Of a stretch of DNA of 64,000 bases, positions 1 through 64,000 are shown piece by piece. The notes under the pieces were generated by a model. The model did not search any database and was not told the origin of the DNA. It saw nothing but the letters and a program-made list of their open reading frames with translations. The first letter of the stretch is position 1. Each line of letters opens with the position of its first letter. The stretch lies in contig NC_134082.1 in NCBI RefSeq assembly GCF_000715075.1, forward strand, positions 57,623,466 through 57,687,465, written 5' to 3'. Origin of the DNA: Nicotiana tabacum (taxonomy: Eukaryota > Streptophyta > Magnoliopsida > Solanales > Solanaceae). The translations under genes were made by a program, and so were the position numbers.

Positions 1-1350
1 TGGACACATAAATAGGAGTGCCCAATGACTCATGAGGAACATCCAGGAAATGAGCAAATAGAGAGGACACATATGAATTGGTATACCCTGGATCAAATAA
101 TATGGAAGCATCCCTACCACAGACAAAAATAATACATGTGATCACGGTATTTGAGCCACTGCATCTGGTCTTGACGGAAAAGCATAGAACCTAGATGGAG
201 TGTTGACTAGATGGCCCACACCTGACTGGCCTGTAGTTGGCTGGCCTCTACCTCTAGGACAGCCCCTACCCGCCTGCCCTCCGCCTCTTTGCAGCCGGAT
301 GGCTGGTGCTGTAATCATGGGCTGCTGACCCTGCTACACTGCCTTGACTGAAGCCTGGGGCAAAACCTCTGCACATGGCTGAGATCTATGCACTTGAAAC
401 AAGCTCTCAGTATGGTGATCTGCTGACCTTAAGCCTGACCCTGATGGCCTGAATACCCACTGGAAGAATCCTGAATAGCTAGTGTATGATAAGAACTCTC
501 TAGCATGGCACTGAATTAACGTCACACTGGAGCACCCCGAGGAGGCGGCAATGCTGGATATGTGGGCATACTAGGATAACCTCTCCCAAACTGACCTCTG
601 CCCCCAGACGGAGCACTACTGAATTCTCCAAAATAACAGAACCGCTTGTCCCGCGGCATCTGCTCTAAGCCTCGCTGACGAACACCCTTGATCCTCCGAG
701 ATATCTCCACAACTATCTATTACGAAGTCCCCAGATCAACCTATCAGGCCATAATGGCCTGAATACCTGAATGCAACCCAACAACAAACCTCCATACTCT
801 CTTCGCATCAGTAAGAAGTATCATAAGTGCATAGTGAGACAACTCAGAAAACCTCGCCTCATACTCGGTCACTAACATCTGATCCTGCTGGAATAGCTCA
901 AACTGAAACCACAACTCTTCCTCCTGAGAGGATGGAATGACAGTATCTAGAAAGGTACCTATGTACTAGTCCCAAGTCATACTAGGAGAACTTGCTGGCT
1001 TGCCTAGAAGATAAGACTACCACCATCTACGGGCCCTGCCCTCCAGCTGAAAAGTACTGAAATCCACCCTGTGGGACTCTAATATACTCATGTTGCGTAG
1101 TCTATCCCTACACCGATCAATGGAGTCCTAGGGATCCTCGTGCCACTCACCTTAGAAGGCAGGAGGGTGTAGCATAGTCCATCTGTCCAATAGCTTATAC
1201 GGCTCGCTGGCCGCAGCTAGTCTGGGCTCTTGTACGATTGCTGCCACTAGCTAGGCTCCACCCACAGGTAGTGTGCCTAGGGTCTGATATACAACAGCTG
1301 CATGCCCAGGATCCTGAGTAGTAGAGGTCTGTACTCCCCCTCCAACCTGA
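1..1350 (-). pseudogene. Chromovirus D, gag to start of protease (decayed)
   Basis: Minus-strand gag polyprotein remnant of a Tekay/Del-like Ty3/Gypsy element. Read leftward it shows a capsid-type stretch, then a Gly/Pro-rich tail (about 522-710) typical of these gags, then at the window edge a protease-like segment with a D-P-G catalytic triplet (the usual form is D-[ST]-G or D-P-G). Many in-frame stops and frameshifts make it non-functional. I could not find an intact CCHC knuckle in the 330-520 region where one is expected. The gag is split: its 5' part lies at 45307-45660, beyond inserted element A. The rest of pol lies left of the window. Family assignment is from remembered family features, not a search. 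Confidence 0.75.
1346..1350. repeat. Left target-site duplication of element A (CCTGA)
   Basis: Five bases abutting A's 5' LTR. The right copy at 45307-45311 reads CTTGA, one C-to-T change. Removing A joins D's gag without a gap, which supports the call. Confidence 0.8.
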
Positions 1351-3221
1351 TGTTGATACCTAATTTTTCCCTATATATTTTTAAATATGTATAAATACCT
1401 TTAAAATAGAATATACATGCATATATAAGCATGCACAATCTTTAATAAATTTTCCAAAATTTTAAGGATTTAAATTGATTTATTCCCCCCTCCCTTTATT
1501 CATAAAATCCCAAATAATTATTTTCCAAATTATTGTTATGATGACCTAGTCATTTAAAATTCTTATATTTATTCCAAAATATGGTTAATATATTTTTTAT
1601 GCATTTTTATAATTGCATTTGGTATTTTTAGGCTAAATTGTATATAATTGTAATATTAGCCCATTTAATGTATAATTACTTTTTATATGTGTATAATTGG
1701 TCCCTATATTTTTAAAATGATAAATATATATATTTTAAATCATTTTGGTACATAAAATTATTTTTTAGAAATTGTTTAGTACTTATTATAAATTAAATAG
1801 GGAAAATTGGCTATTTAAATTATAGCCAGATTTAGCTTTCAATTGTAGTCTAAATTGAACCCAATACCCAGCCCAATTTCAGACAAAATTACCCGACCCA
1901 GACCCTATACACACTTATCCGACCTAGAACCCGTTAGATCACGACCATTGATTTGAAAGATCAACGACCCATATTATTTCTTTCCTTTTTTAATTCTAAA
2001 CGACCCCTAACCCTAATCATTCTCTACACACTGTTGCCCTCAAATCCTCTCATCTCCTTTCTTCTCTCCACCTAACCCTAACCCCTTTTCAACCTCCTCC
2101 CTTCTTAGGTCTTCTCCGGTGAACATCCTTCGACCCCTAAGCATCCAGTGGCTCATCCTTTACCATGCTCATATTCTCTGAGGCCTTCAAGGGCCCTAGG
2201 CCATGCCGACTTATATCTAGGGTTTGCTGTTTTGGCTGCTCTGGTGTTATTTTAAGCAAAATCACACCATATTTGTTACGATCTTTGAGTTTCTAAGCAG
2301 GTTCTTCCATCTCTACTTGGGTTTCTTCGGAAACCCTAATTTTTTACATCTCCTAGATCTGTGCTATTTTAAACGATTCAAGTCTGTTCCTTTTATGTTT
2401 TACACTGTTCTTGAATCTCTTTTGCAAAAATCATCGATTTCAAGTTGTTTTCACTTTCTTCTAAAGTTAGGGTTTTTTCGAAACTTCTTCTACACTTTGT
2501 TTAAACCGATTTGTTATGTTCAAACTTCTATCCTTTGCATATCTCGACTGATTCTATGTTTTTACTTCTTTTTCAACTCGCCTATGTTAAAATCCCTAAT
2601 ATTTCTAGATTTCCTTTGTTTGGTTCTGTGTGTTAGCACGACTACTCGATTCTTGTTAAGCTTCTGTGGTAACCTTGCTTCGAATATGTTTTGATGAGTT
2701 CTTAGCCTAACTTATACCACCTCTAAGTGATTATATTCATCTTTATTATTCAAGACTTGCCTCTTTCTGTCGATATTTTTGACCCTGCCTGTTTGCTACG
2801 TCTAGTTGTTCTTACTTTATTTATATGTTCAGTATGAAATCATAACTTCCTCTTGATTGATTCTGATTTCCTTATTATATGGTTTGGTTGAAAGATCTTC
2901 TTTTAAACCATAAATTTCTACCTCGTCTATTTAAATTAGCTAATTTTCCTACCTTATTTGCTACAGTAATTTATTCTTACTGAATTATTCCCTTAATAAG
3001 AGCTTTCTGAACTTGGCCCTAATTGTCTACTCTATACTTATTGAATTTGAATCTTTCTTTATTAGTTGTATACTTCCTTATTTATCACTTGTCTTACCGT
3101 TTGAGTTAATTCCCTTGACTTAAGGGTAGTACATGTCTTGATTTCCTGACTGACTGATTCTGAGTTCCTTAATTATTAATGAACTTTGATTTTTTACCTT
3201 ATTTGCTACCTGCTTTCGGAC

Positions 3222-3229
3222 TATAAATA
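3222..3229 (+). promoter_or_regulatory. Candidate LTR TATA box (element A, 5' LTR)
   Basis: TATAAATA, kept at 12728-12735 in the 3' LTR. It would place the transcription start about 30 bp downstream, near 3255, leaving a ~1.9 kb U3 and ~2.5 kb of R-U5. That this box is used is inference. Confidence 0.5.
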
Positions 3230-4263
3230 CCTTAGTCTTCCATTGACACCAGACACAAACACTCTTGGTTCAAAAGCTATCTCTCACCCTTAAAACTTTC
3301 TGCTCTCTCTTTGTGATACTTGCTACTGCTCTAAGTTAACCGGCTGTAAGCCAAGGCTAACCATTGTGTTCTCATGTACTTTCATGTTGCTTACTGTCCT
3401 CTTTACAGGTATGTTCTAGTTTTAATTCAAAGTTCCAACAACAATATGATTCTCTTATTGCAGTTCATCCTATTTCTAGTTTGCTTCTATTTGAGGTTTT
3501 GTTGTGAAAAATATAGTTGATGTTTACATTATTAGCATGTTGTATACTTCCCTTCCTTAAGATCAATATATTACCCCTCTGTGTATTTATGATTATGTCT
3601 ATACCAATTATCACTTACTTGTTATGTGCTTACCATCATATGTCCTATGTATCCCCCAAACCCCTTAAGCCCTATTTGTGGCTACTGAACCTGCTTTGGA
3701 GCTGTGACTCCTGGCTGTGTATGAACTTTTCCTAAGGTGTTGTGTTTGGACTTCTGTTCATTTTTTCAATATCTTTTCAAACAATCTCTGTGTTTTACTA
3801 AATTACTTTCAAACAAACATCCTTTTTAATATAGTTTTTCACTAAAACCTTCAACTTGTGTCAGTCACTTTCACTCTAATCCTAGTCAATAAGTTCTGCC
3901 CCCTCTAGTATGTGTACTGCCTTGGGATCCTCTTGAGAACCCTCTAAACTCTAGCATACCGAGGCTAGCCTTCCACACTGCACTTGTTCAATCTTTGGTT
4001 ACTAAGTGTAAGTGTAAGCATTGCCCGGGATCCTTGAGATTCTTAGGGAACTTTGATGTACCTAAACTCTGATATTGTCTTTGGAATTGAGGCCATTGGA
4101 GGCTTTGGACATCTGGTCCTAATTGAAGGCTCCCTATAGAATAGCTTCTTATTTTCATATTTACTTATGTAATTCATTCATTGGCCTGTAATAACTTGTA
4201 AACAAATATTGGGGTATTTAATGAAAGGGTTGGGTAGATACATGTTTATGGGGTAATACAGGT

Positions 4264-4790
4264 AGAAATCATTCTCATAGGACTTCATGTTTAAATTTGA
4301 TTGCCGTACAAAGTAGATATCATGTTCATAGGGCTTTACATCTTGTCATGATTAGAAGTCATGCCTATAGGTTTCAAATATTTCCGTAATGGAAATCATG
4401 CCTTCAACGTCTTAACATCAGATTAACTAATAGATGTCATGCCTATAGGACTCGATCCAGATTATGATAAGTGTTTATGTATGTTTTCATGTCTGCATGT
4501 CTTAAATCAGCCTAGCTAATAGATGTTATGCCTATAGGATGTAATTTAACCCGATTTTGTTACAAAAAAGTGTTTATGTATGCCATCAAGCCTTTAAAAT
4601 CAGTATCAACGCTAGACATCATGGCAATAAGAAATCATACTCGAAATTCTTCCTGTCAATCTAAACTAGTCTGAATAATTTGACTCGGTCCACGCCTAGT
4701 CCACTAATGAATTGGTTTAATTAAGTAAATCTTCCAGAAACAAGTTCTTTAAAATTGTCTTAATCTACCAATAGACTGCATGGCCATAGG
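4264..4790 (+). repeat. Eight dispersed copies of an AGATRTCATGCCTATAGG-like motif
   Basis: Copies, some degenerate, start near 4264, 4315, 4354, 4388, 4432, 4521, 4613 and 4773. The same series recurs in the 3' LTR (about 43752-44273). Spacing is uneven (34 to 160 bp), so this is a dispersed motif series rather than a clean tandem array. It lies downstream of the TATA box, so it would be transcribed. Confidence 0.7.
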
Positions 4791-5598
4791 AGTTTCAAAA
4801 GTCCATTTCAAAACCTGTTTTGTTTCACTATAAATGTAGCTGTCAGTACTCCGCGTATAGGTAAGCCTTTAGGGCATTTCCAAAATTGCATCTTTGAAAC
4901 TGTTCCTATTGTTTAATGTTTTCTGATCCTAACTGGCTTTTAAAATCGATAGGCAACTGCTAGGGTTATCACTTCTGAGCCTAATAAAAATGCTTGTCTT
5001 CTGCATATTCACCTAGACATCCTGCCGTAGGATACTGTCTAATGAAAGACCTTAATTGTGCATGAGTCGTATTGTTTATGTGCTTGTTTGAGGAGGAAAC
5101 TTTGAGCCTCTAATTGCTCCCTTTATGTGCTAAAAGTCCTAAGTGTTTTGCATGGCGCCTTAGAATTTTCACCTTTAAAACCTTAGGGGTCCATATAGAA
5201 CCACATATAGATAGAGGTCCTAACTCCCTCCAGGGCCATTAAGAAGGGACGAGTAGTAGCACGCAATAGAAATCGCTTACCAAACACTCACTTTGCATGA
5301 CCACTAAGGGGATGGGAAGGGTAGATATGGGGTATGATGATTACGCGCTAATATCACGTGTAGCCCCTCATTGAGGAGTATTTACCGGACATTGAGTGAG
5401 GTGATCCTATAGGCTAACCAAAGTAGGACCCCTCCTTCACAAAAAATTCCTTTTTATTTAAACCATGTTTTACAAATCATTATTCTATTACTTGAGTTAC
5501 CCAACATGTTTTACTCGCAACCTATTTGATTCAACTGTTTATTTATATGTACTAATTTGTGAATATATGTTCGGCCGGGACCCACAGTTGTGGACCAA

Positions 5599-5623
5599 GA
5601 GGAGTGCCTAACACCTTCCCCTC
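5599..5623 (+). promoter_or_regulatory. Conserved hairpin near LTR end (loop TGCCTAACACCTT)
   Basis: GAGG (5599-5602) pairs with CCTC (5620-5623). The loop carries TGCCTAACACCTT, also found with different stem bases at 16882-16912, 42864-42894 and 45080-45102. It lies about 200 bp upstream of the PBS in both A and B. Role unknown; R/U5 processing, polyadenylation or packaging are possible. Confidence 0.6.
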
Positions 5624-5830
5624 GAGGTTACTTCGAGCCCTTATCCTAATCTCTGGTAATGCAAACCAATCCAAGAGTTAATCACTTTAGGTGCCCTAAC
5701 ACACCGTAATCCGTTAGATGACGACTCTTCAAATACCCAATTCCCAAAAGGAAATGAGTCTTTACATCCCATGAATGTCTAAACCCGGACCTCTCTCCAT
5801 GAGGAGGGGAAAAAATGGGGCGCAATAGCA

Positions 5831-5848
5831 TGGCGACTCTACTGGGGA
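5831..5848 (+). other. Primer-binding site of element A
   Basis: TGGCGACTCTACTGGGGA, three bases after the LTR. Ogre elements are known for a PBS of this type, described as complementary to tRNA-Arg. B has the same site with two changes. Confidence 0.85.
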
Positions 5849-6543
5849 TATCTTTTAGGGTCTTACCATAACGAACTTATCTTTTACAAATTAGTCCAAG
5901 CATGCTTTATCCTGTACCATTCTCCCTTATTTGAATTTAACTGTCTATTTTCAAGCATTTATGATTTCTTTTTTGCCCTGAAACTGACTTCTCTCTTTGT
6001 TTTCCTTTTCCCATAACTATGTTCAATTATTTAAATGCTGTATTTATTTTTCCTACATGAAAATACTTGACTACATGTTATTAATTGCTGCATATATCAT
6101 GCTCCGCATCATATTCCACTCATACGTATCAAATCCTATAGCAACACTTTAATCAGTGGTTGCGCTCTTCCTATTTACTACCCTTAAATTTGGAAAGGCT
6201 TATTTGTGGTAAAACCAATCGATCAGCGGTGCAGTCGACGGTTCCATGTCTTCCCCCTCGAGTTGTCTGCTTGAGGGTACCAGTCTAAAACCCCATGGAA
6301 ACCTTACTTTGGTTAAAATTGTGCATGCATCATGGTCAAACCTAGTCAGATCATTTATGTTGTTCACATAATGATCCTTTAAGATAAGCCTTATCCAAAG
6401 TCCATCGGGTTTTCCATAATCCCAACAGACGCAACCACGTTTTGTGCATTAATTTGGAGAACTAAATGCCAATATGTTAATCATGAATGTATAAATAGTC
6501 GAGTCTGGTGGAGGTAAGGTCTAACCCTTTTGTTTTACAGAAA
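5849..6543 (+). other. Leader of element A, with a conserved hairpin at 6255-6277
   Basis: No gene. An 8-bp stem (CCCTCGAG with CTTGAGGG, one G-T pair) closes a TTGTCTG loop at 6255-6277. B has the matching hairpin at 17443-17463 with an altered outer stem and loop TTGTCCG. A pyrimidine-rich run ending TTTTACAG stands just before the ORF1 start codon at 6544 and looks like a splice acceptor. Confidence 0.6.
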
Positions 6544-7070
6544 ATGAGGCACGAGGTCCCCAGATTTAGTATGGTTATCAACATCCCACCATTACTGCTA
6601 GGTTGGTGGGAGGACCTTTCCTCGAGTGATAAGAAGCATGTGAAAAAGTACCTGGGTAACTTGCCTTCCTTGTTAGATATTGAACCAAACATCAAATTGA
6701 TCGAGGCTGCCACTTTATTCTGGGATGGTGAAAGATTTATGTTCCGTTTCGGTGACAAAAAGATGACACCGCTTCTAGGGAAAATAGGAGGACTTGCAGG
6801 ATTGACTTGGGACAGTCCCGGGCTTTTGGTACCTGAAAACAACGGGCAGGGTATATTTGAAGATGATGGGGCTGAAGAATAATGTCAACCTAGTGTGCTT
6901 GATGGATTCCTACATACTTTTCGAATATTTGTACGAGAGGTATGGCTATAGCAAGTCTTTCTGCACTTACCATGATAAGATTTCCCTCACATCTCTGGGT
7001 CACATCCACTGCAGAGTGTTTGTATTCATTGTGTGCTTTCTAGGCCTAATAGTGTTCCCAATGAAAACAA
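6544..7070 (+). pseudogene. ORF1 remnant of element A (extra ORF upstream of gag)
   Basis: Homologous to the N-terminal part of B's ORF1 at 18540. It reads from ATG 6544 to about 6855, then continues in the +1 frame to about 7070. Shared features with B are a W-W-x-D-L segment followed by V-K-K-Y-L, a W-D-[GP]-x(4-5)-F-x-F block and a [EK]-[LM]-T-P-x-L block. The last pattern resembles the plant mobile domain; the protein may belong to the family I remember as DUF7745, but I could not search. Function is unknown. At about 7070 the reading passes straight into RT, so the C-terminal half is deleted. Confidence 0.75.
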
Positions 7071-8979
7071 AGAAATAGAGGTGTATGTTGACGATGTCAT
7101 TATCAAATCCAACAAGGCCGCAGAACACATCGCGGATCTGAGAAAGTTCTTTGATAGGCTAAGGAGGTACATTTTGAAACTAAATCACCCAAAGTTTGCC
7201 TTCGGGGTTCACGTAGGAAAATTATTGGGATTCATCGTCAGTCGTCGAGGGATTGAGATGGATCCGACTAAAGTCAAAGCTATTCAGGAGTTACCACCAC
7301 CTAAGAGCAAAAAGGATGTCATGAGCTTCCTAGCACGTCACAACTATATCAGTCACTTCATAGCACAGTCCACAGTCATATGTGAACCCATCTTCAAGAT
7401 GCTAAGAAAGGATGCCGAAACGAGTTGGACCGATGATTGTCAGAAAGCTTTTGACAAGATCAAGGAGTACCTGTCCACACCACAAGTCCTAGTCCCGCCA
7501 GAACCTGGAAGACCTTTGCTACTTTATCTATTCGTATTGGATGGAGCCTTTGGATGTGTTTTAGGACAACATGACGAGACATGAAGAAAGGACCAGGACA
7601 TATATTACTTGAGCAAGAAGTTCACACTCTATGAAGCATGGTATTCTCTGTTGTAACGCACTTGCTATGCTTTGACCTGGACAACCCAGAAATTGAGGCA
7701 TTACTTCTACGCCTACACTACATACCTCTTATCTAGGATGGATCCTCTGAAGTACATATTTCAGAAACCCATGCCTACTGGAAAGTGGGCTAAATGGCAG
7801 ATACTACTAAGTGAGTTCGATATCGTTTATGTAACTCAAAAGGCAGTCAAGGGACAAGCATTGGCAGATCACCTTGCGAAAAATGCAGTGGGAGGAGAAT
7901 ACGAACCCTTCAAAACTTATTTTACTGATAAGGAAGTATCATTCATCGGAGAAGACATTGTCGAAGCATATGACGGTTGGAGGATGTTCTTTGACGGAGC
8001 CGCAAATTTCAAAGGAATAGGCATTGGAGCAGTTTTGGTATCGGAAACGTATTATCATTATCTGGTATCTGCTAAACTCAGATTTCCCTACACTAACAAC
8101 ATGGAGGAATATGAAGCCTGCATATTAGGGCTCAACATGGTAGTCGACATGAACATTCAGGAGTTTTTGGTAATCGGTGATTCAGATTTGCTTGTGCACC
8201 AGGTACAAGGAGAGTGGGCCACCAAGAATTCCAAGATATTGTCGTATCTGCACCATATGCAGGAGTTGAGAAAGAGGTTTACAAAGATAGAATTCCGACA
8301 TGTCCCCAGAATTCAGAATTAGTTTGTCGATGCATTGGCCACTTCGTCATCCATGATACAACATCCAGATAAGAACTACATTGATCCCATTCCAGTGAGG
8401 ATCTATAATTAGCCAGCTTATTGTGCTCATGTAAAGGAAGAAGCAGATGGAAAGCCTTGGTTCCATGGCATCAAAGCATACTTATCAAAAGAAGACTAAC
8501 CGGAGCATGCATATCACTCTTTTTAAACGCACACTCCAAAGATTGTCAAATCACTTCTTCCACAGCGGAGGGGGCTTGTACACAAGAACTCCTGATTTGG
8601 GGTTACTAAGGTGTGTCGACATGAAGGAAGCTTCTAAGTTACTTGTAGAGATACATGCTGGGACATGTGGTCCACACATGAATGGTTTCGTCTTGGCTAA
8701 CAAGATACTTAGAGACGGTTATTTTTTGATGTCATGGAGATGGATTGCATTCAGTATGTCCGCAAATGCTTTCAATGTCAAGTGCATGCCGATACGATAA
8801 AAGTGCCACCAAATGAGCTCAATGCAACAAGTTCACCTTGTCCATTCACCACCTGGGGAATGGATGTTATTGGTCCAATTCAGAGCTCAATAGGAGGAGC
8901 ACTCATACTTTCAGAAATGGACGGAGAAGTTTGGCCAAAATCGATCAATTCAGACGCAGTCAAGAGATACTATGCTTAG
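7071..8979 (+). pseudogene. Truncated pol of element A: RT active site to integrase end, core deleted
   Basis: Begins inside RT at the Y-V-D-D catalytic motif (about 7083) with connection-domain sequence after it. RNase H follows (about 7560-7900), then a second RNase H-like domain (about 7975-8320, starting F-F-D-G-A) that marks the Tat group. Next come the integrase H-H-C-C zinc region (about 8640-8790) and the first residues of the integrase core (W-G-M-D). Near 8890-8910 the reading jumps to the extreme pol C-terminus (S-D-x-V-K-R-Y-Y), so the D-D-E core is gone. Stops at 7582 and 8320 and several frameshifts add to this. Non-functional. Confidence 0.88.
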
Positions 8980-9009
8980 ATACTTTACATTTCCTTATTT
9001 GATGTAATT

Positions 9010-9072
9010 GAACTACGCTTGACCTGATTCCCATTTAAGAGGGAATATGTAGGCATCCTTATGGGTTCGGTC
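9010..9072 (+). other. Two-hairpin module, copy 1 (element A, after pol)
   Basis: Starts GAACTACG, 30 bp after the pol stop. Hairpin 1: ATTCCC (9027-9032) with GGGAAT (9041-9046). Then TGTAGGCA. Hairpin 2: ATCC (9055-9058) with GGGT (9063-9066). One of six copies in A and B with the same order of parts. Confidence 0.7.
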
Positions 9073-9109
9073 ATATCATAATAAAAATTTCATTTCCCCC
9101 GAGAGTAGA

Positions 9110-9335
9110 AATTGGGGCAAAATTTTGAGGAGGACAATCAAAATTCCGGAGCAAGTCCAGCCAACTCCATCGCAAGCCAGGAAGTCAGTAATCAGTCAAG
9201 AACTGGGGAAGAATTTTGAGAATGATTCTCAAAATTCCGAAAAAAAATTCAGCAAGGCCTATTATCTGCAAATAGTTAAAAAATCATCTACCAAACTAGG
9301 GCAGATTTTGAGGAGGACCCTCAAAATTCCCTAAG
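9110..9335 (+). repeat. ~91-bp tandem repeat with an inverted repeat in each unit
   Basis: Three inverted repeats at 9123-9143, 9214-9234 and 9306-9326, spaced 91-92 bp. The middle one has perfect 10-bp arms (TTTTGAGAAT and ATTCTCAAAA) around one base; the third has 8-bp arms TTTTGAGG and CCTCAAAA; the first has 6-bp arms. Each is preceded by a GGGGCA-like string and followed by TTCC. No coding value. Confidence 0.75.
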
Positions 9336-9640
9336 AGAGCTGCAATGACTTTGAGATGTGTTACAGTCACTAGTTCATCAAAATTACTTGATATATAATT
9401 TCTAAAACAACTCTATTCTTCAAATATTACATTTTTTCGAAAACTCTATTTCCATAAATAGTCAGGTGTCCCCTCAAAAAACTTATACTTTTTCTTTAAA
9501 CGCAAGCACATTTGACGTAAGGATAGCACTCACAAAACATGTATACACAAAGATAATTCACTATCAATCATGTCATCAGACATCGAATACATCTCCAGCT
9601 AAGAAATACATTACTATTATCTGCTACTCGCTCTTTGCAT
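9336..9640. other. AT-rich 3'-UTR stretch of A, no feature seen
   Basis: A short open frame (9466-9648) shows no recognisable motif and no homologue in element B. I see nothing else here. Confidence 0.5.
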
Positions 9641-10140
9641 GGGGCTAATCCCTGCCTCCCCACTTGCATGAGTCTAATCCTTGACTCCGTGAGGTTAATC
9701 CCTGCCTCCCTATTTGCATGAGTCTAATCCTCAACTCCATACTTGCATGAGTCTAATCCTTGACTCCGTGAGGCTAGTCCTTGCCTCCCCATTTGCATAA
9801 GTCTAATCCTCATGAGTCTAATCCCCGACTCCATACTTGCATGAGTCTAATCCTTGACTCTGTGAGGCTAGTCCTTGCCTCCCCACTTGCATGAGTCTAA
9901 TCCTTGACTCCATACTTGCATGAGTCTAATCATTGACTTTGTGAGGCTAATCCCTACCTCCCTATTTGCATGAGTCTAATCCCTGACTCCATATCCTTGC
10001 CTCCATACTTGCATGAGTCTAATCCTTGACTCCACACCTGCATGAGTCTAATCCTTGACTCCATGAGGCTAAGCTTGCCTCCATACCTGCATGAGGTTAA
10101 TCCTTGCCTCCATATTCACATGGGACTAAGCAATGTCCCT
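9641..10140 (+). repeat. Hairpin minisatellite in the 3' UTR of element A
   Basis: About 16-20 short units in two interleaved types, each a 5-bp stem closing an 8-nt loop. Type 1: GAGTC, loop TAATCCTT, GACTC (for example 9670-9687). Type 2: GAGGC, loop TAGTCCTT, GCCTC (9770-9787). Some units have GAGGT with GCCTC (one G-T pair), and the last unit has GGGAC with GTCCC around an 8-nt loop (10122-10139). Units are joined by CATACTTGCAT-like spacers. Stem bases change in complementary pairs. Tandem repeats in the 3' UTR are a known habit of Ogre elements. Confidence 0.85.
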
Positions 10141-10560
10141 TTTGTACAAATATTGCTCTATTTTATTATTTATCTGCTTTCCTATCGGGCTAAGATCAAC
10201 CCTCTTTTTTACTAACCCTTGCCTTTTAACATCATATTATTGTATATTATGGGCTGACATATTGACAATCTATCTGAAGGCATCATAGTCTAAAGTCACC
10301 ATCCTCATAGCCGGAAGACACCATGCCATGGCCTGAGGATCTCTCGAACTTGCATATCATTATTCAAAGGCGTCATGGTTCGGAGGAACCATTTTCATGG
10401 CTCGAGAACACAATTTTATGTCCTGCGAATCTATCACTAAACAATTCATGGCCCAAGATGTCATGGTCCAAGGACATCATCTTTAATCGTCCAAAGGAAA
10501 CCTTCATGGTCCAAAGAGAATCTGCATCATGTTTAAATTTTCGCAAATACACTTGTAGCA
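10141..10560 (+). repeat. Degenerate second hairpin series (CATGGTCC-like)
   Basis: Loosely repeated CATGGTCCAAGGACATCAT-like units with short complementary arms, such as GGTTC with GAACC around GGAG near 10378, and GTCC with GGAC near 10468. Too diverged for firm unit borders. Open frames here (10323-10601 plus, 10373-10561 minus) look accidental. Confidence 0.45.
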
Positions 10561-10691
10561 TCTTTTATCTGCAGGTAACCAGTAAGCAACCGCTATCCTA
10601 GAAGGAGCGATCTCACTCTAGTTCCTTCAACAATGCCGAGCTTTAACCACTATTGCAGTAATTTCATCGGCATACTCCGCAGATAAATCCA

Positions 10692-10758
10692 GAACTACAC
10701 ATGGACTGATTCCTGTAAAACCAGTGATATGTAGGCAACTCGAAGAACGGAGTTCGGC
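10692..10758 (+). other. Two-hairpin module, copy 2 (element A, before 3' LTR)
   Basis: GAACTACA start. Hairpin 1: ATTCCTG with CAGTGAT (one C-T mismatch, one G-T pair). Hairpin 2: AACTC (10737-10741) with GAGTT (10750-10754). It lies about 90 bp before the 3' LTR. Confidence 0.65.
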
Positions 10759-10835
10759 CTCTATCTTTCGAAACATCCCGTCCGGTCAAAATTGACCATC
10801 ATTTCTTTACCCGAAAACTTTTTCATCCTTCCCGG

Positions 10836-10850
10836 GTAAAGAGGGGCAGT
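10836..10850 (+). other. Polypurine tract of element A
   Basis: GTAAAGAGGGGCAGT directly before the 3' LTR start TGTTGAAACC. It primes plus-strand DNA synthesis in LTR elements. B has an almost identical tract. Confidence 0.85.
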
Positions 10851-13108
10851 TGTTGAAACCCAAATTTTCCCTATATATTTTTAAATATGCATAAAAACCT
10901 TTAAAATATCATATACATTAATATATAAGCATACACAAGGTTTTATAATTTTTTCATAATTTTAAGGATTTAAATTGATTTATTTTCCCCCATTTTTATT
11001 CATAAAATCCCCAATAATTATTTCCCAAATTATTGTTATGATGACTTAGTCATTTAATTCCTATATTTATGCCAAAATATGGTTAATATATTTTTTTTAT
11101 GTATTTTTATAGTTGCATTTGGTATTTTTAGGCTAAATTGCATATAATTGCAATATTAGCCCATTTAATGTATAATCACATTTTTATATGCGTAAAATTC
11201 GTCCCTATATTTTTAAAATGATAAATATATATGTTAAATCATTTTTGGTACATATAATTATTTTTTTTGAAATTTTTTATTACTAATTATAAATTAAATA
11301 GTGAAAATTGGCTATTTAAAATATAGCTAGATTTGGCTTTCAATTGTACCCTAAATTGAACCCAATACCCAGCCCAATTTCAGGCTAAATTACCTGACCT
11401 AGAACCTATACACACTTACCCGACTCAGAACCCATTAGATCATGGCCGTTGATCTTTCAGATCAACGACCCGTATTGTTTCTTTCCTTTGTTAATCCTAC
11501 ACGACTCCTAACCGTAATCATTCTCTACACACTACTGCCCTCAAATCCTCTCATCTCCTCTCTTATCTCAACCTAACACTAACCCCCTTTCAATTTCCTC
11601 CATTCTCTGGTCTTCTCCGATGACCACCCTACGACCCCTAAGCCTCCAATGGCTCCTCCTTTGCCATACTCATCTTTTCTGAGGCCTTCAAAAAAATTCC
11701 GACTTATATCTAGGGTTTACTGTTTTGGCTGTTCAGGGCTGCTCCGGTGTGATTTCAAGCAAAATCACACCGTATTTGTTACGATCTTTGAGTTTCTAAG
11801 CAGGTTCTTCCATCTCTACTTGAGTTTCTTCTGAAACCCTAATTTTTGTTTATATATCCAAGATCTGTGCTATTTTAAATGATTCAAGTTTATTCCTTTT
11901 ATGTTTTACATTGTTCTTGAAATTGTTTTGCAAAAATCATCAATTTCAAGTTGTTTTCACTTTCTTCTAAAGTTAGGATTTTCTCAGAACTTCTTCTACA
12001 CTTTTTTTAAACCGATTTTTTACGTTCAAACTTCTATACTTTGCATATCTCGATTGAATCTATGTTTTTACTGCTTTTTCAACTCGCATATGTTAAAATC
12101 CCTAATATTTCTAGATTTCCTTATTTTGGTTCTATCTATTAGCATGACTACTCGATTCTTGTTAAGCTTCTGTGGTTACCTTGCTACGAATATGTTTTAC
12201 TGAGTTCTTAGCCGATCTTATACCACCTCTATATGATTATATTCATCTTGATTGTTGAAGACTTACCTCTTACTGTCGATATTGTTGACCCTACCTGTTT
12301 GCTACGTCTAGTTGTTTTTACTCTATTTATATGTTGAGTATGGAATTATAACTTACTCTTGATTGATTCTGATTTCATTATTTTATGGTTTAATTGAAAT
12401 ATCTCCTTTTAAACCCTAAATTTCTACCCCGTCTGTTTAAATTAGCTGATTCTCCTACCTTATTTGCTACGGTACTTTATTCTTACTGAATTATTCCCTT
12501 AATAAGAGCTTTTTGAAATTGGCCCTAATTGTCTACCCTATACTTACTGAATTTTAATATTTCTTTATTAGTTGTATACTTCCTTATTTATCACTTGTCT
12601 TAACGTTTGAGTTAATTCCCTTGACTTAAGGGGAGTACTTGTCTTGATTTCCTGATTAACTGATTTTAAGTTCCTTAATTACTAATGAACTTTGATTTTT
12701 TACCTTACTTACTACCTGCTTTCAAACTATAAATACCTTAGTCTTTAATTAACACAAGACACGAACACTCTTGGTTCAAAAAAAACTTTATGCTCTCTTT
12801 TTATGATACTTGTTATTGCTCTAAGTTAGTCGGCTGTAAGCCAAGGCTAACCATTTTGTTCTCCTGTTCTTTCACTTTGCTTAGAGTCTTATTTACTAGT
12901 ATGTTCTGGTTTTAATTCAAAGTTCCAACAATAATATGATTCTCTAATTGTTTTAGTTCATCCTATTTCTAGGTTGCTTCTATTTGAGGCTTTGTTGTGA
13001 AACTTGTAGTTGATGTTTACATTATTAGCAAGTTATATACTTCCCTTATTACCCCTCTGTGTGTATTTGAGCAAGTCTATACCAATTATCACTTACTTGT
13101 TATGTGCT
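10851..13108 (+). mobile_element. 3' LTR of element A, left part
   Basis: Matches 1351 to about 3630 of the 5' LTR, including the TATA box (12728-12735), with many substitutions. It stops at 13108 where element B is inserted and resumes at 43105. The last five bases (GTGCT, 13104-13108) are B's left target duplication. Confidence 0.92.
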
Positions 13109-15074
13109 TGTGAGCACGTGATTTTTTCCCTATATATGAATTATTCCCAAAAATTCAAACAAAATGATTTTTCTTGAATTTACAACTTCTGTGAATTTTA
13201 TGGCATTTTCTGGTAACTGTTGCATTTTATTTGTGCATTTTTAATTCATATAAAAAATATATAAAAATACATTTGCATTTAGGATTTAATTTCATATTTT
13301 TAGTATTAATTAGGGGATAAATTGTTTTTAGAATAAAATATGAAAAATAACAAAAATAGTTCGCTTTCGCATTTTATTGTTTAATTGTGAAATCGTCACG
13401 AAATAGTTTTTAAAAACAATTTTAGGCATTAATTAGTTTTAGTTTAATTGATTAGTTTAATTTTGCATCTTTATAAAAATAAATTAAAAAAATAAAAAAT
13501 TAAATATAAAATGACAAAGTGGAAAGCAAAAAGGAAATAAAAGTATTTGAAAAGAAAGCAATTAAAAAAAACGAAGGTTGTTTAATGAAAATTAGAACTG
13601 GGCCATTTTTAACCAGCCCAAGTCAGCACCCACGCCCAACCCCAAGATCGGACCATTCCCAGGCCCAATTTCCCTATACCCGATCCAGTTCCTAAACTAG
13701 CCGAACGACATCGTTTGGTTTGGGATTTAATCTCAGCCATTGAGTGCTTATGATCCAACAGTCCAGATGTGTTCCATCCTTTTAAGTAAAATTGTAATAA
13801 TTCACTTTACAAATTCAGAGACCAAACCTTCCATCCTCGTACTCACCACCACCCACCGTCAGACCGCCATGGTTTCGCCATCCTCCGCCGTCCGCCGCCG
13901 GCCGGAAATCGCCTCTGCCGGCGGCGAAGCTCCAAATGACCCAAAAATTTCAGCACCAGCTCTCATTTTCCTCCTATTTCCAACCCCCATAACCATCTTC
14001 CTCGAATCACAACCCAACTTCTCGAATATTCGTTCGAAGTTCAGATCCAAATCACAAACTCGCCCAAACCGGCCCAAATTTACATCACACAATCCTCAGA
14101 CCCCCCTCACCCCTAATCCCTAACCAAAATCCCTCGAATATTAGTGAAACTCAACGAATTGCAGATCTAGGGTTCATGGGTCGAGCCTGTTTTGGGAGGT
14201 TTTGAAGTCATTTGATGTTTGGTTAATGCTATATGCCTATTTTTGATGAAATAGGCAAATAACATCAACGAGAAATCAATTTCGACAAGGCGGCCTTATG
14301 GAGTCCGAATTCAGTGAGTGTTTCTTTTTGTTTTTTATCTTTTTTCTTTTTTGTTTTTTGTTGTTTTCATGAGTTGTGGTTCTTGATAGTTTAATTAAAT
14401 TTTGCTTTAAGTTTCTGCGTAATTCTATTTTTAGTCTAGCTTAATAATACAATTGTCATTTTATTTCTGTTAGAATAAATGTTAGGAATAATTGTGATTA
14501 CGCATTTTTTAATCATAGTTTGTTTTCAATCTCTATATTAATTCTTTATTCGAGATTAATTATGTTTTGGGTCCTTATGTGTTTTTTGATTTGGTGTTCA
14601 AAGGTTTTGCTGATTGTTGTTCGGTTATTTTAGTTCATCTTTGGCTTCAGTTTGATTAGTCGTCTAACTAGTTCTAATTAGTTTAGTTTGTTTTGGTTTG
14701 ATTAAGACTGAATTGGAATCTTTGGGAGACTATAATCGATTTGTAGTTAGGCTAACAGAGGGTTTGAGTCATTTAATTAGGGGTTTGAAGCTTAGCTTGG
14801 TTGGGTAGTAATTTCAGGGAGGAAATAAGGCTAGTTTAGGCATGGAAAAGGGTAGTTTTATTAAGAATAGTAATTTCAAAACCAAGATACGGGTAGTATA
14901 GGTAAAAGAACACCCTAGGGCCTTCTAGAATAGGACTTTAGTGTAGATTTCAGTAAACTTAGGGCACTAACTTGAGAAACAAGGCAGAAATTGAAGGACT
15001 AATAGGTGAAATTTGAAATTAAAAGAGGAAAAATGTGTGAGTGTCATCTAGAACATTCTACCCTATTTTTTGCA

Positions 15075-15081
15075 TATAAAA
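15075..15081 (+). promoter_or_regulatory. Candidate LTR TATA box (element B)
   Basis: TATAAAA followed by GGCAACC, kept at 41188-41194 in the 3' LTR. Use is inferred. Confidence 0.5.
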
Positions 15082-16881
15082 GGCAACCCCAATGCCTTCA
15101 TGGAGGGGGAGACACCCCTGAAAAAATTCCCCAAAGTTTGGGGAAGCCATCTAACTTCCCCCCCCCCCCCCAAGGAAGCTCCTCTCTGATTTTTCCGATC
15201 TGAACTTGAAGTTCAGAACATTCAAAATTTCCAAAAAAAAAAAACAACAGAAAATCTAATAGAAAAAACAAAAAAAATATAGTTACTATTCCATTGGAAT
15301 TTTCAGTTCAATTTCCAGTTTCCTAGTTCAAACAAAGTCTGATAAGCTGTGGTTTCAGAGAAATTTGAGATGGTTTCGCATGAGATTATGTCCAATTAAG
15401 CTAAGTTTGATTGAGCTTGGGTCTGGTTGAAAGTGTCGAGTTCATTCTGAGTGATTTTCAAGGTTATTTGGTCTGTTTTGAAGTTGATTCAAGTTGATCC
15501 ATCACTTCGTCTGATTTTCAAACTTCTTTCTGGGCTATACTTCGATTTTCTAGGCTGTGTATTTGTTGTTGTTTGGTTATCTCAAAGTGTTGTTGCCTGT
15601 TATCCACTACTGCTGATCTTTTCTTCTTCTTTGGATCTTCATATCCAGGTACATGACTCGAGATCTCATGGCTGTAACTTCACATGATTAGAACATGAAA
15701 TAAATTGAGATTGGTTCTATTGTTGTAAATTCACTACTCCAGTTAGCTTTGTTATATTTGAAATGTTCTCTATTGTGTTTTTTTTGTAGTAATTCGTTGA
15801 CTGTAATTGGACTTAGACATCAGCTTAATTGTGAGGATAAAATTAGTTCGGGTAATCATTTGAACTAGATTCGAATAGAGTTTGTTGTATCTCTTGGACT
15901 GCAATGGGACTGTATGAACAAATGGACTTTTAAAGTGAATTGGTTGTCTAAACTTGTTTTAAAATTCTGAAATTAGACAGTAGGCTGCAGTTTGAAAAGG
16001 CACGTTTCGTGATTAACTCAGTATGTTATCTAATTCAAGTGGATTGTTAGGCTAGTTACAATAGATATTTTCATTGGGCTGAGTTAATTCGATTATGGTT
16101 TCGTACAATGCAATTGGTAAGATCAAAAGGAAGGCTAACGTAAGAATTAGTTCTGCGTATTAATGCAGTGACATAGGCTAATCGTTCTAGTATTGTTGCT
16201 TCAGCCCGTCAATTAGTAGACTGTTTAGAATTTTAGACAAGTAGTCACCGCTGTGGTAGGGAACTGGACATTGATCGTAGCCGCCGAAGGTATATTTGTT
16301 TTGCTGGGACTCGATCCCAAGCTAGAAACACCACAGTTGTCTAAGTCATCATCCGCTCATGTTGGGCTTCAACTTTTAGCTAACCTGGTATAATTCAATG
16401 TAATATTAAGTAGGTTTGTTTTTTTTCAGAGATAAATAAGAATAGAAATCGTAGTCTCTTTTAGGTTGGCCTTTTAAATAAAAAATGAGACGAGCCTCGC
16501 CAAATAAAACTACAAATTGCGGGGCCCTCAATAAATATTGTCTTAATTTCTTAAAATTCGGGATGGGCCGTTTAGCGAATTTCACGGCCTTCCCTAAAGA
16601 TAATATGCGTTAGATTCTTTAGGCACGATTTTAATAAAATTATCTTCTTAAACTCGAGTGCACATCGATGCGACCCAAATCCAAGTCTCAACGAAGTCGA
16701 AATGTGTTAACAACCACGGGTGCATTGATTGCGACGTGGTTCGAGACGCATTTTCACGACGTTGCACCTCTTTTAAAATAATAACAAAAGTGGTTTACGG
16801 ATAAAGGGCACATAAGCTAGCATGTATTAAAATCAGATAAAATCAAATACAACAGTTGAGCGACCGTGCTAGAACTACGGA

Positions 16882-16912
16882 ACCTGGGAATGCCTAACAC
16901 CTTCTCCTGGGT
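16882..16912 (+). promoter_or_regulatory. Conserved LTR-end hairpin (element B, 5' LTR)
   Basis: ACCTGGGA (16882-16889) pairs with TCCTGGGT (16905-16912), two G-T pairs, around a loop with TGCCTAACACCTTC. In the 3' LTR (42864-42894) the right arm is TCCCGGGT, which turns one G-T pair into G-C. A's LTRs have the same loop on a different stem. Confidence 0.65.
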
Positions 16913-17126
16913 CAACAGAATTCCTTACTCGGATTTCTGGTTTGTGGACTGTTGACAGAGTCATATCTTTCCTCGGTTCAGGATACAACCGGTGACTTGG
17001 GACACCATTAATCTCCCAAGTGGCGACTCTGAAATCTTGATAATAAATCTCATTCTGATTATCCTTTAATTGGAAAAACTCCTTTATGCCCTCGCAGGTG
17101 TAGTGAAAAAGGAGGTGTGACAGCTC

Positions 17127-17144
17127 TGGCGACTCTGTTGGGGA
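17127..17144 (+). other. Primer-binding site of element B
   Basis: TGGCGACTCTGTTGGGGA, four bases after the LTR end. Same type as A's PBS. Confidence 0.85.
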
Positions 17145-18202
17145 AATAAACCCAGAATCTCTGGTTCATGGTTTAAGAATTAGACCTTAGAATAATTGTT
17201 GTGTTGGCTTTATCTGATCTCCTTACATGTTTCATGCTAAATGTGCTAAATGCTTTACTGCTTTGATATTATCTGAATTGTATATAAGCTGTGCCGAAAC
17301 CCTTCTCAATTCACCTCTGGGGATGTGCTTACTGGTTGAGACTCCCTATTCTGTTAGTGTCATACCCTGAAATAAAAATAGGCTCGGATAAGTTGCAAAG
17401 CCGGACGATCTCGCGGGTCCCCGGTACGCTGCCCCCTCCTCGACTCGAGTTGTCCGCTCGAGTGCACTGTTTAGAACACATACCTAGGTTTTGAACCTAG
17501 AATAACTTGACTTCATGCCGGATTCCTAGTAGGAGCGCATAATTGCATCATGCTGCATTTGACTTAGGGGACTCAACACATGCGTTGGGTCCGTCTAGGA
17601 CTAGCAGCCTGAAATGAAAAGACCACCCTGCTGCATCCTACTTGTTCTGTACATATAATTGTTTCAAACCAGCATGTTGACCGGATTTTGAATCTCGGGA
17701 ATGTTGGGAAAATTGAGAAAAAGAGGAAAAGAGAAAAAGAGAGGAATAGCAGTTAGGGAGTTAATTGATTATTTTAGAAAAACCAATGACCAAATACTGT
17801 CGAAACTCTACCGAAATTTTGAGAAAATGGAAAAAGGAAAATATTTTATTTTAATAGTTTGTTTTACTAAAAAGCAATGGAAAAATAGAAAAAGAGTCTT
17901 TTATTTTTAGAAAGTTGTTTGTTGAAAAAGAAAAGAAAAAGAGTCTTTGTTTTAGTTTGGGAAAAAATAGGTTGTTTATTGTTTGTTGAAAATAAAAAAG
18001 AAAAGGAAAGTCGTTATTTTGTCTTGTTTTCAAAAATAGAAAAGGAAAAATAGTTTGTCTTGCCATGGAAAATGAAAAGAAAGAGCCTTGTTTTCAAAAA
18101 TATAGTTAGTTTCTTTGCCCGAACTACGCAGGTTTGATTCTCACGGGGCGTGAGATACGTAGGCAACCCCCATCGGGTCCAACCTCCCCTTTTCAAAAAA
18201 TA

Positions 18203-18254
<52 letters not shown>

Positions 18255-18539
18255 ATTTTCGTCGTAAATAAGTTAGGTGATGCTGTTTTTGTTAAAAATA
18301 GCCAAATATTCCCGAAAGGGACGCTAGAAGGCTGACTTTGCAAAGACGGCCATTTTTGGTCATTTTGATTTTTGATTGGTTGACTCTCACAACCTTAAAA
18401 TCTTCGTTCTTGGGAGTGCTGAAAGGCCGTGTTTGAAAACCGAGTCTGTCATTTTAAATTTGGAAAAGGAAATAGTTAATTTTGTTTTGAGTCAAATAAA
18501 GTTTTGTTTTTGATTAAATCACCTTAATAAATGTGCAGG
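17145..18539 (+). other. Leader of element B: hairpin, A-rich tract, hairpin module 3, (AT)22
   Basis: No gene. Hairpin at 17443-17463: ACTCGAG and CTCGAGT closing TTGTCCG, the partner of A's 6255-6277. An A/G-rich tract covers 17701-18110. Two-hairpin module copy 3 is at 18121-18182: TCTCACG (18139-18145) with CGTGAGA (18149-18155), then ACCC (18166-18169) with GGGT (18175-18178). A perfect (AT)22 microsatellite is at 18209-18252. The leader ends in TGTGCAG just before the ORF1 start, an acceptor-like sequence also seen in A. Confidence 0.7.
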
Positions 18540-20587
18540 ATGAGCACGATGCAAAACGAATCTTTCTCAATAATGACTAAAATCCCTTTCGAGTTGCGGC
18601 TGTGGTGGAACGATTTAGGCAACGAAGGACAAGACGATGTCAAGAAATATCTGAAAGGTCTTACGAGTTTGTTGGAAATCAAGCCTCGGGGTGATATTAT
18701 TAGAGCGTTGGTCACTTGTTGGGACCCAACGCACAATGTCTTCCACTTCTCAGATTTTGAGCTCACCCCAACTCTGGAGGAAATCGCCGGGTACCTCGGA
18801 AATGCTGAGGTTCTGTTAAGAGGAAAATATCTGGTTGCTCCAAGAGCCCTCACGGTGCATCGGTTTTTAGACTCATTAAAGATACCCAGGACAGTCCATA
18901 ATCTAGATTAGGCAAAAGGCTTCTGCACTCTGCGCTTCATATACGACAGGTATGCCCACGTGGGAGTGTTTCACAAGACGAACATCAAGTTATGCAGTAA
19001 AAATAACCGTCAAAAATGGGATGAGCACAGACGGGTGGCTTTCATGATAACCTTTTTGGGCCTCTTGGTGTTCCCAAGGAAAGATGAGAATATTGATATA
19101 AAAGTAGCTGGGGTCGTCAGTACCTTGCTTACTCAAGATGAAAGCACTCTTGCGCCTATGATCGTGTCTGACATTTTCCGAGCTCCCACTGCCTGCAAAG
19201 CCGGAGGCAATTTTTTTGAGGGGTGTAACTTGTTGTTGCAAATGTGGATGACCGATCATCTATGCCATCGTTCCCAGCTCTTGAGTTATGGTTCGTCTGA
19301 CAAAACCTGTATAGGAGAGTTTTACACAAGGAGTGACGGGGTTAGTCTGCCTGAAGGAGTAACAGCGTGGATATCATACTTTTGTACTCTCACGGACAGT
19401 CAGATACAGTGGACATTGGATGGTTGCCTGTTGAAGAAATCATATACATGCCAGTAGCTAGGTCGCATTTTCTTTTGATGGGACTTAAGAGCATCCAACC
19501 TTATGCTCCATGTCGGGTTTTGAGACAACTCGGGAGATGCCAAATAGTTCCACGGGAGGAAGATCTTAGTGCTCAAGTAATTGAGATTGGCCCTGACGGA
19601 CAGTTTCCCGAGGCAAAAGTCCGCGGGATTTGGAATGAATGTCAATATCTACAAGCAAATACTTGTGTGCAGGATCAGGCCAAAGGAGAAATGTCGCTAG
19701 AATACCTCGCATGGTACAGAAGAGAACTTGAGCATCAGAGGCCAGCTAAAAGACCCCACATCCAGGATTTCACGGAATCATCACACGAAAAATCGGGTTG
19801 GCTAGCAAAAGAAGAAGGCTATCAGGCTGAAATCGGCAAGTTGAAACAAAAGATTGGAGCTCTGAAATTTGAGAACAGTGTGCAAGTTGCTGCTGATCAG
19901 GGAGAATAGAACAGGTTGGCCCAATAAAATGAGGCACTTAGGGCCCAAATCCAGCAAATGAGGATAGCTGCCAATAACCAACAAAGGAGCCGGTCGGACG
20001 AGCGGTTGATAAAAGGGTTGAAAAAGGAAATCAGTGAGTGCCGGGATGAGCTGGAAAAATCCGAAGGCACCATAGCGGGACTCCGGGCACAGTGGGTAAA
20101 AATAACAGAAGAACGCACCCATTACATGCAACAATTAAAGAAGGATCATGAAAAGACCATTGCTAGTCTGAAAAGAAAAGTGGTCACCCTTGAGGATAAG
20201 GCAGCTAAGCAAGCTAAAGCTTTTGAGACCGAAAGTGGACACTGCTATGACTTACTGGCCCGAATGGAAGTAGAAATACAACAGCTGTAGGATCAGCATC
20301 TTCAGGATTCTCATGTGTTGGAGGCTCGCAATAATCAAGTAAGGCGATTGCTTATAGAAAAGGGTCGAACAAGAGACAGGATTGAGACCATTGCCCACGC
20401 CATCCTTAGGAGATGTCGGGCATGTGAAGACATGACCCGCACTACCTTCTTCTCGGCAGTGATGATTTATGTCAAGCGAACCATGTATGAGCTGGAGCAA
20501 CTTGAAAGGGATTTGGCACCTAAGCCCGCGGCGAGGCCGAACGATGCCCCGCGGGCACCCATTTTTGAAGCACTAATGTATTCATAG
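18540..20587 (+). pseudogene. ORF1 of element B (extra ORF upstream of gag)
   Basis: About 680 codons from ATG 18540, chosen because A's ORF1 starts at the equivalent place. The N-terminal 280 residues hold the conserved segments also seen in A, including W-D-P, F-x-F and E-L-T-P-T-L-E-E-I, a pattern like the plant mobile domain. From about 19800 on the protein is rich in K, E, Q and L and looks like a long coiled coil. Broken by stops at 18909, 19907, 20288 and one near 19925, and by a frameshift near 19360. Function unknown; extra ORFs before gag are known for Ogre elements. DUF7745 is my recollection of the family name, not a search result. Confidence 0.8.
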
Positions 20588-20747
20588 ATCGAGTATGTAT
20601 TTTCCATTTTAGAGTTTGTTGTTTGTCAGTCTGTTTTCTTTTTGCGTTCAAGTATGCTAGTATGTTCCGAGTCTGTATTTGAGTTTAGTTGGAGTCTGTT
20701 ATTTTCCATTTCAGAATTTGTTCCTTTATTTTGGCACTTATTTTCAC

Positions 20748-20812
20748 GAACTACGCCTGGTCTGATTCGTGCGGGGTCATGATACGTAGGCACTCTCCAT
20801 AGGGTTCGACCG
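20748..20812 (+). other. Two-hairpin module, copy 4 (between ORF1 and gag)
   Basis: GAACTACG start. Hairpin 1: TCGTG (20767-20771) with CATGA (20778-20782), one G-T pair. Hairpin 2: ACTC (20792-20795) with GGGT (20802-20805). It sits 160 bp after the ORF1 stop. Confidence 0.7.
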
Positions 20813-20814
20813 TA

Positions 20815-20995
20815 AACAAATGAAGAGAGAAAGAAAGAAGAAAAACAAGAGAGGATGGAAAAAGAATAAGAAAAGAGAAGATCAGAAAAACAAGAAAGGA
20901 ATAAAATAAAGGAGGAAGGAAAGGGAAAAGGAAAAAGGAGAAAAGAAAGAGAGAAAAGAAAGAGAAAAGAAAATAAAAGAAAAGAGAAATCTTAC
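20815..20995 (+). repeat. Polypurine (GA-rich) tract before gag
   Basis: About 180 bp almost wholly A and G on the plus strand, lacking a fixed unit. A similar tract follows pol at 28584-28769 and a looser one precedes ORF1. Minus-strand open frames rich in F, S and L through these tracts are artefacts. Confidence 0.75.
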
Positions 20996-21221
20996 AGTTG
21001 GAACTAAGGAAATGCCGGGATGACGCATGCAGTCGAACAAACGCATAATAGAAATGGTTAATTGTATAGATGCATTCATGCCCAATGTGCGGTTATCGAA
21101 TCTGTTAAAACCTAACCGTTAACGAAATTGTTGTCTAAATGTGTGAGTCCAGGTAGGTGGTTAGTTGTTTGGCATACTGGCAACTCATCCATACAACACC
21201 CGGTCTAAAGATAAAGCGAAC

Positions 21222-22930
21222 ATGACTGGCCCGGAATCTGATACGAGTATTGTTGACCCATCGAAAGAAGTAGAAGAAATGGACGTTCATGCAATGAGGG
21301 AAGAAATGTATAAGTTGAAACAACAGATGGCTGAAATGTACCAAGCCTGGGCGAAGGGGCATCCACCGCCAATTTATCCCGCTATCCCCGCTTATATCCC
21401 ACCATTAGCTCAGCCTCGGGAGCCACCCACTGTGAATTCATCTCCAGCATTTCCACTTTACCAACAATGCCAAGGCACCACTTCTTATACATCACAGGCT
21501 CCTCCATCCAAACAAGTCTCATACCCTCTTCCACCAATCACTCCCGTTTTTGTGGCACCTCCGCCTGCTACCCTACACCGATCCCCCAATGTACCTCTGT
21601 TCCAAACGCATGACAACCAGTATTACCCCCCTGAGCCTACCTTCAAAGTTACAGAACCCTACTCTTATACCCCTCATCTTGATCTCACGGTAGACACTGA
21701 GAAGCCGCCCAAAAACCCTGAGCAGGAGGAGATGATCAGAAAGGTCAAAAGCCTGGAGCAATCATTCCGAGACATGAGGGGGTTAGGGGGCCAAGTAAGT
21801 GTGGCCTATAAAGATTTATGTCTGTTCCCAGATGTTCAGTTACCGGACGGGTTCAAGATACCTAAGTTTGATTTGTACGACGGGCATGGCGACCCGGTAG
21901 CACATTTAAGGGGATTATATAGCAAGATGAGGGGAGCAGGAGGGAGAGATGAATTGCTGATGGCATATTTCAGCCAAAGTTTGAGCGGATCGGCGTTGGG
22001 ATGGTACACTAGACAAGACCATTGCAGGTGGTACACTTGGGATGACTTGGCCCAAGCCTTTGCCTGTCAGTTTCAATACAATCTTGAAATCATCCTAGAT
22101 CGACTGTCATTGACAAAGATCGAGAAGAAGCCCGGTGAGAGATTTTGAGAATATGGGTTCCGTTGGAGAGAGCAAGCGGCAAGGGTTGACCCTCCGATGA
22201 AAGAGAGTGAAATGGTTGATTATTTCTTGCAGGCTTTGGAGCCCACCTATTTTGGTTATTTGGTGTCAGCAGTGGGCAAGTCCTTTAATGAAGTCGTGAA
22301 AATGGGAGGCATGGTTGAGGAGGGACTCAAATCCAATAAGATCATGAGCTATTCAGCAATCAAAGCAACTACCCAAGCCATTCAAAACGGCACTGGGGTG
22401 TGCTTGGGAAGAAGAAGAAAGAAGAGGTTGCAACTGTCGAATCCGGAGTATGGTCCAGGACTAGAAACCCTTCACCCTATTACAACCAACCCAGACCCCA
22501 CCACCCAAATTATCCGTATACCCCATATGGCCCTCCTCAATACTATTATCCACCATCAGAGCCACACTTTTCCGTTCATCATGCCCAAACTTATACCCAT
22601 CCTCTGGCTCACGCGCAATGGCGTGCGCCGGCTACCCAAAACATATACCCAACACCACAAAACACATATCCACACCCGAGGACTTATAGGCCAGGATTCG
22701 GCTTCCACCCAAACCAAGTTTTCAGAAACGAGAGAATACAGAAACAAAAAACATTCACTCCGCTGGGAGAATCCTATACCACTCTTTTCCACAAACTGAG
22801 ACAGGTAGGCCTGTTGAACCCGGTTGAGGCCAAAATGCCAAATCCCCTTCCTAAAAATCTGGACCATTCAGTGAGTTGTGAGTATTGTTCGGGGGCTCCC
22901 GGACATGATACTGAGAATGTTGGAAATTGA
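21222..22930 (+). pseudogene. gag of element B
   Basis: Likely start ATG 21222, in the frame that leads into the capsid. Order: acidic N-terminus with a short M/K/Q-rich helix, a Pro-rich linker (about 21360-21660), then the retrotransposon gag capsid region (about 21830-22390) with the D-G-H-G-D-P and A-L-x-W-Y motifs. A Tyr/Pro/His-rich region follows (22460-22720), then a degraded zinc-knuckle-like C-x2-C near 22876. Stop TGA at 22146 interrupts the capsid; the frame shifts near 22390. Gag normally forms the cytoplasmic particle that packages element RNA. This copy cannot make it intact. Confidence 0.82.
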
Positions 22931-24754
22931 AAACTACTATGCAAGAGCTTATTGACACAAACAAGATCGAGGTTCAAGCCCTGGAGGCACCCAATATTAA
23001 CCAAAACCCGTTGCCAGTGCATCATGAGGCCAACATGATTGAACTAATACATAAGGGAGCAGAGCTTAAGAACCCCTCACAGGGAGTCATGATGATCCAT
23101 TCTAGTGAAGACAAAGTGAATGAAAAGTCAGCTAGTGTGAAACCCGCGGTTCAGCTGAAAGGAATAGACAACAAGCCAGTTGTGGTGATGGGGAAAAGAT
23201 CGTCCGTTGTTGCGAAGAAACCAGAGTCGATCAAGGTAGTGGTTTGAAGAGTATCAAGCACACCTGCGGTAGTCGTGAAGGGGGCTCACATAGAACTAGT
23301 TGTTATAAAGCCAGTAACCCAGTTACCAGTGATTGACAGTAAAACCGTTCCGTGGAAGTATGAACAGGTAGTTGTGACCTATAAGGGGAAGGAAATCAAA
23401 GAGGAAGTCTGTGAAACACAAGGTTTAACTCGCTCGGGACGTTGTTTTGCCCCCGAAGAGTTGAGAAAGGCTAGGGCTCCCAAGGAAAATCCGGCGCCAG
23501 TTAAGAAAGCTATTACGGAGGAAGAGGAAGAAGAGTTCTTGAAAAAGATGAAAATGCAAGATTATTCTATTGTTGAGCAGCTAAGAAAAACGCCAGCCCA
23601 AATCTCGTTGCTTTCATTGCTTATCCACTCGGATGAACATCACCGGGCTCTGATGAAGATATTGAACGAAGCTCATGTCCCCAATAAAGTTTCAGTGAAT
23701 CATTTGGAGAAAATCGCAAACAAAATCTTTGAGGTAAACAGAGTGACATTTTCTGATGATGAATTGCCTGTGGAGGGTACAGAACATAATAGAGCTCTTT
23801 ATTTGACCGTGAAATGTGAAGATTTGGTAGTCACTCGAGTACTGATTGATAATGGGTCCAGTGCCAATATTTGTCCTTTGTCTACATTGAACAAGTTGAA
23901 GGTTGATGATGACAGAATTCATAAGAATAGCATCTGCGTTCAGGGGTTTGATGGTGGTGGTACAGACACAGTGGGTGACATCATACTTGAATTGACAATT
24001 GGTCCGGTCGAGTTCATCATGGAGTTTTAGTGTTAGACGTGGCAGTGTCTTATAATCTTCTATTGGGGCGACCATGGATCCACGCTGCCAAAGCGGTGCC
24101 TTCTACACTACATCAGATGGTCAAATTCGAGTGGGATAGACAAGAGATCGTAGTACATGGGGAAGACAACATGAGCATTGTAAGTGATGCCATCGTACCC
24201 TTCATAGAGACTGATGATGATAAAGGGTCGTGGGTTTACCAGGTTTTCGATACAGTCTCAGTAGAAAAGGTTCCTAAGGGGAAAAGCGTCCTGATCCCCA
24301 GAATAACAGCTGCAACTGTCATGGTAGCCTCTAAAATGTTGAAAAATAGGTTTGTTCCAGGCAAAGGGTTGGGTGCTGATTTGCAAGATATTGTTCAGCT
24401 AGTTTATTTGCCCAAGAATCTGGATACCTTTGGGCTGGGTTTAAAGCCTACGACAGCGGATGTAAGACGAGCCCGCAAGATGAAGAAAAGAGGCTGGGTT
24501 CTTCCCAAACAAATTCCTCGTCTGTCCAGGTCCTTCGTCAGGCCAAGTATCGGAAAGCAATTATTGGCAAAGGTGTCTGGTCCGCTGATTGATGCGGATG
24601 GGAACTTGGAGAAAGGGCTTGAGAAGGTATTTGCTGAGGTGAACATGGTTGAGGCCAGGGAAAGTTCAAGCAAAGCATATATACAGTACATCGGGCCACA
24701 TGCTAATGTCAGCAACTGGGAAGCCACTCCTCTTCCATCTCGGAGGGAGTCGTG
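22931..24754 (+). pseudogene. Protease region of element B with G-patch-like segment
   Basis: Continues the gag-pol polyprotein. A spacer leads to an aspartic protease with catalytic D-N-G-S-S-A (about 23848-23865) and the closing L-L-G-R-P-W-I motif (about 24057-24078). A stop at 23245 and a frameshift at about 24028 interrupt it. After the protease, about 24325-24400 reads M-L-K-N-x-F-x-P-G-K-G-L-G-x(2)-L-Q, a G-patch-like motif, a glycine-rich nucleic-acid-binding module known next to protease in some retroelements. The frame stays open to 24755, where a splice donor lies on the stop codon. Confidence 0.82.
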
Positions 24755-24937
24755 GTAGTGGGTTTTGTTTTCCTCTTGTTCACCTGGATTATTCCAGGGT
24801 TTGTAATTCAGTTGCTATGTTCCGTCCGTTTGGATGAGTTAAAACCCTGTTGTCTTTACATTCAATGAAATGCAATTCCTTTTCCTTCTTAAGTCCTAAT
24901 TTTGTTTCCATTTCTTTTTCTTTTCTTTTCTGTACAG
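24755..24937 (+). other. Probable 183-bp intron between protease and RT
   Basis: Donor TCGTG|GTAGTG at 24755; acceptor after a pyrimidine-rich run, TGTACAG|TTCTCT, ending 24937. The upstream exon ends after the second base of a codon and the downstream exon supplies the third, so splicing makes an unbroken frame. The only stop between the two frames (TAG 24756-24758) lies inside the donor. Ogre elements are known for a spliced intron at this place. Confidence 0.8.
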
Positions 24938-27900
24938 TTCTCTTTATGCTGATATCGATGACATGACATGCATGAGGAATCTTCGAGCCAGTTTTAAAAG
25001 CCAATCTAATTCAGAAATAATAGTGCAAGAAATCGAGTGTCATGATGAGGTGGGATATGATGATGACAAAGCCTATGAGGAAGTTAGCAAAGAATTAAGT
25101 CACTTTGAAGAAAAACCCAAACCTAACCTAAATGACATAGAAGCAGTTAATCTAGGGGACCCAGACAATGTTCGTGAAACTAAAATAAGTGTTCATCTGG
25201 AGCCACAACACAAGGAGGGGATAATCAAAGCATTGTTCAAGTACAAGGATGTTTTTGCATGGTCGTATGATGATATGCCTGGTCTAAGTACCGATTTAGT
25301 GGTTCACAAATTACCCACTGACCCGACATTCCCTCCTGTCAAGCAGAAGCTGAGAAAGTTCAAAATAGACATAAGTGTAAAGATCAAAGAACAGATTACC
25401 AAGCAGTTCGATGTGAAGGTCATTCGGGTCACGCGGTATCCCACCTGGTTAGATAATGTTGTGCCTGTGCCGAAGAAAGATGGAAAGACCAGGGTGTGTG
25501 TCGATTATCGGGATCTTAACAAGGAAAGTCCAAAAGACAATTTTTCGCTACCGAACATCCACATATTGATTGATAATTGTGTCAAACATGAGATTGGTTC
25601 TTTTGTGGATTGTTACACGGGTTATCATCAGATTTTAATGGACGAGGAAGATGTTAAAAAGACGGCATTCGTCACGCCATGGGGAACATACTGCTATCGG
25701 GTCATGCCGTTTGGTTTGAAAAATGCTGGGGCAACTTATATGAGGGTAATGACAACAATATTTCATGATATGATACACAAGGAAATCGAGGTATATATGG
25801 ACGATGTGATTGTAAAGTCTAGACAGCAATCTGACCATGTCAGAGATCTGAGAAAGTTCTTACAAAGGTTTTGCAGGTACAATCTCAAGCTTAATCCTGC
25901 AAAATGCGCGTTAGGGGTGCCATCTGGAAAGTTGTTGGGGTTCATAGTCAGCCGCCGGGGTATTGAACTGGATCCATCAAAAATCAAGGCCATCCATTAA
26001 TTGCCACCTCCGAGGAACAAGACCGAGGTGATGAGTTTGCTGGGAAGATTGAATTATATCAGCAGGTTCATCGCCTAGCTCACAACAACTTGTGAGCCTA
26101 TCTTTAAGCTGTTAAGGAAAGACACTGCGGTCAAATGGACAAACGAATGCCAGGAGGCGTTTGATAAGATAAAGGGGTATTTTTCAAATCCACCTGTGTT
26201 GGTTCTGCCAGAACCAGGGAGACCTTTGATTCTATATTTAATGGTGTTAGACAATTCGTTCGGCTGTGTATTGGGTCAACATGATATCACGGAAAGGAAG
26301 GAGCAGGCCATCTATTACCTCAGCAAGAAGTTCACACCCTAAGAGGTTAAGTATACTCATCTTGAAAGGACATGTTACGCCCTAACTTGGGTGGCACAGA
26401 AGCTGAAACACTATTTGTCATCTTATACTACTTACCTCATATCTCGTTTGGACCCGTTAAAGTATATCTTTTAGAAGCCTATACCCACAGGGAGGCTTGC
26501 AAAGTGGCAGATCCTGCTCACAGAGTTTGACATTGTCTACGTGACTCGGACTGCGATGAAAACACAGGTCTTGGCGGACCATCTGGCCGAGAATCCGGTT
26601 GATGAAAATTATGAACCTTTGAAGACTTATTTCCCTGATGAAGAGGTGATGCATGTTGAAGAATTGGAACAAGTTGAGAAGCCAGGATGGAAACTTTTCT
26701 TTGATGGGGCCGCAAACATGAAAGGCGTGGGAATAGGAGCGGTGCTTATTTCTGAAACAGAGCAACATTACCCTGTTACAGCTCAGCTTCATTTTATTGT
26801 ACGAACAACATGGCAGAATATGAAGCATGTATCTTGGGGTTGAGATTAGCTGTAGATATGGGTGTCCAGGAAGTCTTGGTCATGGGTGACTCGGACCTAC
26901 TGGTATACCAAATTCAAGGAAAATGGGAAACACGAGACTTAAAGCTTATACCGTACCGATAATGTTTGCATGAGCTTTGTCAGCGGTTTCACTCAATAGA
27001 GTTACAACACATTCAAAGGATTCATAATGAAGTGGCCGATGCGTTGGCTACTCTGGCATCAATGTTACACCATCCGGATAAGGCTTACGTGGACCCTTTG
27101 CAGATTTAGGTCCGCGATCAGCACGCTTATTGTAATGTAGTGGAAGAGGAACTTGACGGTGAGCTGTGGTTTCATGACATCAAGGAATATATCAGGATTG
27201 GTGTGTATCCGATACAGTCCACAGGTGATCAGAAACGAACAATTCGACGGTTGGCACGTGGGTTTTTCCTTAGTGGAGGAGTGTTGTATAAAAGAACTGC
27301 AGACCTCGGGTTGTTGAGGTGCATGGATGCGAGGCAGGCCACATCTATCATGACTGAGGTACATTCGGGTGTCTGTGGACCGCATATGAGCGGATATGTT
27401 TTGGCAAATAAGATCCTACGGGAAGGTTACTATTGGCTTACTATGGAGCGAGATTGTATCAGTTCCATACGTAAATGTCATCAGTGCCAAATACATGGAG
27501 ACTTGATTCATTCTCTGCCATCAGAACTACATACGATGTCCGCACCATGGCCTTTCGTTGCCTGGGGCATGGATGTTATTGGGCCAATTGATCCAACAGC
27601 GTCAAATAGGCACAGGTTTATTCTGGTAGCTATAGATTATTTTACCAAATGGGTGGAAGCTAAAACGTTCAAGTCTGTGACCAAGAAAGCTGTGGTGGAT
27701 TTTGTGCATTCGAACATTATTTGTCGGTTTGGAATACCGAAGGTGATTATCACAGAAATAGGGCTAATCTTAATAGTCATCTGATGAAGGAGACATGTGA
27801 GCAGTTCAAGATTATTCATCGTCATTCCACTCCATACCGCCCTAAGGCAAATGGTGCGGTTGAGGCAGCCAATAAGAATATAAAGAAAATACTCCGGAAA

Positions 27901-28412
27901 ATGGTAGAAGGATCTAAACAATGGCATGAAAAGCTGCATTTTGCATTGTTGGGATACCGCACCACTATTCGTACCTCGGTGGGGGCAACTCCTTACTCTT
28001 TAGTGTATGGCACGGAAGCAGTGATACCCGCAGAAGTGGAAATCCTGTTCTCCGAATCATAGTAGAGGCTGAGATCGATGATGATGAATGGGTGAAAAGC
28101 CGCCTTGAGCAGTTGAGTTTGATTGACTAGAAGAGATTGGCATCAGTGTGTTATGGTCAACTGTACCAACAAAGAATGGCAAGAGCATACAACAAGAAAG
28201 TGCGTCCAAGGAAGTTTGAAGTCGAACATCTAGTATTGAGACGTATTTTGCCTCATTGGGCAGAAGCAAAAGGAAAGTTTGCTCCAAATTGGCAGGGACC
28301 ATTTGTCGTAACCAGAGTGTTGTCTAATGATGCACTATATTTGATAGACATAGAAGGAAAATGTGTAGAAATGGCCATCAATTCCGATGAAGTCAAGAGA
28401 TACTATGTATGA
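24938..28412 (+). pseudogene. pol of element B: RT, RNase H, second RNase H, integrase
   Basis: RT spans about 25300-25990 with V-P-K-K-D-G, the R-V-C-V-D-Y-R-D-L block and catalytic Y-M-D-D (about 25794). RNase H follows at about 26200-26540, then a second RNase H-like domain at about 26685-27060 starting F-F-D-G-A. Integrase has its H-H-C-C zinc region at about 27360-27500 and its core from W-G-M-D (about 27560); a 1-base frameshift near 27750 destroys the second catalytic Asp. The C-terminus ends S-D-E-V-K-R-Y-Y at 28412. Stops at 25998, 26076, 26340 and 26472, more further on, and a frameshift near 26800. Dead copy. Confidence 0.88.
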
Positions 28413-28784
28413 TTTCTTTATTTTGATTGTACTTGTTTGTATTTGGCATACTTTAAAGATTGAAATGACGAAGGCGTTTTGTTCTGCTATCTAAACACTT
28501 TTACCCCTTGTCATCCCCTTTGAGCCTTAGTTATTTTCTTTCATATCCCTCTTTTGGAATCAATGGCACCATTAAGAAATGCGAGTGGGGAAGAAAAAAA
28601 AATGAAAAGAAAACGAAAAAGAAAGAAAAGTGAAAAAAAAGAGGAGAAAAGAAGGAAAAGAAAAGAAGAGGAAAATTGAAAGTGAAAAGAAGAAAGAAAA
28701 GAAAAGTAAATGAAGAAAAGAAAGGAAAAGAAGAGCAGAAAAGAAAAAAAAAAGAAAAAAACAACAATGTAGTCTCTATGAAGT
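28413..28784 (+). repeat. Start of B 3' UTR with a second polypurine tract (28584-28769)
   Basis: After ~170 bp of unremarkable sequence, 28584-28769 is nearly pure A and G on the plus strand. It ends directly before hairpin module copy 5. Confidence 0.7.
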
Positions 28785-28845
28785 GAACTACGTTTGACTT
28801 GATCCCGCAAGGGTACGTAGGCAGCCTCGCTGAGGTTTAGTCATA
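28785..28845 (+). other. Two-hairpin module, copy 5 (after pol of B)
   Basis: GAACTACG start. Hairpin 1 is short: CCC-GCAA-GGG (28804-28813), a GNRA-type tetraloop. GTACGTAGGCA follows. Hairpin 2: CCTC (28825-28828) with GAGG (28832-28835). Same position relative to pol as copy 1 in A. Confidence 0.68.
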
Positions 28846-30030
28846 CCAAAATAAAATCCAAAAGTCCCCAAGCAAGAAGCTGGGGCAGAAATCGTGGTTG
28901 TTGTAAGAAATCTGATTTCGAAAGTTGTAATTTTAACCCATTTTGAAATTATTTTGAGCCTTTCATACCCTTTCTTTCTAGCCCCGTCCAAAGCCCACAT
29001 TACGGTCCAAAGAAAGACCTTCTGATAAGTCTCTGAGAAATGCCAAGTCAAGCAGGTAAAGGTAATTCATGTCTGGGGCAACACTCTGGTTGAAGCAAGA
29101 AAAGAAAAAAGATAAAAATGAGAGAGTCTTATCGGTGAAAACCTGCACAGGCACGGTAAGGCGACGAAAGTTGAGAGAAAGAATAAAATGAGAGAGTCTT
29201 ATTGGTGAACACCCTCGCGAGCACCTTGAGGAGAAAGTGAGTTGAGAAATTATTAATGGAGAAAGGTCTGTTGGTGGAAAATTGTTTCGAGGCACCACAG
29301 GATGAACAAGGCTAAGGTTTGGATAAAGTAATCAAGTGATGGAAATTCTGGGGCAACAAAGGGTGGCGACCAAGAGTTGGTTAGTTGGATAGATTGGGCC
29401 GATTAGTCTGAAATGCATGTCATGACCATTGGTACCAGCTGTTCCGGTCAGATAAGTTTCTTTCCCTTTTTCTTTTTAACAGTCATCTAGTTTTGGATTC
29501 TTCTTATCCTTAACTCGTAAACTCATTGCATTTCATTTTCTTTGGGGGTTTTATCCGTCTAAAATGTTTCAATGTTAGTTTTGTTCAAAGCAAGTGGAAA
29601 GGTATTTAAACACTCACTACCAGATTCCGGAAAGTGAAAAGCACGATGTAGTCAGAGCATGTCAAAAACAGTATGATGAAAGGTGGAATACATGGAATCT
29701 CCAGAAATGTCGTCGATGGAATGATTGGGAAATGTCGGGGGAAGTGCAAAGGTTCATAAAAAGGGTCAGAGGTGTGAAACAACAACATGGGTACAGAACA
29801 CTCGGTTTGTCAGAGTCAGGGGTTCGAAGATCAGTTAGAAAGTCAAAGCGGTTCAGGGCCAGTTCGGGAAGCCAGTCGCAACAAAACAATGTAGCAGAAA
29901 GATCTCCAACAAGAATGCCACCAACTAACCACCATTTTTGAACTAACAAATTTTCTTTGATTAAAACAGGGGCAGAAAAGTTCGTTTGTTTCAGAGGAAC
30001 CCTCCGTGGAGAAAAGCAGTCAACAAACAG
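28846..30030 (+). other. B 3' UTR, upper part, with a ~72-bp imperfect triplication
   Basis: GAGAGAGTCTTATYGGTGAA-like units start near 29120, 29192 and 29262, each followed by a small palindromic core and GCAC. GGGGCA strings occur near 28881, 29073, 29348 and 29965. An open frame at 29594-29941 lacks an ATG start and a recognisable motif; I do not call it a gene. Confidence 0.55.
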
Positions 30031-30043
30031 GTTTGATTTTTGA

Positions 30044-30870
30044 TTTTCAGGACCCTCCTGGAAAATGGGACCTAGTTTAAAGTTCAGAAATAACATAATC
30101 TAGCATAAATGTATCCCAAAAGAATATAAGTTAGCTTAGAAGTCGGCATGTTCAAGAAAGGTCAATTAGGAGTTTCCAGGACCCTCCTGAATAATGGAAC
30201 TTAGCTTTAAGATGTCAATTAGATAACAACATTTAGCGTAAACTCTATTGTAGGGTAGTATAATTCAGACATGAAAGTTGTCACCCTTAAGATAAAATTT
30301 GAACTTTGATTTTCAGGACCCTCCTGCATAATGGGGAGTAGTTTAAAGATCCTCTTAGATAGCAAGATTTAGCAGAAGTCACACCCGTAGAAGATATAAC
30401 TTAGATTTTAATCCAACGTTTAGTTAAGAGTTGTGAGGAGCCCGACTGGATAACAGAGGAATACATTTCAAGTTTGAAGTCAGGAGCCCACCAGGAGAAT
30501 AGAGGAATACATTCAAGTTTTGAAGTCAGGATCCCGCCTGTAGAACAGAGGTATTACAATTCAAGTTTTAGGTTTAACTCTTATTAACATCCGATAACAT
30601 GTACCCAGTTTTCCAAACTAGGGAAAAAAGTTTTCTTTGTTCGATTTATTTTGTGAAGTAAGGAGCCCGCCTGGATAACAGAGGAATACATTCAAGTTTA
30701 AGTTCAGCAGTTAGGAGCCCGCCTGGATAACAGAGGAATACATTCAATTTCAAGATTCAGAAGTCAGGAGTCCTCCTGGATAACATAGACATACAGTTCA
30801 AGTTTCAGTAATTGGGAGCCCGCCCAGATAACAGAGGAATACATTCAGTTCAAGATTATTCAAGTTCAGC
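30044..30870 (+). repeat. Hairpin array in the 3' UTR of element B
   Basis: Two sub-arrays. First, three copies of CAGGA-CCC-TCCTG (30048-30060, 30177-30189, 30314-30326); the first arm pair extends to 9 bp with one G-T pair. Second, about eight copies (30434-30860) of AGGAGCCCGCCTGGATAACA followed by GAGGAATACATTCAAGTTT. Most copies pair CAGG with CCTG around a 6-nt loop; one has TGGG with CCCA (30813-30826). Sequence unrelated to A's array but in the same place. Confidence 0.75.
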
Positions 30871-31306
30871 AATTTGGAGAGAAGAAATAACATCTTAGTT
30901 CACGATTTGAAGTAACAACAATGAGTTTCACCAAGGGAACGCAAGACAACAAGGAAGTACAAGATGCAGTTGGAAAATTTCAGATAGGACTTTTGTAATT
31001 CATAGTCCATAGATTAGGCTAGCTTCTTTTATTTTGACATGGTGTAATAAGGAAGGTCAGTGAGCAGCAGCAGCAGCAATCGCAGTGAAATCACAGCTCC
31101 TGGTAGTCCCAGCTACCAGACACTCTCGAACTACACTAACCTGATTCCTGTTTAGCCCAGGATATGTAGGCAAACTCTGAAGCAGGGTGCAGTCAGCTCT
31201 TTAAAAAATGCTTCACGTGGAATATTCAAATGGGCAAAAATCACTCGTATTTGTTCACTTATCTTTGCACGAAAACTCTTCATGATTCCGAGCAAAGAGG
31301 GGCAGC
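30871..31306 (+). other. End of B internal region: module copy 6 and polypurine tract
   Basis: A CAG-rich run lies near 31060. Module copy 6 is at 31128-31195: TCCTG (31146-31150) with CAGGA (31158-31162), TATGTAGGCA, then ACTC (31174-31177) with GGGT (31185-31188). The polypurine tract AGCAAAGAGGGGCAGC (31291-31306) abuts the 3' LTR. Confidence 0.75.
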
Positions 31307-31720
31307 TGTGAGCACGTGATTTTTTCCCTATATATGAATTATTCCCAAAAATTCAAACAAAATGATTTTTCTTGATTTTACAACTTCCGTGAATTTTATG
31401 GCATTTTCTGGTAACTATTGCATTTTATTTGTGCATTTTAATTCATATAAAAAATATAAAAATACATTTGCATTTAGGATTTAATTTCATATTTTTAGTA
31501 TTAATTAGGGGATAATTTATTTTTAGAATAAAATATGAAAAATAACAAAAATAGTTCGCTTTCGCATTTTATTGTTTAATTGTGAAATCGTCACGAAATA
31601 GTTTTTAAAAACAATTTTAGGGATTAATTAGTTTTAGTTTAATTGATTAGTTTAATTTTGCATCTTTATAAAAAAAATTAAAAAAAAAACAAAAATTACA
31701 AAGTGGAAAGCAAAAAGGAA
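31307..31720 (+). mobile_element. 3' LTR of element B, left part
   Basis: Starts TGTGAGCACG and matches 13109 to about 13540 closely. It ends at 31720, where the LINE is inserted. Confidence 0.92.
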
Positions 31721-32049
31721 TTTCGTCATCATTTTCCTGTCATAACTCCGGAATCCGGTGGTGGAACCAACCAACTTGGTGTCAAAAAATACATAATCTC
31801 CTTACGAGTAATACCCAATTGGTTTCAACTTCAGATCTATAGTCAATTTTTGTAGATCTTAATTTCAGTTTCACGAGTTACTGTAGCACACAGATTTCTT
31901 CATTCAATTTCAACAATTCAGCTAATTCCAGCGCTACTGTTAAGCACAACAGATTGCGTTAAGCAAATTCAAATTATAGTAATTTCGTTTTATTGCAAAC
32001 ATAGTACAACTTTGTCATGTAAGTAAAGTGTTAAAGAATTATAACTGTA

Positions 32050-34254
32050 ATGGACACACAGGCAGGTGGCCAGCCACTTTTGGTGGCTGCGCTGCCTACA
32101 CAATTTCATCCAAACATTGCACAAACATCAGGGATCATAAATAAGCCGATGGATTACTCCAAATTTCTGAAACCTTGCACTTTAAATGCTGCAATGCATG
32201 AACAACAGGAAGTTGAGCCAATTGCTATTCGTACACCTAAAATATTAAATGTAGAACATGTTATTCAGTTCACAGAAGCGGAAGTAGAAAGGATGGATAT
32301 CATCGAAGGATTACAATATGCAATAGTTGGTAAATGTTCTTATGGCAACCCAGAAATTCAACAACTGCGTAAGTTAATACCAATTCAATGCGGAATTAAA
32401 GGTGAATGTAACATTAGATTTCTAAGGGATAGACATATTTTGATTAGAATGACATTAAGGCAGGACTATCTTCATTTCTCATCAAAAACTCATTACATAA
32501 AGGACAGGGATGACTATCAATATCAGCTTAGGCCGTTGATTTATGACTCAAAGTTTAGAGCAGATGAAGAAACACCCAAGGCAATGGCTTGGATCTCATT
32601 CCCAGGTCTATTGCCAACCTTTTTTGTAAAGGAATGTCTATTTTCTCTAGCTTCAGCAGTAGGTAAACCTATGCATCTAGACATGGCTACAATTAATAAA
32701 ACTAGACCTAGTTGTGCTAGGCTGAAGGTACTAGTTGATCTACTTGCAGATTTGCCTAAAAAGGTGAGGATGGACATATTCAACGAAGCTAAAGGAACAA
32801 CAAGAACTGAATGGGTGAGAATTCAATATGACAAGCTGCCTAAATATTGCAGACATTGTAAACTTCAAGGGCATGATCAATTTGAATGCTGGAGGACACA
32901 CCCTGAATTATTTGTGGAGAAGGAGAATGATGACCAAGCAGATTCAACTAAGAAACAGGACATAGAGAACTCACAACCTATAAAGATGTTATCTAGTGGA
33001 AAGGTCGTGGGTAATGTGATTGTTACAGCAAAAGAGCAATGGAAGGAAGTGAAGGACAACAGAGTTAGAATTGTAGTAAATCAAAATACTAGTCTTAGTA
33101 ATAATGGAATGGAGATGGCACCAGCTAAGCAGCATGAAAACAATAACAATAAAGAGGGTACAAGCACTGTAGAGAGACAAGCAGAACCACAAAGCAACAG
33201 TGGTAAGGAATTGGAGGCAGTAGACAATGAAGATAATGATCATGTTCAAGTAGCTAACAAGTTTGCAATATTACAAGGGATGGAGGAAGAGAAAGAACCT
33301 ATTAATCAATTGGCAAAGGTGACAGATAATGCAGCAACAAGCAGTACAACAATTCATAACCATGCATCTACAAAGCAAAAACCAAAAAATATGGTCAATA
33401 ATGAGGGAAAGTTAAATCCTGCAGCACAACTTTTTCATCTTAAAGCATTGGGGATTAGTTCGACAAATGGTCTAGTCAATGGAAATGAGGCATCAAAAGC
33501 AAAAAACGATACTGCACAATGGGTAGAAAGAAATTTCAAGAATAAAACAGGAGAGGGAATAGTGAAGATCAATAAACCATGCCAGCAAATCCCATCACAA
33601 GATACATTAGTGAACAAGGTACCTAATAAAACTCCAAATTCTCAAGCAGAAGGGTGAAAATCAGCTACATTTAAAGAAAGAGTGCAAGGCTGTGGAGGCA
33701 GGCTATGGGATACACAAAGGGAATACGATTCAGAGGAGAACAAAGTACCACAAGGAGCACAAAATGATGAGGAACCAAATGAGAAGGACAAAGAAGAAGA
33801 CGAGCAAAGTGTAAATGGAGAGCACCAAGCCAATGACAACAATACAACTGAATTCACAGAAATTAGAAACTATGAAGGAAGAGACCCAGAGGTAAATGAT
33901 CCTGGAGGAACAGAAGATGATCAAATTCAGATATCACAAGAAGACCCACAAGGACACAACGCAACAGACAAGAAGAAACAGTCAAGACATAAAACAGAAA
34001 TATTAAATATTACTGTTACAATGGAGAAAAATCAGTTGCAGCTGTTAAAAAGAGGAGAAGAGAAGGCCTTGGTCCCTAAAAGGAATGCATTTGGAGCTAC
34101 ATCAGGAAGTAAGGAAGACAATGAAGAAGGAGAAGAACCTGGTAAATCAGGATACGACATGGACCAAGAATCAACTACCCAACACCATATGAATGCGGCA
34201 AGGCAAAGTGACTTATCACCAAGTGGAAAAGGCAAAATTAGCAGCAAAAGGTAA
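32050..34254 (+). pseudogene. LINE ORF1, RNA-binding protein
   Basis: About 734 codons from ATG 32050, with one in-frame stop TGA at 33655-33657. The N-terminal half (residues about 80-260) matches the DUF4283 type found in plant LINE ORF1 proteins. A zinc knuckle C-x2-C-x4-H-x4-C follows near residue 280 (about 32845-32890). The rest is low-complexity, rich in N, K, E, Q and G, as in other plant ORF1s. Plant L1 ORF1 proteins bind element RNA in the transposition particle. The long open frame suggests a fairly recent insertion. Confidence 0.82.
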
Positions 34255-34338
34255 GAAGAAGCAACAAAAAGATAATTTTGCAGTACCAAAAGCTGGGGTG
34301 CACACAAGGAGAACGCTAACTAAATCCAACAATCAATA

Positions 34339-37300
34339 ATGAATGCTCTCATTTAGAATATAAGTTCAGTCAACACACAGCAGGCCTTTAAAAGGTTGAC
34401 AAAAATGCACAGGAAAAATCACTATGATTTTGTAGGATTAATGGAGCCAAAGCAACAAGCAAAAAAAATGGAAAGGTGAAGAAACAAGATAGGACTTGCA
34501 CAAGCAATTTCAAATGTTTCCAACAAGATCTGGGCATTCATAGATGAAGTATTTGAAGTAACTGTCATGTACAATATGGTGCAACAATTAACACTACGAT
34601 TGGTTCATACTGAATCGCATGTGGAGTTTGTTCTAACTTTGATATATGCTAAATGTGATGCAATTGAGAGGATAGAATTATGGGATCATTATATGAAATG
34701 AAAAGGGATATGAATGCACCATGGCTAGTAGGGGAGATTTCAATGTAATATGGGACGAAGAAGAGAAGTTAGGCGGGTTACCTGTGTCATTGAATGAAAT
34801 TGATGATTTTTGACACTGCGTCAACACTTGCAATCTCTTCGATCTTGGATTTAAGGTAGCTTATTCACATGGTGGAATGGGAGAGCAGAGGAAGACTGTA
34901 TATTCAAAAGGCTAGACAGATGCTTGGCCAATTTACAATTCCAACAAACATTTCCGGGAATAGAGGTGCAACATTTGGCAAAGACTGGTTCTGATCATAG
35001 TCCAATGTATCTGAAGTGTGATACTGAGACTCCACCAATAAAAAAGCCTTTTAAGTTCTTGAATTTTTGGGTGGAACATGCAACTTTTAAAGACGTGGTG
35101 AGAGAGAACTGGACAGCTGATTTCAGTGCAAATCCTTTTATTATTCATAATCACAAGTTAAAAAAATTAAAGAAAGCCCTTTCATTGTAGAGTAAGGCTA
35201 CGTTTGGAAATATTTTCCAAAAGATAGCAAGCATGGAGGAGGTAGTGATAGTTCACGAAGCAGAATTTGAAGCAAATCCTACAGGGATGAACAGGGAAAG
35301 GCTACAAAAGGTTCAGGCAGAATTGATCAAATGTCTTGCACTAGAGGAGAAATTTTGGCAACAAAAGGCGGGCATGACTTGGTTCAAGAAAGGGTATAGG
35401 AATACTTATTTCTTCCACGCACAAGTGAGAGGTAGGAGGAAGAGACTTCAGCTTAACAGAATTCAAGATAGTGGAGGAACATGGATTGAAGAAGAAAAAG
35501 AAATTGTAGAAGAGGCTATCAGATTTTACGAGGAACAGTTCACAGAAACAGCTTCTCCTTCTTTATTTGAGATCGTAGACCATGTTCCTAATCTGATGAA
35601 CAATAAATAGAATGCAGAATTGATTAAGCAGCCAACAAAAGAGGAGGTTAAAAAGGCAGTATTTGGACTTAATGGTGATAGTGCTGGAGGGCCAGATGGT
35701 ATGACAGGCAAGCTATATCATTCTTGTTGGGACATAATAGGGGATGACCTGTTCGACATGGTGAGGGCTTTTTTCAATGGTAATGAGCTACCAAAGTGTG
35801 TAACACACACAAACCTAGTTCTAATACCAAAGAAAAAAGAAGTTACCACTTTTTCTAATCTAAGACCCATAAGCCTCAGTAATTTTTCAAATAAGGTTAT
35901 ATCGAGGGTCGTACATGAAAGGCTTGTGTAATTTCTCCCAAATCTGATATCGGAGGAACAGTCAGGTTTTGTTAAGGGCAGGAATATAGTAGAAAACATC
36001 CTTTTAACTCAGGAGATAGTCACTGACATTAGGCTTAGAACTAAGGCTGGACCTAATGTCATCCTGAAGCTAGATATGACCAAAGCTTATGATAGATTAT
36101 CTTGACTATTCCTAACAAAGGTAATGAGAAAGATGGGATTCACAGAAAGGTTGATAGGGATTGCCTTTGGATTAGTTTCAAATAATTGGTATTCTATTCT
36201 AATCAATTGTCAAGCTTATGGTTTCTTTAAATCCTCAAGAGGAGTAAAACAAGGTGATCCTGTATCTCCAACTTTGTTTATCCTGGCAGCAGAAGCATTA
36301 TCTAGGGGCCTCAATGCACTTCATACTAACCTGTATTTTTGTGGATTTGGAATGCCAAAGTGGAGTCCAAAGATCAATCATTTGGCGTATGCAGATGACA
36401 TGATTATTTTTTCATCATCTGATGAAACTTCTTTGATGCTGATTATGCAAGTGTTGAATGCATATGAAAATGCATCTGGGCAGCTTATTAACAAGACCAA
36501 ATCAGCTGTGTACCTGCATCATTTAACACACATGGATGTGGTCAGCAAGGTGGAAAGGATCACAGGCATTCATAAGAATGAATTTCCTATCACATACCTA
36601 GGTTGTCCTATCTTTTATGCAAGGAGAAAGTTGGAATACTATCAGCCCCTAATTACTAAGGTAATGGACAAAATGCAATCCTGGCATCAGTAGGGGGAAG
36701 GGTAGTTCTCATATCCCATGTGCTGTAAAGCATGCCTATGCATCTACTATCAGTTGTAAACCCTCTCAAATATGTGATAAATAGGTTGCACAAATTGTTT
36801 GCTCAGTTTTTCTGGAGCAGCTTTGTAGGAGGAACTAGTAGGCATCGGGCTTCATGGAATACCTTATGCATGCCAGTTGAGGAAGGAGGAATAGGTTTCA
36901 GGTCACTACATGATGTAACAAAAGCATTATTCAGCAAGTTGTGGTGGAATTTCAGAACAAAACCAAGCCTATGGAGCTCTTTTGTATGTCAGAAATATTG
37001 TAAGAAAATGAATTCAGTAGTTGTTCCATGGAAAAGGGGGTCTCATATTTGGAGAAAAATGTTGGAATGCAGAGATCTTATTGAACATCAAATCTTTTGG
37101 CAAACAAAAAAGGGATCCTCAATTTTTTGATTTGAAAACTGGATAGGTCTTGGGGCACTATATTTTTTAGCTCCTCGGGACTTTGGCATAGATGAAACAG
37201 TACAAAATGTACATGAAGTTACCTTAGATGGTGGGTGGGATGTGGACAGGCTATTTGAAATGCTTCCTGAAGACTTAGCAGTACACATTCTAGAGAAAAT

Positions 37301-38471
37301 CAAACCACCTTCACCTCAGCAGGTTCTTGATGTGCCTTGTTGGATGCTGGAAATAAGAGGATATTTCAGTGTTAAGTCAGCATGGGATTATACTAGAAGA
37401 AGAGATGAACCAATAACAGCTTATAGAATGATTTGGGTAAAGGGACTGCCTTTTAAAATAGCATTTTTCATGTGGAAAGTGTGGAAAGCAAAGTTACCTT
37501 TAGATGATTTCTTGAAAAAGGTAGGCTATTGCATGCCATCAAAATGCTGGTATTGTGTACATCCTGATGAGGAATCTCTTCAGCATTTGTTTTTTAGATC
37601 AGAAACTGCAAAGACAACTTGGAAGTATTTTCTATCGAGGGATGGAATAGCTATGGAAGGACTTACATTGCACCAAGCAATCACAAAATGTTGGACTGCA
37701 AATGTTTGCTTAAGGCTCAAACCGGTAATGCAAGCACTCCCTTCATGCGTAGTATGGGAACTATGGAAAAGAAGAAATAGTATGAAGTATGGTAATGCTG
37801 TGATAACTAGCAGGGTGATTTATCAAGTGTCATCAAATCTCGAGGCATTGGTGAAAGTGAGAATGCCTGGGATGGACATGGTACCTCACAAATGGAAAGA
37901 CCTTCTAGCCATGATGGAAAATTTCACTCCTAAACTTAAAGTTACCAAAGTCATGTGGGAACCTCCAAGTACAGGATGGCTAAAGGTTAATACAGACGGG
38001 GCATCGAGGGGAAATCCAGGCAGGAGCTCAATAGGTTTTTGTATAAGAAATGAAAATGGTGACATAGTCAAGTCTGTAGGGAGGGAGATTGAGGAGACAA
38101 CAAACACAATAGCTGAAGCGAAGGCCATGTTAGAAGCACTAAGGTTCTGCAGATTTCAACAATACTCTCATGTATGGCTTCAAACTGACTCAATGTTATT
38201 AGAAAAGATAATGGATGGGATTTGGAAACCACCATGGATCATATCTGAGCAGGTAGAGGAAATGATACAACTAATGATTGGGGGAAATGACACAGTTACT
38301 CATATTCATAGAGAGGGCAACAAGTTGGCTGATCATTTGGCTAATTATGTTTTAGATCATGGAGAAATCGAATGCCAACAATTCTGGCACCTAGATGCAC
38401 AAGGAAGGAGGTTGGTTAATGAAGATAAGATGCAATGTCCAAGTCTAAGGGTGAAGGTGGACAGAATATAA
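34339..38471 (+). pseudogene. LINE ORF2: endonuclease, reverse transcriptase, RNase H
   Basis: Starts ATG 34339 with a stop after five codons. The endonuclease region (to about 35000) is damaged but keeps G-D-F-N-V (about 34733) and S-D-H-S-P (about 34990). RT runs about 35620-36690 with G-P-D-G-M and catalytic Y-A-D-D (36388-36399). A zinc-binding RT-associated region lies near 37380-37640. RNase H (about 37980-38350) has T-D-G-A, an E-A-K-A helix, T-D-S and N-x2-A-D. Stops at 35188, 35608, 35929, near 36103 and 36691, a frameshift near 36700 and a stop at 37127. The last 409 codons (37242-38471) are open. Nicks target DNA and copies RNA in intact elements. Confidence 0.85.
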
Positions 38472-39737
38472 GAAGCAAGGAGAATAGAAATAGCAGGAGG
38501 CATGTCAACTTAATCGACCATCAAATCCTAAGGGAGGAGGGTGTCTCTAGCGCGCAGGTACAATTATGTTATATTAAAGAACAAAAACATTCCAGTAATC
38601 AAGATGGGCACGTGATATTATGCTCATTAAAAGATAACAATTCTATTTAAATATGCACAAGCATGCTAGGGACTTGGAATAGAGGGATGCGAAAAACATT
38701 TCATGAAAGCACATGGTTTATTCTGAAAAGCGAGAAGCATGTCTCTTGGTCTGGGATGCGCATTCGACCAAAAACAATTGCAGGAAGGGAAAAACAATGC
38801 ACAAGCATGAAGGGTAGCAAATGCTGCAACAAGAGCAGTTGGGGAACAAGCATGCTCACACATGGAAAAGCACGCTGGAAGGTAAATCATGCTGGACATA
38901 AATGATTTTGATACTTGAGCATGCGATTCTTTAGCTCAGTTCGAGAAATGGTAGAGAATTTCCATGGAATCTCAAACACTGGAATTGAATCCATTGAATT
39001 TGAAGATACACGCATGGCCTAAGCATGGATTGGAAAGTGGTCCAGCAAGAGCATGGGGTCTTGCAACAAAAAACGAGGACATTTTAATGGAAGTGCTAAT
39101 AGCATGATGTGTTCCATCCTGGCAGCTTATCGAACAGGGAGGCTCGGCTAGAGTAAATCGAACAAAGGCTGTCGAACATGAATTTGCTCGCCAAGAGTAA
39201 ATCGAGCTCACGTGCTTCTGGAGTACACAGCACAAAGCTGTCTCCATTGATCACCTCAAGGAATCAAAAGGAGTGCAGCGAGGACAGAAGATGCAGATCA
39301 CGAACAGAAGACATGCACGCTTTATGATGTTCATCTTGACGAAAGGTTACTGGCAGCTGGGGCGTGATCGAACAGGGAGGATCGGCATTCCCAAAATGGA
39401 ATTGCACACCAAGGGTAAATTGAGGAGAGCATGCGAGGAAGCGTGTTTGAAACAAAAGAGAAAATAAGTGTCAAAAAAATATGGAATTGATACAGACAAC
39501 TGGGAATTTTTAATAGAAGGAACGTTGCATTGGGCGCTATAAAAGCCTTTCACATGCACATTCTTGGATGCAGACTTGTATTTCAAAGATTAATAGCATT
39601 AATGTGATATCAATGTTGAGTACAACACTCAATTTTGATAATAGGATATTTGTTAAATTCAAACTTTATTTCTTTCATTTCGTAGGATATCTTGACATTG
39701 TATTTTGTCTTTTATCATGTTATAAATAAAACTAACC
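38472..39737 (+). other. LINE 3' sequence, 1.25 kb, no convincing gene
   Basis: Rich in AAGCATG/GCATG strings between 38650 and 39070. It has an imperfect duplication around ATCGAACAGGGAGG (about 39128 and 39369, each after TGGCAGC-like sequence). Short open frames on both strands have no recognisable motif. Confidence 0.55.
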
Positions 39738-39769
39738 CTAGGCATTTGCCTAGCGAATTGAAAAAAAAA
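39738..39769 (+). other. LINE 3'-end hairpin and A tail
   Basis: CTAGGCA (39738-39744) and TGCCTAG (39747-39753) form a perfect inverted repeat just before the tail of nine A. A 3' hairpin recognised by the element's own RT is a known device in some LINEs; that role here is inference. Confidence 0.7.
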
Positions 39770-42700
39770 GTAAATAAAATGATTTGAAAAGAAAGAAATT
39801 AACAAAAAACGAAGGTTGTTTAATGAAAATTAGAACTGGGCCATTTTTTACCAGCCCAAGTCAGCACCCACGCCCAACCCCAAGATCGGACCATTCCCAG
39901 GCCCAATTCCCCTATACCTGATCCAGTTCCCAAACTAGCCGAACGACATCGTTTGGTTTGGGATTTAATCTCAGCCATTGAGTGCTTATGATCCAACGGT
40001 CTAGATGTGTTCCATCCTTTTAAATAAAACTTTAATAATATGACCCAAAAATTTCACCACCAGCTCTTATTTTCCTCCTCTTTCCAACCCCCATAACCAT
40101 CTTCCTCGAATCACAACCCAACTTCTCGAATATTCGTTCGAAGTTCAGACCCAAATCGCAAACTCGCCCAAACCGGCCCAAATTTACATCACACAATCCT
40201 CAGACCCCCCTCACCCCTAATCCCCAACCAAAATCCCTCGAATCTTAGTGAAACTCAACGAATTGCTGATCTAGGGTTCATGAGTCGAGCCTGTTTTGGG
40301 AGGTTTTGAAGTCATTTGATGTTTGGTTAATGCTATATGCCTATTTCTGATGAAATAGGCAAATAACATCAACGGGAAATCAATTTCGACAAGGCGACCT
40401 TATGGAGTCCGAATACAGTGAGTGTTTCTTTTTGTTTTTTATCATTTTTTTTTTGTTTTTTGTTGTTTTCATGAGTTGTGGTTCTTGATAGTTTAATTAA
40501 ATTTTGCTTTAAGTTTCTGCGTAATTCTACTTTTAGTCTAGCTTAATAATTCAATTGTCGTTTTATTTCTGTTAGAATAAATGTTATGAATAATTGTGAT
40601 TACGCATTTTTTAATTAAAGTATGTTTTCAATCTCTATATTAATTCTTTATTCGAGATTAATTCTGTTTTGGGTCCTTATGTGTTTTTTGATTTGGTGTT
40701 CAAAGGTTTTGCTGATTGTTGTTCGGATATTTTAGTTCATCTTTGGCTTCAGTTTGATTAGTCGTCTAACTAGTTCTAATTAGTTTAGTTTGTTTTGGTT
40801 TGATTAAGGCAGAATTGGAATCTTTGGGAGACTATAATCGATTTGTAGTTAGGCTAACAGAGGGTTTGAGTCATTTAATTAGGGGTTTGAAGCTTAGCTT
40901 GGTTGGGTAGTAATTTTAGGGAGGAAATAAGGGTTGTTTAGGCATGGAAAAGGGTAGTTTTATTAAGAATAGTAATTTCAAAACCAAAATAAGGGTAGTA
41001 TAGGTATTGTATAGGTAAAAGAACACCCTAGGGCCTTCTAGAATAGGACTTTAGTGTAGATTTCAGTAAACATAGGGCAGTAACTTGAGAAACAAGGCAG
41101 AAATTGAAGGACTAATCGGTGAAATCTGAAATTAAAAGAGGGAAAATGTGTGAGTGTCATCTAGAACATTCTACCCTATTTGTTGCATATAAAAGGCAAC
41201 CCCAATGCCTTCATGGAGGGGGAGACACCCCTGAAAAAATTCCCCAAAGTTTGGGGAAGCCATCAAACTTCCCCCCCCCCCCCAAGGAAGCTCCTCTCTG
41301 ATTTTTCCGATCTGAACTTGAAGTTCAGAACATTCAAAAATTCCAAAAAAAAAACCAAAAACCTAAAACAACAGAAAATCTAATAGAAAAAACAAAAAAA
41401 AAATTATTATTCCATTGGAATTTTCAGTTCAATTTCCAGTTTCCTAGTTCAAATAAAGTCTGATAAGCTGTGGTTTCAGAGAAATTTGAGATGGTTTCAC
41501 ATGAGATTAGGTCCAATTAAGGTAAGTTTGATTGAGCTTGGGTCTGGTTGAAAGTGTCGAGTTCATTTTGAGTGATTTCCAAGGTTATTTGGTCTGTTTT
41601 GAAGTTGATTCAAGTTGATCCATCACTTCGTTTGATTTTCAAACTTCTTTCTGGGCTATACTTCGATTTTCTGGGCTGTGTATTTGTTGTTGTTTGGTTA
41701 TCTCAAAGTGTTGTTGCCTGTTATCCACTACTGCTGATATTTTCTTCTTCTTTGGATCTTAATATCCAGGTACACGACTCGAGATCTCATGGTTGTAGCT
41801 TCACATGATTAGAACATGAAATAAATTGAGATTGGTTCTATTGTTGTAAATTCACTACTCCAGTGCTTTGTTATATTTGAAATGTTCTCTGTTGTGTTTT
41901 TTTTGTAGTAATTCGTTGATTGTAATTGGACTTAGACATCAGCTTAATTGTGAGGATAAAATTAGTTCGGGTAATCATTTGAACTAGATTCGAACAGAGT
42001 TTGTTGTATCTCTTGGACTGCAATGGGACTGTTTGAACAAATGGACTTTTAAATTGAATTGGTTGTCTAAACTTGTTTTAAAATTCTGAAATTAGACAGT
42101 AGGTTGCAGTTTGAAATGGCACGATTCGTGATTAACTCAGTATGTTATCTAATTCAAGTGGATTGTTAGGCTAGTTATAATAGATATTTTCATTGGGCTG
42201 AGTTAATTCGATTCTGGTTCCGTGCAATGCAATTGGTAAGATCAAAAGGAAAGCTGACGTAAGAATTGGTTCTGAGTATTAATGCAGTGACATAGGCTAA
42301 TCGTTCTAGTATTGTTGCTTGTCTAAGTCATCATCCGCTCATGTTGGGCTTCAACTTTTAGCTAACCTGGTATAATTCAATATAATATTAAGTAGGTTTG
42401 TGTTTTTTCAGAGATAAATAAGAATAGAAATCGTAGTCTCTTTTAGGTTGGCATTTTAAATAATAAATGAGACGAGCCTCGCCAAATAAAACTACAAATT
42501 GCGGGGCCCTCAATAAATATTGTCTTAATTTCTTAGAATTCGGGATGGGCCGTATAGCGAATTTCACGGCCTTCCCTAAAGATAATATGCGTTAGATTTT
42601 TTAGGCACGATTTTAATAAAATTATCTTCTTAAACTCGAGTGCGCATCGATGCAACCCAAATCCAAGTCTCAACGAAGTCGAAATGTGTTAACAACCACG

Positions 42701-43104
42701 GGTGCATTGATTGCGACGTGGTTCGAGATGCGTTTTCACGACGTTGCAACTCTTTTAAAATAATAACAAAAGTGGTTTACGGATAAAGGTCACATAAGCT
42801 AGCATGTATTAAAATCAGATAAAATCAAATACAACAGTTGAGTGACCGTGCTAGAACCACGGAACCTGGGAATGCCTAACACCTTCTCCCGGGTTAATAG
42901 AATTCCTTACTCAGATTTCTGGTTTGCGGACTGTTGACAGAGCCATATCTTTCCTCGGTTCGGGATACAACCGGTGACTTGGGACACCATTAATCTCCCA
43001 AGTGGCGACTCTGAAATCTTGATAATAAATCTCGTTCTGATTGTCCTTTAATTGGAAAAACTCCTTTATGCCCTCGCGAGGGTAGTGAAAAAAGAGGTGT
43101 GACA
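39770..43104 (+). mobile_element. 3' LTR of element B, right part
   Basis: Continues the LTR after the LINE and ends GTGTGACA at 43104, followed by TSD GTGCT (43105-43109). TATA box 41188-41194 and conserved hairpin 42864-42894 are kept. It lacks two ~135-140-bp segments of the 5' LTR (junctions near 40035 and 42321). Open frames such as 41572-41808 are mirrored in the 5' LTR but show no protein-like motif. Confidence 0.92.
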
Positions 43105-45306
43105 GTGCTTATCATCATATGTCCTATGTGTCTCCCAAACCTCCTGACCCATGTTTGTGGCTACTGGACCTGCTTTGGAGTTGTGACTCACGGCTATGTA
43201 TGAACCTGTCCTAAGGTGTTGTGTTTGGACTTCTGTTCATTTCTTCAATCTCTTTTCAAATAGTCTCTGTGTTTTACTAAATTACTTTCAAACAGACTTC
43301 CTTTTTAATTCAGTTTTTCACTAAAACCTTCAACTTGTGTCAATCACTTTCACTCTACTCCTAGTCAATAAGTTCTACCCCCTTCAGTATATGTACTACC
43401 TTGGGATCCTCTTGAGAACCCTCTGAACTCTGGCATACTGAGGCTGGCCTTTCCACACTGCACTTGTTCAATCTTTGGTTACTAAGTCTAGGTGTAAGCA
43501 CTGCCCGGGTTCCTTGAGATCGTTATGGAACTATGATGCACCAAGACTCAGACATTGTCTATGGAATTGAGGCATTTTAGGCCATTGGAGGCTTTGGACA
43601 TCTAGGCCTAATCGAAGGCTCCCTATAGAATAGCTTCTTATTTTCTTATTTACTTATGTAATTCATTCATTGGCCTGTAATAACTTGTAAGCAAATATTG
43701 GGGTATTTAGTGAAAGGGATGGGTATATACATGTTTATGGGGTAATACAGGTAGATATCATGCTCATAGGACTTCATGTTTAAATTCGATTGCCGTACCA
43801 AGTAGAAGTCATGTTCATAGGGCTTTACATCTTGTCATGTTTAGAAACCATCCCTATAGGTTTCAAATAATTCTGTAATGGAAATCATGCCTTCAACGTC
43901 TTAAAATCAGATTATATAGATGTCATGCCTATAGGACTCGATCCAGATTATGGCAAGTGTTTATGTATGTTTTAATGTCTGCATGTCTTAAATCAGCCAA
44001 GCTAATAAATGACATGCCTATATGATGTAATTTAACCCCGATTTTATTACAACAAGTGTTTATGTATGCCAACAAGCCTTTAAAATCAGTATCAATGCTA
44101 GATATCATGCCTATAGGAAACCATACTCGAAATTTTGCCTGTCAATCTAAACTAGTCTGAATAATTCGACTCGGTCCACGCCTAGTTCACTACTGAATTG
44201 GTTTAATTAAGTAACTCTTACTTAAACAAGTTCTTTAAAACTATCTTAATCTACCAATAGACAGCACGGCCATAGGATTTTCAAAAGTCCATTTCAAACC
44301 TGCTTTGTTTCACTATAAATGTAGCCATCAGTACTCCGCGTATATGCAAGCCTTTAGGGCATTTCCAAAATTGCATCTCTGAAACTGTCCCTATTGCTTA
44401 ATGTTTTCTAATCATAACAGACTTTTAAAATCGATAGGCAACTGCTAGGGTTATCACTTTTGAGTCTAATAAAAATGCTTGTCTTCTGCATATTCACCTA
44501 GATATCCTGCCTTAAGATATTGTCTAATAAAAGCCCTTAATTGTGCTTGAGTTGTGCTTTTTATGTGCTTGTTTGAGAAGGAAACTTTGAGCCTCTAATT
44601 TCTCCCTTTATATGCTGAAAGTCCTAAGGGTTTTGCTTGGCGCCTTAGAGTTTTCACCTTTAAAACCTTAGGGTTCCGTCCAGAACCACCTATAGGTAGA
44701 GGTCCTAACTCCCTCCAGGGCTATTAAGAAGGGACGAGTAGTAACACACAATAGAAATCGTTGACCAAACACTCGCTTTGCATGACTACTAAGGGGAAGG
44801 GAAGGGTATGGGATATGATGACTACGCGCTTATGTCACGTGTAGCCCTTCATTGAGGAGTGTTTACCGGACATTGTGTGGGGTGATCCTATAGTCTAACC
44901 AACCTAGGACCCATCCTTCACCAAAAATTCCTTTTTATTTAAACCTTGTTTTACAATCTTTATTCTATTACTTGAGTTACCCAACGTGTTTTACTCGCAA
45001 CCTATTTGATTTAACTGTTTATTTATATGGACTAATTTGTGAATATATGTTCAGCTAGGACCCACAGTTGTGGACCAATAGGGGTGCCTAACACCTTTCC
45101 CTCGAGGTTAATTCGATCCTTTACCATAATCTCTAGTAATGCAAACTAAGCCAAGAGTTAATCATTTTAGGTGCCCTAATGCACCATAATCCGTTAGGTG
45201 GCGACTCTTCAAATATCCAATTTCCAAAAGGAATGAGTCATTACACTCCATGAATGTCGAAACCCAGACCTCTCTACGCGAGAAGGGAAAAAAAGGGGGC
45301 GTGACA
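43105..45306 (+). mobile_element. 3' LTR of element A, right part
   Basis: Resumes at the position equivalent to about 3625 of the 5' LTR and runs to GTGACA at 45306. It carries the second motif series (about 43752-44273) and the end hairpin (45080-45102, loop TGCCTAACACCTT). The TSD copy CTTGA follows at 45307-45311. Confidence 0.92.
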
Positions 45307-45808
45307 CTTGAGATGCGACTGGGTTAACTGGAAATAAACCAGCCTGGGTCAAAGTATACATGAACCATACCATACGGCCCATAACCACATAAACTCCTGG
45401 TGCTGACATGACATCTACCGTGACTGATTCTCTGTAGCCACCTCGCCCTGCTCCTTAATAATGAGATCCTTTACTGGATCCGCTGGTGGTATAGATGGGG
45501 TAGCTACGAGATGTCCTCTCCCTTACCTTGAACTGGTGCCCTCCCCCGGCCTCTTCCTCAGACTCAAGCAATTGGGGGAAGAGATCCTCCAAGGTCTAGA
45601 ATATTCTCCATGCACGTCCTCACCATCTGTGCGAGAATAAGAGAAAGATACTTAGTATAACATCAACCGCATGATAGGAGATTAAGAAAGAGTAGTTTCC
45701 TAACACCCTATAGCCTCTACAAGATAAGTACGTAAGACAACATTAATAATTAGAAATTATAAATGGAAACATAATTAATGGAAGTAGTTGAATAAATCTT
45801 ATACATAA
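45307..45808 (-). pseudogene. Chromovirus D: start of gag and leader
   Basis: Minus-strand 5' end of D's gag (about 45660 down to 45307), which continues at 1350 once A is removed. The first methionines lie near 45630. Reading leftward the frame has many stops. The leader (45660-45808) should end in a tRNA-Met-type PBS next to the LTR, seen on the plus strand as GCTCTGATACCA, but about 90 bp of AT-rich sequence stands there instead. Confidence 0.65.
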
Positions 45809-46784
45809 TGTCACGACCCAATTTCTCCTATAGGCCGTGATGGCACCCAACATTACTGCTAGGCAAGCCAATAGTGAACTAACCACGTGATTGTTTCTTT
45901 TAACGAATTTAGAAATAGTTGATTTTTAATTATTGAACAAATGGAGTAAACACTTAATAAAATGAGAGATACAAATTTTAAGAGGAAATGGGATAAGTAA
46001 AATAACCCAAAAGTCTTCACGTGTCTACTAGCAAAATTTTCAAGACCTGGTGTCACAAGTGTAAGAGCTACTAGTAGAATGTACAAAAGATTACTACACT
46101 ACTGTCTGAAGTGAAATAGACAGAAAATACAAGCAAAAGATAGACTTTGGCTGCTATAGAATGGGCTCAGAAGGTAGCTCACTACAAAGTCTCGTGGAAA
46201 TCAAGGATGCGCGTCGGACTGATATCTAGATGCACCAGCCTCAAATCCTGCACATTTAGTGTAGAAGTGTAGCGTGAGTACATAAGCAAAATGTGCCCAA
46301 TAACTATCCAGTCTAACCTCGAAGAAGTAGTGGCGAGGGGTCGACGGGCTAATAATAAAATAATGGAAATTCTAAATAGGCATGGGCTATACAATGAAAC
46401 TGTAAAACTCAATAACAAGAAATAAACAAACCATTCTTTAGTGATAACAATTTCCTAGTAATTTTGCATCATTTAATAATTTAACCTATCAAGCCAATAA
46501 AACAATAACAAGTATAATTGGGCTCCAAGTATTATTATGCACGAGTTATGCCAAGGTCGTACTGCCTGATCCAACATACAAATATATAAATTGTGCATTG
46601 TCGAGGGTCGAACGACACGAACCATAGATGCATCTATTCGACTACCGAGGCATTGGGTCTTCTCCACAAGAAGAGAAGATACATTATAAACAACCGATTT
46701 AAAGATTTATTAAGAGGTTAATATTCAAAGAAGGACCAAATTCTTATTGACGGTCAAGCAATCTGCCCAAAACTCAAGTAAATG
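45809..46784 (-). mobile_element. LTR of chromovirus D, inner part
   Basis: Plus-strand TGTCACGACCC at 45809 is the complement of an LTR end of the GGGTCGTGACA type, also seen at the end of E's LTR. It is interrupted at 46784 by element C and resumes at 56875. Nothing coding seen. Confidence 0.7.
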
Positions 46785-47477
46785 CGTATGCGGCGAAATC
46801 AGAGGGTCCAATTTCTTGCTATTAGGTCACTTCAGAAGAACACCTCTAATATTGATCGAGGCTAGAGTAAAATAGGGGATTCCCAAGGCACACGGCTAAG
46901 TCGGATAAAGCCGGCCTGTCCGAAGCCTGTATCAAGGTGTCACATGTAGCCTTCCCATCTCCATACCTTTACAATTAATGCATTTTGTACTATGTTGGAT
47001 TTTCCCCTCCTATATAAAGGGGATCCTTAGCACTTTGTAAAGGGTTGTTGTTGCTCCAAGTATTGTACACAAGATAAATAACAACTCTCTCCCTCTCTCT
47101 CTCTTCTTCCCAACGTATCCTTCTAATACTACTGCTTTAGCTTATTACTTTCATATTTGTTCTTCATTTATTGTTTGTTATTGGCCATAAAGAGCCTCCT
47201 TTAATTATATCCTAACTGTTAGCCCCTCCCTGTTTATCCCTGATAGCTCGAGCTCGAGCTCGAGCCCTGGCGTCGACCTCGAGGCCCCTCATCTATCGGT
47301 TCGAGGCCCGAATAGCTAACCCCTCGGTTTGATTACAACTCTATTTTAGTTCGCATTTCATCTTTTATCCTCACATATTTAGCATCAACTGCTTAAATAA
47401 CTAGCATAAAAATAGATCATGTAAATTTAGAGTCTCATCAATAAATTTAATTGTTATTACCATTTTCATGGTAAATA
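46785..47477 (+). mobile_element. 5' LTR of element C (693 bp)
   Basis: TATA box TATATAAAGG at 47011-47020, kept at 56411-56420 in the 3' LTR. A CT microsatellite is near 47088 and a GAGCTC-rich repeat near 47248. It lacks about 70 bp that the 3' LTR has (about 56175-56245). Confidence 0.88.
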
Positions 47478-47478
47478 G

Positions 47479-47498
47479 TTTAGCGCCCACCGTGGGGC
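47479..47498 (+). other. Primer-binding site of element C
   Basis: TTTAGCGCCCACCGTGGGGC, one base after the LTR. The GGCGCCCACCGTGGGG type is common in Tat elements; one G here has become A. Different from the PBS of A and B. Confidence 0.75.
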
Positions 47499-47595
47499 TA
47501 AATATAATAGTGATTATTTTCTTGGTAGTTTCGTTACACAACACAAGTTATCTTTCACACTTTTTCTTGTCCAAGATCTTCGATTTCAGGTCAAA

Positions 47596-49180
47596 ATGTC
47601 TGACTCAGTGAACAAAGTTGAGAATGACAACTTCGAAAACCACGGAGAAAACGGTGTGGCTGTTCCAATTATTGGCGTGCCACCACAGAACCCCGACAAT
47701 GCACCTAGACCAATTCTAGCAGACGCGGGTTCATAAGACGCACATCAGGTTGACGAAACCTCACACACCGATAGGAGCATACAGCATGGCGACGAACAGG
47801 AAGCCCGAAAAACCCCTGCTCGGGAAGAACGGGAAGTTAGCCTTCTTGTTATTTTTGAAATGTTGAAGGCACAACAATTGGCTATCGCTCAGCTGCAAAG
47901 CCACCCGAAGACTCCCAGCACGGTAGCATCAGAAGCTACTCCACCGGCCGAACAAGTACCAGAAAGGTCGAGCAACAATGGATCAGTAGCCGATCCTGCC
48001 ATCGTAAATAAAAAGTCAAGCACCTCACCAAAAGGATTGAGTCAGGAAAGAAAATGATAGCGGCCAAAGACAAGAAGGTCAAAACCTATAACTTCAGGGT
48101 CAACAAAATCCCGGGTGCACCCCCGGTCCTGAAGGGTATAGATTCGAAGAAGTTCGTACAAAGGCCATTCCCCGAAGAAGCGGCCCCGAAACCCATTCCA
48201 AAGATGTTCAAAATGCCAGAAATCCCAAAATACAACAAGACCTCAGATCCCAATGAACATGTCACTACCTACACATGCGCAGTAAAGGGGCAACGACATA
48301 AAAGGCGACGAGATTAAGTCCTTCTTAATAAAGAAGTTCGGAGAAACGCTCTCGAACAGGGCCATGATGTGGTATCACAATATAGCTCCCAACTCCATAG
48401 ATTCATTTTCCATGCTAGCAAACTCCTTCATAAAGGCACATGCTAGTGCCATCAAAGTAGCAACGAGGAAGTCCGACGTATGCAAGATTAAGAAGAGGGA
48501 GAACGAAATGCTGCAAGAATTCTTATCTCGCTTCCAAACAGAACGAATGGAACTACCTCTGGCCTCCGATGACTGGGTGGTGCAGGCCTTCACTCAAGGC
48601 TTGAATGAATGAATCTTAGTGGCCTCAAGACAGCTGAAATAGAATCTGATCAAGTATCCCGCCGTAACCTGGTCGGATGTCCACAACCGGAACCAGTCAA
48701 AGATTATGGTCGAGGATGACCAGCTGGGAGCCCCCTCGGGCTCAGTATATCCGAGCAGACTCCTGGCAAAGGAGTCGAAACTAAAAAGAGAGATATCAAT
48801 CGTACCCCGAAGATAAGAGGAATGCCCTGAGACGCAATCCGCCTAACAACAGTCGATTGGTGAACCGAGGACAGAACCCTCCACAGAGGTGGATTCGACG
48901 GGGAAAAGGGGTGAATGGAGGCACATCACCTATTAGAATACAACTTCAACATGGGTGTGCCAGAGATCCTGTTCACCATCAGCAAAACCAGGGACACCGA
49001 ATGGCCCAGGCCTATTCAGTCGAATTCTTCCTAGAGGAATCACAAATCAGTATGTAAACTTCATGATACGCATGGCCATAGGACCAAAGATTGCCACCAG
49101 CTCCGAAAGGAAATATACAGGCTACTCAATAAAAGTCACCGTCGAGAATTTTTGAGTGACCAGGCTAAAATTTAGTTCCG
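47596..49180 (+). pseudogene. gag of element C (broken)
   Basis: Likely start ATG 47596. N-terminal low-complexity region with a stop near 47734, a helix around 47820-47890, then the retrotransposon gag capsid region (about 48230-48700). The capsid is read in three frames: conserved P-x-I-P-K-Y and D-P-x-E-H near 48220-48260, M-M-W-Y near 48366, and the E-x-L-x-E-F-L-x-R-F block near 48510-48540. Frameshifts lie near 48050, 48290 and 48610, with further stops after that. No intact zinc knuckle seen. Confidence 0.75.
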
Positions 49181-49189
49181 AGAAAGAAA

Positions 49190-49770
49190 GGAGGCCAAGA
49201 AGAACGAAGAAAATGAGCCACGACATGTTATCCACATGATATTGGAGGGGCGTCGACACTCCCCACGAACATGTAAAAAGGAGGAAAAAAGTATCTATCA
49301 TAAGAGAAAAATAATCCCGGGAATACGTACCCGAAGATGCCCTCACATTCAGCGAGGAAGGCTTCGAAACCTCACCCCAACTTCATAACAATGCACTAGT
49401 CGAGAGTAATAGAGCAGCTCGTACTGCTAGACAAAATTATGTCTGCCTCTCGAATCCTTGACGGATTTAACACGGCGATCGAAACAACGAAAGGAGAGAC
49501 CATTCTCTCAGTCAGCATGGCCAGCGTAGTCCAAAACACCAAATTCCATGTCATCCAAGGAGACATGAGGTAGAACTCCTTATTCGGACGGCCGTGGATA
49601 CACTGCATGGGAGCGGTCTCATCCACTCTTCACCAAATGATGAAATTACCAGCAAAGGATGAAATTAAAACTATCTACGGGGAACAACACGTGTCAAGGG
49701 AAGTGTTCGCGGTATGTAACGTAGAAACGACACCAATATCTCCACTCTTAGAAGAGCCGAAGGATAATTG
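49190..49770 (+). pseudogene. Protease region of element C, active site deleted
   Basis: Recognisable flanks: P-E-D-A-L-T-F-S-E-E upstream (about 49330) and G-R-P-W-I-H downstream (about 49590). The catalytic D-x-G-S-S segment that should lie between is missing; the sequence jumps near 49400. Several stops. Confidence 0.65.
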
Positions 49771-50746
49771 AACTACATCTTCAGCTAAGCCCGATTAAAC
49801 ACAGCGGAGGACCGTATCGAGTCCTTGCTCCAAACAATAGGGACACATCAGACCTCGAAACATCACCGGCGCATCCTATGATAAGGTAAGAACACCTCCC
49901 TTTTTCATCATTTTACATTAACCTATATGCAGGCGCCCGGTCAGGTTAGTCGAAAGTACTAACCCAACCCGATGATCTCAAGGCCTTAACGGCATCCGTT
50001 GCACTCTTTCCCTTCGGTCGAGCTTCTATCCCGAAAAGGGTTCCACCGGTAAGGTTTTAACGAGGCAACATCCATGCGCTACTAAGGAGGATCCGACAAG
50101 AATACAAGGCTTCTTTTGCAATCAACCCCGAACATTGAAGGGCACCCCCTTGAAAGGTCACCCACTCAGAAGAACCATGGAACGACAAACAAGGTTCCGA
50201 TAGGAAATGATGTACCGGGCCAAATGGTAAAATGAACCGTGTCTGCATAAGTCGGGCTTACAACAGCAAAACAACATGTACTTATGCCAAACAATCAAAG
50301 AATATCTTTTTCCAAAGCATGTCATGCTCCAAAGAAAATTCAGCATTCTCACAGCAATGATCCCTCCACCATGAACGCCCTGAAATACTTAGAGATTGGC
50401 GTCAATAACTCGGCACCCGCACGGCCTCAAGGTCGGAACTTCATACTCATAATCCCTCAATGAGGCAGCACGAAAATCACAAAACATCTCTAAAAGGGAA
50501 AAATGTCCCAAACACTTGGAGACTGGCATCGCTAATTCAGAAAGCACATGACCTCAGGGTCGGAAGCTCCAAAATCGTAAGCCCTCAATGAGGCAATTTT
50601 GAGCTCACGAGTAACGACCCCCGAGCCTAAGCAAACTCGATGATTCAGACACTGTCTCTAATCACCACTCTTCTAAAAACCCGAGGCCATAAGACACCGA
50701 GCGGGCAAACTCGGTCTACAAAGACCTATCTAAGGCAGCAATAAAA
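49771..50746 (+). other. Junction to the 3' region of C after pol deletion
   Basis: After the protease remnant the sequence passes directly into 3' noncoding DNA; no RT, RNase H or integrase motif in any frame. Loosely repeated CCTCAATGAGGCA-like strings (near 50456 and 50584) hint at older repeats. No gene seen. Confidence 0.55.
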
Positions 50747-51080
50747 CTGTAAGACCTCAATCAAGGCATGAATCACACTTGTACCAAGTATAAAAAAAAC
50801 TTAAGACCTCAAGCAAGGAATGAATCATACTTGTACCAAGTATCAACAATACTGTAAGACCTCAAGCAAGGCATGAATCATACTTGTACCAAGTATTAAA
50901 AAAACTATAAGACCTCAAGCAAGGCATGAATCATACTTGTACCAAGTATCGACAAAACTGTAAGACCTCAAGTAAGGCATGAATCATACTTGTACCAAGA
51001 ATCAAAAAAACTATAAGACCTCAAGCAAGGAATGAATCATACTTCTACCAAGTATCAACAAAACTGTAAGACCTCAAAAG
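50747..51080 (+). repeat. 53-bp tandem array (~6 copies) with internal inverted repeat
   Basis: Unit of about 53 bp containing AGACCTCAAGCAAGGCATGA and ATACTTGTACCAAGTAT. The latter is a perfect 7-bp inverted repeat around TAC (for example 50827-50843). Neighbouring units alternate at their ends (…AAAAAAC/TATAAG against …CAACAAAAC/TGTAAG), suggesting a dimeric unit of about 106 bp. No unique spacers, so not CRISPR. Confidence 0.85.
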
Positions 51081-52228
51081 GCATGAAGATTTTGTATGAC
51101 CTTACTACAGGCATAAACTCAATCTTGAAGTTTAGGCTATATGTCACATTTGTAAGACTCCAAAAAGGGCATACCCTCGATATAGACGCCTAAACTACTA
51201 CACTTGGGATCAAAAATGGCTTCGACCAAACATAAATGACCATGGTCATAAGGCTGTAGCAGCCAAATTAATGCAACTCGGGGACGCCCGACTATCGCTA
51301 CAAAATCATAGGCCATTACTTCGAATCTACTTCGAATTAAACCGGTTAAATAGACTACCCTCGATAGGCAAAAGAGTTTCAACCATGTCAGCTCCAAATA
51401 ACAAGGCTTCGAGCTACTCAGCCTACGAGCTAAACCTTTCGAGGTGCTCGAACAACGTCGCAAACGACTTGAAATCGAGGTTCTTCCCAAGAGGAAAACA
51501 AAGCCTATATATGCCTAAAGGCAAAGCATAAGAGCCATTATCACCAGCCTAACAAGCCTCAAGGCCACACACTAAAAGGGTGCAACGACCAAAAGCGTAA
51601 GATTTACTGTCGCCAGCTTAAAATTTGATAGCTTGAGGGTCAAAATGAGCTCAAGTTGTACCGATTCGAAGAACGAACCCAAAATAGCTAACTATACATG
51701 CATAAGGGAAAGGTGTAAGAACCGTTATCGCTAGCCCACACAAATACAGAACTAGGGCGTCAATTGTGCTCGAGTCGAAACTCGACTCGGAGACTGAACC
51801 CAAAATAGCTAAAATACAAATGCCCAAGGGCAAGGTGTAAGAGCCATTGTCACCCGCCCATGTAGATACAAAAGCTTGAGGGTCGAATAAGCTCGAGTCG
51901 AAGCCCGACTCAAAGACTAAACCCAAAACAATTGAGCAAAACCATAAGAGCTCTAACGCTAGCTTATACTAAAGGTCACGTTGACCGAGCGCGTAAGTGC
52001 CTCCAGCTCTGCCTAATGAGCCCCGGGGCTATATCACGAATCTATGGATTCTCACAAACTCTGAAACCAATCCGCTTGGTTAGAGGCAAAGCCAAAAGGG
52101 GTACAGAAGAAATAAAACCTCAAGTTTTTCTTTTATTTACAAATGTGAAAAAATGCATTCTTTATCGACAAGCGCGCTCTGAAGATATCGCATACAAAAT
52201 GGAAAAGTCTACACCTCACCCCTGAGGG
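51081..52228 (+). repeat. Degenerate ~115-bp repeats in the 3' region of C
   Basis: Between about 51480 and 51970 four diverged units share AAGGYRTAAGAGCCATTRTC, a GCTCGAGTCGAA-type string and ACCCAAAATAGCTA. Complementary GAGTCGA/TCGACTC strings occur within units. No coding signal. Confidence 0.6.
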
Positions 52229-54242
52229 CTACGACCTACCAACCTCATCTTCACTCTCCTCGGCATCGGACAGGAATGACCGAGCATCATGCTCATCCGC
52301 CCTCACTCGCGCCAGCTCTTCCGGGAGAACAAAACCCCTGGCACTGATCTCCTCGAGAATCCTTCTTCGGGATCTGTAATGAGCATATTCTTTGATCCTC
52401 TCTTCACGATCGAGGACCCTCTTCAACTCGGTTTGGGCATCGGTAGTGTCCTTCAAATAAATCGACATCTCCAGATCAGCCTTAGTACGGCTCAGTGCTG
52501 CTTCGGTCCGAGCATCAACAATCTCAACCCTAACCTTAAAAAGTTTGGATTCGATCTTCATGATCATATCCGCTTGGACTAAAGCGTTATCACGAGCTAA
52601 GCGGAGTTGGACCTCAAAGGCAGGAACTATAGCCAAGGTACCTTCCTCCACCAAAGCATAAGTCTGCGCTTGAGCTCTTAACTCGCCACAGTCATTCCTG
52701 ATTCGGTCGGCTTCACCCCTAAGGCTTTCCAGGGCCTCCATCATTTTTTGCAGCTGGGATAGACGAAGAGTTAACCTGAGAAGTTAAAAAACGAAATGCA
52801 TACCCGCCTGGATGGGAAATTACCTGCTCCATTAAATAACTCTCGTAATTCAAGCTTCGGTATGCCTCATATCGCCAGTGTGTCAACTCAACTTCCTTCT
52901 CCTAGCAGAGGAGACCAAGGGACCTACCCTCATCCAAAGCTTTCCGGAGCCTAGCCCCATGATTAAGCAGCTCAGACATAAGCCTATCAAAGGCCTACAA
53001 AAGAAAAACTCGATAAGGAAGGGAATATGCCAGATTCGGAAGGCTTGCGCCAAAGCTCACCGCAAAGTGAAGTCGGTGGACTTCCTCAAAGGCCAAGCAC
53101 ACCTCTGTCAATCGAGTCCCCTCGGCCTTGTAAGAATCAAACCCGGCCAAAGCACGATCACTCGACAGAACCATCTCTCTAGAACCGGAAACTTCGGGCG
53201 CAACAAGCTCGGATGATGTTTTCTCCTCAAAGACTCGGGCCCGTTTCGCCCTGCTAGGAGCGCCATCGCACTGTGAATGCATATCTTATTTATTATTGTC
53301 GTCATTCAGCTCAGAAGCTGTCAACCCCTCTCCCTCTCCGATGGAACATAACCTCACCCTTGGAGACACTCTGATACCTACGACGGCAAGGTTAATGCAT
53401 GAAAAGGTGGAAATGTCCTCCCAAATGTACAAGGGACAAGAAAAAAGCAGTATACACACATACCATGGTATTTTTCTTCCCATATACCCTGGGCCACAGC
53501 TAGCCACGTACATTCATCACAGGTCGAATGGGTCGCTAGCTTCCGGACCCAACCAAGCAGATCAGGAACTTTGCCTGGCACCCATGAAATTGCTGCAGAA
53601 AAGGAGGAAAACATGATTACTAAACTAGCATCCACCACGAGCAAATCTAAGAAAGCACGAGACACTCCACTCACGCGTATAATTCCATTCCTCGAGGAAT
53701 GGCATGAGTTCCATGGGGATGACGTCAGTTATCCGGACCCGGAGTAACCAACTAATCCACACCCGATCTCCATCTTCCTTATCATAAACAATAAAGGGCA
53801 TAGATGAACGGCACCGCAAGGATAGCAGACCTTGATGATGAAAGGGTCAGTACATCCTGACAAGATGACTGAGCGTGAATTCAAGCCCTTCCTTCTCCGC
53901 AAAGAACCTCATCATCAGCACTATTTGGCAAAATGACGGATGTATCTGCACCAAAATAACTCGATACTTTAAATAGAAATCGAGCACAACCCTACTAAGG
54001 GGGCCTAGTGCAAAAGGGTACAAGTACACGTTCAGAAACCCATCGGCAAAGTCCGCGATACCCTTATCCGGGGTAAGCACCTGCAATGCTACCCCCTTGC
54101 AACATCCGCAGTCTCTCCTCACTAGCTCAAGGTACTCTTCTCTTATCGAAGGCATAGTCTTCAAAGTGATCTACAGTGGATCATGAGCACTGGGAGTGGA
54201 ACTCTCCCCTCTCTGCCGGGTAGACCCTGAAGTAGCAGTCAT
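52229..54242 (-). pseudogene. Antisense ORF of element C, five exons
   Basis: Minus-strand gene opposite to the element. Exons: 54242-53675, 53592-53464, 53377-53061, 52994-52824, 52753-52229; introns of 82, 86, 66 and 70 bp, all GT-AG, phases 1, 1, 0, 0. Joined exons total 1710 nt (570 codons, no frameshift), with four in-frame stops at 54173, 53849, 53288 and 52904. Exon 1 holds a Y-P-F-x-L-G-P-L, Q-I-H-P-S-F-type region, resembling the family I remember as Transposase_28 (putative gypsy-type transposon); exons 4-5 look like a long charged coiled coil. Start at 54242 because the coding-like sequence begins there, although the frame is open further up. Antisense ORFs are known in Tat elements; function unknown. 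Confidence 0.8.
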
Positions 54243-56115
54243 GGCTATGGAAGAACTAGTAGGCTGAAGCGAGAACCTACACAAATGTTTTGGTACTAAG
54301 GTAACGAAGGACTCGATGCCGAAACAGAAGGATAGCAATCTAAATATTGGGATCTCCAAAGAAGCGGGAGCATCTCCATATATATGTAGGGAAACAGCAA
54401 CGATACGCCTACCCAAGTTAGGCCCCGGGAGGCCAATGGCTTCGATACGAGTTCCGAGGTGGTACCCAACCTCAGGGACCTCCATCAAAGAGAATTTAGG
54501 CTTCAAAAAGCCAGCCACGTCGTCTCTAGTCCCGAGGTGGTACCCGACCTCGAGGACTCCTCTCAAGAAGAAAAGTAAGCATTTTGAGCTCCGTCCATGA
54601 GGGCTCGACCTCAGGACATCGCCTAAATATGGGTAACCCCTCTTCAGGGACCTACCTACAACATCTTAAGACATTATCTACATCAAGTTCAAAGGAAATA
54701 TCCAAGTGCCTAAAGTTGACCTTCACTCAGAGACCGCTCTCAAAATTTCAAGGTTCGACGCTTTACCTTCGTGAGACTCGAGGGTCCCTATGACCCGAGT
54801 CTATCGTACCACTTCAGCATTGGTTGTGGGAACAATGGTGGGTTCAGAAAGGAGCCATTTCTATCAGCCAAAGACCGGAATGCTTGCACCCGAGTTAGAT
54901 ATTGACGATCATCAACAAAGGCATACATTCAGAATCCCCGCAAGTGCACAAGAATACAACAAGTATCAAAGGCAGGAGTTAAGAAAATATCTTTATATTC
55001 ATAAACATTTGTTTACAACGGCCCTCGAGGGGTCCTTACATATGATTACAAAAGCCCGCAAGGGGTCCTTACACAGAAACGAAGAAACAAAGGGGTGCAC
55101 ACCCATGGTAAAAGCCTCAGAGCCTAGTCTACTCTCGAAGGTCCACCTCCTGCAACAATGCTCCCGAACATCCTCTCTTCGAGCTTGCATCCTCAAAGAC
55201 AATATCTTCCGAAGTGTTGTCTCCTTGGAAGCCTTATCCTGACCTTCCACACTGATATCCCCAAAGGATAAGTCGAGAAGGATGGAGGGATGAAAAAATG
55301 CCATAGCCCGCCAAAGGGTGAGGACCCTTACGGGGGAAGATAACCTTGGAGAGATAATAGACTTGGCGAACGTCGGCCTCGCTTGCACGGCTACTTTGAA
55401 TCCACTTCTTGGGACATTGAGCTGTGTAAACTACCAGCCCGAGGTAAAGTGCCACATTGAGCCGGGGTATGAAGATGAGCAGTGGTGTATAATCCGAGCC
55501 CCTCTTCCCCCTGTGAGCAGTGGTGTACAGTTCGAATAATTTTATAAAAATGGGGAAAGTCAATCCCCCGTATAGCATCATCCTGAGCCAATAGCGACAG
55601 CAGTAGCAGGCATAACAACAAACAACGACAACAAGACGGTATGATCTCGCTCAACAAAGGGAATCTCAGGCAAAAGTCCACCACACGGCCGATGGGAATG
55701 TTGCCAAACAACCTTAAGGCCGTGAACTCCAAATGTGGTGATCCACAATAGAGAAATACGGCGATTAAGAAAGGGCTAAATGAATAGAGGAAGGCACTTG
55801 GATAGAAAAATAACGCCAGAATGCCCCCATTTATAGGAGATAATGACACGTTCATCAATGCCTTTGGAAGACTAACCGGCGTGCAATTACTGTGTTCTTG
55901 AAGAACTAAATCGACGGCAGTACTGTCACTTTGAAGAACGAGAATCGATAGTGCATTTAATAGCATCGAACAGACAAGTCCATGGGATGTTCTGCTTATC
56001 GTGAAAATTCACGCCAAAGATTGCATCATCGGCATGACGTCATCATGGGAAGCCCGGGGAGTCGGGTATCAGAATCATTTCTCATCGCTTCATTCTAGAA
56101 AATACGGAGACTATC
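54243..56115 (+). other. 3' UTR of C upstream of the antisense start
   Basis: On the antisense strand this is the 5' flank of that gene and would hold its promoter; I see no clear TATA box. CCGAGGTGGTACCC-type strings repeat near 54455 and 54531. A 191-codon minus frame (55391-55966) is hydrophobic and has no recognisable motif; I do not call it. No clear polypurine tract directly before 56116. Confidence 0.5.
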
Positions 56116-56869
56116 TATATGAGGCGAAATCAGAGGGTCCAATTTCTTGCTATTAAGTAACTTCAGAAGAACACCTCAAGTCCTCGAGGATGCGAAATTG
56201 TGACCGCGTTCCCTCCCTCGAAGCTCGTCGAGGCCTAAACTAAATAGAAAATTGATCGAGGCTAGAGTAAAATAGGGGATTCCCAAGGCACGTGGCTAAG
56301 TCTAACAAAGTTGGCCTATCCGGAGCCTGTATCAATGTGTCGCATCTAGTCGTCCCATCTCCATACCTTTTACAATTAATGCATTTTGTACTATGTTGGA
56401 TTTCCCCTCGTATATAAAGGAGATCCTTACCACTTTGTAAAGGGCTGTTGTTGCTCCAACTATTCTACAGAAGATAAATAACAACTCTATCTCTCTATCT
56501 CTTCTTCCAAACGTATCCTCCTGATAGTACTGCTTTAGCTTAATACTTTCATATTTGTTCTTCATTTATTGCTTGTTATTAGCCATAAATAGCCTCCTTT
56601 AATTATATCCTAACTATTAGCCCCTTCCTGTTTATCCCCGATAGCTCGAGCCCGAGCCTAGGCAACGACCTCGAGGCTCCTCATCGGTCGATTCGAGGCT
56701 CGAATAGCTAACCCCTCAGTTTGATTACAAATCTATTTTAGTTCGCATTTCGTATTTTATCCTCACATATTTATCATCAACTGCTTAAACAACTAGCATA
56801 AAAATAGATCACGTATTTTTAGAGTCCCATCAATAAATTTAATTATTATTACCATTTTCACGGTAAACA
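56116..56869 (+). mobile_element. 3' LTR of element C (754 bp)
   Basis: Matches the 5' LTR with scattered changes plus ~70 bp absent there. TATA box 56411-56420. Ends TAAACA, then TSD AAATG (56870-56874). Confidence 0.88.
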
Positions 56870-58304
56870 AAATGAAATTCGACCTTTCACAATTCCTTCA
56901 TCAAGTTCCAATATAATTTAAGCAGCTAAATTAATAGGTAGGGTACAAACACCGCAAGTATAACATGATTTGGGTCCTAAGCTACCCGGACATAATCATA
57001 ATTAGTAGCTACACAAGGACTCTCGTCACCTCGTATGTACGTAGTGCCCATAAATAAAAGCAAATATTAATTCAATTCACCTATGGGGTAAATTCCCTAT
57101 TACAAGGTTAGAAAAGAAACTTACCTCGTCCCAAAGCTTACTTTCCGGCCCTTACTTTAAACACTCAAGTAGGTGACAAACAACTCAAAACCTGTCAAAT
57201 ATTATAAAAACAATCAATACATGTTCAAAATTTCATATCCTAAATATTAAATTGATTACCCAATCCCAAATTGAAAAATTCCTAAAATTCACCTCCGGGA
57301 CCACGTTCCCAGATTTTGGAAATTTTCGAAGAATGTTGTTACCCATAGCCTCATGAAATCAAATATGTGATTTTCACTAAATTCCATAACCATTTTCGTG
57401 GTTAAAATCGCATTTTTACCAAAACCCTAGGTTTTTATCTAAACCCAAGATTTCACTAGTTTAAATGTTAAAATCTACCTATGAACTATGTATTTAACTC
57501 ACATTACATAGAAATTACTTAACTCAATTACATAGTGACAATCCCTCTCTAACAAGCTCCAAAATTGCCCCAAGAAGCGTAAGAAATGAGCAAAAAATGC
57601 CTATGTCCCGTATTAAATGAGGTTCTACCTCCAGCAATTTTCTCTTCTGCGGACCTGGGGCTGCACCTGTGGAAAAGCCATCGTAGGTGCGGTCTAGCCT
57701 TGGCTAGCTGGCACCACTTTTGCGAACGGGATCCCACTTCTGCATTCTTGCTTCTACCGAGGTTTCTCCGCTTCCGCAGACCACTGGCCAAAGGTCCAAA
57801 ACTGCTTCAGCGGCCAAGAGTTCGCTTCTACAAGCTCTCACTTGCCGCTGGCCAAGCGTAGGTGTGACTCCAATTTCAAACTTGGTCTAAGACTAGTCTA
57901 TTAAACTGGCAGGACCCCCAAGCCCTGCTCGAATATACCAACAAGTTTGAAATCATAAAACAGACTCGCTTGAACCCTCGGAATGCATAAACCAACATCA
58001 AAACTAGGAATCATGCCCCAAACCAAATTGAATCAACCTAAGAACTTCAAGTCAAAAATCATCATACGAAACTATTGGAACCTTCAAATCTCGATTCGTA
58101 GGTCGTTTCTCTAAATGTTGACCAAAGTCAAACTTATCCCTTTTTGTCAACCTTAAGCAATCAAATGTTCTAATTTCAACCCGAATTATTCCATATCCCT
58201 AACTAACCATCCCTGTAAGTCATAAACCAATAAAAGTACATACGGGGAGTCTTATTTAGGGGAACAGAGTTCTACAAAGCAAAACGGTCGGTCGGGTCGT
58301 TACA
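56870..58304 (-). mobile_element. LTR of chromovirus D, outer part
   Basis: Continuation of 45809-46784 after element C. It ends at 58304 with ...GGGTCGTTACA, the complement of an LTR start TGTAACGACCC. A segment rich in CTTCTGCGGAC-like strings (about 57640-57860) gives an open frame of 91 codons but is LTR sequence, not a gene. Total LTR length without C is about 2.4 kb. Confidence 0.72.
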
Positions 58305-58331
58305 TTGATCTTATAAGAGAAAGTTAACATA

Positions 58332-61029
58332 TGTTACAACCCATATCCACATGTGTTAGTTCATGCCATATATTAGTTAACATAAATCCAAGAAGGAATT
58401 ATATTTGATATGATAATAAGTCAATCCTATTGGTCTTAAGTGATACAAGAGTGTATAAGGGTGATTAACAAGTATTAGAAGTTAAATGAATCAAGGATGT
58501 TGTAACTCGTATTTTTAGGTAAATCTAGCGGTGATTAATACACTTAAGAGGTCATGTATTAAGGTATTTTAATCATATAATATCTGTATCATAAGTCTTG
58601 AAGTCAAACGAGTTATGAAACAAAAGTCGACAAAAGTTGTCGCAACTTAGGTTCATAATTTTACTTAAACATTAGGTCAAATGTTTCTAATATTTTATCC
58701 TAATTTACAAGGAATTACGGGGTGATATACCAACCAAATTAAATATCTATGAGTCTAGTTTCCAACACATTAAACCCTTCATCGATACAATCTCAGAGTA
58801 GAGAGATATTCGCATTTTCGCGAGACTGCGCCAAGCACCTCTTTATGGGGCCCACTAAGGCGTTTTAAGATATTTGGACCTATATAGGATGCCTTCAACC
58901 CGTTTTAAGTCATTGCTTCTCACTATTTTCAGACCATAGAACCCTAGGAACTTCCTCTCAAGGTTCTCTCAAGATTCAAGACCCAAAAAAAGGGCAAACA
59001 ACACAAATCAAGTGTCGGGAATTCCGTGGCGCTAGTAAGTCTCTTGTTCTTCTTGTTGTTGCTCATTTTTGTGTCGTTCCAGCTCGTGTGGGAGGTTTTT
59101 TTAAAGGGTTTTTGTTTTTTAAATACTCCCTCATGTTCTTAATATCAATCCTAGGTGATTTCAAGCCTTCTAAAGTGATTCTAGTGCCGAAAAACACTAA
59201 TTGATCGCTAGTTTTGCTTTTTTTGTTGTTGTGGCAGCATTGGAGGGATATTTCATGGAAATTTAAGGTCAAATTGGAGTTGTTCTTTATTTATAAAGGT
59301 AAGTAACCTCTTAATCTATATGTATTTAATATTATCCAAGTTGCGGCTAAGCCATTGAAGCTAGAACTTGTGAAATATATATCGAAAGGCTTGGTAGTAA
59401 TGTTATTGATTTATGGACTGTTTTGCATTGCTTTTGGGCTGTTTATTTTACTACTATTTGGTGCAGTTTTGGAGGAGAAAGGGTGTGGAGAAATACCATA
59501 TATATGTAGGGTTGTGGGATGATAGTTATTCGTAACATTTCCGGGTCGTTTGACACGACTACGGTGGTCGTCGTATGTATGGAGTGATTAGGCTGTGCGT
59601 GGACTATTTTGGGAGGCTCAATATGTTTATTATTGATGTTGTTTGGGATGTTTGGTGATTGTTTTGAATGGTGTGAAGTCATATATATAGGGGAGGTGCT
59701 GTCCGTTTCATCGTAAAATAGGTTGTGGTCGATACATAATAGTTATGACGCTTAAATGATAACGGTAGTATCGCTTCTCTTATTGTAGACTAAGGAGTTT
59801 TGACAATTGCACAGCTTGAGATTGGGGCAGTATATACAAGGTATGTGAGGCTATCCCTTTCCTTCTTTTGCACGACTCTGATTGTACATAATGTAATGAA
59901 CGAGCTTACAAGATACTCTACTCTTAGAAACTAGCAGTACTTACATTGTTTTCCCTCTTATGGAACGGTTGATGTTAATGTTGCTTCTCTTATTCTTATA
60001 TTATCAATGTTGTTGGTACTTCCTGATTCTTATAAGGTTCATAGTGAAGAGTTACTCCTAATAACATGTACAGAGGATACCGACCTTACGTCACTCCGAA
60101 AGGTTTAGAATGTGATTCCATGAGTCGAGCATGCATTATATATATGTATCTATTTTACTCTACCGAGCCATGCTATAGTTGGTCGGGTACGGCACCTATT
60201 GTGCAACCACTGATTAGTTGGGTTTTACCGAGCTCCACGTGGCCGGGTACGATTCTACCGAGCCTTATAATGGCCGGGTACGTTTTTTACCAAGCCTATT
60301 ATGGCCGGGTACGATATGATGATGATGATGCCCACAGAGGTGAATGTTTTAAAGGTTTATGTATTTATACATATGTATCATGCATTTCATGTCAGTAGCC
60401 CTCAGAGGTACTAAGATGTTACAGGTTGTATATTCTCTATCCTTGCTTACATTACTGATCGTATTTATGGTTCCCTGCCTTACATACTCAGTACTTTATT
60501 CGTACTGACGTTCTTTTATTTGTGGACGTTGCAAGTCGTGCTGCAGGTCCTGATAGACAGGCAGGTGCAGCTCCCCCACCACAGTAGGTTGTCCAGTTCA
60601 GCGGTGATTGGCGAGATCCCTTTTCCGGGCTTGCCTTGGTCTTGGTATGCATTTTTGTTATGGACATTATAGGTATGTCAGGGCCCTGTTCCGGCTATGT
60701 TGCAGCATTTATGTTCCTTTAGAGGCTCATAGACAGGTGTCGACTCATGTATAGTTTGGTATGCCTTGTCGGCTAGTTTTTGTTGTATAGTCTTTCATGG
60801 TAGCGTGGTAGCTCATACCTTATATATAGTTTCTTGATTGTCTGGTCATCCCATATTATATATGTTCATGCCATCAGTTTTTATTGTTGGTTGTCCATGA
60901 TCCATGTCTACCACTTATATTGATCTCGTCAGCAGTAAAAGATAATAAAGAAGGTTAGATAAAATGTACGTTGGTGCTCGGCAAGAATGGTCGGGTGCTA
61001 GTCATGGCCCTCCAGTTTGGGTCGTGACA
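58332..61029 (+). mobile_element. 5' LTR of element E (2698 bp)
   Basis: No coding content. It includes about four ~30-bp repeats of TACCGAGCCTTATAATGGCC-type sequence followed by GGGTACG (60161-60193, 60226-60255, 60256-60287, 60288-60314) and a short GAT microsatellite at about 60316-60330. Left end by the TG start; right end by position before the PBS. Confidence 0.8.
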
Positions 61030-61033
61030 AACT

Positions 61034-61045
61034 TGGTATCAGAGC
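61034..61045 (+). other. Primer-binding site of element E
   Basis: TGGTATCAGAGC, complementary to the 3' end of initiator tRNA-Met, four bases after the LTR. Standard for chromoviruses; not itself a tRNA gene. Confidence 0.9.
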
Positions 61046-61220
61046 AAGTCTGTCCTAGGAGTTGTCTATGAGCCGTGTCCAGTAGAGTCTTGATTATGGA
61101 TGTGTAGCGCGCCACATTTATAATCAGGAGGCTACATTACATCTAGGGTTGTTACCTTCTTCCTGAATCTAAATCGTGCGTAGAGTAGAGTTGTAAGTGT
61201 TTGTCTCTAATATTCACCTT
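61046..61220 (+). other. Leader of E running into a gag-protease deletion
   Basis: About 170 bp of leader, then at about 61218 the frame enters RT at the P-W-G-A-P-V-L-F-V motif. At least 2-3 kb expected for gag and protease is absent. Confidence 0.75.
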
Positions 61221-63974
61221 GGGGTGCGCCAGTCCTATTCGTGCGAAAGGAAGATGGGTCGTTACGGATGTGTATCGACTATCGACAGTTGAATAAGTTT
61301 ACTATAAAGAACAACTATCCACTTCCAAGAATTGATGACCTGTTTGACCAACTCCAGGGTGCCAAGTATTTCTCCAAGATTGATTTACGTTCAGGGTATC
61401 ATCAGGTGAGGGTTAAGGAGAAGGATATTCCAAAGACGGCCTTCCGGAAAAGATATGGGCACTTTGAGTTCTTGGTGATGTCGTTCGGGCTAACAAATGC
61501 CCCAGCAACTTTTATGGATCTCATGAATAATATATTCAGGCCCTATCTTGATGTGTTCGTGATTGTATTCATTGATGACATTCTAGTGTATTCTCGTCCG
61601 GAGGCGGAACATGTGGGCCACTTGCGGATAGTATTACATACGCTTCAGGATCGTAAGTTATATGTTAAGCTCTCCAAATGTGAATTTTGGCTGAACTCAG
61701 TAGCGTTCCTTGGCCATGTGATATCTGACAAGGGTATTAGTGTCAACACTCAGAAGATCGACGCAGTAAAGAATTGGCTGAGACCTACAACACCATTAGA
61801 AGTCCGCAGCTTCCTGGGGCTAGCAGGATATTATAGGCGGTTTGTAGAAGGGTTTTCCTCTATATCATCACCATTGACTAAGTTAACACAGAAAGCTACC
61901 AAGTTCCAGTGGTCTAACACTTGTGAACGTAGTTTTTAGGAGCTGAAGAATCGATTGACATCCGCACCAGTGCTCACTCTTCCTGAAGGAACAGAAGGTT
62001 GTGTGGTATATTGTGATGCCTCAGGTATAGGTTTGGGGTGTGTATTGATGCAGCGTGGGAAGGTGATTGCTTATGCATCAAGACAATTGAAGAAGCATGA
62101 AAAGAATTATCCAACCCATGATTTGGAATTGGCTGCAGTAATATATGCTTTGAAGATATGGCGGCACTACTTATACGGCATCCACGTTGACATATACATA
62201 GATCACAAGAGTTTACAATACATCTTCAAGTAGAAAGAGTTGAATTTGAGGTAGCATAAGTGGCTTGAATTACTGAAAAACTACGACGTCGAGATATTAG
62301 TATTATCCCGATAAAGCCAATATTGTGGCAGATGCTCTCAGCCGTAAATCAATGGGAAGCTTAGTACATATTGAGGCAGGTATATGGGGGTTGACTAAAG
62401 AGCTTCATCATCTAGCCAATATGAGAATCAGATTGTTAGACTCTGATGACGGAGGTGTTATTGTACAGAATACATCAGAATCATCTTTGGTAGCCGAGGT
62501 AAAAGCACGGCAATATGAAGATCCTATATTAGTACGATTAAGAGAGAGCATTCAGCAGTGTAAAAGTATGGCTTTTGGGATTGGAAAAGATGGGGCACTG
62601 AGATACCAGAGCCGATTGTGTGTGCCTAATGTGGCAGGGTTGCGAGAGAAGATTATGAATGAGATTCATTAATCCCGATATTCCATCCATCCCGGCTCGA
62701 CAAAGATGTATCATGATGTCAAGGAGCAGTATTGGTGGGATAATATGAAGAAGTCTATTGCAGAATTTGTAGCCCAGTGTCCCAATTGTCAACAAGTAAA
62801 GATAGAACATCAGAAACCCGGTGGATTGCTTCAGAATATAGAGATTCCGACCTGGAAGTGGGAGGTGATTAATATGGACTTCATTATTGGATTACCTCGC
62901 TCTTATCATAAGTTTGACTCCATCTGGGTGATAATTGATTGACTTACCAAATGTGCCCATTTTCTGCCAGTGAAGACAACTTACATGGCTAAAGATTATG
63001 CGAAGTTGTATATCAAGGAGATTGTTAGGCTTCATGGTGTGCCCGTATCTATTATATCAGACCGAGGAGCTCAATTTACAGCTAACTTTTGGAGGTCTTT
63101 CCAGAAGGGTTTAGGCACACAAGTAAATCTCAGCACTGCATTTCATCCGCAGACGGACGGACAGGCTGAATGTACCATTCAGACACTGGAAGATATGCTA
63201 CGAGCATGTGTTCTAAATTTTAAGGGGAATTGGGATGACCATCTTCCACTCATAGAATTCACCTACAATAATAGCTACCATTCCAGTATTAAAATGGCCC
63301 CATACGAGGCACTATACGGGAGGAGATGTAGATCACCAGTTGGATGGTTCGAAGTCGGTGAAATAGAATTATATGGGCCAGATTTGATTCACCAAGCTAT
63401 TGAGAAGGTGAAAGTGATACAGGAGCGATTGAGGACGGCACAAAGCATGCAAATATCTTATTCTGATGTCTGACGTCGTGATCTAGAGTTTGAGGTTGGT
63501 GATTAGGTTTTCCTGAGGATCTCACCAATGAAGGGTATTATGCGTTTTGGGAAGAAAGGTAAGCTGAGTCCAAGGTATATCGGGCCGTATAAAATTCCTC
63601 GATGAATTGGACAGGTTGCTTATGAGTTAGAATTGCCATCCGAATTGGAATTTGTCCACCCGGTATTCCATGTATCTATGTTGAGGAAATGTATTGGAGA
63701 CCCTTCTCGGGTCGTCCCTATCAAAGATGTACAAGTTACAGAGTACCTATCATATGAAGAAGTGCCAGTGGCGATATTAGATCGACAAGTCCGCAAGCTG
63801 AGAACAAAAGATGTAGCTTCCAGCAAAGTATTGTGGAGGAACAAAAATTTGGAAGAAATGACATGGGAAGCAGAAGAGGAGATGAAGTCTAAATACCCTT
63901 ACCTATTCCAGAATAAAGATAACAAGGATTCTGGTGGAAGACAGGATACATTGGAAGGTGAAACGGCTCTATGA
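61221..63974 (+). pseudogene. pol of element E: RT, RNase H, integrase, chromodomain
   Basis: RT from about 61221 with the R-M-C-I-D-Y-R-Q-L block and catalytic F-I-D-D (about 61570). RNase H about 61990-62260 (Y-C-D-A-S, D-L-E-L, D-H-K). Integrase zinc region with C-P-N-C at about 62778-62790; core with N-M-D-F, S-D-R-G (about 63058) and E in Q-A-E-C, so D-D-E is present. A GPY-type module precedes a chromodomain at about 63735-63920 with aromatic residues in place, the part thought to guide insertion to heterochromatin. Stops at 61937, 62231, 62252, 62670, 62940, 63471, near 63504 and near 63602; one frameshift near 62305. Most stops fit C-to-T or G-to-A changes. Confidence 0.88.
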
Positions 63975-64000
63975 GGTAAGCAATAATTTGAGAATACTCC
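63975..64000 (+). other. Start of E 3' UTR, cut by the window end
   Basis: Follows the pol stop TGA at 63972-63974. Too short to describe. Confidence 0.5.

Follow-up and report, generated by a model that had tools for sequence, protein, structure and literature searches.

The 64,000-nt stretch of tobacco DNA analysed here (the window) contains two LTR retrotransposons on the forward strand, one inserted into the other. The 5' LTR of element A spans positions 1351–5822, with a PBS-like site at 5831, and its 3' LTR is split by element B into two parts (10851–13109 and 43105–45301). Element B begins with a 5' LTR (13109–17123) and a PBS-like site at 17127, and its 3' LTR is likewise split, by a LINE-like element, into 31307–31720 and 39765–43105. 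ORF1 of element B (18531–20587) is broken by stops and matches PF24924 (DUF7745) above the Pfam cut-off, while the plant mobile domain is matched below the cut-off only. The gag-pol region of element B (21165–28412) consists of several open pieces with RVT_1 and integrase H2C2 matches; those called gag have no Pfam match and owe the name to their position. Both elements have LTRs of about 4–4.5 kb and a PBS of the form TGGCGACTC..GGGGA (5831 and 17127), which we take to be marks of Ogre-like (Tat) Ty3/gypsy elements, and element B also shows the Ogre-like arrangement of an ORF1 upstream of gag. Our assignment of the host elements as Ogre-like is made from ORF1, LTRs and PBS, with RVT_1 present, and their membership of the Tat clade is putative. 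Of 20 ten-kb loci, 8 contain pieces of ORF1 (L247, L250, L255, L256, L258, L259, L263 and L265). ARAGORN detects no tRNA gene in the window, and no hammerhead ribozyme is found there at Rfam thresholds.

Six copies of a short module, all on the forward strand, lie along the two elements at the positions given in an earlier note on this DNA. In element A, module A1 (class III, 9010–9073; 67.8 bits; pseudoknot helix PK TGACC/GGTCA) follows the pol remnant and module A2 (class IV, 10692–10760; 58.2 bits) lies 146 nt before the PPT. Element B carries B1 (class I, 18121–18185; PK AGGTT/AACCT; 73.4 bits) between PBS and ORF1, B2 (class II, 20748–20812; PK TGGTC/GACCG; 70.8 bits) between ORF1 and gag, B3 (class III, 28785–28843; PK TGACT/AGTCA; 63.0 bits) after pol, and B4 (class IV, 31128–31195; 53.5 bits) 166 nt before the PPT. 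Purine-rich tracts are seen 3' of B2 and 5' of B3. The pattern GAACTAC..YTGATY..GTAGGCA has six matches in the window and none in 100 shuffles. A relaxed scan allowing four mismatches also ranks the six copies at the top (scores 10–17; next score 1), and a covariance model finds no seventh copy in the window at E<=0.5, its recovery of the six being partly by construction as they were among its 32 training copies. The claim that the copies flank ORF1, gag and pol holds for element B; in element A no ORF is intact, and the position of A1 after pol is based on remnants.

Analysis of the copies indicates a fold that differs from the two-hairpin architecture proposed earlier. The module is 60–75 nt long and contains four helices, P1, P2, P3 and PK, in the order GAA, P1 5' strand (CUACR, pairing with YGUAG), 1–3 nt, PK 5' strand, UGAU, P2 hairpin, UA, P1 3' strand, GCA, P3 hairpin, NC and PK 3' strand. 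The main conserved blocks, previously regarded as unpaired, pair with each other: the GAACTAC block is joined to the GTAGGCA block through CTACR and YGTAG to form P1. The segment 5' of TGAT pairs with the segment 3' of the second hairpin to form PK, which crosses P1 and makes the whole a four-helix pseudoknot. About a dozen unpaired bases are nearly invariant, most of them belonging to the search pattern; the copies were mostly found through the letters of P1, GAA, TGAT and GCA, which qualifies the invariance of these. In 91 of 99 sampled copies a C immediately precedes the 3' strand of PK, the register having been chosen in a way that favoured C at that position; T replaces it in four copies including B3. 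Two resemblances of the module to other signals were rejected. The CTGAT and TAG|G spacing recalls a 3' splice site, but P2 rather than a pyrimidine tract lies between them, and no ORF comes after modules III and IV; the bases of GGGTTCGATC, which resemble a Pol III box B, form P3 and PK.

The paired changes in the helices carry the structural argument. Thirty-two copies hand-picked for diversity were aligned by MAFFT from sequence alone. In this alignment 93.7% of the cells are paired as against at most 38.4% when the strands are slid, and 104 cells are double-changed as against 34 in shuffles, the copies within a class being related so that these cells are not independent events. Double changes occur in all 5 pairs of PK, 4 of 5 of P2 and 4 of 4 of P3, in agreement with the earlier observation that stem bases change in pairs. 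The covariation score and the share of paired cells are each reached by none of 500 shuffles. The contrast is less marked for two of the five covariation measures, namely the number of pairs with a double change (14 against 10.6; reached by 7 of 500 shuffles) and the number of further pair types (33, compared with 29.9; 27 of 500). RNAalifold, given the alignment alone, recovers PK, P2 and P3, so that the crossing helix is found unaided. With the P3 register set blind to PK, PK pairs 1–4 are formed in 83, 82, 85 and 81 of the 99 copies, compared with 62, 64, 66 and 81% for partners taken across classes. A 4-bp Watson–Crick PK is present in 64 of 99 copies with their own partner strands, in 15.6% of cross-class combinations and in 6.8% with shuffled tails; allowing GU removes the discrimination (77 of 99 against 69.8% cross-class). 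GU intermediates linking GGTC/GACC with GATC/GATC are present among the copies. P1 is nearly invariant and rests on complementarity except for its last pair, which genome-wide is G-C in 45,120 cases, A-U in 10,590, G.U in 2,573 and A.C in 2,216 (odds ratio 84). The PK of B2 was missed by the automatic P3 register and is present in both the relaxed scan and the MAFFT alignment. The two copies before the 3' LTRs have a damaged PK: A2 has a bulged P2 and an imperfect PK, and B4 (P1 CTACA/TGTAG) has two mismatches in PK. Among the other class IV copies, 7 of 24 have a 4-bp Watson–Crick PK, or 12 of 24 counting GU.

Some observations point the other way. For eight copies the folding energy shows no clear advantage over shuffles (z between -1.70 and +0.65), which counts against the structure, and the folds predicted for these copies often disagree with our model, the folding program being unable to represent pseudoknots. 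A.C is about as common as G.U in the last pair of P1 and exceeds it in PK pairs 1–4 (35 against 20 in sampled copies), a pattern that neutral decay would give. In favour of an RNA structure, G-U outnumbers A.C in P3 (53 against 16 in sampled copies), an excess favoured by the choice of register for pairing. Taken together, the comparison of copies makes it very likely that the module is an RNA pseudoknot kept by selection, the earlier note having supposed a selected RNA structure; the support includes covariation over shuffles, with the score reached in 0 of 500.

The module is abundant, with 48,591 exact-pattern copies in the 4.0-Gb host assembly and none of the reversed pattern. Along the elements it occupies four slots: after the PBS (I), before gag (II), after pol (III) and 146–173 nt before the PPT (IV). 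All 49 orientable model matches above chance lie on the sense strand, orientation markers (PBS, PPT or coding sequence) being available in 19 of 20 ten-kb regions. In all 14 gag-matched ten-kb loci, two of which overlap to leave 13 places, module II lies 302–484 nt 5' of the first matched gag residue, and B2 lies 417 nt 5' of the gag frame. Module I lies 372–854 nt 5' of ORF1 in 6 of 7 loci with an ORF1 start; in the coding locus L250 the covariance model finds no module I at E<=0.5. An extra module is present in L257 and L260 at a place without an ORF1 match. Placement relative to the ORFs is regular across loci. The modules here lie outside LTRs with the apparent exception of L143, which was also the one true copy, judged by eye, among the listed and screened matches in bacterial genome contigs; it lies on a plant-like scaffold within a Solirubrobacter assembly, which holds no second module match at E<=0.001. 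In viral contigs, a loose pattern gave apparent chance matches among those listed, a tighter one three matches that appear by eye to be chance, and a third none; a protein query found no relative.

Three loci, L251, L252 and L254, have model matches at I, II and III and no tblastn match to the protein pieces of element B. Their class III matches are the three weakest true ones (44–47 bits), two of them gapped at GCA/P3, and the covariance model finds no class IV in them. In modules I and II of such gene-poor elements, the columns from P3 to PK are 0.948 and 0.985 identical, compared with 0.675 and 0.748 in the flanks; these columns were unseen during the choice of copies, which were chosen for mutually resembling cores. 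In such elements the modules might be mere passengers, but a conserved island of this kind speaks against it. Because near-coding-free elements keep the module in this manner, a cis RNA role is favoured over translation of the element's own ORFs, and the module likely acts in cis without being tied to the neighbouring ORF.

Sequence comparison shows the structure, orientation, placement and conservation in near-coding-free elements, and suggests the following mechanism. The module lies within the sense RNA of Ogre-like elements, in non-coding gaps, and may serve as a repeated recognition tag acting in cis on that RNA. A trans-acting protein, either a host export factor or the element's Gag, would bind P1 and the unpaired GAA, UGAU, UA and GCA, and the long element RNA would then be exported or packaged; gene-poor derivatives would retain the tag because they too rely on this service being supplied in trans. 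As a whole, a selected pseudoknot acting as a repeated cis tag for export or packaging is our best explanation, held at a little less than even confidence. Export or packaging specifically is a tentative proposal, argued by analogy with the musD export element, which is described as having pseudoknot and kissing-loop motifs (PMC12786077), and the evidence does not separate it from decay control or catalysis, nor export from packaging. The RNA of the element itself is probably what the module acts on, in a manner for which we found no description.

The earlier note had suggested roles in translation, RNA processing or packaging. In a translational role, the module would drive cap-independent or re-initiated translation of the next ORF on a multi-ORF RNA. 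The regular spacing of modules II and I ahead of gag and ORF1 (14/14 and 6/7 loci; 417 nt in the window) and the purine-rich tracts after B2 and before B3 would fit, but no recognised ORF follows modules III and IV, L257 and L260 have an extra module where ORF1 is unmatched, and the loci without gag or pol matches retain I, II and a weaker III. This weakens the suggestion of a role in translating the flanking ORFs and makes it unlikely. A compact pseudoknot placed in intergenic and 3' UTR positions might alternatively stall 5'–3' decay at ORF boundaries and save downstream fragments, as plant RNA viruses do have intergenic exonuclease-resistant RNAs (xrRNAs), according to passages of PMC6299227. 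The helix order of the module differs, however: its PK 5' strand occupies the 5' side of the P1/P2 junction, a hairpin sets its PK 3' strand apart from P1, and none of the 20 of 99 copies tried has an Rfam match, so we regard a decay block as quite unlikely.

The HDV-like helix order, the nearly invariant unpaired bases and the C before the PK 3' strand (91/99) could point to a novel self-cleaving ribozyme, one that would split the polycistronic RNA between ORFs. Against this, 20 copies match no Rfam 15 family, ribozymes included, at E<=5, the C is T in four copies including B3, and the loop-3 core of HDV is not seen; such a ribozyme is very improbable. Were the module catalytic, element RNA would be cut at ORF boundaries. 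A broader reading, that of an undescribed compact RNA class of HDV-like topology, possibly catalytic or ligand-binding, which gives a major plant retrotransposon family a repeated processing or identity signal, kept by gene-poor parasites, is improbable as well. A homogenised DNA repeat without an RNA role, such as a site bound by protein or a hot spot of recombination that has been copied to several places in the element, could account for the nearly invariant P1 letters, the nearly 50,000 copies and A.C matching G.U in frequency in both P1 and PK. It is highly improbable in view of the paired changes in PK, P2 and P3, the single orientation and, with the reservation on register already given, the G-U excess of P3.

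The whole window has no match at gathering threshold among the 4227 families of Rfam 15, and no description was found among the top-ranked papers in the literature searched with sequence strings and with element and structure terms; both are consistent with the claim that the module was previously undescribed. LTR elements form up to 90% of some plant genomes, and direct studies of the export of their RNA are lacking in plants, according to a review (PMC12786077). Export and packaging of long plant LTR-element RNA are hardly known, and a pseudoknot in 48,591 copies, at regular places and kept by gene-free elements, offers a concrete handle on this question. The covariance model can be used for scanning other plant genomes.

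HDV ribozymes have the order P1, P2 5' strand, P3 hairpin, P1 3' strand, P4 hairpin and P2 3' strand, and the module has the same nested double-pseudoknot order of crossing helices. Unlike HDV-like ribozymes, it has no Rfam match and no visible catalytic core of catalytic C and loop 3, its junction C directly adjoining the PK strand. In plant viral xrRNAs the pseudoknot is made by L2B within the P2 loop, whereas the PK 5' strand of the module lies between P1 and P2. The xrRNA-D is likewise a small pseudoknot and also intergenic; plant viral xrRNAs are described as containing P1, P2 and a pseudoknot, with L1 and L2B conserved (PMC6299227). Retrozymes, the hammerhead-bearing non-autonomous retroelements of plants, are described in PMC4918200 and likewise carry structured RNA in non-coding LTR elements; in contrast, the window has no hammerhead and the module lies outside LTRs, except apparently in L143. 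The musD MTE and the IAP RTE of mouse LTR retrotransposons are likewise cis-acting structured RNAs, the MTE with a pseudoknot, in the account given in passages of PMC12786077. These belong to animal elements and were compared by description; the module differs from them in having several small copies per element, spread across the non-coding gaps, and its export role is putative.

Nested elements occupy positions 1351-45301 of the window on three levels, with a LINE-like element lying within the 3′ LTR of element B, and B within the 3′ LTR of element A, both A and B being Ogre-like LTR retrotransposons. Element A has its 5′ LTR at 1351-5822 and a 3′ LTR split in two (10851-13109 and 43105-45301). 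The 5′ LTR of the inserted element B spans 13109-17123 and its 3′ LTR is likewise split (31307-31720 and 39765-43105) around the LINE-like element at 31721-39764, which carries DUF4283, zf-RVT and RVT_3 domains and gives no match to the covariance model of the module. Element B has an extra ORF1 upstream of gag; positions 18912-19454 match DUF7745 (PF24924) above the cut-off, and ORF1 also matches the plant mobile domain (PF10536), only below the cut-off. Reverse transcriptase and integrase pieces are present in B, while its gag region, which has no Pfam match, is named from its position.

The six copies of the module reported in the earlier note are all present exactly where it had placed them, on the forward strand at 9010 (A1) and 10692 (A2) in element A and at 18121 (B1), 20748 (B2), 28785 (B3) and 31128 (B4) in element B. 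A relaxed scan of the window ranks these six at the top with a wide gap before the next candidate, and a search of the window at E<=0.5 with the model, which was trained on 32 copies including these six, finds no further module. Purine-rich GAAA-type tracts lie directly 3′ of B2 (20820-20990) and directly 5′ of B3 (28591-28759), and A-rich runs occur 3′ of the module between ORF1 and gag in further copies too. The interval between B3 and B4 contains tandem repeats with units of about 46-52 nt (30433-30857), and the same interval of element A holds a different tandem array with units of 29, 79 and more (9627-10129).

In the RNA, the module begins with GAA, followed by the 5′ strand of helix P1 (CUACR, pairing with YGUAG), 1-3 nt, the 5′ strand of helix PK, UGAU and the P2 hairpin, and continues with UA, the P1 3′ strand, GCA, the P3 hairpin, NC and the PK 3′ strand. 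Because P1 and PK cross, the module is a pseudoknot. For the covariation test, 32 copies hand-picked for diversity, among them the six of the window and L143 (a copy from outside the host genome), were aligned by sequence alone with MAFFT. In this alignment 93.7% of 601 cells are paired as against 81.4% in shuffles, and sliding the partners by 1-3 columns leaves at most 38.4% paired. Double-changed cells number 104 (33.8 ± 6.2 in shuffles), and no shuffle out of 500 attains the covariation score of 0.510 (shuffles 0.269). The signal is weaker by two coarser measures: 14 pairs have a double change (10.6 in shuffles, 7/500 of which reach this number), and there are 33 further pair types (29.9 in shuffles, reached in 27/500). 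Given the alignment only, RNAalifold predicts PK, P2 and P3, and 12 of their 13 pairs show double changes; P1, which crosses PK, is absent from its fold. The 57 distinct model matches from whole regions, in an alignment fitted to the model and hence biased towards it, have 94.1% of cells paired and 174 double-changed cells as against 54.0. A class III copy (after pol) at L299 30-125, on the minus strand, has a much longer P3 stem (TTTAGA/TCTAAG) that the automatic P3 register missed; this adds to the evidence that the P3 helix is genuine.

For a separate check of PK and P1, 99 distinct copies were used, each identified through the exact letters GAACTAC, TGAT and GTAGGCA, and the P3 register was set blind to PK. 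PK pairs 1-4 are formed in 83, 82, 85 and 81 copies, respectively, and would form with partners from other classes at 62%, 64%, 66% and 81%, so that pair 4 by itself is uninformative. Paired with its own tail, a copy forms a 4-bp Watson-Crick PK in 64/99 cases; tails taken from other classes give 15.6% and shuffled ones 6.8%. When GU is allowed the classes are not discriminated (77/99 against 69.8% and 30.9%). The Watson-Crick PK is weakest in class IV, before the PPT (7/24), and in class L (1/6). In class II (the ORF1-gag gap) a series is visible that begins with GGTC/GACC, passes through two GU intermediates (GGTC/GATC and GATC/GGTC) and ends with GATC/GATC. In P1 the last pair alone varies usefully; genome-wide it is G-C in 45,120 copies, A-U in 10,590, G.U in 2,573 and A.C in 2,216, an odds ratio of 84 against independence; this association is in part one class-wide change, in class IV.

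Some observations do not support the fold. Eight copies have unremarkable folding energies (z -1.70 to +0.65) in a program unable to represent pseudoknots, and their lowest-energy folds are often unlike the model. A.C mismatches are about as frequent as G.U in P1, and outnumber them in PK pairs 1-4 (35 against 20), as is expected if dead genomic copies are included. In P3, whose register had been selected for pairing, G-U exceeds A.C (53 against 16).

Placement was followed in 20 ten-kb regions picked around listed copies, where L255 and L256 overlap and some places are counted twice. These regions hold 51 model matches above chance (E<1e-6), one of them seen twice through the overlap, plus one at E 0.18. 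Nineteen of the regions carry an orientation marker, and all 49 of their matches are in sense orientation; no module was seen within a protein match in the 20 regions. Distances, start to start and to protein or motif matches, are as follows: PBS to the first module 760-1946 in 12/13 loci with a PBS (window 994), the thirteenth, L250, having no module upstream of its ORF1; first module to ORF1 372-854 in 6/7 loci with the ORF1 start matched (window 410); ORF1 end to module II 158-223 in 7/7 with that end matched (window 161); module II to gag 302-484 in 14/14 with a gag match (window 417); pol end to module III 130-385 in 5/5 (window 373); and module IV to PPT 165-173 in 3/3 (window 146 and 166). 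L257 and L260, with ORF1 unmatched, have three modules each between PBS and gag.

A gene-poor Ogre-like family (L251, L252, L254 and L262), whose members have long DNA stretches in common, keeps modules I (between PBS and ORF1 in other elements), II and a weaker III in the same order. None of the four has a tblastn match to element B protein pieces at 1e-4. From PBS to module III the longest open frames are 238, 101 and 109 residues in L251, L252 and L254, that of L251 falling in a stretch related to the L248 gag region, and up to module I of L262 the longest is 176 residues. The model matches L251, L252 and L254 at I, II and III, their class III matches being the three weakest true matches (44-47 bits), two of them gapped at GCA/P3. 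The similarity of L248 to the gene-poor loci includes isolated 65-nt islands, whose positions are those of module II. In copies from around this family, identity over the P3-to-PK columns, which were unseen while the copies were chosen, is 0.948 in 19 copies of module I (flanks 0.675; common register in 17/19 rows) and 0.985 in 13 copies of module II (flanks 0.748), and no flank window matches the module identity (0/298 and 0/357, respectively). Coding was checked in the four 10-kb loci only, the other copies being short stretches, in six of which modules I and II are too close to fit ORF1 between them. Because gene-poor elements keep the module, it probably serves the element RNA itself.

Exact-pattern matches in the host assembly (3,996,098,646 bases, 700 contigs) number 24,655 + 23,936, and the reversed pattern has no match there. 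Among the matches listed, one lies outside the host genome, in a Solirubrobacter assembly, on a scaffold of 4160 bases (L143) that is likely plant contamination. At the nucleotide level this scaffold is not significantly similar to the window (best E 0.32). Its module (2827-2899) is complete, with PK GGACTT/AAGTCC and a P2 of up to 9 bp, and scores 54.4 bits, partly by construction, L143 being one of the 32 model rows. Read by eye, the distance from this module to a downstream PBS (at 3514) is about 690 bases, and the module is apparently inside the LTR of a plant-like LTR scaffold.

No family of Rfam 15 matches the window or the 20 of 99 module copies tried, and no description of it was found in the literature searched, mostly outside subscription journals, including passages of PMC6299227 and PMC12786077; an earlier description is possible. 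Its repetition in the non-coding gaps, the near-invariant P1 letters and the conserved unpaired bases suggest a putative protein-binding site. The foremost of its candidate functions are export and packaging; translation, a block to decay and self-cleavage remain as further candidates. For export, the elements to compare would be the MTE of musD and the RTE of IAP, as described in passages of PMC12786077.
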